Positions 1 to 64,000 of a stretch of 64,000 nucleotides of DNA are shown here, piece by piece. Position numbers and translations under genes: made by a program. This stretch comes from Ehretia macrophylla (lineage: Eukaryota; Streptophyta; Magnoliopsida; Boraginales; Ehretiaceae): positions 27,931,853 to 27,995,852 of the forward strand of contig CM075773.1 of assembly GCA_037974665.1 (NCBI GenBank), given 5' to 3'. The first letter of the stretch is position 1, and every line of letters starts with the position of its first letter. The notes beneath the pieces are model-generated. The model saw only the letters and a list, made by a program, of their open reading frames with translations, searched no databases and was not told the DNA's origin.

Positions 1-213
1 TATGCTTTGCACTGCGTAACTCCTTATGGATCAAAAGTTATGGGTACCACAGCGACGGAGACCTGGTTGCAAGCCCCACGCCCTCGGTTTGCGGGCCCAA
101 CCTCTACGTGAAGTGAAGTTGTTTTGCCCAAGGTGCCGTGGGATTGGGTAATAGAAATGTGGGGGATAAAGCATCTTGGCAACCCTAACTGGAGCAAAAA
201 AAATTGAAAATGA

Positions 214-332
214 GGGGTGCAACACGAGGACTTTCCATGGGGCCACCCATCCTTGTACTACTCTCGCCCAAGCACGCTTAACTTCAGAGTTCTGATGGGA
301 TACAATGCATTAGTGCTGGTATGATAGCACCC
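214..332 (-). rRNA. 5S rRNA copy 1
   Basis: Differs from the majority copy at about nine sites. Box C (read as GGCCACCCATCCTT on the plus strand) is altered. The core of box A is intact. The GATCCGG block near the 5' end reads GATACAA. Probably not a good template. Confidence 0.9.
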
Positions 333-892
333 GTCATGTTGAGGGCACAAATCATTTATTTGTTGACGGTTCACAGTCCCAACTTAGAGAGATGGCCCAT
401 TCAAAAGGCCCAAAAGGCATAACGACAATCCATCCACTTCAACAATGCAGCATCCTCACAAGACGTGATATCGACGCATTGGAGGGCCACCTAATGTCCC
501 AGCAGGTAGGTTGTCGTCCTTTTAACAGCTAACGACGTACGATCCGGGCCGAAAAAACAAAGCAAAAGAAGAAAAGTGGCCCGAAACTAATGAAAACGTT
601 CGATTTTGAGATCCAAAAATGGGCGCAACTGAGTAGGCTTGCTTCCCCCATCGTATAGCTCTCGGAGAGCTTTCAAATGGTATGCTTTGCGCCGTGTAAC
701 TACTTAAGGATCAAAAGTTATGGGCACCGGAGCGACGGAGACCTAGTCACAAGCCCCGCACCCTCAGTTTGCGAGCCCAGCCTCTACGTGAAGTGAAGTT
801 GTCTTGGCCAAGGTGCTGTGGTATTCGGTAATAGAAATGTGACGGATAAAGCATCTTGGCAACCCTAACCAGGGCAAAAAAAATTGAAAAGG

Positions 893-1011
893 GGGGTGCA
901 ACACGAGGACTTCCCAGGATGTCACCCATCATAGTACTACTCTCGCCTAAGCACGCTTAACTTCTGAAATCTGATGGGATCTGAGGCATTAGTGCTGGTA
1001 TGATCGCACCG
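893..1011 (-). rRNA. 5S rRNA copy 2
   Basis: About ten differences. Box A has one change (CGCCTAAGC on plus), and the stretch just upstream of it in the gene is scrambled (TTCTGAAATC). The 5' end reads GCACCG on plus, losing the first majority base. Confidence 0.9.
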
Positions 1012-1572
1012 GTCATGTTAAGGGCAAAAATCCTTTAAGTGTTGATGGTTCACAGTCCCAGCCCAGAGAGATGGCCCATTGAAAAGGCCGAATTGGCTTA
1101 ACAACAACTCATCTGCTTCAACAACACAGCATCCTCACAAGACGTGATATCGATGTGTTGTTGGGCCCTCTAATGTCCCATAAGCTAGGTTGTCGTCATT
1201 TTAACAGCTCACGACGTACGATCCGGGACAGAAAAACAAGCCAAAAGAAGAAAACTAGCCAAAAACTGATGAAAACGTTCTATTTTGGGCTCCAAAAAGG
1301 GGCACTACCGAGCAACCTTGTTGCCCTCGTCGTAGAGCTCTCGGAGAGCTTTCCAACGGTATGATGTGCGCCGCGTAGCTCCTTACGAATCAAAAGTTAT
1401 GGGCGACGGAGCGACGGAGGCCTGGTCACAAGACCCACGCCCCCGGTTTGCGGGCCCATCCTCTACGTGAAGCGAAGTTTTCTTGGCCAAGGTATCGTGA
1501 GATTCGATAATATAAATGTGGTGGATAAAGCCTCTTGGCAACACTAACCGTGGCAAAAAAAATTTGAAAAGG

Positions 1573-1691
1573 GGGGTGCAACACGTGGACTTCCCAAGGA
1601 GTCACCTATCCTTGTACTACTCTCACCCAACCACGTTTAACTTTGGAGTTCATATGGGATCCGCTGCATTAGTGTTGATATGATAGCACCC
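1573..1691 (-). rRNA. 5S rRNA copy 3
   Basis: One of the most decayed copies, with about fourteen differences. Box A is damaged (CACCCAACCACGTTTAAC on plus). It shares the GTGGAC variant near the 3' end with copies 5, 8 and 10, which suggests these units descend from a common ancestor unit. Confidence 0.88.
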
Positions 1692-2248
1692 GTCATGTTG
1701 AGGGTGCAAATACTTTATGTGTTGGCGGTCCACATTCCGAGCCCAGAGAGATGGCCTTTCAAAAGGTCCAATGGGCTTCACGACAACCCATCCATTTCAA
1801 CAACGCACCATCCTTGGAAGAGGTGATATCGACGTATTGTGGGCCCCCTAATGTCCCACGAGTTAGGTTGTCATCCTTTTAACAGCTCACGACGTACGAT
1901 CCGGGATCGAAAAACAAAGCAAAAAAAGAAAAGTGGCCCAAAACTGATGAAAACGTTCGATTTTGGGATCCAAAAATGGGCGCAACTGAGCAGGATTTCT
2001 ACCCCCGTCGTAGTGCTCTCAGAGAGACTTCAAGTGGTATGCTGTGCGCAGCGTAACTCCTTACGGATCAAAAGTTATGGGCACCGGAGCGATGGAGACC
2101 TGTCACAAGCCCCCCCCCCTCCGTTTGTGTGCGCAGCCTCTCCGTGAAGTGAAGTTGTCTTGGCCAAGGTGCCGTGGGATTCGATAATAGAAATGTGGTG
2201 GATAAAGCATCTTGGCAACCCTAACTAGGGCAAAAACATTTGAAAAGG

Positions 2249-2367
2249 GGGGTGTAACACGAGGACTTCCCGGGGGGTCACCTATCCTAGTACTAGTCTC
2301 GCCTAAGAACGCTTAATTTTGGAGTTCTGATGGGATCCGGTGCATTAGTGCTGGTATGATTGCACCG
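2249..2367 (-). rRNA. 5S rRNA copy 4
   Basis: About ten differences, including two in box A (GCCTAAGAACGCTTAATTTT on plus) and one in box C (CACCTATCC). The 5' end reads GCACCG, as in copy 2. The spacers to the left of both copies also share a variant, so 2 and 4 look like sister units. Confidence 0.9.
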
Positions 2368-2927
2368 GTCATGTTGAGAGCACAAATCCTTTATGTGTTG
2401 ATGGTTCACAGTCCCAGCCCAAAGTGATGGCCCATTAAAAAAGCCCAATGAGCTTAACGACAACTCATCCGTTTCAACAACACAGCATCCTCACAAGACG
2501 TGATATCGACACGTTGTAGGGCCCTCTAATGTCCCGCAAGCTTGGTTGTCGTCGTTTTAACAACTCTCAACGTACGATCCAGGAAAGAAAAACAGAGCAA
2601 AAGAAGAAAACTGGACCAAAATTGATGAAAATGTTCTATTTTAGGCTCCAAAAATGGGCACTACCGTGCAACCTTGATGCCTCTGTCGTAGAACTCTCAG
2701 AGAGCTTTCCAACGGTATACTGTGTACTGCGTAACTCCTTACGCATCAAAAGTTATGGGCACCCGAGTGATGAATACCTGGTCACAAGCCCCACACCCTC
2801 GGTTTGCGGGCCCAGCCTCTACGTTAAGTGAAGTTGTCTTGCCCAAGGTGTCATGGGATTCGGTAATAGAAATGTGGTGGATAAAGCATCTTGGCAACAC
2901 TAACCGTGCAAAAAAAAAATGAAAAGA

Positions 2928-3046
2928 GGGGTGCAACACGTGGACTTCCAAGGGGGTTACCCATCCTAGTACTACTATCGCCCAAGTACTCTTAACTTCG
3001 AAGTTCTGATGGGATCCGGTGAATTAGTGTTGGTATGATCGTACCA
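2928..3046 (-). rRNA. 5S rRNA copy 5
   Basis: About eleven differences. Box A reads AAGTACTCTTAAC on plus and box C begins GGTTACCC. The downstream spacer shares CTATTTT and GGGCACTACCG variants with the spacers of copies 3 and 8. Confidence 0.88.
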
Positions 3047-3605
3047 TCATGTTGAGGGCACAAATCCTTTATGTGTTGACGGTTCATAGTCCCAACCCAA
3101 AGAGATGGCCCATTCAAAAGGCCCAATGGGCTTAACGACAATCCATCTGCTTCAACAATGCAGCATCCTCACAAGATGTGATATCGACGCGTTTTAGGGC
3201 CCCTAATGTACCGCGAGATAGGTTTTTGTCCTTTTAACAGCTCATGACATACGATCCGGGACGAAAAAACAAACCAAAAGAAGAAAATTAACCCAAAACT
3301 AATGAAAACATTCGATTTTGGGCTCAAAAAATGGGCGCAACTGAGTAGGCTTGATATCCTCATCGTAGAGCTCTCGGAGAGCTTTCCAATGGTATGTTGT
3401 GCGTCGCGTAACTTCTCACAGATCAAAAGTTATGGGTACCGGAGCGACGGAGACCTGGTCATAAGCCCCTCGCCCTTGGTTTGCGGGCCCAGCCTCTACA
3501 TGCAGCGAAGTTGTCTTACCTAAGGTGCCGTGGCATTCGGTAATTGAAATGTGTTGGATAAAGCATCTTGGCAACCCTAACCAAGGCAAAAAAAATTGAA
3601 AAGGG

Positions 3606-3724
3606 GGGGTGCAATACGAGGACTTTCCAGGGGGTCACGCATTGTAGTACTACTCTCGCCCAAGCACGCTTAACTTCCGAGTTCTGATAGGATCCGGTGC
3701 ATTAGTGCTGGCATGATCGAACCC
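3606..3724 (-). rRNA. 5S rRNA copy 6
   Basis: About nine differences. Box A is intact. Box C is damaged (CACGCATTGTAG on plus). Substitutions lie near the 5' end (GGCATGATCGAACCC). Confidence 0.9.
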
Positions 3725-4283
3725 ATCATGTTGAGCGCACAAATCCCTTATTTGTTGATGGTTCACGGTCCCAACCCAGAGAGATGGCCCATTCAAAAGG
3801 CCCAAAGGGCTTAACGACAACCCATCCACTTCAACAACGCAGCATCCTTACAAGACCTGATATCGATGTGTTGTAGGGCCATCTAATGTCCCGCAAGTTA
3901 CGTTATCGCCCTTTTAACAGCTCACGATGTACGATGCGGGTCAGAAAAATAGAGCAAAAGAAAAAAAGTGGCCCGAAATTGATGAAAACATTCGATTTTG
4001 GACTCCAAAAATGGGCACAGCTGAGCAAGCTTGCTGCCCCAATTGTAGAACTCTTGAAGAGCTTTTCAACGGTATGCTGTGCGCCGCGTAACTCCTTATG
4101 GATCAAAAGTTATGCGCAACGGAGCACGGAGACCTGGTCACAAGCCCCACGCCCTCAGTTTACAGGCCCAGCCTCTACGTGAAGCGAAGTTGTCTTGCCC
4201 AAGGTGCCGTGGGATTCGGTAATAGAAATGTGGTCAATAAAGCATCTCGGCTACCCTAACCAGGGCAAAAAAAATTGAAAAGG

Positions 4284-4402
4284 GGGGTACAACACGAGGA
4301 CTTCCAAGGGGCTCACCTATCCAAGTACTACTCTCGCCGAAGCACGCTTAACTTCGGAGTTCTGATGGGATCCGGTGCATTAGTTCTCGTATGATCGCAC
4401 CT
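4284..4402 (-). rRNA. 5S rRNA copy 7
   Basis: About nine differences. Box A has one change (CGCCGAAGC), and box C reads CTCACCTATCCAAG on plus. The 5' region has TTCTCGTATG in place of TGCTGGTATG. Confidence 0.9.
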
Positions 4403-4962
4403 GTCTTGTTGGGGGCACAAATCCTTTATGTGTTGACGATTTACAGTCACAGCCCAAAGAGATGGCCCATTGAAAAGGCCCAATGGGCTTAATGACAACT
4501 CATCTGCTTCAACAACGTAGGATCCTCACAAGACATGATATCGACGTGTTGTAGGGCCTTCAAATGTCCTGCGAGCTAGGTTGTCATCGTTTTAACAGCT
4601 CACGATGTACAATCTGGGACAGAAAAACAAAGCAAAAGAAGAAAACTAGCCCAAAATTGATGAAAACATTCTATTTTGGGCTCCAAAAAGGGGCACTACC
4701 AAGCAGGCTTGCTGCCCCCGTCGTAGAGCTCTCGGAGAGCTTTCCAATGGTATGCTGTGCGCTTCGTAACTCCTTACGGATCAAAAGTTATGGGCACCAA
4801 AGCGACAGAGACCTGGTCCCAAGCCCCACGCCGTCGATTTGCGGGCCCAGTATCAACGTGAAGCTAAGTTGTCTTGCCCAAGTTACCGTGGGATTCGATA
4901 ATAGAAATGTGATGGATAAAGCATCTTGGCAACACTAACTGTGCAAAAAAAAATTGAAATGG

Positions 4963-5081
4963 GGGGTGCAACACGTGGACTTCCGAGGGGGTCACCCATC
5001 CTAGTACTACTCTCGCCTAAGCACGCTTAACTTCGTAGTTCTGATGGGATCCGGTGCATTAGTGCTGGTATGATCGCACCC
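4963..5081 (-). rRNA. 5S rRNA copy 8, best preserved of the first block
   Basis: Only about four differences from the majority. Box C and the 5' end are intact, and box A has one change (CGCCTAAGC). Its 5' flank carries a ~76-bp spacer deletion at about 5133 that removes the paired GGCCCA boxes, so the gene sits next to an abnormally short upstream spacer. Confidence 0.93.
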
Positions 5082-5565
5082 GTCATGTTGAGGGCACAAA
5101 TCCTTTATGTGTTGACAGTTCACAATCCTTGCAAGACGTGATATCAATACGTTGTAGCGCCCTCTAATGTCCCGCAAATTAGGTTGTCGTGCTTTTAACA
5201 GCTCACGACGTACGATCCGTGACGGAAAAATAGAGCAAAAGAAGAAAAGTGGCCCAAAACTGATGAAAACGATCGATTTTGGGATCCAAAAATGGGCGCA
5301 GTCGAGCAAGCTTGTTGCCCCCGTTGTAGAGCTCTCAGGAAGCTTTCCAACTGTATGCTATGCAACGCGTAACTCCTTACGGATCAAAAGTTAGGGGCAC
5401 CGGAGCAACGGAGACCTAGTCATAAGCCCTACACCCTAGGTTTGTGGGCCCAGCCTCTACGCGAAGTGAAGTTGTCTTGCCCAAGGTGCCATGGGATTCG
5501 GTAATAGAAATGTGGTGGATAAAGCATCTTGGAAACCCTAACTGGGGCAAAAAAAATTGAAAAGG

Positions 5566-5683
5566 GGGGTGCAACACGAGGACTTTCTAGGGGTCACCCA
5601 TCCTCGTACTACTCTCGCCCAAGCACGCTTAACTTCGGAGCTATGATAGGATCCAGTGCATTAGTGCTGGTATGATCACACCC
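5566..5683 (-). rRNA. 5S rRNA copy 9
   Basis: One base shorter than usual, with about eight differences (CTTTCTAGGGG near the 3' end, GAGCTATGATAGG upstream of box A). Box A is intact. The spacer on its 5' side has a ~12-bp insertion duplicating part of the CAACAATGCAGCA segment. Confidence 0.9.
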
Positions 5684-6254
5684 GTCATGTTGATGGCTCA
5701 AATCCTTTATGTGTTGACGGTTCACAGTCTCAGCCCATAGAATTGGCCCATTCAAAAGGCCCAATGGGCTTAACGACAACCCATCATCGTCAACAATGCA
5801 GCAACAATGTAGCATCCTCGCAAGACGTGATATCAACGCGTTGTAGGGCCCTCTAATGTCTCGCGAGTTAGGTTGCTATCCTTTTAACAGCTCACGATGT
5901 ACGATCCGGGACGGAACAACAGAGCAAAAGAAGAAAAGTGGCACGAAACTGATGAAAACGATCGATTTGGGGATCCAAAAATGGGCACAGTTGAGCAAGC
6001 TCGCTGCCCCCGTCGTAGAGCTCTTGGAAAGCTTTCCAACGGTATGTTGTGCACTGCGTAACTCCTTACGGATCAAAAGTTATGGGTTCCGGAGCGACGG
6101 AAACCTGGGCACAAGGCCTACGCCCTAGGTATGCGCGCCCAGCCTCTACGTGAGGCGAAGTTGTCTTGCCTAAGGTGCCATGGGATACGGTAATAGAGAT
6201 GTGGCGGATAAAGCATCTTGGAAACCCTAACAGGGGCAAAAATAATTGAAAGAG

Positions 6255-6373
6255 GGGGTGCAACACGTGGACTTCCTAAGGGGTCACCCATCCTAGTTCT
6301 ACTCTCACCCAAGCATGCTTAATTTCGGAGTTCTGATGGGATCCGGTGGATTAGTGCTGGTATGATTGCACCC
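6255..6373 (-). rRNA. 5S rRNA copy 10
   Basis: About nine differences. Box A reads CACCCAAGCATGCTTAATTT on plus. It shares the GTGGAC variant with copies 3, 5 and 8. The 5' flank runs into a rearranged spacer (6480-6590). Confidence 0.9.
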
Positions 6374-6986
6374 ATCAAGTTGTGGGCACAAATCCTTTAC
6401 GTGTTGACGGTTCACAGTCCCAACCTAGAGAGATGGCCTATTCAAAAGGCCCAAAGGCCTTAACGATAACCCATCCACTTCAACAACGCAGCATCCTAGC
6501 AAGACGTGATGTACGATCTGGGACAGAAAACAATGCAGCATCCTATCAACAATGCAGCATCCTATCAACACATTGTAGGGCCCTCTAATGTCCAGTGAGT
6601 TAGGTTGTCTTCCTTTTAACATCTCATGATGTACGGTCCGGGACAGAAAACTAGGGCAAAAGAAGAAAAGTGGCCCGAAGCTGATGAAAATGATTGATTT
6701 TGGGATTCAAAAAGGGGCACGGCAAAGTAAACTTGATGCCCCCGTCGTAGAGCTCTCAGAGAGCTTTCCAACGGTATGTTGTGCATTGCGTAACTACTTA
6801 CGGATCAAAAGTTATGGGCACCGGAACAACGGAGACCTGGTCACAAGCCCCACACCCTAGGTTTGTGGGCCCAGCCTCTACGTGAAGTGAAGTTGTCTTG
6901 CCCAAGGTGTCGTGGGATTCGGTAATAGAAATGTGGTGGATAAAGCATCTTGGTAACTCTAACCGGGGCAAAAAAAATTGAAAAGG

Positions 6987-7105
6987 GGGGTGCAACACGA
7001 GGACTTCCCACGGGGTCACCAATCCTAGTACTACTCTCGCCCAAGCACACTTAACTTCGGAGTTCTGATAGGATCTGGTGCAATAGCACTGGTATGATCA
7101 CACCC
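6987..7105 (-). rRNA. 5S rRNA copy 11
   Basis: About nine differences: CACCAATCC in box C, AAGCACACTTAAC in box A, and CAATAGCACTGG near the 5' end. The interval from copy 10 is 732 bp, the longest in the array. Confidence 0.9.
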
Positions 7106-7665
7106 GTCATGTTGAGGTCACAAAGCCCTTATGTGTTGCCGGTCCCCAATCCCAGCCTAGACAGATGGCCAATTCAAAAGGCCCAATGGGCTTAACGACA
7201 ACCCATCTACTTTAACAATGCAGCATCCTCGCAAGACGTGATATCGACGCGCTGTAGGGCCCTCTAATGTCCCGCGAGTTAGGTTGTCGTTCTTTTAACA
7301 GCTCACGACGTATGATCCAGGACGGAAAAATAGAGCAAAAGAAGAAAAGTGTCCCGAAACTGATATAAACATTCGATTTTGAGCTCCAAAAATAGGTGCA
7401 GCTGAGTAGGCTTGCTGCCCCTATCGTAGACCTCTCGGAGAGCTTTCCAAAGGTATGCTGTGCACCGCGTAACTCCTTGTGGATCAAAAGTTATGGGCAC
7501 CGGAGTGACCGAGCCCTGGTCACATGCCCCACGCCCTCGGCTTGGGGGCCCAGCCTCTACGTGAAGCGAAGTTGTCTTGCCGAAGGTGCCGTGGGATTCG
7601 GTAATCGAAATGTGGTAGATAAAGTATTCTCGCAACCCTAAGTGGGGCAAAAAAAATTTAATAGG

Positions 7666-7784
7666 GGGGTGGAACACGAGGACTTCACATGGGGTCACAC
7701 ATCCTAGTACTACTCTTACCCAAGCACACTTATCTTCAGAGTTCTGATGGGATCCGGTACATTAGTGCTGTTATGATCGCACCC
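7666..7784 (-). rRNA. 5S rRNA copy 12
   Basis: About eleven differences, several in box A (CTTACCCAAGCACACTTATC on plus) and box C (CACACATCC). Probably inactive. Confidence 0.88.
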
Positions 7785-8351
7785 GTAATATTGTGGGCAC
7801 AAATCCTTTATGTGTTGTCGGTTTACAGTCCCAGCCTAGAGAGATGGCCCATTCAAAAGGCCTAATGGGCTTAACGAGAACCCATCAACTTCAACAACGC
7901 AGGATCCTCGCAAGACGTGATATCGACGTGTTGTAGGGCCTTCTAATGTCCAGCGAGTTAGGTTGTCATCCTTTTAACAGCTCATGACGGACGATCTAGG
8001 AAGGAAAAAAAGAGCAAAAGAAGAAAAAGGGACCGAAACTGATGAAAACGTACGATTTTGGACTCTGAAAACAAGTGCAGCCAAGCAGAATTGCTGCCCC
8101 CGTCGTAGAGCTCTCGTAGAGCTTTCCAACCGTTTGCTGTACATCACGTAACTCCTTGCGAATTGAAAGTTATGGGCACCGGTACGATGGAGACCTAGTC
8201 ACAGCCCCACGCCCTCGGTTTGCGGGCCCAGCCTCTACGTGCAGCGAAGTTGTCTTGCCCAAGGTACCGTGGGATTCTAATAGAAATGTGGTGGATAAAG
8301 AATCTTAAAAGCATCTTGACAACCCTAACCGGGGCAAAAAAATTGAAAAGG

Positions 8352-11298
8352 GTAGTGCAACACGAGGACTTCTTCACAGGGAGTCACCCATCCTAGTACT
8401 ACACTCGTACAAGCATGCTTAACTTCGGAGTTCTGATGGGATCCGATGCATTAGTGCTGGTATTGTAACACCCCGATCCCTCTTGAGACCGGAAGTTCTA
8501 TCAATCAATCTAATCACAACGCAATTCCAAAACGGGGCAAAATTTTTAGGGAAAACGGACGGAGTCTCCTCTGTTTCTAGGCAAAATGTAAAACCTGTAA
8601 TAGCATACAATTGGACCAACACCGTGTCCATCCATACAAACACCTCAAGGGCATCCAAACCTTGGTTCTCAACAAGCGAACACAAGTAAATATACATTTC
8701 CAGTTTAAATACTAACCTATATGTTCTCATCTTTGACAAGTACATTCATGCTGGGCAATTAAACTATACTAACCTATTGCATAAAATAGACTATCATACC
8801 ATTCTAACTCTTTTCCTTTGGACATTACAAACATGCATTGAAGTTAAACTATACTAACTGTATACATAAACTAACTTATCAAACCACTTCAATAAACTAG
8901 TAAAACTTAAAATACATTCCTTTTAACATTAAATACATACAACACATGAAACATACATCTTTGCATCTTTGACAACTCAAGCCACATAGCACGCAAGACA
9001 ACTCTTCAAGCATGATCTTTCATGTAACCACGAACTTTCCAGCTAACATGGCATTCCCTGAAATGTGGTGGTGAAGAGTGAGTATACACAACACGTATAC
9101 TCAGTGAGGGCGAGACAGATATCGAGGTGGAGAGAAAGAAGGTCGTGCAATGTAGATAAGGCAGTTAAGCAATTTAACTGACAAGTAAGCAATCAATATA
9201 AACAATCAATTCAATAAGCAATTAATGAAAGCTTTAACACAACCATTCAAAGCTATACCATACTCTGAAGGCTATGGTTCACTCATACGAGCAATGTACC
9301 ATGCGATTCGATTCCACGAGCAACTCTCAATCACGAATCCGATGACGACGCGCCGGCCCAACCACCTTATAACTTCAGTTTTGGAATACCCCAGAAGTAT
9401 CCAATCAATTCTACGACCCAAATCTCCCTGGGAGGCAACCCAAGCAAGAAAGGGAATAGGACACAGAGCTAGGGCAACCAACCCTGGCAACCCAAGGCTA
9501 CCCAGAGAGGCCCATCACACCGCCCCTGACTCTATGAATGCAATACAATACGAGATACAAGCAATAAACGAGCAATGGCACGAAAGTTCAAATTAGTGGC
9601 GATAAACGAGATATCAAGCATTTAAAATCAATAATAGCAATCAATTAACTTTACAAGCATGATTACATTAACTTCAACAAGAACATCAATTAAACACATA
9701 ATAGCAGTTCAAACACGAAAACGACAAATATCAATATTCAATCCCTAACTTCCAAAGGCAATTACGAGCAAACAAGCTACAAGATTAGGAAACCAATTTC
9801 ACTACATTCACTTAGGCACTACAAGGCACGTTTCTATATCACGAAGCTTCACATTCTCACCCGAAGCCCGAAAGTCCACCTACTGCGTTTGAACTACAAC
9901 TATGTTAATCGATCGCTCAATCAACGCTACAACAGCGCCAAAAGTGCTTCCATGCCCTCAATAGCAAAAGCCCCAACTCAATTCGAGCACGGTCACCATT
10001 TGGTCAAACGGCCCCTTTACGTTTCTTTGTCTAATTTCTAATTTTAACAAAGGTCGATCCATTTTTATTGAACATTTTATCTTTCTAACATTAATGGCAC
10101 CTATCTAAATTAAGAAATCGCGATTCAGATCAAAATCCAAAATTCTAGGGTTTTACTACTCAAAATCACTATTCATTATTCTTCCCCAATTTCAAATACG
10201 CAATTTCAGCCGTAAAAATCTCTAAATAACTATCAAACAATGCTCTACGATCATTATAGAACCTAATTCAATCAACAAAAGGCATTTAAACACAATATAT
10301 AACGAATCTAAGAAATTGAAACAAAATTCAAATTTCACTTAAAATGCACAAAAGCGTGAAAACCCTCACAGAGATTGAAGACCAAGACCCGCAAGGACCC
10401 GAGCCACGACCCCCGAGCAATTCCACGCATGATTGTAGAAGAAAATGCAAGAAAAATTCTTTTTTTTTTCTCTTGGGTGCATTCGGCCATGGGGAGGACA
10501 AATGGGGTATTTTTGGTTGTGTTTGTTTTGATTTTTGCCTTATTTTATTTTAAAAAGATGACAAAGGGCATTTTGGTCATTTTACAAAGTCAAGCTTAAG
10601 TTAAAAATGGTCAAATAAACTTATTTCGATACCATTTAATCTAATTCAAGTTAAAACAATGCAATTAAATAAAAAACAAATAAAACTAGTTAAATTAAGC
10701 TAAAAACATTTTTCACTAAGTCTGAGGAATATTTCTCTAACTCTCATTTTTGAAATACTATGATCAAACGGTCAATAAATGATCGCTAATAAAATGATGA
10801 GCAATAATATAAAACTTTAATTTTTTGAAAAGTATAATAGTAGAATAGTTTAAAATTCACTCCGGCTCGGAGTTACTTTTCTCATTTAATTGAAAACCGA
10901 GTAATTTTAATGCAAGACAATTAAAGCCGATTATTAAAATAATCAATATTCATTTAAAAATAATTAATTTAACTATTTCTATAATATTTTAAAGAATTAT
11001 GAAATTAATGCTAAGATACGAATGAACAAGTAAATATAAACATGTAATCAAGTGCAATTAAATATTAACATTTAAGATGGCACTTAATTAAATCCAAGAG
11101 AATAAAGTCAATTACTATAATTAATAGAAATAGGCAATAATCATATAAATAATCAATATAAAAATTATTAAATGCTTCAAACAGAAATATCAAAATAGTG
11201 CAACATGATTGATTTAACTAATTAAATATTTATTTAAATACAGTCAAATGCTATTAAATACATGCCGGGTTCGGGTTATCACAAGTATGATCCCACCC
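8352..11298 (-). pseudogene. 5S rRNA copy 13, split by a solo LTR
   Basis: The 3' part of the gene lies at 8352-8463 and its 5' end at 11284-11298. The 2.8-kb solo LTR between them entered at nucleotides +11 to +15 of the gene and duplicated that site (GGTAT on the left, AGTAT on the right). The 3' part also carries a small insertion (CTTCTTCACAGG) and box A changes. Removing the LTR restores a 682-bp unit. Confidence 0.92.
8464..11283 (-). mobile_element. Solo LTR of a Ty3/gypsy-type retroelement
   Basis: 2820 bp, starting TGTAACACCCCGATCCC and ending GGGTTATCACA, so it has TG...CA ends. It is flanked by a 5-bp duplication with one mismatch (GGTAT at 8459-8463, AGTAT at 11284-11288). There is no second LTR, no primer site and no coding region, as expected when two LTRs recombine and delete the interior. 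The start matches the LTRs at 53183, 56761 and 60340 (TGTAACGCCCCGATCCC) in the same orientation, so the sense strand is inferred to be minus. It is more diverged from those than they are from each other, and thus an older or different subfamily. It is AT-rich, especially 10600-11250. Confidence 0.88.
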
Positions 11299-11858
11299 GT
11301 CATGTTGAGGGCACAAATCCTTTCTGTGTTGATGGTTCACAGTCCCAGCCCAAAGAGATGGCCCATTCAAAAGGCCCAATGGGTTTAACGACAACCCATC
11401 CATTTCAACAACGTAGCATCCTCGCAAGACGTGATATCAACACGTTGTAGGGACCTCGAATGTCCCGCGAGTTAGGTTGTTGTCCTTTTAACAGCTCACG
11501 ACGTAAGATCCAGGACGAAAAAATAGAGCAAAAGAAGAAAAGTGGCCCAAAACTGATGAAAACGATCGATTTTGGGATCCAAAAATGGGCGCAGCGATAC
11601 AAGCTTGCTGCCCCCGTCATAGAGCTCTCAGAGAACTTTCCAACGATATGTTGTGCACCGCGTAACTCCTTACAGATCAAAAGTTATGGGCACCAGAGCT
11701 ACGAAGACCTTGTCACAAGCCCCATACCCTAGGTTTGCGGACCCAGCCTCTACGTGAAATGAAGTTGTCTCGCCCAAGGTGCCGTGGGATTCGGTAATAG
11801 AAATGTGGTGGATAAAGCATCTTAGTAACCCTAACCGGGGCAAAAAAAATTGAAATAG

Positions 11859-11977
11859 GGGATGCAACACGAGGACTTCCCAAGGGGTCACCCATCCTTG
11901 TACTACTCTCGCCCAAGCACGCTTAACATTGGAGTTCTGAAGGGATCCGGTGCATTAGTGCTGGTATGATCGCACAC
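11859..11977 (-). rRNA. 5S rRNA copy 14
   Basis: About six or seven differences. The 3' end carries GGATGC on plus (a GCATCC-type end) where other copies have GGGTGC, while the 5' end reads GCACAC, so helix I would be mispaired. Box A has changes at its edge (TTAACATTGG). Confidence 0.92.
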
Positions 11978-12537
11978 GTCATGTTGAGGGCATAAATCCT
12001 TAATGTGTTGATGGTTCACAGTCCCAGCCCAGAGAGATGCCCCATTCAAAAGGCCCAATGGGCTTAATGACAACCCATCTGCTTCAACAATGCAGAATCC
12101 TCGCAAGACGTGATATCGACACGTTGTAGGGTGTTCTAATGTCCCGCGAGTTAGGTTTTCATCCTTTTAACAGCTCACGACGTACGATTAGGACGCAAAA
12201 ATAGAGCAAAGGAAGAAAAGTGGCCCAAAACTGATGAAAACATACGATTTTGGGCTCCATAAATAGGCATAGCCGAGCAGGCTTGCTGCCCTCTGTCGAA
12301 GAGCTCTTGGATTGGTTTCGAACGGTATGTTGTACGCCGCGTAACTCCTTACGGATCAAAAGTTATGGGCACCCGAACGACAGAGACCTGGTCACAAGTC
12401 CCGTGCACTCGGTTTGCGGGGCCAACCTCTACGTGAAGCGAAGTTGTCTTGCCCAAGGTACCGTGGGATTTGGGAATAGAAATGTGATGGATAAAGCATC
12501 TTGGCAAGCCTAACCGGGGCAAAAAAAATTTAAAATA

Positions 12538-12656
12538 GGGGTGCAACACGAGGACTACCCACGGGGTCACCCATCCTAGTACTACTCTCGCCCAAGCATA
12601 CTTAACTTCGGAGTTCTTATGGGATATGGTGCATTAGTGCTGGTATGATAGCACCC
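12538..12656 (-). rRNA. 5S rRNA copy 15
   Basis: About eight differences. Box C is intact, and box A reads AAGCATACTTAAC. The GATCCGG block is changed to GATATGG. Confidence 0.92.
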
Positions 12657-13214
12657 GTCATGTTGAGGGCACAAATCCTTTATGTGTTGCCGGTTCACAG
12701 TCCCAGCCTAGAGAGATGGCCCATTCAAAAGGCCCAATGGGATTAAAGACAACCCATCCACTTCAACAACGCAGCATCCTCACAAGACGTGAGATCGACG
12801 CATTGTAGGGCCCTCTAATGTCCCGTGAGTTAGGTTGTCATCCTTTTAACAACTCACGACATACGATCCGGGACCGAAAAATAGAGAAAAAGAAGAAAAC
12901 TGGTCCGAAACTGATGAAAACGTTCTATTTTATGCTCCAAAAAGGGCACAGCCGAGCAAGCTTATTGCCCCTATCGTAGAGCTCTTGGAGAGCTTTCCAA
13001 CGGTTTGCTGTGTGCCGCGTAACTCCTTACGGATCAAAATTATGGGCACCGGAGCAACGGAGACCTGGTCACAAGCCCCACGCCCTCGGTTTGCGAGCCC
13101 AGCCTCTACGTGAAGCGAAGTTGTCTTGCCCAAGGTGCTGTGGAATTCGGTAATAGAAATGTGGTAGATAAAGCATCTTGGCAACACTAACCGGGGCAAA
13201 AAAAATTGAAAAGG

Positions 13215-13333
13215 GGGGTGCAACACATGGACTTCCCAAGGGGCCACCCATCCTAGTACTACTGTCGCCCAAGCACGCTTAACTTCGGAGTTTTGATGGG
13301 ATCCAGTGCATTAATGCGGGTATGATTGCACCA
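13215..13333 (-). rRNA. 5S rRNA copy 16
   Basis: About eleven differences. Box A is intact, box C starts GGCCACCC, and the 5' part has ATTAATGCGGGTATGATTG. It ends GCACCA on plus. Confidence 0.9.
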
Positions 13334-13892
13334 GTCATGTTGAGGGCACAAATCTCTTATGTGTTTACGGTTCACAGTCCCGGCCCGGAGAGATGACCCA
13401 TTAAAAAGGCCCAATAGGCTTAACGACAACCCATCCACTTTAACAACTCAGCATCCTTACAAGATGTGATATCGACTCATTGTAGGGCCCTCTAATGTCC
13501 CGCAAGTTAGGTTGTCGTCCTTTTAACAGCTCTCCACGTACGATCCCGGACAAAAAAACAACAAAAAAGAAGGAAAGTGGCCCGAAACTGATGAAGACAT
13601 TCGATTTTGGGATCCAAAAATGGGCGCAACAGAGCAGGCTTGCTACCCCCGTTGTAGAGCTCTCGGAGAGCTTTCAAATGGTATGCTGTGCGCCGCGTAT
13701 CGCCTTACGGATCAAAAGTTATGGGCACCGGAGCGACAGAGACTTGGTCACAAACCCCACACCCTCGGTTTACGGGCCCAGCCTCTACGTGAAACGAAGT
13801 TGTCTTGCCCAAGGTGCCGTGGGATTCAGTAATAGAAATATGGTGGATGAAGCTTCTTAGCAGCCCTAACCGGGGCAAAAAAATTGAAATGG

Positions 13893-14011
13893 GGGGTACA
13901 ACACGAGGACTTCCCAGGGGGTCACCCATCCTAATACTACTCTCGCCCAAGCACGCTTAACTTCAGAGTTCTTATGGGATTCGGTGCACTAGTGCTGGTA
14001 TAATTGCACCC
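13893..14011 (-). rRNA. 5S rRNA copy 17
   Basis: About eight differences. Box A is intact apart from its edge (TTCAG), and box C has CCTAATACTAC. The 5' part reads GGTATAATTGCACCC. Confidence 0.92.
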
Positions 14012-14571
14012 GTCATGTTGAGGGAACAAATCCTTTATGTGTTGACAGTTCGCAGTCCCAGCCTAGAGAGATGGCCCATTGAAAAGGCCCAATGGGCTTA
14101 ACAACAACCCATCTGCTTCCACAACGTAGCATCCTCGCAAGATGTGATATCGACGCGTTGTAGGGCCCTCTAATGTCCTGCGAGTTAGGTTGTCGTCCTC
14201 TTAACATCTCATGACGTACGATCCGAGACGGAAAAACATAGCAAAAGAAGAAAAGTGGCCCGAGACTGATGAAAACGTTCAATTTTGGGCTACAAAAATG
14301 GGTGCAGCTGAGCAAGCTTGATGCCCCTGTCGTAGAGCTCTCGGAGAGCTTTCCAACGGTATGCTGTGCACCGTATAACTCCTTATGGATCAAAAGTTAT
14401 GGGCATGGGAGCGATGGAGACTTGGTCACAAGCCCCACGCCCTAGGTTTGCTGGCCCAGCCTCTATGTGATGCGAAGTTGTCATGCCCAAGGTGCCGTCA
14501 GATTCGGGAATAGAAATGTGGTGGATAAAGAATCTTGGCAAGCCTAACAGGGGCAAAAAAAATTGAAAAGG

Positions 14572-14689
14572 TGGGTGCAACCCGAGGACTTCCCAGGGGG
14601 TCACCCATCTTAGTAATACTCTCGCCCAAGCATGCTTAACTTCAGAGTTCTGATGGGATTCGGTGCATTAGTGCTAGTATGATCGCACC
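14572..14689 (-). rRNA. 5S rRNA copy 18, cut from its upstream region
   Basis: The gene body is present (about eight differences), but the Ty3/gypsy element is inserted at its very 5' end. The target duplication GCACC covers nucleotides +2 to +6. The normal upstream promoter sequence is now 12 kb away, starting at 26877. Adding this gene to the spacer at 26877-27438 gives a 680-bp unit, confirming a clean insertion. Confidence 0.92.
14685..14689. repeat. Target site duplication, left (GCACC)
   Basis: GCACC here is repeated at 26872-26876, directly after the 3' LTR. It fixes the outer ends of the Ty3/gypsy element. The sequence is part of the 5S gene start. Confidence 0.92.
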
Positions 14690-17600
14690 TATGAGGCTCG
14701 ACCCCGATTTGCGTGCGAAACCTAGCTTCGTTTGCCCTAACCTAGATTTGCATGCCATGACCTAGGTTTGAGAATTGTATTTAATTTTGTGTGCCTTGCA
14801 TTGAATTTCGTGCATTCATATAGGGCTACGTGCGTTTACTTGAAAAACGTGTGTTCGTCTCGTAGTTCGTGTCCTACCTTGTAGTGCGTGCCTTAAACCT
14901 AGGAAAGCGTGCCTTCACGCTAACCAAGAAAGCATCTTACACAGAACACTAAACTATAAAATAATCCTAAAACAATCCTACAAAATCCACTATCAATATA
15001 ATAATCCTAATTCAATTCATTGGAAGACAAAAATGCACCAAAAACAAAACATTCTTTATTCTTTGTGCATTATTCTTTTTGCACTTTCAAAATGCAATTA
15101 AATAACACTCAAAAGAAGACACAAAATTCAGATTTGGCACATGCAATGGCCAGCCATGCCTTGTTCTTGAGCAAGAAATTTGAGCAACATATTTTATTCT
15201 ATGCATGCAAAGACAAAATATGACATAAGGCATTAAAATAATTGCTCAATTCCTCTCAATTCCTCACCATACCCGACCAGCCTTTGCATGCCCATCCTAG
15301 CAATTTCAAAATAGCATATTGAAGACAACAGTGCAGAATTTGGACTGCCCAAGGACCGACCACAACCTCAAAAAAATTGCAAGGCCTTCATTTGTTGTCT
15401 TTTCTTCATTTTTCTTTCGTTTCTCTCTCTCTTCCTCTCATTTCTCTCTTCTCTCGGCCTAGCTGCACATTACTACCTCCTTGGCTTGTCTTCTTCACCA
15501 ATTAGCTGAGCAAGGTCGAACAGCCATCAAGAAAACCAATCAAGCAAGCTAGAGTTTGAAAAAAAAAACACTCATGCATGTGCATTGAAGCTTCATTTCG
15601 GCCTTAGGTAAGCTTCTTGACATCCATTTCTCTTCTTAATGTTTTAACTACATGCATCCACTAAGAGGTTGATCACTAGGCTAGGAAAAATAGAGAAAAC
15701 CAAGTTGAAATCTCAGCCAAGCAAGGAGAAGAACAGATTTGAGCTTCAACCAGGTTTTCGAGCATTTTGTGGTTGATTGCTAAGGTGAGGGTTAAAACCT
15801 TTTGAAAACTCTTCAAAATTTCACATGCATGCTCATGAATGTGTGTATTTGCTTCTGTACTTGAGATATATGGTCGTTCATAAGCTTAAACAACCATGCA
15901 TGGCAAGATCTTGGCTTGAAAATGATGCTAGGTGAAGTCGAAATGGATGACAACTCTCTGACCAGTCTGTTCGAGGTAAGTTTAGCTAAGCAAATGATGT
16001 TTAAAATGTTTGAAAATTGGTGGGTGACTAGTTTGGACAGTTTTGGACATTTTTCCCAGAAATATGCCAAAGCTAATTTTGACCCTAAGATCCTCAAAAT
16101 GGCAAATCATTAAAATGTGACCAAATCTGGAAATCTGGAAAAATGAATCAAGTTTTGGCAGATGCACTGACCTTGTGGAACGAACCATATTTGACTTAGT
16201 AAATGTTGTCCAAAACGCATGAAATTTGGTTTTCTGCTATATTTTTCAGTTCTTGACAATTTTGTCAGAAATGGACAAAAGCTAAAACTGACTCTAAGGA
16301 TCTCAAAAACGTCAATTTCTGAAAAGTGTACAAATCTGGACAGTTTTGTGCTACCTCACAGTTTCGGCTATAACTAATGATTCTGAACTCCAATTGATGC
16401 AAGGTTTGTTTCTGATTTTATTTAACTTCTTAAGCTTTAATTTGACATCTTATTTACTGAATTTGGAGATTGTTTGATTATCCTATTGATTGTGAGAAAA
16501 CAGCCTATTGCAGTAAAGGTTTTATTTAGCCATATGCTTGGAAAATTGTTGTAACCTCTCTTGTGGTACTAATTGTGTGGAAATGTGGTGTTGGGATGTT
16601 GTGTGGACTGTTTTGAACGTTTGAGGATGTTGAATTAAATGATGTATGGTTTGAGATTGACATTGAGTTGGGTTGAGGCTCAAATTGCACGAATATACTT
16701 GAAATGGAAGCCCTAACGACTAGGTAGTCTTAATAAGTGTTGATTATTTGGATATTGTGTTGGAATCATAGGCTTAGTGGGCTTCCCGTAAATGTTTTAT
16801 AACTTCAAAAGTGATCTTGACCATTGCATGTTGACAATTAAGCTTTTCTTGCATCCGAACCCATGTTGATACCATTGCATGTTGACAATTAAGCTTTTCT
16901 TGCATCCGAACCCATGTTGATACCATTGCATGTTGACAATTAAGCTTTTCTTGCATCCGAACCCATGTTGATATCATTGCATGTTGAATAATCTTATCAC
17001 TTGATTGCGTGGACTTTTTAATGAGTTATATGGCCTGTTTTACATGTGTTACATGGCTGCCCGTTTAGTTTCCATATAACTCTATATGCCTTTCAAGTGA
17101 AATTTCCTGTCTTATCGTGTCCTGCTTGTTTATCTGTCAATGTGCAATCTTATGACTGTCCGGAGGCAACCTACTTTGTTGTCCTCCTTCTGTGATATAT
17201 ATTACCTGTCATAAATGTGCATTGCATATAAGGTTACAACCTTTCCTGTCGGCATGGTAGTGACCACGCACGCCGGGCGGCATTGGGCTTGCCGGTGTTA
17301 CCATGACCTCCATGGTCCCATTCCCTCTCTCGCTTGGGGGCTAGACTTTCTCGGAGAGTTGGGTCGTAGGATTTCGGGGTACATCCGGAGTACACCCACC
17401 TGGTGTGTTTTGGGGAATGATTTGAAGTCGACCGCAACTTCTGATTCTGAAACTGATCTGAGAGCAAAAGCTCGCCGTATCCTTTTTATTATGTGTATAA
17501 GTACTCCTGCTTGGATCCAAGAGAATATCGGGGGGGGAAAGACCGGTATTCATGTTCTGTACTTGTATTTCTATACTCGTATTTCTGTTGTATTCATGTT

Positions 17601-18405
17601 TGAGAAAGGGGTTTTCATAAGTTTAACCGGAAAATGAGTTTCAAAACTTATTTCTCGTTCCCCCTCACTGAATTCATAAGGACTCACCCTCTTTTATCAT
17701 CTCAGGTGAAGAAGAACAGGTACAGGAACCCGAGAATAATGTACCTAATGATGAACCCCTGGAGTGATTGCATGTTATTGTTGTTTTGCTTGAATGTGAC
17801 TACTTGTGTACCTTGCGCTGCTTGAAGACTATTTATCTTATGTTTTTGTTGTCGTTAATGTAAAAGACCCCCGTTGTAATTTGGGGTCTAATTTTGGTTT
17901 GTACTTATTTTAAGTAGACTGATACTATACATGACACTACTATGATCGTTTTGCTTTTACTACCGCTAGTATCTATCACAAGTTATGATGATTAGTTAAG
18001 GAATAGGTTAATGAACTTATCCAATCTCAGCAAGTACTCACTAATAAGCTAAGATCAACAGGTATATTTTGAAACGAGGATAAATGGACAAACCAGACAT
18101 AGTATCATGTTAGGTTATAAATCAAACGGGACGTCGAATTAACCAATAGGAAATTCAATTGATGGAATAATAGTAATCTTAGCTGGAATTGAATTTGAGA
18201 TGGTAAATTTTGAGGTTGTTAGAAAATTTAGGTTAAAACAAAGAGCCTAATTACAGCCGTAATGCTGCCGAATTTCTGGAAGATTTTGGAGTCTAGAATA
18301 AGACTTTAAGTGTTAAACCTCCTAGAATGGTTAAGAATGTGAAAGGACTTGAATGTTTAGATTACACCCTAGTCTAACCTTTATAGGCCGGGTTGGGGCG
18401 TGACA
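14690..18405 (+). repeat. 5' LTR of the Ty3/gypsy element
   Basis: 3716 bp. It starts TATGAGGCTCGACCCCG, where the 3' LTR has TGTGAGGCCCGACCCCG, and ends GGGTTGGGGCGTGACA. A possible TATA box lies at about 17195 (TGATATATATTA), shortly after the conserved CAACCTACTTTGTTG block. A pyrimidine-rich stretch is near 15400-15460. It contains three tandem 51-bp repeats. The open frames inside recur in all related LTRs and are not taken as genes. Confidence 0.93.
16821..16973 (+). repeat. 51-bp tandem repeat, three copies
   Basis: Three near-perfect 51-bp copies start at 16821, 16872 and 16923 (each begins CCATTGCATGTTGACAATTA), followed by a partial fourth to about 16987. The 3' LTR has two copies at the same place, which accounts exactly for the 51-bp length difference between the LTRs. 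Confidence 0.95.
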
Positions 18406-18416
18406 CCTTAGAAGAA

Positions 18417-18428
18417 TGGTATTAGAGC
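18417..18428 (+). other. Primer binding site, initiator-Met tRNA type
   Basis: TGGTATTAGAGC lies 11 bp after the 5' LTR. It matches the plant initiator-Met tRNA 3'-end complement TGGTATCAGAGC with one change. The leader that follows (AAGCCGGG, then CTCGGACCGTGGGTAG) is shared with the element at 49298. Confidence 0.9.
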
Positions 18429-18649
18429 TTAGATTGCTTAAGCCGGGTTTAACTCTCGGACCGTGGGTAGAGCCCTGAGATAATTAGGATGACTTGTTTA
18501 TGTGTTGTTATTGTGTTAAATGTGCCTTCTATGTTCTATGTGCTTAAGTGACTTACGTGCCTTAAATTTTTTTAGAATTGTACCTATAGTATGTTGCATA
18601 TCTTATGCATTAGATTCTTAATTGTCGTATCTTCAATAAATTGTGCCTA

Positions 18650-19700
18650 TAGATGGCTGGCCCTTGTACCCGTACTACTAATAGGAGCGGTGAACCTCAA
18701 GAGACCGGGGATGCCTATCAAACTAATCCCAGAATGGCTATGTTTAATATGATGGCAACTGCCATGGATTGTGTATCACGTGTGATGAAGCGTCAGGATG
18801 CTCGTGAAGCCAACAACAACATCAACAACAGGAATGAGGGTAACCATGGGAGACATAGCAGAATGAGGGAATTCCTTGACTTTCGCCCATCTAAATTCTA
18901 CAGGGAAGCTGATGATGAGAAAGCCGAGGCTTGGCTATCCGAGATCGAGAAGATTTTCTGGCCACTTGATTATACAGATGAAGAAAAATTGGAGTTTGCT
19001 GTATGTCTGTTGCACGGGGATGCCGAGCATTAGGGGCACACTGTAGAGGCACTGTGGGAAATTGATCAGACACGTCACTTGTGGGGTAATTTCGTTAAGG
19101 CGTTTAAGGAGAAATATGTACCTGCAGTTTCCAGGCAGAGGTGGATCGAGGAGTTCATGCACTTGACCCAGGCTAATATGACGGTGGCCCAGTACGAGGC
19201 TCGTTTTGACCGACTGTCCCGTTATGCTCAGTATATGGTTTGTACTCCGGAGGAAAAAATGTGGAAATTTACTGTTGGTTTGAGGCCAGAGATTCAGGAC
19301 CAGTTAGCTTCTCATAACTTCGATACTTATTCTGCCCTCTTTGCTGCTACCTCTCGAGTTGAGAAGAGGAAACTAGATGGAGCCGGTTCGAGTCAACCAA
19401 ACAAGAAACCATACCAGCCTCCAGGTCAGCAGAGGAAATTCCAGAGTTAGGGTCGTAACTAGGGCCAGAGCCAGAGCAGGTCAGGGAATAACCATGGCTC
19501 GACAAAAGCGCCATCAGCCTCTTCCACCCGTGGATCCACAGGTAGTTCACCTGCTACTCAGTCCATCGGCTGCTCATATTGTGACAGGAAGGAGCATACC
19601 GAGGCCCAGTGTTGGAGAATGTTGGGACGATGTATGAGGTACGGCAGTGATCAGCACCAGATCAAGGATTGCCCTAAACGTCAGGCAGGGCAAAATTAGG
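18650..19700 (+). pseudogene. gag: gag region of the Ty3/gypsy fossil
   Basis: Capsid-type sequence typical of plant chromoviruses lies in the middle part. A zinc knuckle of the form C-x2-C-x4-H-x4-C lies at about 19571-19612. It would encode the particle protein that packages element RNA. Broken. Confidence 0.85.
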
Positions 19701-19789
19701 GTAGACCAGCCGGTAGAGGCAAGACTCCAGTTCCCAGGGTCCAGGCTCGAGCCTATGCTATCGAGTGCGAGGAGATTCCAGATAAGACC

Positions 19790-20150
19790 GCTGTTGTTGA
19801 AGGTACATTCTTCATACTGAATCAACCTGTTAAGGTGTTAATTGATCCGGGTGCTACTCATTCATTTATTACTCCCTTATGTGTGGAACGTGTGAAATTG
19901 AAAGTTGTATGTTTGCCATATGAAGTAGAAGTTGGTACTCCAATGGGTTCTAAACTTGTAACTAGTTCAGCTTGTAAAGCATGTAAAATTCAAATTAAGG
20001 ATAGGGAATTCTCGGCCAATCTTATTGTATTACCTTTTAGAGATTACGAGGTCATTTTAGGGATGGACAGGCTGGCAAAACATCATGTCCAACTGGATTG
20101 CCGAGCGAAGATTATAACGTTCTGGGTACCTGATCAACCGATACTAGAGG
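19790..20150 (+). pseudogene. pol: Protease region of the Ty3/gypsy fossil
   Basis: A retropepsin-type aspartic protease segment, with the active-site motif IDPGATHSF near 19838 and the downstream [10 protein letters not shown] motif near 20050. In the family it cleaves the Gag-Pol polyprotein. Confidence 0.85.
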
Positions 20151-20299
20151 TTTTGGGCCGAAGAGATTTCACCGGGAGTTCCATCATTTCATCTACAAAA
20201 GCAGTGAAGTCCTTGAGGAAAGGGTGCAGCAGATACTTGGCTTACCTTATCAACAAGCCATTGGATAAAGCTAAGTTGGAGGAGATGCCTGTGATCAAA

Positions 20300-21180
20300 G
20301 ACTTTGCAGATGTGTTCCCTGAAGAATTACCCGAGTGGCCCCCAAATCGGGAGATCGAGTTTGTTATAGAGTTGCTGCCTGGCGCCCAGCCAATATCAAA
20401 ATCTCCCTATCGCATGGCACCGGCCGAGCTACAAGAATTGAAGGACCAATTGCTAGGATTGCTGAAGAAGGGATTTGTACAACCGAGCCCTTCACCGTGG
20501 GGTGTGCCAGTTTTATTTGTTAAGAAGAAAGACGGAACATTGAGGCTATGCATTGACTATCGAGGTTTGAACCAAATGACTGTCAAGAATAAATACCCGC
20601 TTCCCTTGATTGAAGAGTTATTTGATCAACTGCAAGGAGCCAAAGTGTATTCGAAACTCGACTTGAGACAAGGGTATTATCAGTTGCAGATCAAGAAGGA
20701 AGATATGCCTAAAACGGCTTTCAGGACGAGATATGGGCACTATGAATATGTGGTGATGCCTTTTGGACTAACTAATGCCCCTGCAGCTTTTATGGATTTG
20801 ATGCATAGGGTGTTTCAACCCTACTTGGACCAATTTGTGGTGATCTTCATTGATGATATTTTGGTATACTCGAAATCGGAGGCAGAGCACGAGCAACATC
20901 TGCAGTTGGTACTGCAGAAACTTCGAGAGCACCAATTGTATGCAAAGTTTAGCAAGTGCGAATTTTGGCTGCAGCAGATTGCATTTTTGGGGCATATCAT
21001 ATCCCAAGAGGGAATAGCGGTAGATCCAGCAAAGATCGATGCAGTGATATCTTGGAAGAAGCCGGAAAATGTTACGGAAGTTCGTAGTTTTCTTGGTCTA
21101 GCCGGCTATTATCGGAGGTTCGTGAAGGACTTCTCTAAGATTGCAGGACCGCTTACAAAGCTCACTCAAAAGAAAACCAA
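20300..21180 (+). pseudogene. pol: Reverse transcriptase region of the Ty3/gypsy fossil
   Basis: Ty3/gypsy reverse transcriptase motifs appear in order: the [17 protein letters not shown] block near 20545, the LDLRQGYYQ block near 20660, the [12 protein letters not shown] block near 20757, and the catalytic FIDD at about 20845. The family role is copying element RNA into DNA. Confidence 0.93.
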
Positions 21181-21229
21181 GTTCGTGTAGGATGATAAGT
21201 GTGAGAACAGCTTCCAAGAGTTGAAGAAG

Positions 21230-21660
21230 AGATTGACTACTGCACCAGTTCTTGCATTGCCTGAAGGGAGTCAAGGTTTTGTAATCTATAGTGATGCTTC
21301 GAAAGAAAGATTGGGATGTGTATTGATGCAAAATGGAAGAGTTATTGCTTATGCCTCTAGGAAACCAAAGCCGTATGAGATGAATTACCCGACACATGAT
21401 TTGGAGTTAGCAGCTATTGTGCTTGCACTAAAGAAATGGAGGCATTATCTGTGAGGTAACAAGTTTGAAGTATTTACTGATCATAAGAGCTTGAAATACT
21501 TGTTCTCTCAAAAGGAGTTGAATATGAGGCAAAGGCGGTGGATTGAGCTTTTGGACGATTATAACTGCTCAATTAATTATGTGCCCGGTAAGGCGAACGT
21601 AGTTGCAGATGCCTTAAGCAGAAAAGCAAGCATGGCGAAACTGGAAGTCAAGGTGCAGGA
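21230..21660 (+). pseudogene. pol: RNase H region of the Ty3/gypsy fossil
   Basis: The RNase H fold is recognisable from the [15 protein letters not shown] motif near 21290, the [16 protein letters not shown] block near 21405, and the [10 protein letters not shown] end near 21597. It sits between reverse transcriptase and integrase, the order that marks Ty3/gypsy elements. Confidence 0.9.
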
Positions 21661-21899
21661 GTTGTTGGAGGAAGCGTTTCTATGGAAACCACAATTGACT
21701 CAGAAGGGGTTACTTTTTGCCACTACCCAAGTTCAATCGACCTTGTTATCTAAGTTACGAGAGGCTCAACAGAAGGACCAACAATTTCAGAAGATTAAGG
21801 AAAGTAACGCAGATTTCAAGTTTCATGATGATGGTGTTTGGAGGTTTAGGAACCGGATTTGTGTTCCCAGTGAGCCAAAGCTGAAAAAGAAGATTCTTG

Positions 21900-23180
21900 A
21901 GGAAGCACATAATTCAAGATATACTATTCACCCCGGCGAAACAAAGATGTATCGGGATTTGAAGCAACACTATTGGTGGAATAACATGAAAAGAGAAATT
22001 GCGGAGTTTGTAGCACGGTGTTTGACTTGCCAGAGAGTCAAAGCATAACATCAACGACCCACAGGTTTACTACAGCCATTAGAGATTCCTCAATGGAAAT
22101 GGGAACATATCACTATGGATTTTGTTATGGACCTGCCTAGATCACGGAAGGGTTGTGACGCCGTTTGGGTTATAGTAGATAGATTGACTAAGTGGGAGTA
22201 CTTTTTTCCGATGAACAAGGAGGATAGTCCTGAGAAATTGGGAGATATGTATGTGGCGGAGATTGTAAGACTGCACGGGATGCCTGTGAGTATTGTGTCG
22301 GATAGGGATCCTTGTTTTACTTCCCGATTTTGGAAGAGATTGCAGGAAGCTTTGGGGACGAAATTGAGTTTTAGCACGGCTTATCACCCTCAGATGGACG
22401 GTCAATCGGAGAGAACCATTCAGATTTTGGAGGATATGCTGAGGGCATGTGTGTTGGACTTCGGGAAAGGTTGGGAGAAATATCTATCTCTAGCGGAGTT
22501 CACCTACAACAATAGTTATCAGGCCACTATCGGGATGGCCCCATTTGAGGCGCTGTATGGACGTAAGTATAGATCCCCAATCTACTGGGATGAAGTAGGT
22601 GAGACGAAGACTTTTGACCCGACCCTTTTACCAGAACTGACGAAAACTGTTGATAACATCCACCTCATCCGGAAACGGATGCTTACCGCCCAGAGTAGGC
22701 AGAAGAGTTATGCAGACCGACGGAGACGGAGTCTGGAATTTGAGGTTGGCGACAAGGTGTTCTTGAAGATATCACCCCGGAGGGGACTGATTAAACATGG
22801 CAAGGGTGCAAAGTTGAGCCCGAGATTTGTAGGACCGTTTGAGATAGTTGAGAAGGTTGGCAAGTTGGCGTATCGCCTAGCACTACCCCAGAACCTCTCC
22901 AATATTCACGACGTCTTTCATGTTTCAATGCTGCGGAAGTACCATCCTGACCCGTCGCATATCTTGGAGCCAGAGCCGCTGCAGCTTCGGGAGAACTTGT
23001 CCTACGAGGAGAGGCCCATTCGGATCCTAGACCAGCAGGATCGGGAGTTGCGCAACAGAACTATACCTATGGTGAAAGTGCTGTGGGATCATCATGGACT
23101 CGAAGAAGCAACGTGGGAAAGGCGAGACCAGATGGAGCAGCAGTATCCAGCATTATTTCAAGGTAATATTGAATTTCGGG
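21900..23180 (+). pseudogene. pol: Integrase region with chromodomain-like C-terminus
   Basis: An H-H-C-C zinc domain lies near 21930-22040. Core motifs follow: IVDRLTKW near 22170, IVSDRDPCFTSRFWK near 22292 and QSERTIQ near 22400. The GPF/GPY-type segment (PRFVGPFEIVEKVGKLAYRL) is near 22820. A chromodomain-like tail (VKVLWDHHGLEEATWE) near 23070-23120 identifies a chromovirus. In this family the tail is thought to guide integration to particular chromatin. Confidence 0.9.
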
Positions 23181-23189
23181 ACGAAATTC

Positions 23190-23206
23190 TTTTAAGGAGG
23201 GGAGGA
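23190..23206 (+). other. Polypurine tract
   Basis: TTTTAAGGAGGGGAGGA followed by TG lies immediately before the 3' LTR. Its position and composition match a plus-strand primer site. Confidence 0.88.
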
Positions 23207-26200
23207 TGTGAGGCCCGACCCCGATTTACGTGCGAAACCTAGCTTCGTTTGCCCTAACCTAGATTTGCGTGCCATGACCTAGGTTTGAGAATTGTATTTA
23301 GTTTTGTGTGCCTTGCATTGAATTTCGTGAATTCATATAGGGTTACGTGTGTTTACTTGAAAAATGTGCATTCGTCTCGTAGTTCGTGTTCTACCTCGAA
23401 GTGCGTGCCCTAAACCTAGGAAAGCATGCCTTCACGCTAACCGAGAAAGCATCTTACACGGAACACTAAACTATAAAATAATCCTAAAACAATCCTACAA
23501 AATCCACTATCAATATAATAATCATAATTCAATTCACTAGAAGACAAAAATGCACCAAAAACAAAACATTCTTTATTCTTTATGCATTATTCTTTTTGCA
23601 CTTTCAAAATGCAATTAAATAACACTCAAAAGAAGACACAAAATTCAGATTTGGCACATGCAATGGCCGGCCATGCCTTGTTCTTGAGCAAGAAATTTGA
23701 GCAACATATTTTATTCTATGCATGTAAAGACAAAATATGACATAAGGCATTAAAATAATTGCTCAATTCCTCTCAATTCCTCACCATACCCGACCAGCCT
23801 TTGCATGCCCATCCTAGCAATTTCAAAATAGCATATTGAAGACAAAAGTGCAGAATTTGGACTGCCCAAGGACCGACCACAACCTCAAAAAAATTGCAAG
23901 GCCTTCATTTGTTGTCTTTTCTTCATTTCTCTTTCGTTTCTCTCTCTCTTCCACTCATTTCTCTCTTCTCTCGGCCTAGCTCCACATTACTACCTCCTTG
24001 GCTTGTCTCCTTCACCAATTAGCTGAGCAAGGTCGAACAGCCATCAAGAAAACCAACCAAGCAAGCTAGAGTTTGAAAAAAAAAAACACTCATGCATGTG
24101 CATTGAAGCTTCATTTCGGCCTTAGGTAAGCTTCTTGACATCCATTTCTCTTCTTCATGTTTTAACTACATGCATGCACTAAGAGGTTGATCACTAGGCT
24201 AGGAAAAATAGAGAAAACCAAGTTGAAATCTCAGCCAAGCAAGGAGAAGAACAGATTTGAGCTTCAACCAGGTTTTTGAGCATTTTGTGGTTGATTGCTA
24301 AGGTGAGGGTTAAAACCTTTTGAAAACTCTTCAAAATTTCACATGCATACTCATCAATGTGTGTATTTGCTTCTGTACTTGATATATATGGTCGTTCATA
24401 AGCTTAAACAACCATGCATGGCAAGATCTTGGCTTGAAAATGATGCTAGGTGAAGTCGAAATGGATGACAACTCTCTGACCAGTCTGTTCGAGGTAATTT
24501 TAGCTAAGAAAATGATGTTGAAAATGCTTGAACATTGGTGGGTGACTAGTTTGCACAGTTTTGGACATTTTTCCCAGAAATAGGCAGAAGATAATTTTGA
24601 CCCTAAGATCCTCAAAATGGCAAATCATTAAAATGTGACCAAATCTGGAAATCTGGAAAAATGAATCAGGTTTTGGCAGATGCACTGACCTTGTGGAACG
24701 AACCATATTTTACTTAGTAAATGCTGTCCAAAACGCATGAAATTTGGTTTCCTGCTATATTTTTCAGTTCTGGACAATTTTGTCAGAAATGGACCAAAGC
24801 TAAAACTGACTCTAAGGACCTCAAAAACGTCAATTTCTGAAAAGTGTACAAATCTGGACAGTTTTGTGCTACCTCACTGTTTTGGCTATAACTAATGATT
24901 CTGAACTCCAATTGATGCAAGATTTGTTTCTGATTTTAGTTAACTTATTAAGCTTTAATTTGACATCTTATTTACTGAATTTGGAGATTGTTTTATTATC
25001 CTATTTATTGTGAGAAAACAGCCTATTGCAGTAAAGGTTTTATTTAGCCATATGCTTGGAAAATTGTTGTAACCTCTCTTGTGGTACTAATTGTGTGGAA
25101 ATGTGGTGTTGTGATGTTGTGTGGACTGTTTTGAACGTTTGAGGATGTTGAATTAAATGATGTATGGTTTGAGATTGACATTGACTTGGGTTGAGGCTCA
25201 AATTGCACGAATATACTTGAAATGAAACCCCTAACGACTAGGTAGTCTTAATAGGTGTTGATTATTTGGATATTGTGTTGGAATCATAGGCTTAGTGGGC
25301 TGCCCGTAAATGTTTTATAACTTCAAAAGTGATCTTGACCATTGCATGTTGACAATTAAGCTTTTCTTGCATCCGAACCCATGTTGATACCATTGCATGT
25401 TGACAATTAAGCTTTTCTTGCATCCGAACCCATGTTGATATCATTGCATGTTGAATAATCTTATCACTTGATTGCGTGGACTTTTAATGAGTTATATGGC
25501 GTGTTTTACATGTGTTACATGGCTGCCCGTTTAATTTTTCATATAACTCTATATGCCTTTCAAGTGAAATTTCTTATCTTATCGTGTCCTGCCTGTGTAT
25601 CTGTCAATGTGAAATCTTATAACTGTCCGGAGGCAACCTACTTTGTTGTCCTCCTTCTGTGATATATATTACCTGTCATAAATGTGCATTGCATACAAGG
25701 TTGCAACCTTTCCTGTCGGCATGGTAGTGATCACGCACGCCGGGCGGCATCGGGCTTGCCGGTGTTACCGTGACCTCCATGGTCCCATTCCCTCTCTCGC
25801 TTGGGGGCTAGACTTCCTCGGAGAGTTGGGTCGTAGGATTTTAGGGTACATCCGTAGTACACCCACCTGGTGTGTTTTGGGGAATGATTTGAAGTCGGCC
25901 GCAACTTTTGATTCTGAAACTGATCTGAGAGCAAAAGCTCGCCGTATCCTTTTTATTATGTGTATAAGTACTCCCGCTTGGATCCTAGAGAACCTCGGGG
26001 AGGAAAGACCGGTATTCTTGTTCTGTACTTGTATTTATGTACTCGTATTTTTGTTGTATTCATGTTTGAGAAAGGTGTTTTCATAAGTTTAACCGAAAAA
26101 TGAGTTTCAAAACTTATTTCTCGTTCCCCCTCGCTGAGTTCATAAGGACTCACCCTCTTTTATCATCTTAGGTGAAGAAGAACAGGTACAGGAACCCGAG

Positions 26201-26871
26201 GATAATGTACCTAATGATGAACCCTTGGAGTGATTGCCTGTTATTGTTGTTTTGCTTGAACGTGACTACTTGTGTACCTTGCACTGCTTGAAGACTATTT
26301 ATCTTATGTTGTTGTTGTCGTTAATGGAAAAGACTGCTGTTGTAATTTGGGGTCTATGTTTGATTTCTACTTATTTTAAGTAGATTGATACTAGACATGA
26401 CACTACTATGATCGTTTTGCTTTTACTACCGCTAGTATCTATCACAGGCTATGATGCTTAGTTAAGGAATAGGTTAATGAACTTATCCAATCTCAGCAGG
26501 TACTCACTAACAAGCTAAGATCAACAGGTATATTTTGAAACGAGGATAAATGGACAAACGAGACATAGTATCATGTTAGGTTATAAATCAAACGGGACGG
26601 TGAATTATACAATAGGCAATTCAATTGATGGAATAATAGTAATCTTAGCTGGAATTGAATTTGAGATGGTAAATTTTGAGGCTGTTAGAAAATTTAGGTC
26701 AAAACAAAGAGCCCTATTACAGCCGTTATGCTGCCGGATTTCTGAGAAATTTTGGAGTCTAGAATAAAACGTTAAGTGTTAAACCTCCTAGAATGATTAA
26801 GAATATGAAAGGACTTGAATGTTTAGATCACACCCTAGTCTACCCTTTATAGGTCGGGTTGGGGCGTGACA
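23207..26871 (+). repeat. 3' LTR of the Ty3/gypsy element
   Basis: 3665 bp, beginning TGTGAGGCCCGACCCCG and ending GGGTTGGGGCGTGACA, followed by the right GCACC duplication. It is colinear with the 5' LTR throughout, apart from one fewer 51-bp repeat. Confidence 0.94.
25339..25440 (+). repeat. 51-bp tandem repeat, two copies
   Basis: Copies start at 25339 and 25390, with a partial third to about 25454. This is the same repeat as in the 5' LTR, which has three. Confidence 0.95.
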
Positions 26872-27438
26872 GCACCTGTCATGTTGAGGGCTCAAATCCT
26901 TTATGTGTTGACGGTTCAGAGTCCCAGCCTAGAGAGATGGCCCTTTCAAAAGGCCCAATAGGCTTAATGATATCCCATCCGCTTCAACAACGGAACATCT
27001 TGGCAAGACGTGATATCGACACATTGTAGGGCCTTCTAATTTCCCGCGAGTTAGGTTGTCGTCCTTTTAACAGCTCACGACGTACGATCCGTGACGGAAA
27101 AAACAGAGCAAAAGAAGAAAATTGGCATGAAACTGATGAAAACATACAATTTTGGGCTCCAAAAACTGGCACAGCCGAGCAGACTTGTTGCCCCCATTGT
27201 AGAGCTCTCAGAGAGCTTTTCAACAGTATGCTGTTCACTGCGTAACTCCTTACGAATCAAAAGTTATAGGCACCGGACCGACGTAGACCTAGCTACAAGC
27301 CCCACGCCCTCGGTTTGCAGGCCCAGCCTCTACGTGAAGCGAAGTTTTCTTACCCAAGGTGCCATGGGATTCGGTAATAGAAATATGTAGGATAAAGCAT
27401 CTTGGCAACCCTAACTGGGGCAAAAATAATTGAAAATG

Positions 27439-27557
27439 GGGGTGCAACACGAGGACTTCCCAAGGGATCACCCATCCTAGTACTACTGTCGCCCAAGAAC
27501 ACTTAACTTCGGAATTCTGATGCGATCTGGTGCACTAGTGCTGGTACGATCGTACCC
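27439..27557 (-). rRNA. 5S rRNA copy 19
   Basis: About twelve differences. Box A is changed (AAGAACACTTAAC) and the upstream part reads GGAATTCTGATGCG. Its duplication partner is copy 36. Confidence 0.9.
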
Positions 27558-28116
27558 ATCATGTTTAGGGCACAAATCCTTTATGTGTTGAAGGTTCATA
27601 GTCCCAACCCAGAGAGATGGCCCATTGAAAAGGCCCAATGGGCTTAACGATATCCCATCTACTTCAACAACGCAGCATCCCCACAAGATGTGATATCGAC
27701 GCGTTGTAGAGCCCTGTAATGTTTAGCGAGTTAGGTTATCATCCTTTTAACATCGCACGACGTACAATACGGGTCAGAAAAATAGTATAAAAGAAGAAAA
27801 GTGACCCGAAACTGATGAAAACGTTCAATTTTGGGCTCCAAAAAGGGAACAACTAAGCAAGCGGGCTACCCCGTTCGTAGAGCTCTCTGAGAGCTTTCCA
27901 ACAGTATGCTGTGCATGGCGTAACTCCTTACAGCTCAAAAGTTATGGGCACCGAAAAGACGGAGACCAGGTCACAAATCCCATGCCCTCGGTTTGCCGGC
28001 CCAGCCTCTTCGTGAAGCGAATTTGTCTTGTCCACGGTGTCGTGGGATTCGGTAATAGAAATGGGATGGATAAAGCATCTTGGCAAGCCTAGACGGGGCA
28101 AAAAAAATTGAAAAGG

Positions 28117-28235
28117 GGGCTGCAACACGAGGACTTCCCAGGGTGTCACCCATCCTAGTACTACTCTCGCCCAAGCACGCTTAACTTCAGAGTTCTGATG
28201 GGATCCGGTGCATTAGTGCTGGTATGTTTGCACCC
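28117..28235 (-). rRNA. 5S rRNA copy 20
   Basis: About six differences. Both internal boxes are nearly intact. The start region has GGTATGTTTGCACCC, a variant nearly repeated in its partner, copy 37 (GGTATGTTTTCACCC). Confidence 0.92.
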
Positions 28236-28795
28236 GTCATATTGAGTGCACAAATCCTTTATGTGTTGACGGTTGACCGTCCCAGCCCAGAGAGATTGCC
28301 CATTCAAAAGGCCCAATGGGCTTAATGACAACCCATCTGCTTCAACAACACAGCATCCTCGCAAGACGTGATACGACATGTTGTAGGGCCCTCTAATGTC
28401 CTGCGAGTTTGGTTGTCGTCCTTTTAACAGCTCACGACGTACGATCCAGGACGAAAAAACTAAGCAAAAGAAGAAAAGTGGTCCGAAAATGATGAAAATG
28501 ATCGATTTTGGGATACCAAAACAGGCACAGCCTAGCAGGCTTGCTGCCCCCGTCGTAGAGCTCTTTATGAGCTTTCCAACGGTATGTTGTGCGCCGCGTA
28601 ACTCCTTTCGGATCAAAAGGTATGGGCACGGGAGTAACGGAGACCTGGTCACAAGCCCCACGCCCTCGGCTTGTGGGCCCAGCTTCTACGTGAAGCGAAG
28701 TTGTCTAGCCCAAGGTACCGTGCGATTCGGTAATAGAAATGTGCTGGATAAAGCATCTTGGCAACCCTAACCAGGGCAACAAAAAATTGAAAAAA

Positions 28796-28914
28796 GAGGT
28801 GCAACACGAGGACTTCCCACGGGGTCACCCATCCTAGTACTACTATCGCCCAAGCACGCTTAACTTCGGAGTACTGATGGGATCCGGTGCATTAGTGATG
28901 GTATGATCGCACCC
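28796..28914 (-). rRNA. 5S rRNA copy 21
   Basis: About five differences, mostly outside boxes A and C (CTATCGCCC at the box A edge, AGTACTGATGG, GTGATGG). Among the better-preserved copies. Partner: copy 38. Confidence 0.93.
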
Positions 28915-29395
28915 GTCATGTTGTGGGCACAAATCCTTTATGTGTTGACGGTTCAGGGTCCCAACCCAGAGAAATGGCACATTCAAAAGGCACAATGGGC
29001 TTAACGAAAACCCATCCACTTCAACAGCGCCGCATCCCTGCAAGACGTGATATCAACGTGTTGTAGGGCCCTCTACTGTCCCTCGAGTTAGGTTGTCGTA
29101 CTTTTAACTGTTCACGACGTACGATCCGGGACTGAAAAATAGTGCAAAAGAAGAAAAGGGTCCCAAAACTAATGAAAATGTTCGATTTTGGGCTCCAAAA
29201 ACGGGCGCAGTTGAAAAGGCATGCTGCCCTTGTCGTAGAGCTCTCAGAGAGCTTTCCAACGGTATGATGTGCGCCGCGTAACTCCTCTACATGAAGCGAA
29301 GTTGTCTTGCCCAAGGTGCCGTCAGATTCGGTAATAGAAATGTGGTGGATAAAGCATCTTGGCAACCTTAACTGAGGCAAAAAAATTTGAAAAAG

Positions 29396-29514
29396 GGGGT
29401 GCAACACGAGGACTTCCCAGGGGTTCACCCATCCTAGTACTTCTCTCGCTCAAGCACGCTTAACTTCAGAGTTTTCATTGGATCCAGTGCATTGGTGCTG
29501 GTATGATCGCACCC
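29396..29514 (-). rRNA. 5S rRNA copy 22
   Basis: About nine differences, with box A reading CGCTCAAGC. The spacer on its 3' side (plus-strand left) lacks ~79 bp around 29286, between AACTCC and CTACATGAAG. The same deletion is found next to copy 39. Confidence 0.92.
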
Positions 29515-30060
29515 ATCATGTTGACGGCACAAATCCTTTATGTGTTGATGGTTCACAGTCCCAGCCCAGAGAGATGGCCAAATGGGCTTAAGACAACCCA
29601 TCTTCTTCAACAATGTAGCATTCTCGCAAGACGTGATATCAACACGTTGGAGGGCCCTCTAATGTCCCGCGAGTTAGTTTGTCGTCCTTTTAACAGCTCA
29701 CGACGTACGATTCGGGACGGAACAACAGAGCAAAAGAAGAAAAGTGGCCCAAAACTAATGAAAACATACAATTTTGGGCTCTAAAGACAGGCGCAGTCGA
29801 GGAGGCTTGCTGCCCCCGACGTAGAGCTCTCAGAAAGCTTTCCAACGATATGCTATGCGCCTCGTAACGCCTTACGGATAAAAAGTTATGGGCACCGGAG
29901 CGACGAAGACCTGGTTATAAGCCCCACGATCTAGGTTTGCGGGCCAAACCTCTACGTGAAGTAAAATTGTCTTGCCCAAGGTACCGTGGGATTCTGCAGT
30001 AGAAATGTGGTGGATAAAGCATATTGGCAACCCTAACCGGGGCAAAAAAAAATGAAAATG

Positions 30061-30178
30061 TGGGTACAAACGAGGACTTCCCAAGTGGTCACCCATCCTA
30101 GTACTACTCTCGCCCAAGCACGCTTAACTTCGGAGTTCTGATGGGATCCGGAGCATTAGTGCTGGTATGATCATACCC
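30061..30178 (-). rRNA. 5S rRNA copy 23
   Basis: Boxes A and C are intact. The 3' end is short (TACAAACGAGG for TGCAACACGAGG) and the 5' end reads TCATACCC. Its right half matches the right half of hybrid copy 39. Confidence 0.9.
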
Positions 30179-30737
30179 GTCATTTTGAGGGCACAAATCC
30201 CTTATGTGTTTACGATTCACAGTCCCAACCCAGAGAGATGTCCCATTCAAAAGGCCCAATGGGTTTAACGATATCCCATCTTCTTCAACAACGTAGCATC
30301 CTCGCAAGACGTGATATTGACGCGTTGTAGGGCCCTCTAATGCCCCGCGAGTTAGGTTGTCACCTCTTTAACAGCTCACAACGTACGATCCGAGACGAAA
30401 AAATTGAGCAAAAGAAGAAAAATGGACTAAGACTGATGAAAATGTACGATTTTGGGCTCTAAAAACAGGCGCAGCCAAGCAATCTTTCTCCCCCGTTGTA
30501 GAACTCTCGGAGAGCTTTCCAACGGTATACTGTGCGCCGCGTAACTCCTTGCGGATCAAAAGTTATGGGCACCGGAGAGATGGGGACCTCTTCACAAGCC
30601 CCACGTCCTCGGTTTACTGGCCCAGCCTCTATGTGAATCGAAGTTGTCTTGCCCAAGGAGCCGTGGGATTCGGTAATAGAAATGTGGTGGATAAAGCATC
30701 TTGGCAACCCCAACCCGGGCAAAAAATATTGAAAAGG

Positions 30738-30856
30738 GCGGTGCAACAAGAGGACTTTCCAGGGGGTCACCCATCCTAGCACTATACTGGCCCAAGCACG
30801 GTTAACTTCGTAGTTCTGATGGGATCCGATGCATTAGTGGTGAAATGATCGCACAC
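30738..30856 (-). rRNA. 5S rRNA copy 24
   Basis: About thirteen differences, including box A (TGGCCCAAGCACGGTTAAC) and the box C side (CCTAGCACTATACTGG). Partner copy 40 shares AACAAG, ACTTTCC and CCTAGCA. Confidence 0.88.
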
Positions 30857-31026
30857 ATCATGTTGAGGACACAAATCCTCTATGTGTTGACAATTCACAG
30901 TCCCAGCCTAGAAAGATGGCCCATTCAAAAGGCCCAATGGGCTTAATGACAACCCATCCACTTCAACAATGCAGCATCCTCGTAAGACGAGATATCGAAG
31001 TATTGTAGGGCCCTGTAATGTCTGGT

Positions 31027-31146
31027 GAGTTAGGTTCTCATCCTTTTTGCGGCTCACGAGGTTCGATCCGGGACTTAAAAACAGCGCAAAAAGCAGAAAA
31101 GTTGCCCGAAATTGATAAAAATATTCAATTTTGGGATCCAAAAATG
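31027..31146. repeat. Gene-conversion tract, copy 1 (120 bp)
   Basis: Identical over 120 bp to 31705-31824 in the neighbouring unit, although the flanking spacer differs. The tract has variants seen nowhere else in the array, such as CCTTTTTGCGGCTCACGAGG and GCGCAAAAAGCAG. Confidence 0.88.
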
Positions 31147-31417
31147 CGTGCAGTGATGCAGGCTTGCTGCCCCTGTCGTAGAGCTCTCGGAGAGCTTTCC
31201 AACGGTAAGCTATGCGCTGCGTAACTCCTAACGGATCAAAAGTTATGGGGACCGGAGCGATGGAGACATGGTCACAAGCCCCACGCCCTCGGTTTGCGTG
31301 CCCAGCCTCTACGTGAAACAAAGTCGTCATATCCAAGGTGCCGTGGGATTCGGTAATAGAAATGTGGTGGATAAATCATCTTGGCAAACCTTACCGAGGC
31401 CAAAAAAATTGAAAAGG

Positions 31418-31535
31418 GGGGTACAACACCAGGACATCCCCGGGGGCACCCATCCTAGAACTACTCTCACCCAAGCACGCTTTACTTCGGAGTTCTGATG
31501 GGCTCCGGAGCATTAGTGCTGGTATGATTGCACCC
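31418..31535 (-). rRNA. 5S rRNA copy 25
   Basis: One base short, with about ten differences (ACACCAGGACATCCCC, CACCCAAGCACGCTTTAC, GGGCTCCGGAGC). The spacer on its left carries the first copy of the 120-bp conversion tract. Confidence 0.9.
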
Positions 31536-31704
31536 ATCATGTTGAGGGCATAAATCCCTTATGTGTTGATGGTTCACAGTCCCATCCCAAAGAGATGGCC
31601 CATTTAAAAGGCCTAATGGGCTTAACGTAACCCATCCGCCTCAGCAACTCACCATCCTCGCAAGACATGATATCGACGCTTTGTAAGACCCTCTAATGCC
31701 CCGC

Positions 31705-31824
31705 GAGTTAGGTTCTCATCCTTTTTGCGGCTCACGAGGTTCGATCCGGGACTTAAAAACAGCGCAAAAAGCAGAAAAGTTGCCCGAAATTGATAAAAAT
31801 ATTCAATTTTGGGATCCAAAAATG
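31705..31824. repeat. Gene-conversion tract, copy 2 (120 bp)
   Basis: Second copy of the identical tract, 678 bp from the first, which is one unit length. The units matching these in the second duplication copy (41757 and 42421 onward) lack the variant, so it arose after the duplication. Confidence 0.88.
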
Positions 31825-32094
31825 TGCGAAGCGATGAGGCTTGCTACCCCCGACGTAGAGCTCTCAAAAAGCTTTCCAACAGTATGCTGTGCACCGCGTA
31901 ACTCCTTACGGATAAAAAGTTATGGGCACCGGAGCGACGGAGACCTGGTCACGAGCCCCACGATCTAGGTTTGCGGTCCCAGCCTCTACGTGAAACGAAG
32001 TTGTCTTGCCCAAGGTGCCATGGGATTCGGTAAAAAAAATGTGGTGGATAAAGCATCTTGGCAACCCCAACCGAGGCAAAAAAAATTGAAAACG

Positions 32095-32213
32095 TGGGTG
32101 CAACACGAGGACTTCCTTGGTGGTCACCCATCCTAGTACTACACTTGCCCAAGCACGGTTAACATCGGAGTTCTGATGGGATCCTGTGCATTAGTGCTGA
32201 TATGATCGCACCC
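32095..32213 (-). rRNA. 5S rRNA copy 26
   Basis: About nine differences (ACACTTGCCC, CACGGTTAACATCGG). Its spacer has the CGATCTAGG variant also found beside copies 23 and 42. Partner: copy 42. Confidence 0.9.
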
Positions 32214-32772
32214 GTCATGTTGAGAGCACAAATCCTTTATATGTTGTCGGTTCACAGTCCCAGCCTAGAGAGATGGCCCATTCAAAAGGCATAATGGGCT
32301 TAACGCAGCCCATCCGCTTCAACAGCGCAGCATCCTCGCAAGACGTGATATCGACGCGTTGTAGGGCCCTCTAATGCCCTGCGAGTTAGGTTGTCATCTT
32401 TTTAACAGCTCACGACGTACAATCCGAGACGGAAAAATAGTGCAAAAGAAGAAAAGTGGCCTGAAACCGATGAAAACGTACAATTTTGAGCTCTAAAAAC
32501 AGGTGCAGCCAAGCAGGATTGCTCCCCCGTCGTAGAGCTCTCGGAGAACTTTCCAATGGTATGCTGTGCGCCGCGTAACTCCTTACAAATCAAAAGTTAT
32601 GGGCACCAGAGTGACGGAGACCTGGTCACAAGTGCCACGCTCTCGGTTCGCAGGCCCAGCCTCTACGTGAAGCGAAGTTGTCTTGCCCAAGGTGCCGTGG
32701 GATTCGGTAATAGAAATGTGGTGGATAAAGTATCTTGGCAACCCTAACCAGGGCAAACAATATTTAAAAGGG

Positions 32773-32891
32773 GGGGTGCAACACGAGGACTTCCCAGGGG
32801 GTCACCCATCCTAGTACTACTCTCGCCCAAGCACGCTTAACTTCGGAATTCTGATGGGATCTAGTGCATTAGTTTTGGATTGATTGCACAC
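32773..32891 (-). rRNA. 5S rRNA copy 27
   Basis: The 3' two thirds match the majority exactly, including both boxes. The 5' end is degenerate (GATCTAGTGC, AGTTTTGGATTGATTGCACAC). This split pattern could reflect conversion of part of the gene. Partner: copy 43. Confidence 0.92.
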
Positions 32892-33451
32892 ATCATGTTG
32901 AGGGCACAAATCCTTTATGTGTTGACGGTTCACAGTCCCATCCTAGAGAGATGGCCTATTCAAAAGGCCCAATGTACTTAACGACAACCCATCCGCTTCA
33001 ACAATGCAGCATCCTCATAAGACAAGATATCGAAGTGTTGTAAGGCCCTGTAATGTCTCGCGAGTTAGGTTGTCATCCTTTTTAACAACTCACGACGTAC
33101 AATCGGGGACAGAAAAATAGAGCAAAAGAAGAAAAGTTGCCCGAAATTGATAAAACGTTCGATTTTTCGATCCAAAAATGGGTACAGTGATGCAGGCTTA
33201 CTGCCCCTATCGTAGAGCTCTCGGAGAGCTTTCCAATGGTTTGTTGTGCGCTGCGTAACTCTTTACGGATCAAAAGTTATGGGCACCGGAGCGATGGAGA
33301 CCTGGTCACATGCCCCACGCCCTCGGTTTGCGGGCCTAGCCTCTACGTGTAGCGTAGTTGTCTTGCCCAAGGTGCCGTGGGATTTGGTAATAGAAATGTG
33401 GTGGATAAAGCATCTTGGCAACCTTAACCGGGGCAAAAAAAATTAAATAGG

Positions 33452-33570
33452 GTGGTGCAAGACGAGGACTTCCCAGGTGGTCACCCATCCTAGTACTACT
33501 CTCGCCCAAGCACGCTTAACTTCGGAGTTCTGATGGGATTTGGTGCATTAGTGCTGGTATGATTGCACCC
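33452..33570 (-). rRNA. 5S rRNA copy 28
   Basis: About six differences, with box A intact and box C core intact (CAGGTGGTCACCCATCC). Its left spacer has the GATATCGAAGTG variant shared with copy 44, the j/k hybrid. Confidence 0.93.
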
Positions 33571-34111
33571 GTCATGTTGAGGGCCCAAATCCTTTATGTG
33601 GTGACGGTTCACAGTCCCAGTCCAGAGAGATAGCCCATTCAAAAGGCCCAATGGGCTTAACGACAACCCATCCGCTTGAACAACGTAGCATCCTCGCAAG
33701 GCGCGATATCAATGCATTGTAGAGCCCTCTAATATCCCACGAGTTAGGTTGTCCTCCATTGAACAGCTCACGACATACGATCCGGGACAGAAAATGAGCA
33801 AAAGGAGAAAAGTGGCCTGAAACTAATGAAAACATTCGATTTTGGGCTGCAAAAATGGGCGCAGCCGAGAAGGCTTGTTGCCTCCGTCGTAGAACTCTCG
33901 GAGAGCTTACAACGGTATGATGTGCGCCGCGTAACTCCTTACGTATCAAAAGTTATGGGTACCGCAGCGGCGGAGTCTTGGTCCTATGCCCCACGCACTC
34001 AGTTTGTAGGCCCAGCCTCTACTTGAAGCGAAATTGCATTGCCCAATGTGCCATGGGATTCGGTATTAGAATTGTTTTGGATAAAGTATCTTGGCAACCC
34101 TAACCGGGGCC

Positions 34112-34125
34112 AAAAATATTAAAAA
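34112..34125 (-). terminator. Pol III terminator T-run of 5S copy 29 (example)
   Basis: Read on the minus strand, TTTTT starts two bases past the gene's 3' end, followed by a second run of five. Nearly every unit has a similar T-rich stretch here (plus-strand GCAAAAAAAATTGAAAAGG), with run lengths of 4 to 9. Confidence 0.75.
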
Positions 34126-34127
34126 GT

Positions 34128-34246
34128 GGGGTGCAACAAGAGGACTTCCCAAGGGGTCACCCATCCTAGTACTACTCTCGCCCAAGCACGCTTAACTTCG
34201 GAGTTCTGATGGGATCCGGTGCATTAGTGCTGGTATGATTGCACAC
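34128..34246 (-). rRNA. 5S rRNA copy 29, best preserved of the array
   Basis: About four differences: AACAAG near the 3' end, CCCAAGG, GATTG and a GCACAC end. Boxes A and C match the majority exactly. It also has a good upstream element and T-run terminator, so it is among the best candidates in the window for an active 5S gene. There is no one-to-one partner: the matching region in the second duplication copy is fused into copy 44. Confidence 0.94.
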
Positions 34247-34326
34247 GTCATGTTGAGGGCACAAATCCTTTATGTGTTGACGGTTCACATTCCCAGCCTA
34301 GAGAGATGGCCCATTCAAAAGGCCCA
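34247..34326 (-). promoter_or_regulatory. Upstream region of 5S copy 29 (array example)
   Basis: C at -1, a GCCC block at about -11 to -14, and ATAAAGG at 34268-34274 (-22 to -28) fit the plant 5S upstream pattern of C at -1, GC near -12 and a TATA-like element near -28. Two TGGGCC motifs (minus sense), at 34308-34313 and 34321-34326, resemble site II elements of plant translation-related genes. Whether they act here is inference. Confidence 0.65.
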
Positions 34327-34799
34327 ATAAGCTTAACGATAACCCATCTGCTTCAACAATACAGCATCCTCGTAAGACGTGATATCGACGTGTTTTAGGG
34401 CCCTGTAATGTCCAGCGAGTTAGGTTGTCATCCTTTTAACAGCTCAAGATGTACGATCTGGGACGGAAAAACAGAGCAAAAGAAGAAAAGTGGTCCGAAA
34501 CTAATGAAAATGTTCAATTTTGGGATCCAAAAATGGGCACAGAGGTCCAGGCTTGCTGCCCCTGTCGTAGAGCTCTTGGTGAGCTTTCCAACGGCATGCT
34601 GTGCGCCGCGTAACTCCTCACGGATCAAAAGTTATGGGTATCAGAGACCTGGTCACAAGCACCACGGCCTCGGTTTACGGGCCCAGCCTCTACGTGAAGA
34701 GAAGTTGTCTTGCCCAAGGTGTCGTGGGATTCGGTAATAGAAATGTGGTGGATAAAGCATCTTGGCAACCCTAACCGGGGAAAAAAAATTGAAAAAGGG

Positions 34800-34918
34800 G
34801 GGGTGCAACACGAGGACTTCCCAAGGGGTCACCTATCCTAGTACTACTCTCGCCCAAACACGCTTAACTTTGGAGTTCTGATGAGATCCGGTGCATTAGA
34901 GCTGGTATGATCGCCCCA
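34800..34918 (-). rRNA. 5S rRNA copy 30
   Basis: About eight differences, with box A reading CGCCCAAACACG and box C CACCTATCC. The 5' end reads TCGCCCCA. Partner copy 45 shares the GTGTTTTAGGG/ATGTTATAAGG spacer variant next to CCTTGTAATG. Confidence 0.92.
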
Positions 34919-35477
34919 GTCATGTCGTGGGCACAAATCCTTTATGTGTTGATGGTTCACAGTCCCAGCCCAAAGAGATGGGCCATTCAAAAGGCCCAAT
35001 GGGCTTAACGACAACCCATCTGCTTTAAAAACGCAGCATCCTCACAAGACGTGATATCGACGTGTTATAGGGCCCTCTAATGTCCCGCGAGTAAGGTTGT
35101 TGTCCTTTTAACAGCTCACGACGTATGATCCGGGACGGAAAAACATAGCAAAAGAAAAAAAGTGGCACAAAACTGATGAAAACGTTTGATTTTTGGCTCT
35201 AAAAATAGGTGTAAGCGAACAGGCTAGCTGCCCCAGTCGTAGAGCTCTCACTGAGCTTTCCAACGGTATGATGTGCGTCGCGTAACTCCTTACGGATCAA
35301 AAGTTATGGGCACAGGAGAGACGGATACTTGGTCACAAGCCCCACGCCCTCGGTTTACGAGCCCAACCTGTACGTGAAGAAACTTTGTCTTACCCAAGGT
35401 TCCGTGGGATTCGATAATAGAAATTTGTTGGATATTGTATCTTGGTAACCCTAACCAGGGCAAAAAAAATTGAAAAG

Positions 35478-35596
35478 GGGGTGCAACACGAGGACTTCCC
35501 AGGGGGTCACCCAACCTAGTACTACTCTCGCCCAAGCATGCTTAACTTCGGAGTTCTGGTGGGACCCGGTGCATTAGTGCTAGTATGATTGCACCC
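35478..35596 (-). rRNA. 5S rRNA copy 31
   Basis: About six differences. CACCCAACC in box C and GGGACCCGG near the start are both repeated in its partner, copy 46, as is the spacer variant CTGTACGTGAAGAAAC. Confidence 0.93.
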
Positions 35597-36156
35597 ATCA
35601 CATTGATGGCACCAATCCCTTATTTGTTGACGGTTCACAGTCCCAGCCCAGAGAGATAACCCATTCAAAAGGCCCAATGGGCTTAACAACAACTCATCTG
35701 CTTCAACAGCATAGCATACTTGCAAGATGTGATATCGACGCATTGTAGGGCCCTCTAATGTCCAGCGACTTAGGTTGTCGTCTTTTTAAGAACTCAAGAC
35801 GAATTATTTGGGACGAAAAAATAGCGTAAAAGCAGAAAAGTTGCCCGAAACTGATGATAATGTTCAATTTTGGGCTCCAAAAACTAGTGCAACAAAGTTG
35901 GCTTGCTGCCCCCGTTGTAGAGCTCTCGAAGAGCTTTCCAACGGTATGCGATGCGCCACGTAAATCCTTACGGATCAAAAGTTATGGGCACCGGAGCGAC
36001 GGAGACCTGGTCACAAGCCCCACGCCCTCGGTTTGCGGGCCCAGCCTCTACGTGAAGCGAAGTTGTCTTGCCCAAGGTACCGTGGGATTCGGTAGTATAA
36101 ATATGGTGGATAAAGTATCTTGGCAACCCTAACCGGGGCAAATAAAATTGAAAATG

Positions 36157-36275
36157 AGGGTGCAACACGAGGACTTCCCAGGGAGTCACCTATCCTAGTA
36201 CCACCCTCGTCCAAGCACTCTTAACTTCGGAGTTCTGATGGGATCCAGTGCATTAGTGCTGGTATGATAGCACCC
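36157..36275 (-). rRNA. 5S rRNA copy 32
   Basis: About nine differences, some in box A (CGTCCAAGCACTC) and box C (CACCTATCC, ACCACC). Partner: copy 47. Confidence 0.9.
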
Positions 36276-36833
36276 ATCATGTTGAGGACGTAAATCCTTT
36301 ATGTGTTGACGGTACACTGTCCGAGCCCAGAAAGATAGCCCATTCAAAAGGCCCAATGGGCTTAACGGTAACCCATCCGCTTCAACAACGCATCATCCTC
36401 GCAAGACGTGATATTGACGCATTTTAGGGCCCTCTAATGTCCCGCAAGTAAGGTTGTCGTCCTTTTAACTGCTCTCGACGTACAATCCGGGATTAAAAAA
36501 AAGCGCAAAAGAAGCAAAGTGCCCAGAAACTGATAAAAACGTTCCATTTTGGGCTCCAAAAACAGGCGCAGCCGAGTAGGCTGGTTACCCTTGTCGTAGA
36601 GCTCTCAGAGAGCTTTCCAACAGTATGCTGTGCGCCGTGTAACTCCTTACGGATCAAAAGTTATGGGCACCGAAGCGACGGAGACCTGGTTCTAAGCCCC
36701 ACGCCCTTGGTTTGCGGGCCCAGCCTCTACGTGAAGCGAAGTTGTCTTGCCCAAGGTGGAGTGGGATTCGGTAATAGAAATGTGATGGATAAAGCATCTC
36801 GGCAACCCTAAATAGGGAAAAAAATTGAAAAGG

Positions 36834-36952
36834 GGGGTGCAACATGAGGACTTCCCAGAGGGTCACCAATCCTAGTACTACTCTCGCCCAAGCACACTTA
36901 ACTTAGGAGTTCTGATGGAATCCAGTGCATTAGTGTTGGTATGATCATACCT
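36834..36952 (-). rRNA. 5S rRNA copy 33
   Basis: About ten differences. CAGAGGGTCACCAATCC near the 3' side is shared exactly with partner copy 48. Confidence 0.92.
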
Positions 36953-37512
36953 GTCATGTCGAGGGCGCAAATCCCTTATGTGTTTACCGTTCATAGTCCC
37001 ACCCCAAAGAGATGGCCCATTCAAAAGGCCCAATGGTCTTAACGACAACCCATCAGCTTCAACAACGTAGCTTACTCACAAGACGTGATATCGACGCATT
37101 GTAGGTCCCTATAATGTCCAGGGAGTTAGGTTGTCTTCCTTTCAACAGTTCACGATGTACGATCCGGGATTGAAAAACAGAGCAAAAGGAGGAAAGAGGC
37201 CCAAAACTGATGAAAACGTTCTATTTTGGGCTCCGAAAAGATGTGCAGCCGAGCAACCTTGCTACCCCCGTTGTAGAGCTCTCGGAGATCTTTCCAACGG
37301 TATGCTGTGAGCCGCGTAACACCTCACGGAACAAAAGTTATGGGCATCAGTGCAACAGAGACCTTGTCACAAGCCCCACGCCCTCGGTTTGTGGGCCCAA
37401 CCTCTACGTGAAGCGAAGTTGTCTTGCCCAAGGTGCCGTGGGATTCGATAATGGAAATATGGTGGATAAAGTATCTTGGAAACCCTAACCGAGGCAAAAA
37501 AAATTGAAATGG

Positions 37513-37622
37513 GGGGTGCAACAAGAGGAGGATCACCCATTCTAGTATTACTCTCGCCCAAGCATGCTTAACTTCGGAGTTCTGCTGGGATCCGGTGCAT
37601 TAGTGCTGGAATGATCGAACCT
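37513..37622 (-). rRNA. 5S rRNA copy 34, with internal deletion
   Basis: About nine bases are missing near the 3' end (AAGAGGAGGATCACCC on plus), so helix structure there is lost. Box A has one change (GCATGC). It and partner copy 49 both have CACCCATTCTAGT and GCTGGGATC; the partner lacks the deletion, which is therefore younger than the duplication. Confidence 0.9.
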
Positions 37623-38181
37623 GTCATGTTGAGGGAACAAATCATTTATGTGTTGATGGTTTACAGTCCCATACCAGAGAGATGACCCATTTAAAAGGCC
37701 AAATGGGCTTAACGGTAACACATCCGCTTCAACAACGCAGCATCCTCGCAAGACATGATATTGACGCATTGTAGGGCCTACTAATGTCCCGCGAGTAAGG
37801 TTGTCGTCCTTTTAACTGCTCTCGACATGCAATCCGGGATGACAAAATAGAGCTAAAGAAGAAACGTGGCACGAAACTGATGATAACATTCGATTTGTGC
37901 TTCGACAACAAGTGCAGCCGGGCAGGCTTGCTGCCCCTATCGTAGAGCACTCAGAGACCTTTCCAACAGTATGTTGTGCACCATGTAACTCCTTACGGAT
38001 CAAAAGTCATGTGCACCGGAGCGACGGAGACCTGGTCACAAGCCCCACGCCCTTGTTTTGGGGGCCCAGCCTCTTCATGAAGTGAAGTTGTCTTACCCAA
38101 GGTGCTGTGGGATTCGGTAATAGAAATGTGGTGGATAAAGCGTCTCGGCAACCCTAAACGGGGCAAAAAAAATTGAAAAGG

Positions 38182-38300
38182 GGGGTACAACACAAGGACT
38201 TCCTAGAGGGTCCCCAATCCCAGTACTACTCTCGCCCAAGCACGCTTAGCTTCAGAGTTCTAATGGTACCCGGTAAATTAGTGCTGGTATGATCGCACGT
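38182..38300 (-). rRNA. 5S rRNA copy 35
   Basis: Among the most decayed, with about fifteen differences (GGTCCCCAATCCC in box C, CTTAGCTTCAG, CTAATGGTACCCGG). Partner copy 50 shares CTAGAGGGT and CTTAGCTTC. Confidence 0.88.
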
Positions 38301-38860
38301 GTCATATAGAGGGCACAAATCCTTTATGTGTTGACGGTTCACAGTCCCAGCCTAGAGTGATGGCCTATTCAAAAGGCCAATTGGGCTTAACGACAACCGA
38401 TCCGCTTCAACAACACAGCATCCTCGTAAGATGTGATATCGACGCATTGTAGTGCCCTCTAATGTACCGCGAGTTAGGTTGTCGTCCTTTTAACAGCTCA
38501 CGATGTACGATCCGTGATGGAAAAACTGAGCAAAAAAAGAAAATTGGCATGAAACTGATGAAAACGTACAATTTTGGGCTCCGAAAACTGGCACAGCTAA
38601 GAAGACTTGCCGCCCCCGTTGTAGAGCGCTCGAAGGGCTTTCCAACGGTATGCTGTGCGCCGCGTTACTCTTTACGGATCAAAAGTTATGGGCACCGGAG
38701 CGATGGAGACCTGGTCAAAAGCCCTATGCCCTCGGTTTGCAGGCCTAGCCTCTACGTGAAGCGAAGTTGTCTTGCCCAAGGTGTTGTGGGATTCGGTAAT
38801 AGAAATATGGTGGATAAAGCATCTTGGCAAGCCTAACTGGGGCAAAAATAATTGAAAAGT

Positions 38861-38979
38861 GGGGTGCAACATGAGGACTTCCTAGGGGGTCACCTATCTC
38901 AATACTACTCTCGTCCAAGCACGCTTAACTTCGGAGTTCTGATGGGATCTGGTACACTAGTGCTGGTATGATCGCACCC
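38861..38979 (-). rRNA. 5S rRNA copy 36
   Basis: About ten differences, with box A CGTCCAAGC and box C CACCTATCTCAATAC. First gene of the second duplication copy. Its upstream flank shares CATGTTTAGGGC with copy 19. Confidence 0.9.
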
Positions 38980-39538
38980 GTCATGTTTAGGGCACAAATC
39001 TATTATGTGTGGACGGTTCACAGTCCCAGCTCAGAGAGATGGCCTATTGAAAAGGCCCAATGGGATTAACGACATCCCATCTGCTTCAACAACGTAGCAT
39101 CCTCGCAAGATGTGATATCGACGCATTGTAGGGCCCTCAACTGTTCTGTGAGATAGGTTGTCGTCCTTTTAACAGCGCACGACGTACGATCCGGACGAAA
39201 AAATAGAGCAAAAGAAGAAAAGTGACCTGAAACTGATGAAAACGTTCAATTCTGGGCTCCAAAAATGGGCGCAACTAAGCAAGCTGGCTACCACCATCGT
39301 AGAGCTCTCAGAGAGGTTTCCAACGGTATGCTTTACACCGCGTAACTCCTTACGGATCAAAAGTTATGGCCACTGGAGCAACAGAGACCTGGTCACAAAT
39401 CCCACGCCCTAGGTTTGCGGGCCCAGCCTCTACGTGAAGCGAAGTTGTCTTGTCCAAGGTGCCATGGGATTTGGTATTAGAAATGTGGTGGATAAAGTAT
39501 CCAGGCAACCCTAACCAGGGTAAGAAAAATTGAAAAGG

Positions 39539-39657
39539 GGGGTGCAACACGAGGACTTCCGATGGGGTCACCCATCCTAGTACTACTCTCATCCAAGCAT
39601 GCTTAACTTCGGAGTTCTGATGGGATCCGGTGCATTAGTGCTGGTATGTTTTCACCC
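39539..39657 (-). rRNA. 5S rRNA copy 37
   Basis: About eight differences. Box C is intact and box A reads CATCCAAGCATGC. Its upstream spacer shares CATATTGAG and GTTGAC with copy 20. Confidence 0.92.
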
Positions 39658-40217
39658 ATCATATTGAGCGCACAAATCCTTTATGTGTTGACAGTTGACA
39701 GTCCCACCTCAGAGGGATGGCCCATTCAAAATTCCCAATGGGCTTAATGACAGCCCATCCACTTCAACAACGTAGCATTCTCGCAAGACGTAATATCAAC
39801 GCGTTGTAGGGCCTTCTAATGTCCCGCGAGTTAGGTTGTCATCCTTTTAACTGCTCACAACATACGATCCGGGATGGAAAAACAAAGCAAAAGAAGAAAA
39901 GTTGCTTGAAACTGATGAAAATGATCGATTTTGGGATATGAAAATAGGCGCAGCCTAGCAAGCTTGCTACCCCCGTCGTAGAGCTCTTAGAGAGCTTTCC
40001 AACGGTATGTTGTGCGCTGCATAACACCTTTCGGATCAAAAGTTATAGGCACTAGAGCGACAGAGACCTATTAACAAGCCCCACGCCCTCGATTTATGGG
40101 CCCAGCCTCCACGTGAAGCGAAGTTGTCTTGCCCAAGGTGCCATGGGATTCGGTAATAGAAATGTGCTGGATAAAGCATCTTGGCAAGCCAAACCAGGGC
40201 AAAAAAAATTGAAAAAT

Positions 40218-40336
40218 GAGGTATAACACGAGGATTTCCCAGGGGGTCACCCATCCTGGTACTACTCTCGTCCAAACACGCTTAACTTCCGAGTACTGAA
40301 GGGATCCGGTGCATTAGTGCTGGTATGATCGTACCT
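40218..40336 (-). rRNA. 5S rRNA copy 38
   Basis: About eleven differences, including CGTCCAAACACG in box A. The upstream spacer shares GGTTCAGGGT and CATCCCTGCAAG with copy 21. Confidence 0.9.
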
Positions 40337-40789
40337 GTCATGTTGAGGGCACCAATCCTTTATGTGTTGACGGTTCAGGGTCTCAACCCAGAGAATTGGC
40401 CCATTCAAAAGGCCCAATGGGCTTAACGACAACCCATCCACTTCGACAACGCAGCATCCCTGCAAGACGTGATATCAACGCATTGTAGGGCCCTTTAATG
40501 TCCCGCGAGTTAGGTTGTCATACTTTTAACAGCTCACGACGTACGAGCCGGGACCGATATCAACTGATGAAAATGTTCAATTTTGGGCTACAAAAACAGG
40601 CGCAGCCATGGATGCTTCATGCCCTTGTTGTAGAGCTCTCAGAGAGCTTTCCAACGGTATGTTGTGCGCCGCGTAACTCTTCTACGTGAAGTGAAGTTGT
40701 CTTGCCCAAGGTACCGTGGATTCGGTAATAGAAATGTGGTGGATAAAGCATCTTGGCAACCCTAACCGCGACAAAAAAAATTGAAAATG

Positions 40790-40908
40790 TGGGTACAACA
40801 CGAGGACTTCCCAGGTGGTCACCCATCCTAGAACTACACTCGCCCAAGCATGGTTAACTTCGGAGTTCTAATGGGATTTGGTGCATTAGTGTGGGTATGA
40901 TCACAGCC
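40790..40908 (-). rRNA. 5S rRNA copy 39, hybrid unit
   Basis: About thirteen differences. The spacer to its left carries the ~79-bp deletion of the copy 22 unit and a second loss of ~29 bp near 40555, giving a 572-bp interval, the shortest in the array. The sequence around the gene (AAAATGTGGGTACA, CAGGTGGTCACCC) instead matches copy 23. This is read as a crossover product of those two ancestor units. Confidence 0.9.
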
Positions 40909-41468
40909 GTCATGCTGAGGGCACAAATCCTTTATGTGTTGACGGTTCACAGTCCCAGCCCAGAGAGGTGGCCCATTCAAAATGCCTAACGGGCTTAACG
41001 ACAACACATCCGCTACAACAATACAGCATCCTTGCAAGACGTGATATCGACGAGTTATAGGACCCTCTAGTGTCCTGCGAGTTAGGTTGTCGTCTTTTTA
41101 ACAGCTCACGACATATGATTCGAGACGGAAAAATAGCGCAAAATAAGAAAAGTATCCCAAAACTGATGAAAACGTTCAATTTTAGGCTCTAAAAATAGGC
41201 GCAGCCCAGCCGGATAGCTCCCCCATTGTAGAGCTCTTGGAGATCTTTCCAACGGTATGCGGTGCGCCGCGTAACTCCTTACGAATCAAAAGTTATGGGC
41301 ACCGGAGCAACGGACACCTAGTCACATACCCCACGCCCTCGGTTTGCTGGCCCAGCCTCTATGTGAAGCAAAATTGTCTTGCCCAAGGTGCCATGGGATT
41401 CGGTAATAGAAATGTGGAGGATAAAGTATCTTGGCAACCTTAACCCGGGCAAAAAATATTGAAAAGGG

Positions 41469-41587
41469 GGGGTGCAACAAGTGGACTTTCCAGGGGGTCA
41501 CCCATCCTAGCATTATTCTCGCCCAAGCATGCTTAACTTCGGAGTTCTGATGGGATCCGGTGCATTAGTGCTGGAATGATCGCACAC
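41469..41587 (-). rRNA. 5S rRNA copy 40
   Basis: About nine differences. CCTAGCATTATTC lies next to box C and GCATGC in box A. Partner of copy 24, sharing CAAAAAATATTG just downstream of the gene. Confidence 0.92.
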
Positions 41588-42146
41588 ATCATGTTGAGGG
41601 CACAAAGCCTCTATGTGTTGACGGTTCACTGTCCCAGCCTAGAGAGATGGCCCATTCAAAAGGCCCAATGGGCTTAACGACAACCCATCCACTTCAACAA
41701 TGCAGCATTCTCGTAAGACGAGATATCGAAGTATTATTGATCTGTGTAATGTCTCACGAGTTAGGTTGTTATCCTTTTAACAGCTCACGATGTACGATCC
41801 AGGACGAAAAAACAAAGCAAAAGAAGAAAAGTTACCCGAAATTAATAAAAACGTTCGATTTTGGGATCCAAAAATGCGCGTAGCGATGCAGGCTTACTGC
41901 CCATGTCGTAGAGCTCTTTGAGAGCTTTCCAATAGTATGTTGTGCGCTGCGTAACTCCTTACGGATGAAAAGTTATGGGCACCGGAGCGATGGAGACATG
42001 GTCACAAGCCCTACGCCCTCGGTTTGCGAGCCCAACCTCTACATGAAGCGAAGTTTTCTTGCCAAGGAGTCGTAGGATTCGGTAACAGAAATGTGGTGGA
42101 TAAAGCATCTTGAGAACCCTAACCGGGGCAAAAAAAATTGAAAAAG

Positions 42147-42265
42147 GGGGTGCAACACGAGGACTTCCCAGGGGGTCACCTATCCTAGTACTACTCTCAC
42201 CCAAGCACACTTAACTTCGGACTTTTGATTGGATCCGGTGCATTGGTGCTGGTATGATCGCACGC
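42147..42265 (-). rRNA. 5S rRNA copy 41
   Basis: About eight differences (CACCTATCC, CACCCAAGCACAC, GGACTTTTGATTGG, CATTGGTGC). Partner of copy 25; both left spacers contain GAGATATCGAAGTATT. Confidence 0.92.
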
Positions 42266-42812
42266 ATCATGTTGAGGGAAAAAATCCTTTATGTGTTGAC
42301 GGTTCACAGTCCCAGCCCAGAGAGATTGCCTAATAGGCTTAACGACAACCCATCCGCTTCAACAACGCAGCATCCTCACAAGACATGATATCAATGCATT
42401 GTAGGGCCCTCTAATGTCCCTCAAGTTAGGTTGTCGACCTTTTAACAGCTCACGACGTACGATCCGGGATGGAACAACAGAGCAAAAGAAGAAAAGTGGC
42501 TCAAAACTAATGAAAACGTACAATTTTGGGCTCTGAATACAAGCGCAGCCAAGGAGGCTTGATGCCCATGATGTAGAGCTCTCGGAAAGCTTTCCAACGG
42601 TATGTTGTGCGCCGTGTAACTCCTTACGGATAAAACGTTATGGGCATCGGAACGACGGAGACCTGGTTACAAGCCCCACGATCTAGGTTTGCGGGCCCAG
42701 CCTCTATGTGAAGCGAAGTTGTCTTGCCCAAGGTGCCATGGGATTTGGTAATAGAAATGTGGTGGATAAAGCATCTTGGCTACCCTAACCGGGGCAACAA
42801 AATTTGAAAACG

Positions 42813-42931
42813 TGGGTGCAACACGAGGACTTCCCAGGTGGTCACCCATCCTTGTACTACACTCGCCCAAGCATAGTTAACTTTGGAGTTCTGAAGGGAT
42901 CTGGTGCATTAGTACTGATATGATCGCACCC
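42813..42931 (-). rRNA. 5S rRNA copy 42
   Basis: About eleven differences, with box A damaged (GCATAGTTAACTTTGG). The CGATCTAGG spacer variant ties it to copy 26. Confidence 0.9.
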
Positions 42932-43485
42932 GTCTTGTTGAGGGCAAAAATCATTTGTGTTGACGGTTCACAGTCGCAGCCCAGAGAGATGGCCCATTCA
43001 AAGGCCTAATGGGCTTAACGGCAACCCATCCGCTTCAACAATGCAGTATCCTCACAAGACATGATATCGACGTGTTGTAGGGCCCTCTAATGCCCCGCGA
43101 GTTAGGTTGTCATCTTTTTAACAGCTCACGATGTACGATCCGAGATGGAAAAATAGAGCAAAAGAAGAAAAGTGGCCTGAAACTGATGAAAATGTACAAT
43201 TTTGGGGTCTAAAAATAGGCAAAGACAAGCAGGCTTGCTTCCCCGTCGTAGAGCTCTCGGAAAGCTTTCCAACGGTATGTTGTGCGCCACATAACTCCTT
43301 ACAAATCAAATGTTATGGGCACCGAAGCGACGGAGACTGGGTCACAAGCCCCACGCCCTCGGTTTACGGTCCCGGCCACTACGTGAAGCGAAGTTGTGTT
43401 AGCCAAGGAGCCGTGGGATTCAGTAACTGAAAGGTGGTGGATAAACCATCTTGGCAAGCCTAATCGGGGAAAAAATTTGAAAAAG

Positions 43486-43601
43486 GGGGTGCAACACGAC
43501 TTCCCAAGGGGTCACCGATCCTAGTACTACTCTCGCCCAAGCACGCTTAACTTTGGAGTTCTGATGGGATCCGGTGCATTAGTGCTGATACGTTTGCACC
43601 A
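43486..43601 (-). rRNA. 5S rRNA copy 43
   Basis: Three bases are missing near the 3' end (ACACGACTTCCC). Box A is intact apart from its edge, and box C reads CACCGATCC. The start region is altered (GATACGTTTGCACCA). Partner of copy 27. Confidence 0.9.
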
Positions 43602-44161
43602 GTCATGTTGAGGGCACAAATCCCTTATGTGTTGACGGTTCACAGTCCTAGCCCAGAGAGATAGCCAATTCAAAAGGCCTAATGGGCTTAACGACAACCC
43701 ATCCGCTTCAACAATACAGCATCCTCGTAAAATGAGAAATCAAAGTGTTGTAGGGCCCTGTAATGTCTCGCGAGTTAGGTTGTCATCCTTTTAACAACTC
43801 ACGACGTACGATCCGGGACGGAAAAACAGAGCAAAAGTAGAAAAGTGGCCCGAAACTGATGAAAACGTTCAATTTTGGAATCCAAAAACCGGTGCAGCCG
43901 ACAAGTCTTGCTGCCCCAGTCATAGAGCTCTGGGAGAGCTTTTCAACGGTACGTTGTGCGCCACGTGACTCCATACGGAACAAAAGTTATGGGCACCGGA
44001 GCGACGGAGTACTGGTCCCAAGCCCCACGCCCTCGGTTTGCAGGCCCAGCCTCTACTTGAAGCGAAATTGTCTTGCCCAAGGTGCCATGGGATTCAGTAA
44101 TAGAAATGTGGATGATAAAGTATCTTGGCAACCCTAACCGAGGCAAAAAAAATTAAAAAGG

Positions 44162-44280
44162 GGGGTACAACACGAGGACTTACCATGGGGTCACCCATCC
44201 TAGTTTTACTCTCGCCGAAGCACGCTTAACTTCGGAGTTCTGATAGGATCCGGTGCATTAGTGCTAGTATGATCGCACCC
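44162..44280 (-). rRNA. 5S rRNA copy 44, hybrid unit
   Basis: About eight differences, with box A CGCCGAAGC. The left part of the unit matches that of copy 28 (CAAAGTGTTGTAGGGCCC near 43742). The right part matches the copy 29 unit (CTCTACTTGAAGCGAAATTG). The offset to the first duplication copy drops by 667 bp here, as expected if one unit was lost by crossover. Confidence 0.9.
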
Positions 44281-44842
44281 GTCATGTTGAGCGCACAAAA
44301 CCTTTATGTGTTGACGGTTCACCGTCCCAGCCTAGAGAGATGGCCCATTCAAAAGTCCCAATAGGCTTAACGACAACCCATTCGCTTCAACAATACAGCA
44401 TCCTCGTAAGACGTTATATCGACATGTTATAAGGCCTTGTAATGTCCCGCGAGTTAGGTTGTCATCCTTTTAACAGCTCAATACGTACGATCCGGGACCG
44501 AAAAACAGAGCAAAAGAAGAAAAGTGGCCCAAAACTGATGAAAATGTTCGATTTTGGGCTCAAAAAATGGGCGCAGTGGAGTAGGCTTGCTGCCCCTATC
44601 GTAGAGCTCTTGGAGAGCTTTCCAACGGTATGCTGTGCGCCGTATAACTCCTTACGTATCAAAAGTTATGGGCACCAGAGCGACGGAGACCTTGTCACAA
44701 GCCCTACGCCCTCGGTTGGCGGGCCCAGCCTCTACGTGAAGCGAAGTTGTCTTGCCCAAGGTGCCGTGGGATTCAGTAAAAGAAATGTGGTGGATAAAGC
44801 ATCTTGGCAACCCTAACCGGGGCAAAAAAAAAATTGAAAAGG

Positions 44843-44961
44843 GGGGTGCAACACGAGGACTTCCCAAGGGGTCACCCGTCCTACTACTACTCTCGCCCAA
44901 GCACGCTTAACTTCCGAGTTCTGATGGGATCCGGTGCATTAGTGCTGGTATGATCACACCC
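44843..44961 (-). rRNA. 5S rRNA copy 45
   Basis: About five differences, with box A intact and one or two changes in box C (CACCCGTCCTACTAC). A relatively good copy. Partner of copy 30. Confidence 0.93.
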
Positions 44962-45518
44962 GTCATGTTGAGGGCACAAATCCTTTATGTGTTGACGGTT
45001 CACTGTCCCAGCGTAGAGAGATGGCCCATTCAAAAGGCCCAATGGGATTAACGACAACCCATCCTCTTCAACAACGCAGCATCCTCACAAGACCTGATAT
45101 TGATGAATTGTAGGGCCCTCTAATGTCCCGCGAGTTAGGTTGTCGTCCTTTTAACAACTCACGACGTATAATTCGGGATAGAAAAACAGAGCAAAAGAAG
45201 AAAAGTGTCCCGAAACTGATAAAAATGTTCGATTTTTGTCTACGAAAAAGGCGCAGCGGAGCAGGCTTGCTGCCCCCGTCGTAGAGCTCTCAGAGAGCTT
45301 TCCAACGGTATGATGTGCACCGTGTAGCTCGTTACGGATCAAAAGTTATGGGCACCAGAGCGACAGACACCTGGTCACAAGCCCCACGCCCTTGGTTTAC
45401 GGGCCCAGCCTGTACGTGAAGAAACGTTGTCTTGCCCAAGGTACCGTGGGATTAGGTAATGAAATGTGTTGGATAATGTATCTTGGCAACCCTAACCAGG
45501 TGAAAAAAATTGAAAAGG

Positions 45519-45637
45519 GGGGTACAACACGAGGACTTCCCAGGGGGTCACCCAACCTAGTACTACTCTCGCCCAAACACTCTTAACTTCGAAGTTCTGA
45601 TGGGACCCGGTGCTTTAGTGCTGGTATGATCGCGCCT
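45519..45637 (-). rRNA. 5S rRNA copy 46
   Basis: About nine differences, with box A CGCCCAAACACTC. It shares CACCCAACC and GGGACCCGG with copy 31. Confidence 0.92.
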
Positions 45638-46196
45638 GTCATGTTGAGGGCACCAATCCCTTATGTGTTGACGGTTCACAGTCCCAGCCCAGAGAGATGG
45701 CCCATTCAAAAGGCCCAATGGGCTTAATGACAACCCATCCGCTTCAACAACGTAGCATCCTTGCAAGACGTGATATCAAAGCATTGTAGGGCCCTCTAAT
45801 GTCCAGCGAGTGAAGTTGTCGTCCTTTTAAGAACTCACGACGTACGATCCGGGATGAAAAAATAGAGCACAAGAAGTAAACTGGACCGAAACTGATGAAA
45901 ACGTAGGATTTTGACCTCCAAAAATACGTGCAGCAAAGCCGGCTTGCTACCCTCGTTGCAGAGCTCTCGGAGAGCTTTCCAACGGCATGCTGAGCGCCGT
46001 ATAACTCCTTACGGATCAAAAGTTATGGGCATCGGAGCGACGGAGACTTGGTCACAAGCCCACGCCCTCGGTTTGCGGGCTCAGCCTCTACGTGAAGCGA
46101 AGTTGTCTTACCCAAGGTGCCGTGGGATTCGATAATAGAAATATGGTGGATAAAGTATCCTGGCAACCCTAACCGGGGCAAAAAAAATTGAAAAGG

Positions 46197-46315
46197 GGGG
46201 TGCAACAAGAGGAATTCCCTGGGGGTCACCCATTCTAGTACTACTCTCGCCCAAGCACGCTTAACTTCAAAGTTCAACTGGAATCCGGTGCATTAGTGCT
46301 GGTATGATCGCACCC
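46197..46315 (-). rRNA. 5S rRNA copy 47
   Basis: About ten differences. Box A is intact, but the segment just upstream in the gene is scrambled (TTCAAAGTTCAACTGGAATCC). Partner of copy 32. Confidence 0.92.
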
Positions 46316-46874
46316 GTCATGTTGAGGGCACAAATCCTTTATGTGTTGACAATTCACAGTCCCAGCCCAGAAAGATGGCATATTCAAAACGCCCAATGAG
46401 CTTAACGACCGCCCATCCGCGTCAACAATGTAACATCCTCGCAAGACGTGATATTGATGCATTGTAAGGCCATCTAATGTCCAAAAAGTTAGGTTGTCGT
46501 CCTTTTCACTGCTCACGACGTACGATCCGACACGGAAAAATAGCGCAAAAGAAGAAAAGTGGCCTGAAACTGATGAAAACATTCGATTTTAGGCTCTAAA
46601 AATAGGCACAGCCGAGCAGGCTTGCTGCCCCATCGTAGAGCTCTCGGAGAGCTTTCCAACAGTATGTTGTGCGCCATGTATCTCCTTACGGATCAAAAGT
46701 TATGGGCACCGGAGCGACGGAGACCTAGTCACAAGCCCCATGACCTCGGTTTGCAGGCCCAACCTCTACGTGAAGTGAAGTTGTCTTGCCTAAGGTTCAT
46801 TGGGATTCGGTAATAGAAATGTGATGGATAAAGCATCTCGGCAACCCTAAACGGGGCAAAAAAAATTAAAAAGG

Positions 46875-46993
46875 GGGGTGCAACACGAGGACTTCCCAGA
46901 GGGTCACCAATCCTAGTACTACTCTCGCCCAAGCACGCTTAACTTCGGAGTTCTAATGGGATCCGGTGCATTAGTGCTGGTATGATCGCACCT
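46875..46993 (-). rRNA. 5S rRNA copy 48
   Basis: About four differences, with box A exact and one change in box C (CACCAATCC). One of the best-preserved copies. Partner of copy 33. Confidence 0.94.
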
Positions 46994-47531
46994 GTCATGT
47001 TGAGGGCACCAATCTCTTATGTGTTGATGGTTCGCAGTCCCAGCCCAAAGAGATGGCCCATTCAAAAGGCCCAATGGGCTTAACGACAACCCATCCGCTT
47101 TAACAACGTAGCATACTTGCAAGACGTGATATCGATGCAATGTAGGGCCCTCTAAAGTCTAGCGATTTAGGTTGTCGTCCTTTTAAGAACTCACGACGTA
47201 CGATCCGTGCTGAAAAAATAGAGCAAAAGAAGTAAAGTGGACTGAAACTGATGAAAACGTTCGATTTTGGCCTCTAAAAAAGGCACAGCAAAGCAGGCTT
47301 GCTGCCCCCGTTCCAGAGCTCTCGGAGAGCTTTCCAACGGTATGCTGTGCACCGCGTACCTCCTTATAGATCGAAAGTTATGGACACTGGAGCCAGGGAG
47401 ACCTCCGTTTGCGGGCCCAGCCTCTACGTGAAGTGAAGCTATCTTGCCCAAGGTGCCATGGGATTCGATAATAGAAATATGGTGGATAAAGTATCTTGGC
47501 AACCTAACCGGGGCAAAAAAAATTGAAAAGG

Positions 47532-47651
47532 GGGGTGCAACAAAAGGACTTCCCTGGGGGTCACCCATTCTAGTGCTACTCTCGCCCAAGCACGCTTGAC
47601 TTCAGAGTTTTGCTGGGATCAGGTGCATTAAAACTTGGTATGATCGCACCC
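47532..47651 (-). rRNA. 5S rRNA copy 49
   Basis: About twelve differences and one extra base (ATTAAAACTTGGTATG for ATTAGTGCTGGTATG). Box A has CTTGACTTCAG. Partner of copy 34. Confidence 0.9.
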
Positions 47652-48201
47652 GTCATGTTGAGGGCACAAATCCTTTATGTGTTGACGATTTACAGTCCCA
47701 AACCAGGGAGATGGCCCATTCAAAAGGCCCAATGGGCTTAACGGTAACCCATCCACTTCAACAATGCAGCATCCTCGCAAGACATGATATTGACGCAATG
47801 TAGGGCCCTCTAATGTCCCGCGAGTAAGGTTTTCGTCCTTTTAACTGCTCTCGATGTACGATCCGGGATGAAAAAACAGACCAAAAGAGGAAAAGTAGCA
47901 TGAAACTGATGAAAACATTCAATTTTAGGCTTCAAAAATAGGCGCAGCCGAGCAGGCGTGCTGCCCCTGTTGTAGAGCTCTCAAAAAGCTTTCCAACAGT
48001 ATGCTGTGCGCCTTACAGATCAAAAGTTATGGGCACCGGAGCGACGCAGACCTAGTCACAAGCACCATGCCCTTGGTTTGCGGTCCCAGCCACCACATGA
48101 AGTGAAGTTGTCTTGCCCAAGGTGTTGTGGGATTCGGTAATAGAAATGTGGTGGATAAAACATCTCGGCAACCCTCAACGGGGCAAAAAAAATTGAAAAG
48201 G

Positions 48202-48320
48202 GGGGTGCAACACGAGGACATCCTAGAGGGTCGCCAATCCTAGTTCTACTCTCGCTCAAGCACGCTTAGCTTCGAAGTTCTGATGGGATCCAGTGCATTG
48301 GTGCTGGTATGATCGCACCC
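48202..48320 (-). rRNA. 5S rRNA copy 50
   Basis: About twelve differences, including GGTCGCCAATCC in box C and CGCTCAAGCACGCTTAGC in box A. The last gene of the duplication. Partner of copy 35. Confidence 0.9.
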
Positions 48321-48881
48321 GTCATGTTGAAGGCATAAATCCCTTATTTGTTGACGGTTCACATTTCCAGCCCAGAGAGATGGCCTATTCAAAAGGCCCA
48401 ATGGGCTCAACGACAACCCATTCATTTCAACAACACAGCATCCCCGCAAGACGTGATATCGACGCGTTGTAGGGCCCTCTAATATCCCGCGAGTTAGGTT
48501 GTCGTCCTTTTAACAGCTCATGACGTACGATCCGGGATGGAAAATCATATCGAAAGAATAAAAGTGGCCCGAAACTGATGAAAACATTTGATTTTAGGCC
48601 CTGAAAATAGATGCAGCTAAGCAGGCTTGCTATCCCTGTCGTAGAGCTCTCGGAGAGCTTTCCAACGGTATACTGTGCGCCACGTAACTCCTTACGTATC
48701 AATAGTTATGGGTACCGGAGCGACGGAGACCTGGTCACATGTCCCAAGCCATCAGTTTGCGGGCCCAGCCTCTACGTGCAGTGAAGTTGTCTTGCCCAAG
48801 GTGCCGTGGGATTCGGTAATAGAAATGTGTTGGATAAAGTATCTTGGCAACCCTAACCGGGGCAAAAAAAATAGAAAATGG

Positions 48882-49000
48882 GGGGTACCATGCGAGGACT
48901 TCCCATGAGGTCACCCATCCAAGTACTACTCGCGCCCAAGCACGCTTAACTTCGGAGTTCTGATGGGATCTGGTGCATTAGTGCTGGTATGATCACACCC
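48882..49000 (-). rRNA. 5S rRNA copy 51
   Basis: About nine differences, clustered at the 3' end (GGTACCATGCGAGG). Box A is intact. Its upstream spacer is cut at 49297 by the LTR of the next element, roughly 300 bp from the gene start. Confidence 0.92.
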
Positions 49001-49297
49001 GTCATGTTGTGGGCACAAATCCTTTATGTGTTGACCATTCACAGTCCCAGCCCAGAGAAATGGCTCATTCAAAAGGCCTAATGGGCTTAACGACAACCCA
49101 TCCGCTTCAAGAACGTAACATCCTCGCAAGACGTGATATCGATGCATTGTAAGGCCCTCTAATGTCGAACGAGTTAGGTTGTCGTCCCTTTAACATCTCA
49201 CGACGTATGACACGTGACGAAAAAACTGAGCAAAAGGAGAAAAGTGGCCTGAAACAGATGAAAACATTCGAATTTAGCCTCCGAAAATAGGCGCTGT

Positions 49298-52200
49298 TGT
49301 GAGGCCCAACCCCGAAGAACATGTTACCTAGATTTACGTGCCTTAGACCCAGAATTGTATGATCGACCTTAGACTACGTGCCCTGTCTTGGTTTTCGTGC
49401 ATGGTTCATCATTCGTGCCTTGACCTAGAATGGTGTGCCCTAATCCCCTACTGACGTGCGATACCTAGATATACGTACCCTGACCTCGATGTAAGTGCGT
49501 TACCTCATTTTGTGTGCCCTAATTTTGAACTGCGTACCTTAACCTAGATATAGAGTCGTGCCTTGATTTGCGTGCATTGCATTGGTTTACATGCATTCAC
49601 CTAGGATTGCGAGCATTAGTCTTGAAGTACGTGCCTTAGTCATGAAGTACGTGTCTACCTCGTAGTTCATGTCTACCTCGTGATTCATGTCTCGTATCGA
49701 TTTCTATGCGTGTCTCGTAGTGCGTGCCCTAGACCTAAGAAAGCGTGCCCACATGCTAATCAATAAATAATCCTTCAAAAAGCACTATACTATAAAATAA
49801 TCCTACAAACACCACTAACTATTATTATAATCCCAATTCAAATCTCTACAAAATCCTCTACCATCTAAATATTATATTTTAAACTCACTATAAGACAAAA
49901 TCTCACAAACCTCTAAACATATCCTATATTCTATTCTACCTAAAATCCCTAAATACCCAACATTCTCTTACACACATGCTAAACCCTAAGCACTTTCCTA
50001 TTATCTAAACATTCCTATGACAAGTACAAAACACAATGCAACCTAGGATAGACAAATGCACGACAATACAAAAAATAAAAATAAAAACCTCACCCAAACC
50101 CTTCCCATTCTCGACCAAATCACCAAGCATTCTCCTCACAATTCAAATTGCATAATTGACAAAGAAAAAATCAGATTTGAAGGCCTTAAGGCCGACACAC
50201 ACACACACATAACTCATCAAATTTCATTTTCCTCTCAAAAATCCTCTCAAGCTCTCATTCTCTCTCCTTCTCTCTCATTTTCGACCATGGCTTCTCTTGA
50301 GCTTCCAAGACCCCAAGCTCACTCTTAAGATCTCTCCCAAGCTTGGCCATAGCAGCCCAAGCAAGCAAGAAGCAAGAAAGAAGCTCCATTGGTGCATCTT
50401 CAAGAGCATTGTGCATCTTCATCTATTGTCTTGCTAAGGTGAGGGCTAAAACTTCTTGAAATTATTTCAAAATCCACATGCATGCCCTTAAATGTCTATC
50501 TTTACTTCTGTACTTGAGATATATGTGTTTTCATGAGTTTTTGTAAACATTCATGGCAAGATGTTTGGCTACAATGTGATGATAGATGAAATCGGGTATG
50601 TAACAGTCTTCTGCCGTGTTGGTGCGAGGTGCTTTTGACCAGGTTAAAGATGTTAAAAATGCATGAAAATTGGTAGGTAACTATTTTTGCCAGTTCTGAA
50701 AATTTTTTACAGAAATAGGCAAAAGCTAATTTTGACTCTAAGGTCCTCAAAATGGAAAAATATCAAAATGTATCCAAATCTGGAAAGTCAGGAAAAATGA
50801 AGCAGATTTTGGCAGATTCACTAACCTTGTAGAACGGACCAGTTTTGACTTAGTAAATGATATTCAAAATGCATGAAATTTAGTTTTCAACTAGATTTTT
50901 CAGTTCTGGACGTTTTTGTCAGAAATGGACTAAGGCTAAAGCTTACCCTAAAGCCCTAAAAAACAACAAGTATTGAAATGTGTGCAAATCTGGACAGTTT
51001 TGTGTAGTCTCACTGTTTTGGCTATAACTCTTGAACCCGAACTCCAAATTTTACGAGGTTTGTTTCTGAATTTATTTCACTCCTTAAGATTTAATTTGAC
51101 ATCTTGTTCACTGGAATTGGAGTTTGTTTTCTTGTCTTAATGATCGTGAGAAAACAGTCGATTGCAGTAAGGGTTTCACCTATTGATATGCTTAGAAAAT
51201 TAATGTGGCTTCCCTTGTTGTATTAAATGCTTGGGATTGTGGCATTTGGATGTTGTGTGGACTGTTTTGAATGCTTGAGGGTGTTTAATTTAATCAATAC
51301 ATGGCTTGAGCCTAATTACAAGATGACTTGGGGTTTAATCGCACGGGTAAGCACGAATTGAAACCCTAGTAACTAGGTAAACTCGCTAAGTGTCGATCCT
51401 ATGGATATTGTGTTTGATTAAGTGATTAGTAGGCTGACCGTAGTCGCCCTTGTAGCCCTAAATATGATTCGATGATTACATGTTGATAAGTAGGCCTTTC
51501 TTGTACCCGGTTCCACGTAGATGTCGTTGTATGATGAATAATCTTATTATTTGATTACATGAACTTTGAAATGAGTTATATGACTTGATTTACATGCGTT
51601 ACATGGCTGCCCGCTTAATATTCATATAACTCCATGTGCTTTTCAAGTGAATTTACTTGTCATATCGTGCCTCGCATGTTTAACTGTCAATGTGCAATCT
51701 TATGACTGCTCGGAGGCAACCTACTTTGTTGTCCTCAAAATGTGATATATTAAATGTCATAAATGTGCATTGCATACAAGGTTGCAACCTTTCATTCTGG
51801 CGTGGTAGCGTTCACGCACACCGGGTGGCATCGGGCTTGCCGGTGCAACCGTGACTACCATTGTCCAATTCCCTCTCTCGCTTGGGGGCTAGACTTCCTC
51901 AGAGAATTGGGGTGTAGGTTTTCGGGTTACATCCGGAGTACACCCATTTGGCGTGATAAGGGGATGATTTGAAGTCGGTCGCAACAACTGATACTAGAAA
52001 TGAACTGAGAGCAAAAGCTTACCGTATCATTTTTACTATGTGTATAAGTACTCTCGCTTGGTTTCTAGAGGACCTCGAGAAGGAGAGACGGGCAATTGTG
52101 TTCTTTTACTTTTATATTACATTATAAACTTACTTGTGTTATATGTCATGCTTTCAAAAAGGGTTTTTCATAAGTTGAACTGGAAAAAGAGTTTCAAAAC

Positions 52201-52943
52201 GTATTTCTCGTTCCTCCTCGTTGAGTTCATAAGGACTCACCCTCTTTTGTCACAGGTGCTGCAGATTTGGAACAAGTACCCGAAGTAAATGTGCTTGTTG
52301 ATGATTCCTTGGAGTGACTACGTGTTTTTGTGCTTTGCCTGAAAGTGGTTGCTATATCGATGTTGTGTTTGATTGCAAACTGTTCATGTTATTGATGTAA
52401 ATGACCCCATTGTAATTTGGGTCTAATTTTGGGATTGTACTAACTATAACCGGACAAACTTCTTATTTGGTTATTTGCTTTCATTATCTTGAATAGTAGC
52501 TATCTTAGGCAATTAAACCACTAGGTGAAAAATCAACTAAGTCAATTCTATCTAGTTCCACTTAGGTGCTTATTTGTAAACTAAAGAATAATAGGTACTT
52601 ACATGATAGAAAATTGATAAATAAACGAGACATAGTTATTATGCTAGGCTTATTAACCAAACGAGACTTTCAAGATAGACTAATAGGCATATCGGTTGAT
52701 GACAAAATAGGAGTCCTTAATGGAATTGGATTAATGATTGGAATAATCAAGGTGTTTAGAAATTAGGTCAAACAAACAGGTCCTAACTACAGCTGTTATG
52801 CTGCCGGTTTTTCCGAAGAATTGTTGGAGTTCTAGCCTAACGGATAAGCTTAACCTTCGTTAACCAGTTATAATCGTAAAAGAACGTGAATGATTAGATT
52901 ACACCCTAGTCTAACATTCATAGGTCGGGTTGGGGGCGTGACA
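49298..52943 (+). repeat. 5' LTR of a second Ty3/gypsy-type element
   Basis: 3646 bp, starting TGTGAGGCCCAACCCCG and ending TTGGGGGCGTGACA. It is similar in ends, length and internal blocks to the LTRs at 14690 and 23207 (for example CAACCTACTTTGTTG near 51718 and GGGGGCTAGACTTCCTC near 51883), but clearly diverged. It has a single degenerate counterpart of the 51-bp repeat near 51475 and a short (AC)n run near 50196. A primer site follows, so this is the left end of an element rather than a solo LTR. Its right end is not recognised in the window. Confidence 0.88.
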
Positions 52944-52956
52944 CCTTATATTAGAA

Positions 52957-52968
52957 TGGTATCAGAGC
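52957..52968 (+). other. Primer binding site, initiator-Met tRNA type
   Basis: TGGTATCAGAGC lies 13 bp after the LTR end, an exact match to the usual plant initiator-Met primer sequence. Confidence 0.92.
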
Positions 52969-53182
52969 TTAGTTTAGTAACTAGGCATTAGTCGGGTTCA
53001 ACTCTCGGACCATGGGTAGAAGCCCTAAGGTAATTATGATGTCTTGTTTATATGTGTTAATGTGTGCTAATGTGCTTTAATTACTTTGAGCATTGAATAT
53101 TATGTGCTTTTGAGGACCATATGTATTATGTGTCATGCACACCGGCACGTTAGTGACCTCGATAATGCATGCATGCTTTTAT
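52969..53182 (+). other. Leader of the second Ty3/gypsy-type element
   Basis: About 214 bp that align with the leader after 18428: both contain CAACTCTCGGACC/TAACTCTCGGACC, GGGTAGA and TAATTA-GATG-CTTGTTTAT. It is cut at 53182 by the nested element, before any gag-like sequence. Confidence 0.8.
53178..53182. repeat. Target site duplication, left (TTTAT)
   Basis: TTTAT is repeated at 62829-62833, just past the last LTR. It shows that the whole three-LTR structure sits in one target site. Confidence 0.88.
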
Positions 53183-55673
53183 TGTAACGCCCCGATCCCT
53201 CACGAAACCGGAGGCTCTAATAACCATGCTATTCTCAACCCAATACCAAACTCGGTCACAAAATTTTAGGGGAACAACGGATAGAGTTTCCCCTGTACTA
53301 TGGACATTCTGAAAACCTGTAAATTCTCAAATAAGGTAACTACAAGATAAACAAACTTTTCATGGCTAAATATTTAAAGATTCAAGGCCATCCGAGCCTT
53401 GAAGCAAACAACAGTTCCAAAACCACACAAGCATGCAAGTAACTTGTTTATAATATAGTCTAATAACCATGCCATTCTAGGATAACATTAAAACATACTT
53501 AGAGATAAAACATTCTACACTAAGCCATTCACTCCCAAGCATGCAAAGCAACTAGAAATAGAAATATAAGTTATTACAAGCCATAGAATTACCACTGCTA
53601 CTACATTATCAGACTTCCAGCTTACATATTACTCAAATACATACATGAGCTTTAAGGCCCCAAAATAGATTATACATAGGACAACAAATTCTTCACATAG
53701 CAACCAGAAAGCACATCCACCTCAGACAAATATCATATAGCAGCTAAGGCAACTCCACCAACTGTGCCACCTGAAACATGTTAGCGAGGTATGAGCAACC
53801 ACTGTTGCCCAGTGAGGGATATAGTCCCGGGGCGTGCAATGCAACAGATAATACAGTTATACAACAATATCACTTAGACAATTTAAGAAGAAATGATAAC
53901 ATAAGTAACCACACATTTAAAAGGATACATTTCACACAATCCCCTATACACCAATCTTCACTGGTCTTCATTCACGATCCACGAACCACGAGCACGATCA
54001 CGATAAGCCGGCATAATCCCCAAACACTCCAGTGGGTGTACTCCGGATGTACCCCGAATCCTACGACCCAACATCCCCTGGCAATCTCCGGACCAGGCGA
54101 ATGAGGGAATAGGGCACGGAGTTTGAATATCTACCGGCAAGCCCTCTGCCGCCCAGCCGATATTCAACACATCCGCCCCTGACACTATGGTTGCGCAACC
54201 ACTATGCAATGCACTTAACGATGGCAAGTTAATAGCAATAATATAAGCATTAACACATATGAGGATCAACAAAGTAGGTTGACCTCGATGCAATCAAAAT
54301 AGAACAATTATATAAGCAAATATGCAGTTTTGCAAAGAGACATTAAAAAATAACCATAGAATTATACCAAAAGCTCCAAATCAACTTAATATCACATATA
54401 AACACTCAAGAAGTCATGCCGTGAGTTTAGAAGTGTGAGACAACCGAAATTGTACTTAAACCCCTTTATTTTACAAACTATTTCTCTTCCAAACCAAAGT
54501 TAATGATTTCATTTTCAAAGGAAACTCTCCCAACCTTCTAACTAACCCTCAAGGTACCCTCTCAACCCTCTAACTCATTCAAATGGCTGCGATTACTCCG
54601 AAAGCCCCAAATTCCCTCTTATGGCTTTAAACTACACATACAATGTCCGGGCTTCAAACAAAGGATATCAAGGCTTGTATAGCACCTAGGTAGACTAAGG
54701 ATACTAGTATTTTAGCCCGAATTCACCCGGATTCGCATTAACCCCGAAAGCCCCAAATTAAAGTAGACTATTTTACATTTTTAGCGATTTAAGGACAATG
54801 CAAGTGCACGGGGCTATTAGGTTACCTTCACTAGCACCTAAGGCATCTATTAGAAGCATTGAATCAAGCTAATTCGAGCAATTACGCGAAACCCTAGAAA
54901 AACATCACTATTCACCCAAAATTTCAAATTAACGATTCTAACCGTTTAAAAAGCGAAACAACGGCTCAAATGTGTTCTCTAGCATTCATATAGATGGTAT
55001 ATTAGCATAGATAACTCATACAATAGCATTTGATCACATTTTCAACAAATCAAGAAAATGACAACTATTTAGAAATGCGAAAATAAGCCGTGAAAACCCT
55101 CACCAATGCGCGTAAGAGCTCTCGGGAGACTTGCAAACACCCTAAACTATGTGCTCCTAGCTTGGCTTGGCTTGAATTGAAGATTTGATGGAAAAAATCT
55201 CCTCCTTCCTCTCCTTTCTTGCTGTCAGGTTTCCTGCCCATTTTTCAGCTTTTTCTTCTTCTTTTTTTTTTTTTATGAGTTATAGTGTGTTATGTTGGGT
55301 ATAAAAGGGGTGGGGTCAAGTTGAGAGTGTTTAATGTGTACTAAAATGAGTCTAGTTGGCATTAAAATGAGTCTAATGGTGTAATAATTAAGTTAGCTAA
55401 CTAAAACATAAAGTTTCATACGTAACACTATTCACTAGTTTCAACAAATCATTTTCTAAACGGAGGCTCCTATCACTCCTAGCTCGAAAGCACATTTTTC
55501 TCACTCCTTTAACAATTAATGTGATTTAATAAAAATGATAATTCATGGTAATTAAGTAGTTGAAAAACGGAATGAATAGTGATTAAAGAAGACAACAAGC
55601 AAAGCACAAAATAAATGCACAAATAGTGGAAGCAATAGTAAGCTAGAAGTACGGTTAAATCTCGGGCGTCACA
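53183..55673 (-). repeat. LTR A (3'-most in element sense)
   Basis: Starts TGTAACGCCCCGATCCC and ends CTCGGGCGTCACA on plus. A poly-T run is near 55262-55274. Small differences from the other two LTRs include CTAGTATTTTAGCCCG where B has CTAGAATTGAAGCCCG. Confidence 0.92.
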
Positions 55674-55690
55674 TCCTCTCCCCCTTAAAC
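55674..55690 (-). other. Polypurine tract, first interior
   Basis: On the minus strand GTTTAAGGGGGAGAGGA lies directly before the LTR start TGTGACGCCC. It resembles the tract of the chromovirus at 23190 (TTTTAAGGAGGGGAGGA). Confidence 0.88.
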
Positions 55691-56746
55691 AAATTGCGTC
55701 CATGCAATTCTCCTTCCAGGAGAACTTCGCATCAACTGAAAACCAACTTCAATTACTCTTCATCAGTTGTTGAGAAAGAATACCGTATACGAATTCTCGT
55801 AAGAACCTATTAAGAAATCCCAGTAGTACTGTCAGCGAATCCCCAAGTAATAAGGCCAAATAAAGGCTCCAATAGAAATGCTACATAGAAATCCAAATAA
55901 GAATCCCGTTGGTACGAACACTGTAGAATAATATAATCCCAGCTAAAAGTGGCTAGAAAATACCATTAAAAGATTGGAGCATAAATACTATAGATAATAC
56001 CGTATAATAAGGCTGAATAAAATTCCAAATACCAAGTCTTCAGAGAAATGCCAATAAGAAAATATCAGAAGAATGCTAAATACGAAAATACCAAAAGAAT
56101 GCCTTAGAGAACCGTCGTATAGAAATCCCAAGAGAAGCCATTCATTTTTGACTACTGAGCAGAGAAAATGCCTTGGAAGAAATCCCAATAACTAAGCTCT
56201 GCCCACAACACCAACTCCCAAATAAAAGGTTGATCAACCGCTTCACGTTCCTACTAATCCACATAACTTGAAAGGCCAGCTACTAATCACCTCTCTTCAG
56301 GGGAGGAAGAAGTTTTTCTTACCATTCAACGAGCTATGTATGCATGCCAAACAATTGCATATGTATAAACATTCTTTAAACTATTACGCAAACATGTTAA
56401 TAAAAGAGTTTGTGAAACAATGTAATCATCAAAGTCATTCACGTAGCATAATCAAGTCAATCATAATACAACTCAATCAAAGACATTCAAATACACACAT
56501 TACAAACAACAGTTCAAGCAATTAATAATTCACGAGGTCAATTTGATGCATAACTAGCCACTTTACTTCACTTAGCACACATTTAGCACGTAACATATAA
56601 TTATATCACATAGGTACACACATTCAATACAAGACACACAATCAAATATGCAAGTATACACTTTCAAGACACACACTTAACAAGCACAAACTCAAGGGTT
56701 ACTACCCGACAGGCCGAGGACCCTGTCCCGGCTTAGAGCTAACTAA

Positions 56747-56758
56747 GCTCTGATACCA
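56747..56758 (-). other. Primer binding site, first interior
   Basis: GCTCTGATACCA on plus, the reverse complement of TGGTATCAGAGC, lies two bases from the LTR at 56761. Confidence 0.92.
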
Positions 56759-56760
56759 CC

Positions 56761-59252
56761 TGTAACGCCCCGATCCCTCACGAGACCGGAGGCTCTAATA
56801 ACCATGCTATTCTCAACCCAATACCAAACCCGGTCACAAAATTTTAGGGGAAAAACGGACAGAGTTTCCCCTGTACTATGGACATTCTGAAAACCTGTAA
56901 ATTCTCAAATAAGGTAACTACAAGATAAACAAACTTTTCATGGCTAAATATTTAAAGATTCAAGGCCATCCGAGCCTTGAAGCAAACAACAGTTCCAAAA
57001 CCACACAAGCATGCAAGTAACTTGTCTATAATATAGTCTAATAATAATGCCATTCTAGGATAACATTAAAACATACTTAGAGATAAAACATTCTACACTA
57101 AGCCATTCACTCCCAAGCATGCAAAGCAACTAGAAATAGAAATATAAGTTATTACAAGCCGTAGAATTACCACTGCTACTACATTATCAGACTTCCAGCT
57201 TACATATTACTAAAATACATACATGAGCTTTAAGGCCCCAAAATAGATTATACATAGGACAACAAATTCTTCACATAGCAACCAGAAAGCACATCCACCT
57301 CAGACAAATATCACACAGCAGCTAAGGCAACTCCACAAACTATGCCACCTGAAACATGTTAGCGAGGTGTGAGCAACCACTGTTGCCCAGTGAGGGATAT
57401 AGTCCCGGGGCGTGCAATGCAACAGATAATACAGTTATACAACAATATCACTTAGACAATTTAAGAAGAAATGATAACATAAGTAACCACACATTTAAAA
57501 GGATACATTTCACACAATCCCCTATACATCAATCTTCACTGGTCTTCATTCACGATCCACGAACCACGAGCACGATCACGATAAGTCGACATAATCCCCA
57601 AACACTCCAGTGGGTGTACTCCGGATGTACCTCGAATCCTACGACCCAACATCCCCTGGCAATCTTCGGACCAGGCGAATGAAGGAATAGGGCACGGAGT
57701 TTGAATATCCACCGGCAAGCCCTCTGCCGCCCAGCCGATATTCAACACATCCGCCCCTGACACTATGGTTGCGCAACCACTATGCAATGCACTTAACGAT
57801 GGCAAGTTAATAGCAATAATATAAGCATTAACACATATGAGGATCAACAAAGTAGGTTGACCTCGATGCAATCAGAATAGAACAATTATATAAGCAAATA
57901 TGCAGTTTTGCAAAGAGACATTACAAAATAACCATAGAATTATACCAAAAGCTCCAAATCAACTTAATATCACATATAAACACTCAAGAAGTCATGCCGT
58001 GAGTTTAGAAGTGTGAGACAACCGAAATTGCACTTAAACCCCTTTATTTTACAAACTATTTCTCTTCCAAACCAAAGTTAATGATTTCATTTTCAAAGGA
58101 AACTCTCCCAACCTTCTAACTAACCCTCAAGGTACCCTCTCAACCCTTTAATTCATTCAAATGGCTGCGATTACCCCGAAAGCCCCAAATTCCCTCTTAT
58201 GGCTTTAAACTACACATACAATGTCCGGGCTTCAAACAAAGGATATCAAGGCTTCTATAGCACCTAGGTAGCCTAAGGATACTAGAATTGAAGCCCGAAT
58301 TCACCCGGATTCGCATTAACCCCGAAAGCCCCAAATTAAAGTAGACTATTTTACATTTTTAGCGATTTAAGGACAATGCAAGTGCACGGGGCTATTAGGT
58401 TACCTTCACTAGCACCTAAGGCATCTATTAGAAGCATTGAATCAAGCTAATTCGAGCAATTACGCGAAACCCTAGAAAAACGTCACTATTCACCCAAAAT
58501 TTCAAATTAACGATTCTAACCGTTTAAAAAGCGAAACAACGGCTCAAATGTGTTCTCTAGCATTCATATAGATGGTATATTAGCATAGATAACTCATACA
58601 ATAGCATTTGATCACATTTTCAACAAATCAAGAAAATGACAACTATTTAGAAATGCGAAAATAAGCCGTGAAAACCCTCACCAATGCGCGTAAGAGCTCT
58701 CGGGAGACTTGTAAACACTCTAAACTATGTGCTCCTAGCTTGGCTTGGCTTGAATTGAAGATTTGATGGCAAAAATCTCCTCCTTCCTCTCCTTTCTTGC
58801 TGTCGGGTTTCCTGCCCATTTTTCAGCTTTTTCTTCTTCTTTTTTTTTTTGTTATGAGTTATAGTGTGTTATGTTGGGTATAAAAGGGGTGGGATCAAGT
58901 TGAGAGTGTTTAATGTGTACTAAAATGAGTCTAGTTGGCATTAAAACGAGTCTAATGGTGTAATAATTAAGTTAGCTAACTAAAACATAAAGTTTCATAC
59001 GTAACACTATTCACTAGTTTCAACAAATCATTTTCTAAACGGAGGCTCCTATCACTCCTAGCTCGAAAGCACATTTTTCTCACTCCTTTAACAATTAATG
59101 TGATTTAATAAAAATAATAATTCATGGTAATTAAGTAGTTGAAAAACGGAATGAATAGTGATTAAAGAAGACAACAAGCAAAGCACAAAATAAATGCACA
59201 AATAGTGGATGCAATAGTAAGCTAGAAGTACGGTTAAATCTCGGGCGTCACA
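56761..59252 (-). repeat. LTR B (middle, shared)
   Basis: Bordered by a primer site on its left and a polypurine tract on its right, so it serves as 5' LTR for interior 1 and 3' LTR for interior 2. No target duplication borders it. Confidence 0.92.
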
Positions 59253-59269
59253 TCCTCTCCCCCTTAAAC
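59253..59269 (-). other. Polypurine tract, second interior
   Basis: Same 17-bp sequence and position relative to the LTR as at 55674. Confidence 0.88.
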
Positions 59270-60325
59270 AAATTGCGTCCACGCAATTCTTCTTCCAAGA
59301 GAACTTCGCATCAACTGAAAACCAACTTCAATTACTCTTCATCAGTTGTTGAGCAAGAATACCGTATACGAATTCTCGTAAGAACCTATTAAGAAATCCC
59401 AGTAGTACTGTCAGCGAATCCCCAAGTAATAAGGCCAAATAAAGGCTCCAATAGAAATGCTACATAGAAATCCAAATAAGAATCCCGCTGGCACGAACAC
59501 TGTAGAATAATATAATCCCAGCTAAAAGTGGCTAGAAAATACCATTAAAAGATTGGAGCATAAATACTGTAGATAATACCGTATAATAAGGCTGAATAAA
59601 ATTCCAAATACCAAGTCTTCAGAGAAATGCCAATAAGAAAATATCAGAAGAATGCTAAATACGAAAATACCAAAAGAATGCCTTAGAGAACCGTCGTATA
59701 GAAATCCCAAGAGAAGCCATTCATTTCTGACTACTGAGCAGAGAAAATGCCTTGGAAGAAATCCCAATAACTAAGCTCTGCCCACAACACCAACTCCCAA
59801 ATAAAAGGTTGATCAACCGCTTCACGTTCCTACTAATCCACATAACTTGAAAGGCCAGCCACTAATCACCTCTCTTCAGGGGAGGAAGAAGTTTTTCTTA
59901 CCATTCGATGAGCTATGTATGCATGCCAAACAATTGCATATGTATAAACATTCTTTAAACTATTACGCAAACATGTTAATAAAAGAGTTTGTGAAACAGT
60001 GTAATCATCAAAGTCATTCAAGCACGATAATCAAGTCAATCATAATACAACTCAATCAAAGACATTCAAATACACACATTACAAACAACAGTTCAAGCAA
60101 TTAATAATTCACGAGGTCAATTTGATGCATAACTAGCCACTTTACTTCACTTAGCACACATTTAGCACGTAACATATAATTATATCACATAGGTACACAC
60201 ATTCAATACAAGACACACAATCAAATATGCAAGCATACACTTTCAAGACACACACTTAACAAGCACAAACTCAAGGGTTACTACCCGACAGGCCGAGGAC
60301 CCTGTCCCGGCTTAGAGCTAACTAA

Positions 60326-60337
60326 GCTCTGATACCA
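60326..60337 (-). other. Primer binding site, second interior
   Basis: GCTCTGATACCA on plus lies two bases before LTR C, as in the first interior. Confidence 0.92.
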
Positions 60338-60339
60338 CC

Positions 60340-62828
60340 TGTAACGCCCCGATCCCTCACGAGACTGGAGGCTCTAATAACCATGCTATTCTCAACCCAA
60401 TACCAAACCCGGTCACAAAATTTTAGGGGAAAAACGGACAGAGTTTCCCCTGTACTATGGACATTCTGAAAACCTGTAAATTCTCAAATAAGGTAACTAC
60501 AAGGTAAACAAACTTTTCATGGCTAAATATTTAAAGATTCACGGCCATCCGAGCCTTGAAGCAAACAACAGTTCCAAAACCACACAAGCATGCAAGTAAC
60601 TTGTTTATAATATAGTCTAATAACCATGTCATTCTAGGATAACATTAAAACATACTTAGAGATAAAACATTCTACACTAAGCCATTCACTCCCAAGCATG
60701 CAAAGCAACTAGAAATAGAAATATAAGTTATTACAAGCCATAAAATTACCACTGCTACAACATTATCAGACTTCCAGCTTACATATTACTCAAATACATA
60801 CATGAGCTTTAAGGCCCCAAAATAGATTATACATAGGACAACAAATTCTTCACATAGCAACCAGAAAGCACATCCACCTCAGACAAATATCACACAACAG
60901 CTAAGGCAACTCCACCAACTGTGCCACCTGAAACATGTTAACGAGGTATGAGCAACCACTGTTGCCCAGTGAGGGATATAGTCCCGGAGCGTGCAATGCA
61001 ACAGATAATACAGTTATACAACAATATCACTTAGACAATTTAAGAAGCAATGATAACATAAGTAACCACACATTTAAAAGGATACATTTCACACAATCCC
61101 CTATACATCAATCTTCACTGGTCTTCATTCACGATCCACGAACCACGAGTACGATCACGATAAGTGGGCATAATCCCCAAACACTCCAGTGGGTGTACTC
61201 CGGATGTACCCCGAATCCTATGACCCAACATCCCCTGGCAATCTCCGGACCAGGCGAATGAGGGAATAGGGCACGGAGTTTGAATATCTACCGGCAAGCC
61301 CTCTGCCGCCCAGCCGATATTCAACACATCTGCCCTTGACACTATGGTTGCGCAACCACTATGCAATGCACTTAACGATGGCAAGTTAATAGCAATAATA
61401 TAAGCATTAACACATATGAGGATCAACAAAGTAGGTTGACCTCGATGCAATCAGAATAGAACAATTATATAAGCAAATATGCAGTTTTGCAAAGAGACAT
61501 TACAAAATAACCATAGAATTATACCAAAAGCTCCAAATCAACTTAATATCACATATAAACACTCAAGAAGTCATGCCATGGGTTTAGAAGTGTGAGTCAA
61601 CCGAAATTGCACCTAAACCCCTTTATTTTACAAACTATTTCTCTTCCAAACCAAAATTAATGATCTCATTTTCAAAGGAAACTCTCCCAACCTTCTAACT
61701 AACCCTCAAGGTACCCTCTCAACCCTTTAACTCATTCAAATGGCTGCGATTACCCTGAAAGCCCCAAATTCCCTCTTATGGCTTTAAACTACACATACAA
61801 TGTCCGGGCTTCAAACAAAGGATATCAAGGCTTCTATAGCACCTAGGTAGCCTAAGGATACTAAAATTGAAGCCCAAATTCACCCGGATTCGCAATAACC
61901 CCGAAAGCCCCAAATTAAAGTAGACTATTTTACATTTTTAGCGATTTAAGGACAATGCAAGTGCACGGGGCTATTAGGTTTCCTTCACTAGCACCTAAGG
62001 CATCTATTAGAAGCATTGAATCAAGCTAATTCGAGCAATTACGCGAAACCCTAGAAAAATATCACTATTCACCCAAAATTTCAAATTAACGATTCTAACC
62101 GTTTAAAAAGTGAAACAATGGCTCAAATGTGTTCTCTAGCATTCATATAGATGGTATATTAGCATAGATAACTCATACAATAGCATTTGATCACATTTTC
62201 AACAAATCAAGAAAATGACAACTATTTAGAAATGCGAAAATAAGCCGTGAAAACCCTCACCAATGCGCGTAAGAGCTCTCGGGAGACTTGCAAACACCCT
62301 AAACTATGTGCTCCTAGCTTGGCTTGGCTTGAATTGAAGATTTGATGGCAAAAATCTCCTCCTTCCTCTCATTTGTTGCTGTCGGGTTTCCTGCCCATTT
62401 TTTAGCTTTTTTTTCTTTTTTTTTTTTTTATGAGTTATAGTGTGTTATGTTGGGTATAAAAGGGGTGGGGTCAAGTTGAGAGTGTTTAATGTGTACTAAA
62501 ATGAGTCTAGTTGGCATTAAAATGAGTCTAATGGTGTAATAATTAAGTTAGCTAACTAAAACATAAAGTTTCATACGTAACACTATTCACTAGTTTCAAC
62601 AAATCATTTTCTAAACGGAGGCTCCTATCACTCCTAGCTCGAAAGCACATTTTTCTCACTCCTTTAACAATTAATGTGATTTAATAAAAATGATAATTCA
62701 TGGTAATTAAGTAGTTGAAAAACGGAATGAATAGTGATTAAAGAAGACAACAAGCAAAGCACAAAATAAATGCACAAATAGTGGATGCAATAGTAAGCTA
62801 GAAGTACGGTTAAATCTCGGGCGTCACA
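60340..62828 (-). repeat. LTR C (5'-most in element sense)
   Basis: 2489 bp, with the same ends as LTRs A and B, followed by the right TTTAT duplication. The poly-T run near 62405-62428 differs in length and interruptions from those of A and B. Confidence 0.92.
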
Positions 62829-62833
62829 TTTAT

Positions 62834-64000
62834 ACTCCTTCCTTGATACATGTGCATGTTATATAACTGTGAATGACTGTTTATACACATAGATAGTTAG
62901 GATTATGATTTTCAGGGAAGTAAATTTGTGTAGGACGAACGAAAAGACTCGGTTAGAGATTTCTCGCATCTTCACAAGTACTCGATGGATCGTATGTATT
63001 ATTGTATAGGCATATATATAAAATTCGTAGCACATGGATAATGGTTGGGGTAAAATTATCTCATTATCGTTGGAATACACATGCCTGTGATTAAGTTATC
63101 AATTTTATAGCCATAAAGTCCTTGATTCTGTTAAACAGTTCTTCTAATTGTGATTCAAGAATAAATGTTAAAGACATACAACTTTCCTTAGATATAAGAA
63201 TATACTATTGGACATGTGGAGTAGTATATATATATTCATATGCTTATAATGGAAGTTTGACTTAGGAGTTGCTTTTGAATCAAATTCTTATATCTTAAAA
63301 TTGTATAATAGACTATATATATGATTGAATCCTTACTTGATTGGAATTAAGCATCATTGAACCTAATAAGGTGTATATTAACGAGTTTCAAGTTCACTCA
63401 ATGGTAAGATTGTGACCCAGAAATTAAGAGATGAACTCGTGGAAATTGACGATAAGGGTTAGATTATTAAGGCATAAATAGTGTGTTTAAGTAACTTAAT
63501 AATGGATAACCTCAAGACATGTAGGCAACTCTGGAGACTAAGTTTAACAAGGTTGATGCAACTTTAGTATAACAAGGTATATGAATGTCGGAATCAAGGA
63601 ATTCACATAGCTAGAACTTGTGTTTGGAAAACTGCACCTAAAATGTCAGGTCGAATAGAAGTGTAAGGAATTGAATTATACATTAGATGACTAACGTTGC
63701 TAAAGGTCCTAAGTTGGATATCGGTGATATTTAGAATCATGGTATTAATTTGGTGCCTCTTGGATTTAGTTGTGATTATGCAAAGTAAGTCATTCTATAC
63801 ACTCATTATTTTGATACCCTAAAGGATATTAGGAAGCATATATCCCTAAGTATTACCGATGGACCTAATATATAAACCATGGAAATGAGATTAAAGCATT
63901 CGGTTACAAAGTGGAGTCGTTAGGGTATGAATAGTAATCCTAAATAGCTAATAGTAAGTATGCATGATGATTCGTGGTAAAGCCTAGGACCTAAGGTCAA
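62834..64000. other. AT-rich sequence, unassigned
   Basis: No 5S unit, LTR end, primer site or recognisable protein was found on either strand. The only open frame over 60 codons (62859-63080, minus) has no recognisable features. By position it should continue the sequence interrupted by the nested element, that is, the interior of the element beginning at 49298, but no similarity to the chromovirus interior was noticed. Confidence 0.5.

Follow-up and report, generated by a model that had tools for sequence, protein, structure and literature searches.

A multi-unit tandem block duplication still readable in a decayed 5S rDNA array of Ehretia macrophylla

In Smith's model, unequal crossing over produces tandem (segmental) duplications in rDNA and satellite arrays, and in the higher-order repeats of satellites, such as alpha satellite, units match best one period away and not among their neighbours. 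The 5S rDNA array that we describe here, in a window of 64,000 nucleotides from Ehretia macrophylla (contig CM075773.1, positions 27,931,853 to 27,995,852), resembles both. As in Smith-model duplication, a run of whole units was most likely copied by misaligned exchange, leaving one chimeric unit, but here the event is frozen and later homogenisation is absent; as in satellite higher-order repeats, units one period away outmatch neighbours, whereas only two copies exist, about 12.5% diverged, and the window gives no sign that the block was amplified again.

Blocks of 5S units have also been examined above the unit level in pike, where the section on block groups distinguishes four (continuous, interrupted, inverted or dispersed blocks) and contains no colinear multi-unit direct duplication like the present one; the same paper discusses C-to-T pseudogenisation, and its authors report no significant pseudogenisation (PMC5437419). 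Lost homogenisation and pseudogenes, both seen here, are described for rDNA under incomplete concerted evolution, although the large plant example in the portion of that work considered here is 45S rDNA in Cycas and not a mapped 5S array (PMC10462631). Among the literature matches listed, largely open-access papers, no title or abstract opening describes several units of a plant 5S array duplicated in colinear order.

At gathering thresholds, Rfam yields 51 RF00001 matches (52.8–105.7 bits), all on the minus strand, and no 5S gene beyond position 49,000 of the window. The array continues past the left window edge and is broken by inserts at roughly 8.46–11.29 kb and 14.69–26.87 kb. Unit 13 was omitted from the first consensus, in which units 18 and 51 were incomplete; later alignments comprise all 51 units, with the pieces of 13 and of 18 joined.

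214–49,297, minus strand: decayed 5S rDNA array, 51 units of about 679 bp (RF00001 matches and unit spacing)
14,692–26,871, plus strand: LTR retrotransposon inside unit 18 (LTR comparison, protein domains)

C-to-T and G-to-A account for 1682 of the 3057 changes from the consensus, with C-to-T rates of 17.7% in CG, 12.4% in CHG and 5.0% in CHH contexts. Divergence is 7.7% in the genes and 9.6% in the spacer, a context-corrected ratio of 0.835 where 119-bp stretches of spacer span 0.79–1.36. The 5S genes in the array decay almost as fast as the spacer and are hardly constrained, or not at all: even the least altered (units 8, 29 and 48) have 4 of their 119 positions changed from the consensus of the array, and nine of the 51 units carry the consensus at all three internal promoter boxes. 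The intact genes, conserved relative to spacer, that mark a functional array are not found.

Among units 18–50, the 32 pairs of neighbours have a mean identity of 84.04% and the full set of 528 pairs one of 84.03%. The unit tree is close to a star: its tips are long (median 0.09), whereas its inner branches are short and do not exceed 0.033. Because the tree is near-star, neighbours are as alike as random units and the genes decay almost like spacer, we conclude that homogenisation of the units had already ceased before the block duplication. The earlier note, made from the same DNA, had proposed that block-level duplication outpaced unit-level homogenisation; the duplication is there, but the better reading is that homogenisation had stopped and was not outpaced.

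The note's central claim is borne out: immediately after a block of about 17 units comes a second copy of it, colinear and about 15 units long. Its pairing of blocks is real, with a register that starts one unit earlier than proposed (units 18–34 against 35–49).

27,044–38,250, minus strand: block copy 1, which starts within unit 18, covers units 19–34 and ends within unit 35 (copying model)
38,250–48,273, minus strand: block copy 2, which starts within unit 35, covers units 36–49 and ends within unit 50 (copying model and unit-order shuffles)

In the copying model, copy 1 runs at an offset of 17 units from column 355 of unit 18 (position 27,044) and ends at column 70 of unit 35, the offset being 15 until there. 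Its left end is set by shared variants; the actual boundary could be as much as about 170 bp further to the left, or on the left side of the LTR element. Gene-start offsets had been given correctly: 11,422 for 19-36, 10,713–10,731 for 24-40 to 27-43 and 10,019–10,043 for 30-45 to 35-50.

Plain identity proved misleading for ranking pairs, since little-changed units (8, 15, 29 and 44) seem closest to many others, and was replaced by an additive correction and then by a rare-variant likelihood score. Self-BLAST of the window did not bring out the pairing clearly: it gave within-array matches that were all 82–85% identical among the 60 listed of 302, the longest of those listed being in the wrong register past unit 21. 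Paired units are about 87.0% identical, 3 points above neighbours, and the 13 pairs named beforehand, which are independent of the scoring, average 86.84%, more alike than neighbours as had been claimed; some pairs of the 16-pair chain were picked from data also used to score them. Rare variants were said to link all 13 named pairs. Eight (19-36, 20-37, 21-38, 24-40, 26-42, 30-45, 31-46 and 34-49) score above 5.0, the maximum in 30 column-shuffled controls (50 of 51 units, insertion columns excluded), and the other five, 25-41 (1.3), 32-47 (0.2), 27-43 (−0.7), 33-48 (−2.0) and 35-50 (−6.5), have no unit-wide support. Of all 1275 pairs, 20 exceed 5.0: ten block pairs, which add 29-44 (8.0) and 18-35 (7.2) to the eight, and ten non-block pairs (22-41, 24-25, 46-48, 2-4, 27-40, 4-7, 26-39, 2-7, 47-49 and 24-27). 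Partners are mutually best in 9 of the 16 chain pairs by rare-variant score and in 3 of 16 by plain identity.

The two adjacent blocks pair colinearly beyond chance. The colinear-copying score is 173.8, and none of 400 shuffles of unit order reaches it (mean 102.5, s.d. 8.0, maximum 135.4). Given the many C-to-T and G-to-A changes, the pairing might be put down to chance or to hot spots, that is, to parallel C-to-T changes in identical contexts, and a harsher variant of the order test, in which shared C-to-T is uncredited while the same sites are still penalised as mismatches, is indeed borderline (observed 24.5, shuffle maximum 25.0, at least one of 300 shuffles reaching the observed value). 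When C-to-T and G-to-A alleles are instead entered as missing data, however, the score is 234.3 against a shuffle maximum of 202.0 (0 of 300 reach it), and deletions with identical ends are common to units 21 and 38 (79 bp) and to units 22 and 41 (13 bp). Together, the common indels and the order test lead us to regard parallel mutation as refuted, with next to no probability left to it.

The tree agrees with the pairing. The note's reading would have been refuted by neighbours being closest relatives; instead, none of the 14 two-row clades joins adjacent units, and seven join units 15–17 apart. Full support goes to 18-35, 19-36, 20-37, 21-38, 24-40, 30-45 and 34-49. With deamination alleles masked, fully supported inner branches fall from 21 to 10 (the bootstrap of the masked tree being unsettled); 19-36, 20-37, 21-38 and 24-40 retain full support, 30-45 (88/93) and 34-49 (97/72) are weaker, and neither 18-35 nor 29-44 comes out as a pair in the masked tree. 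Both trees place unit 17 in a group with 19 and 36 (97/80 unmasked, 95/85 masked), a grouping that the simple duplication model leaves unexplained.

Three units mark the junction and the places where the offset changes.

38,182–38,860, minus strand: unit 35, chimeric junction with the crossover between columns 70 and about 404 (35-50 and 18-35 scores)
40,218–40,789, minus strand: unit 38, partner of unit 21 (common 79-bp deletion, copying model)
43,486–44,161, minus strand: unit 43, with the offset falling from 16 to 15 near 43,894 (unit 27 and unit 28 mosaic scores)

Tandem duplication by exchange predicts a mosaic unit at the junction, and unit 35 matches both outer ends of the duplication, its front resembling unit 50 (columns 0–75; a score reached by 2 of 1275 pairs, itself counted) and its back unit 18 (columns 355–770; 4 of 1275, itself counted), in column ranges set after inspection of the same data. 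As a whole-unit pair, 35-50 was dropped, the match being confined to the first 75 or so columns. Offset shifts had been placed near 40.6 and 44 kb and are found at about 40.7 and 43.9 kb: the offset departs from 17 at roughly 40,732, near the end of unit 38, passes through a 13-unit stretch and is steady at 16 from about 41,322 until unit 43. There, columns 126–484 resemble unit 27 (12 of 1275 pairs as high, itself counted) and columns 484–770 unit 28 (4 of 1275, itself counted), a pattern as left by a one-unit exchange.

Within the block, several pairs are actually families of three or four because of older duplications.

29,396–33,451, minus strand: units 22–27, older 3-unit duplication (22~25, 23~26, 24~27; tree clades)
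35,478–38,181, minus strand: units 31–34, older 2-unit duplication (31~33, 32~34; tree clades)
31,024–31,824 (31,024–31,127 and 31,703–31,824), minus strand: recent exchange between neighbours 24 and 25 (copying-model tracts, identities)

The 3-unit families form the clades {22,25,41} (97/87), {23,26,39,42} (97/94) and {24,27,40} (100/95), and the 2-unit families {31,33,46,48} (97/85) and {32,34,47,49} (95/94). Units 24 and 25 are alike at 120 of 122 positions in alignment columns 356–480, compared with 456 of 555 (about 82%) outside. Best partners in units 22–27 depart from the colinear order (22-41, 26-39), and the pair 22-41 could be read as the trace of a rotation, as if a circle of about 17 units had been excised and reinserted by homologous recombination. 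Such an extrachromosomal circle would likewise yield a tandem copy and a single chimeric unit, and circles of 5S repeats are reported from human cells (PMC3225859). Yet the block shows no rotation, its two ends pairing in the same order, and the 3-unit families better explain the disorder at 22–27; we consider the circle unlikely, and unequal exchange the most likely cause of the block duplication.

Eleven block pairs differ by 12.5% on average, the other 1214 pairs of units 1–50 by 15.9% and the LTR pair by 3.9%; for transversions only, the values are 5.0%, 6.4% and 1.6%, in much the same ratios (unit 51 is left out of these averages, as are 18-35, 23-39, 25-41, 27-43 and 28-43 of the 16 chain pairs). 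The difference between 12.5% and 15.9% places the duplication early in the decay. The LTR element, whose LTRs differ by 3.88% and whose domains (reverse transcriptase, protease, RNase H, integrase) we read as probably Ty3/Gypsy, is younger than the block duplication. Were unequal exchange ongoing, with block duplication outpacing unit homogenisation and a true higher-order repeat forming, pairs would likewise be more alike than neighbours. But neighbours equal random units, the genes are hardly or not constrained, and the block pair is single, not a block repeated many times at high identity: the window holds two copies, no third copy is found at 36–51 (score −10.7) and units 1–17 show no colinear copying from either block (score 0.0). 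With the 11 pairs 12.5% apart, no event of such size is visible for most of the decay either. We regard ongoing exchange as very improbable.

We therefore favour, with considerable confidence, a history in which unit homogenisation ceased and was followed by local duplications, a tandem block of about 17 units made by unequal exchange, and later changes of single units. A once functional, homogeneous plant 5S array would have lost homogenisation, its units decaying individually, with small local duplications, spanning 3 and 2 units, early on. Sister chromatids or homologues lying 17 units out of register would then have exchanged unequally, producing the tandem block and chimeric unit 35. Copy 2 would later have suffered a net loss of two units (or copy 1 a gain), one of them via the exchange inside unit 43; afterwards LTR elements would have inserted and conversion would have left a few short tracts (24/25, 46/48). 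The pairing of the blocks, the mosaic at the junction, the offset shifts, the nested families, the decay spectrum and the relative order of events are shown by the sequence; that the physical step was an unequal exchange, which way units were lost and why homogenisation ended are inferred.

The mechanism is ordinary tandem duplication; it is the record that is unusually readable, the duplication still being visible because the array is no longer homogenised. Exchange sizes and breakpoints in rDNA are normally erased by later homogenisation, whereas here a duplication of about 17 units can be read together with its crossover unit, as can an exchange of one unit that came later and the older duplications of 2 and 3 units, all of them ordered relative to the LTR insertion. 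This gives one concrete case of how large exchanges are while a 5S array decays. We suggest, tentatively, that dead 5S arrays may be recombination fossils in which exchanges, crossover units and their time order stay readable for most of the decay; if so, exchange sizes (2, 3 and about 17 units) and rates would be directly measurable in plant rDNA.

Duplication of a multi-unit block within the 5S rDNA array is real, and with a correction of register the earlier observation is confirmed. An Rfam search of the whole window returned 51 5S rRNA genes with scores of 52.8–105.7 bits, whose units we number 1–51 from left to right; the sense-strand consensus has the appearance of an ordinary plant 5S gene. 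Units are spaced at about 679 bp, with departures at two inserts and in a handful of units that are shorter or longer. On the left the array continues past the window edge, and on the right it ends within unit 51 at about 49,297, from where LTR-like sequence follows. The features are:

214–49,000, minus strand throughout: 51 5S rRNA genes
8464–11285: an insert in unit 13, about 2.8 kb long, its ends of LTR-element appearance
14692–26871: LTR retrotransposon in unit 18, of Ty3/Gypsy type by our own reading of its domains
49297–52943: LTR-like sequence bordering the array on the right, with piecewise identity of 72–76% to the LTRs of the unit 18 element; possibly a solo LTR
53183–62829: a 3.58-kb sequence repeated head to tail in about 2.7 copies, at roughly 98% identity

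The element in unit 18 has 3.7-kb LTRs that are 3.88% apart, with reverse transcriptase, protease and integrase domains spread over three open stretches; the GCACCT on either side of it, with one additional base on the left, is likely a target-site duplication. Because the first 140–160 bases of the 3.58-kb repeat are 74–77% like the start of the unit 13 insert at 8,464, this repeat may consist of LTR-type units in tandem.

The 5S array has decayed, its units being on average 84.1% identical. With unit 13 omitted and unit 18 shortened, C-to-T and G-to-A changes (deamination alleles) are the predominant class, with 1,682 of 3,057 departures from consensus; by context, C-to-T affects 17.7% of CG, 12.4% of CHG and 5.0% of CHH sites, the ranking expected for plant cytosine methylation. 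Departures occupy 7.7% of gene positions compared to 9.6% in the spacer; corrected for context, the gene rate is 0.835 times the spacer rate, inside the range of 119-bp spacer stretches (0.79–1.36). Even the least changed genes hold 4 changes in 119 positions. Taken together, these figures mean that selection on the 5S genes of this array is weak or gone.

Pair clades, rare-variant scores and a copying model set against shuffles all bear out a colinear block copied within the array. An IQ-TREE phylogeny of the 51 unit rows is near-star with a median end branch of 0.09, gives full support to the two-row clades 18–35, 19–36, 20–37, 21–38, 24–40, 30–45 and 34–49, and joins adjacent units in none of its 14 two-row clades. 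When shared variants are weighted by their rarity in a likelihood score, ten block pairs (24–40, 34–49, 21–38, 20–37, 19–36, 30–45, 26–42, 31–46, 29–44 and 18–35) reach 7.2–30.6, compared to a largest value of 5.0 in 30 column-shuffled sets; ten non-block pairs likewise exceed 5.0, including 22–41, 24–25 and 46–48. The copying model, with units 35–50 as targets and 18–34 as sources, scored 173.8, whereas 400 unit-order shuffles gave a mean of 102.5 (sd 8.0) and a maximum of 135.4, and reversed unit order 110.1; colinear copying of units 1–17 from either block scored 0.0. Units 21 and 38 have a 79-bp deletion with identical ends in common, and units 22 and 41 one of 13 bp.

With deamination alleles set to missing, the copying score was 234.3 against a maximum of 202.0 in 300 shuffles; a harsher variant (24.5 observed, shuffle maximum 25.0) would not convince by itself. 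A tree built with deamination alleles masked keeps full support for 19–36, 20–37, 21–38, 24–40 and 22–41, with 30–45 and 34–49 weakened and 18–35 and 29–44 absent. In the full and the masked tree alike, unit 17 (13893–14571) clusters with units 19 and 36 (97/80 and 95/85, respectively), a grouping for which the block model does not account.

The earlier note had set units 19–35 against 36–50; its two-block pattern stands, and the register shifts to 18–34 and 35–49, with unit 35 as the junction. Over columns 0–75 of the unit alignment unit 35 is like unit 50 (2 of 1,275 pairs score as high, itself counted) and over columns 355–770 like unit 18 (4 of 1,275, itself counted), ranges picked after inspecting pair scores and the copying model from the same data, beyond which 35–50 and 35–18 are unremarkable (654 and 880 of 1,275 pairs score as high). 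Such a mosaic is exactly what would be predicted if unit 18 and the present unit 50 had exchanged unequally at the same within-unit point. Since the left flank of the block, in unit 18, adjoins the LTR element, the insertion site may lie marginally within the block or marginally beyond its edge.

Paired units in the copying model are initially offset by 17; this value is abandoned at about 40,732 for roughly one unit at 13, becomes 16 from about 41,322, is 19 over 42,029–42,695 (units 40–41) and changes to 15 at 43,894, close to the shifts first placed at 40.6 and 44 kb. The partner missing at the first shift is that of unit 22, although the best match of 22 is 41. Unit 43 is a mosaic, of unit-27 type over columns 126–484 and unit-28 type over 484–770, as loss of one unit through exchange would leave.

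Offsets 13 and 19 (16 ∓ 3) arise because the tree holds families with a 3-unit period, {22,25,41}, {23,26,39,42} and {24,27,40}; others have a 2-unit period, {31,33,46,48} and {32,34,47,49}. We infer that these short duplications predate the block duplication, some pairs having since been blurred by exchange. A recent local exchange between units 24 and 25 is plain, the two being alike at 120 of 122 positions over columns 356–480 and about 82% elsewhere, and one between 46 and 48 is likely. Units 2, 4 and 7 (within 214–4962; 100/99) and units 1, 3 and 16 (98/90) form two more families, the first of them strongly supported, which are further local duplications outside the block.

The closest paper found, on pike 5S rDNA (PMC5437419), calls higher-order 5S organisation previously unexamined to its authors' best knowledge and, in the parts consulted, none of its four groups is a colinear direct duplication spanning many units. 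A review of rDNA variation (PMC10462631) treats rDNA pseudogenes and incomplete concerted evolution. Among the papers listed by the literature searches, none reports such a pattern for a plant 5S array.

Neighbouring units are as alike as random ones (84.04% versus 84.03%), and homogenisation was therefore already absent; the earlier interpretation is supported in part, in that the duplication itself is upheld and the reading that it outpaced homogenisation is not accepted. Divergence is 12.5% for 11 block pairs, 15.9% for the other 1,214 pairs of units 1–50 and 3.9% between the two LTRs of the unit 18 element (5.0%, 6.4% and 1.6% for transversions only). Homogenisation thus ceased first; the block duplication followed once roughly a fifth of the divergence had accrued, and insertion of the LTR element came much later. 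The mechanism is ordinary; the record of it is unusually complete.
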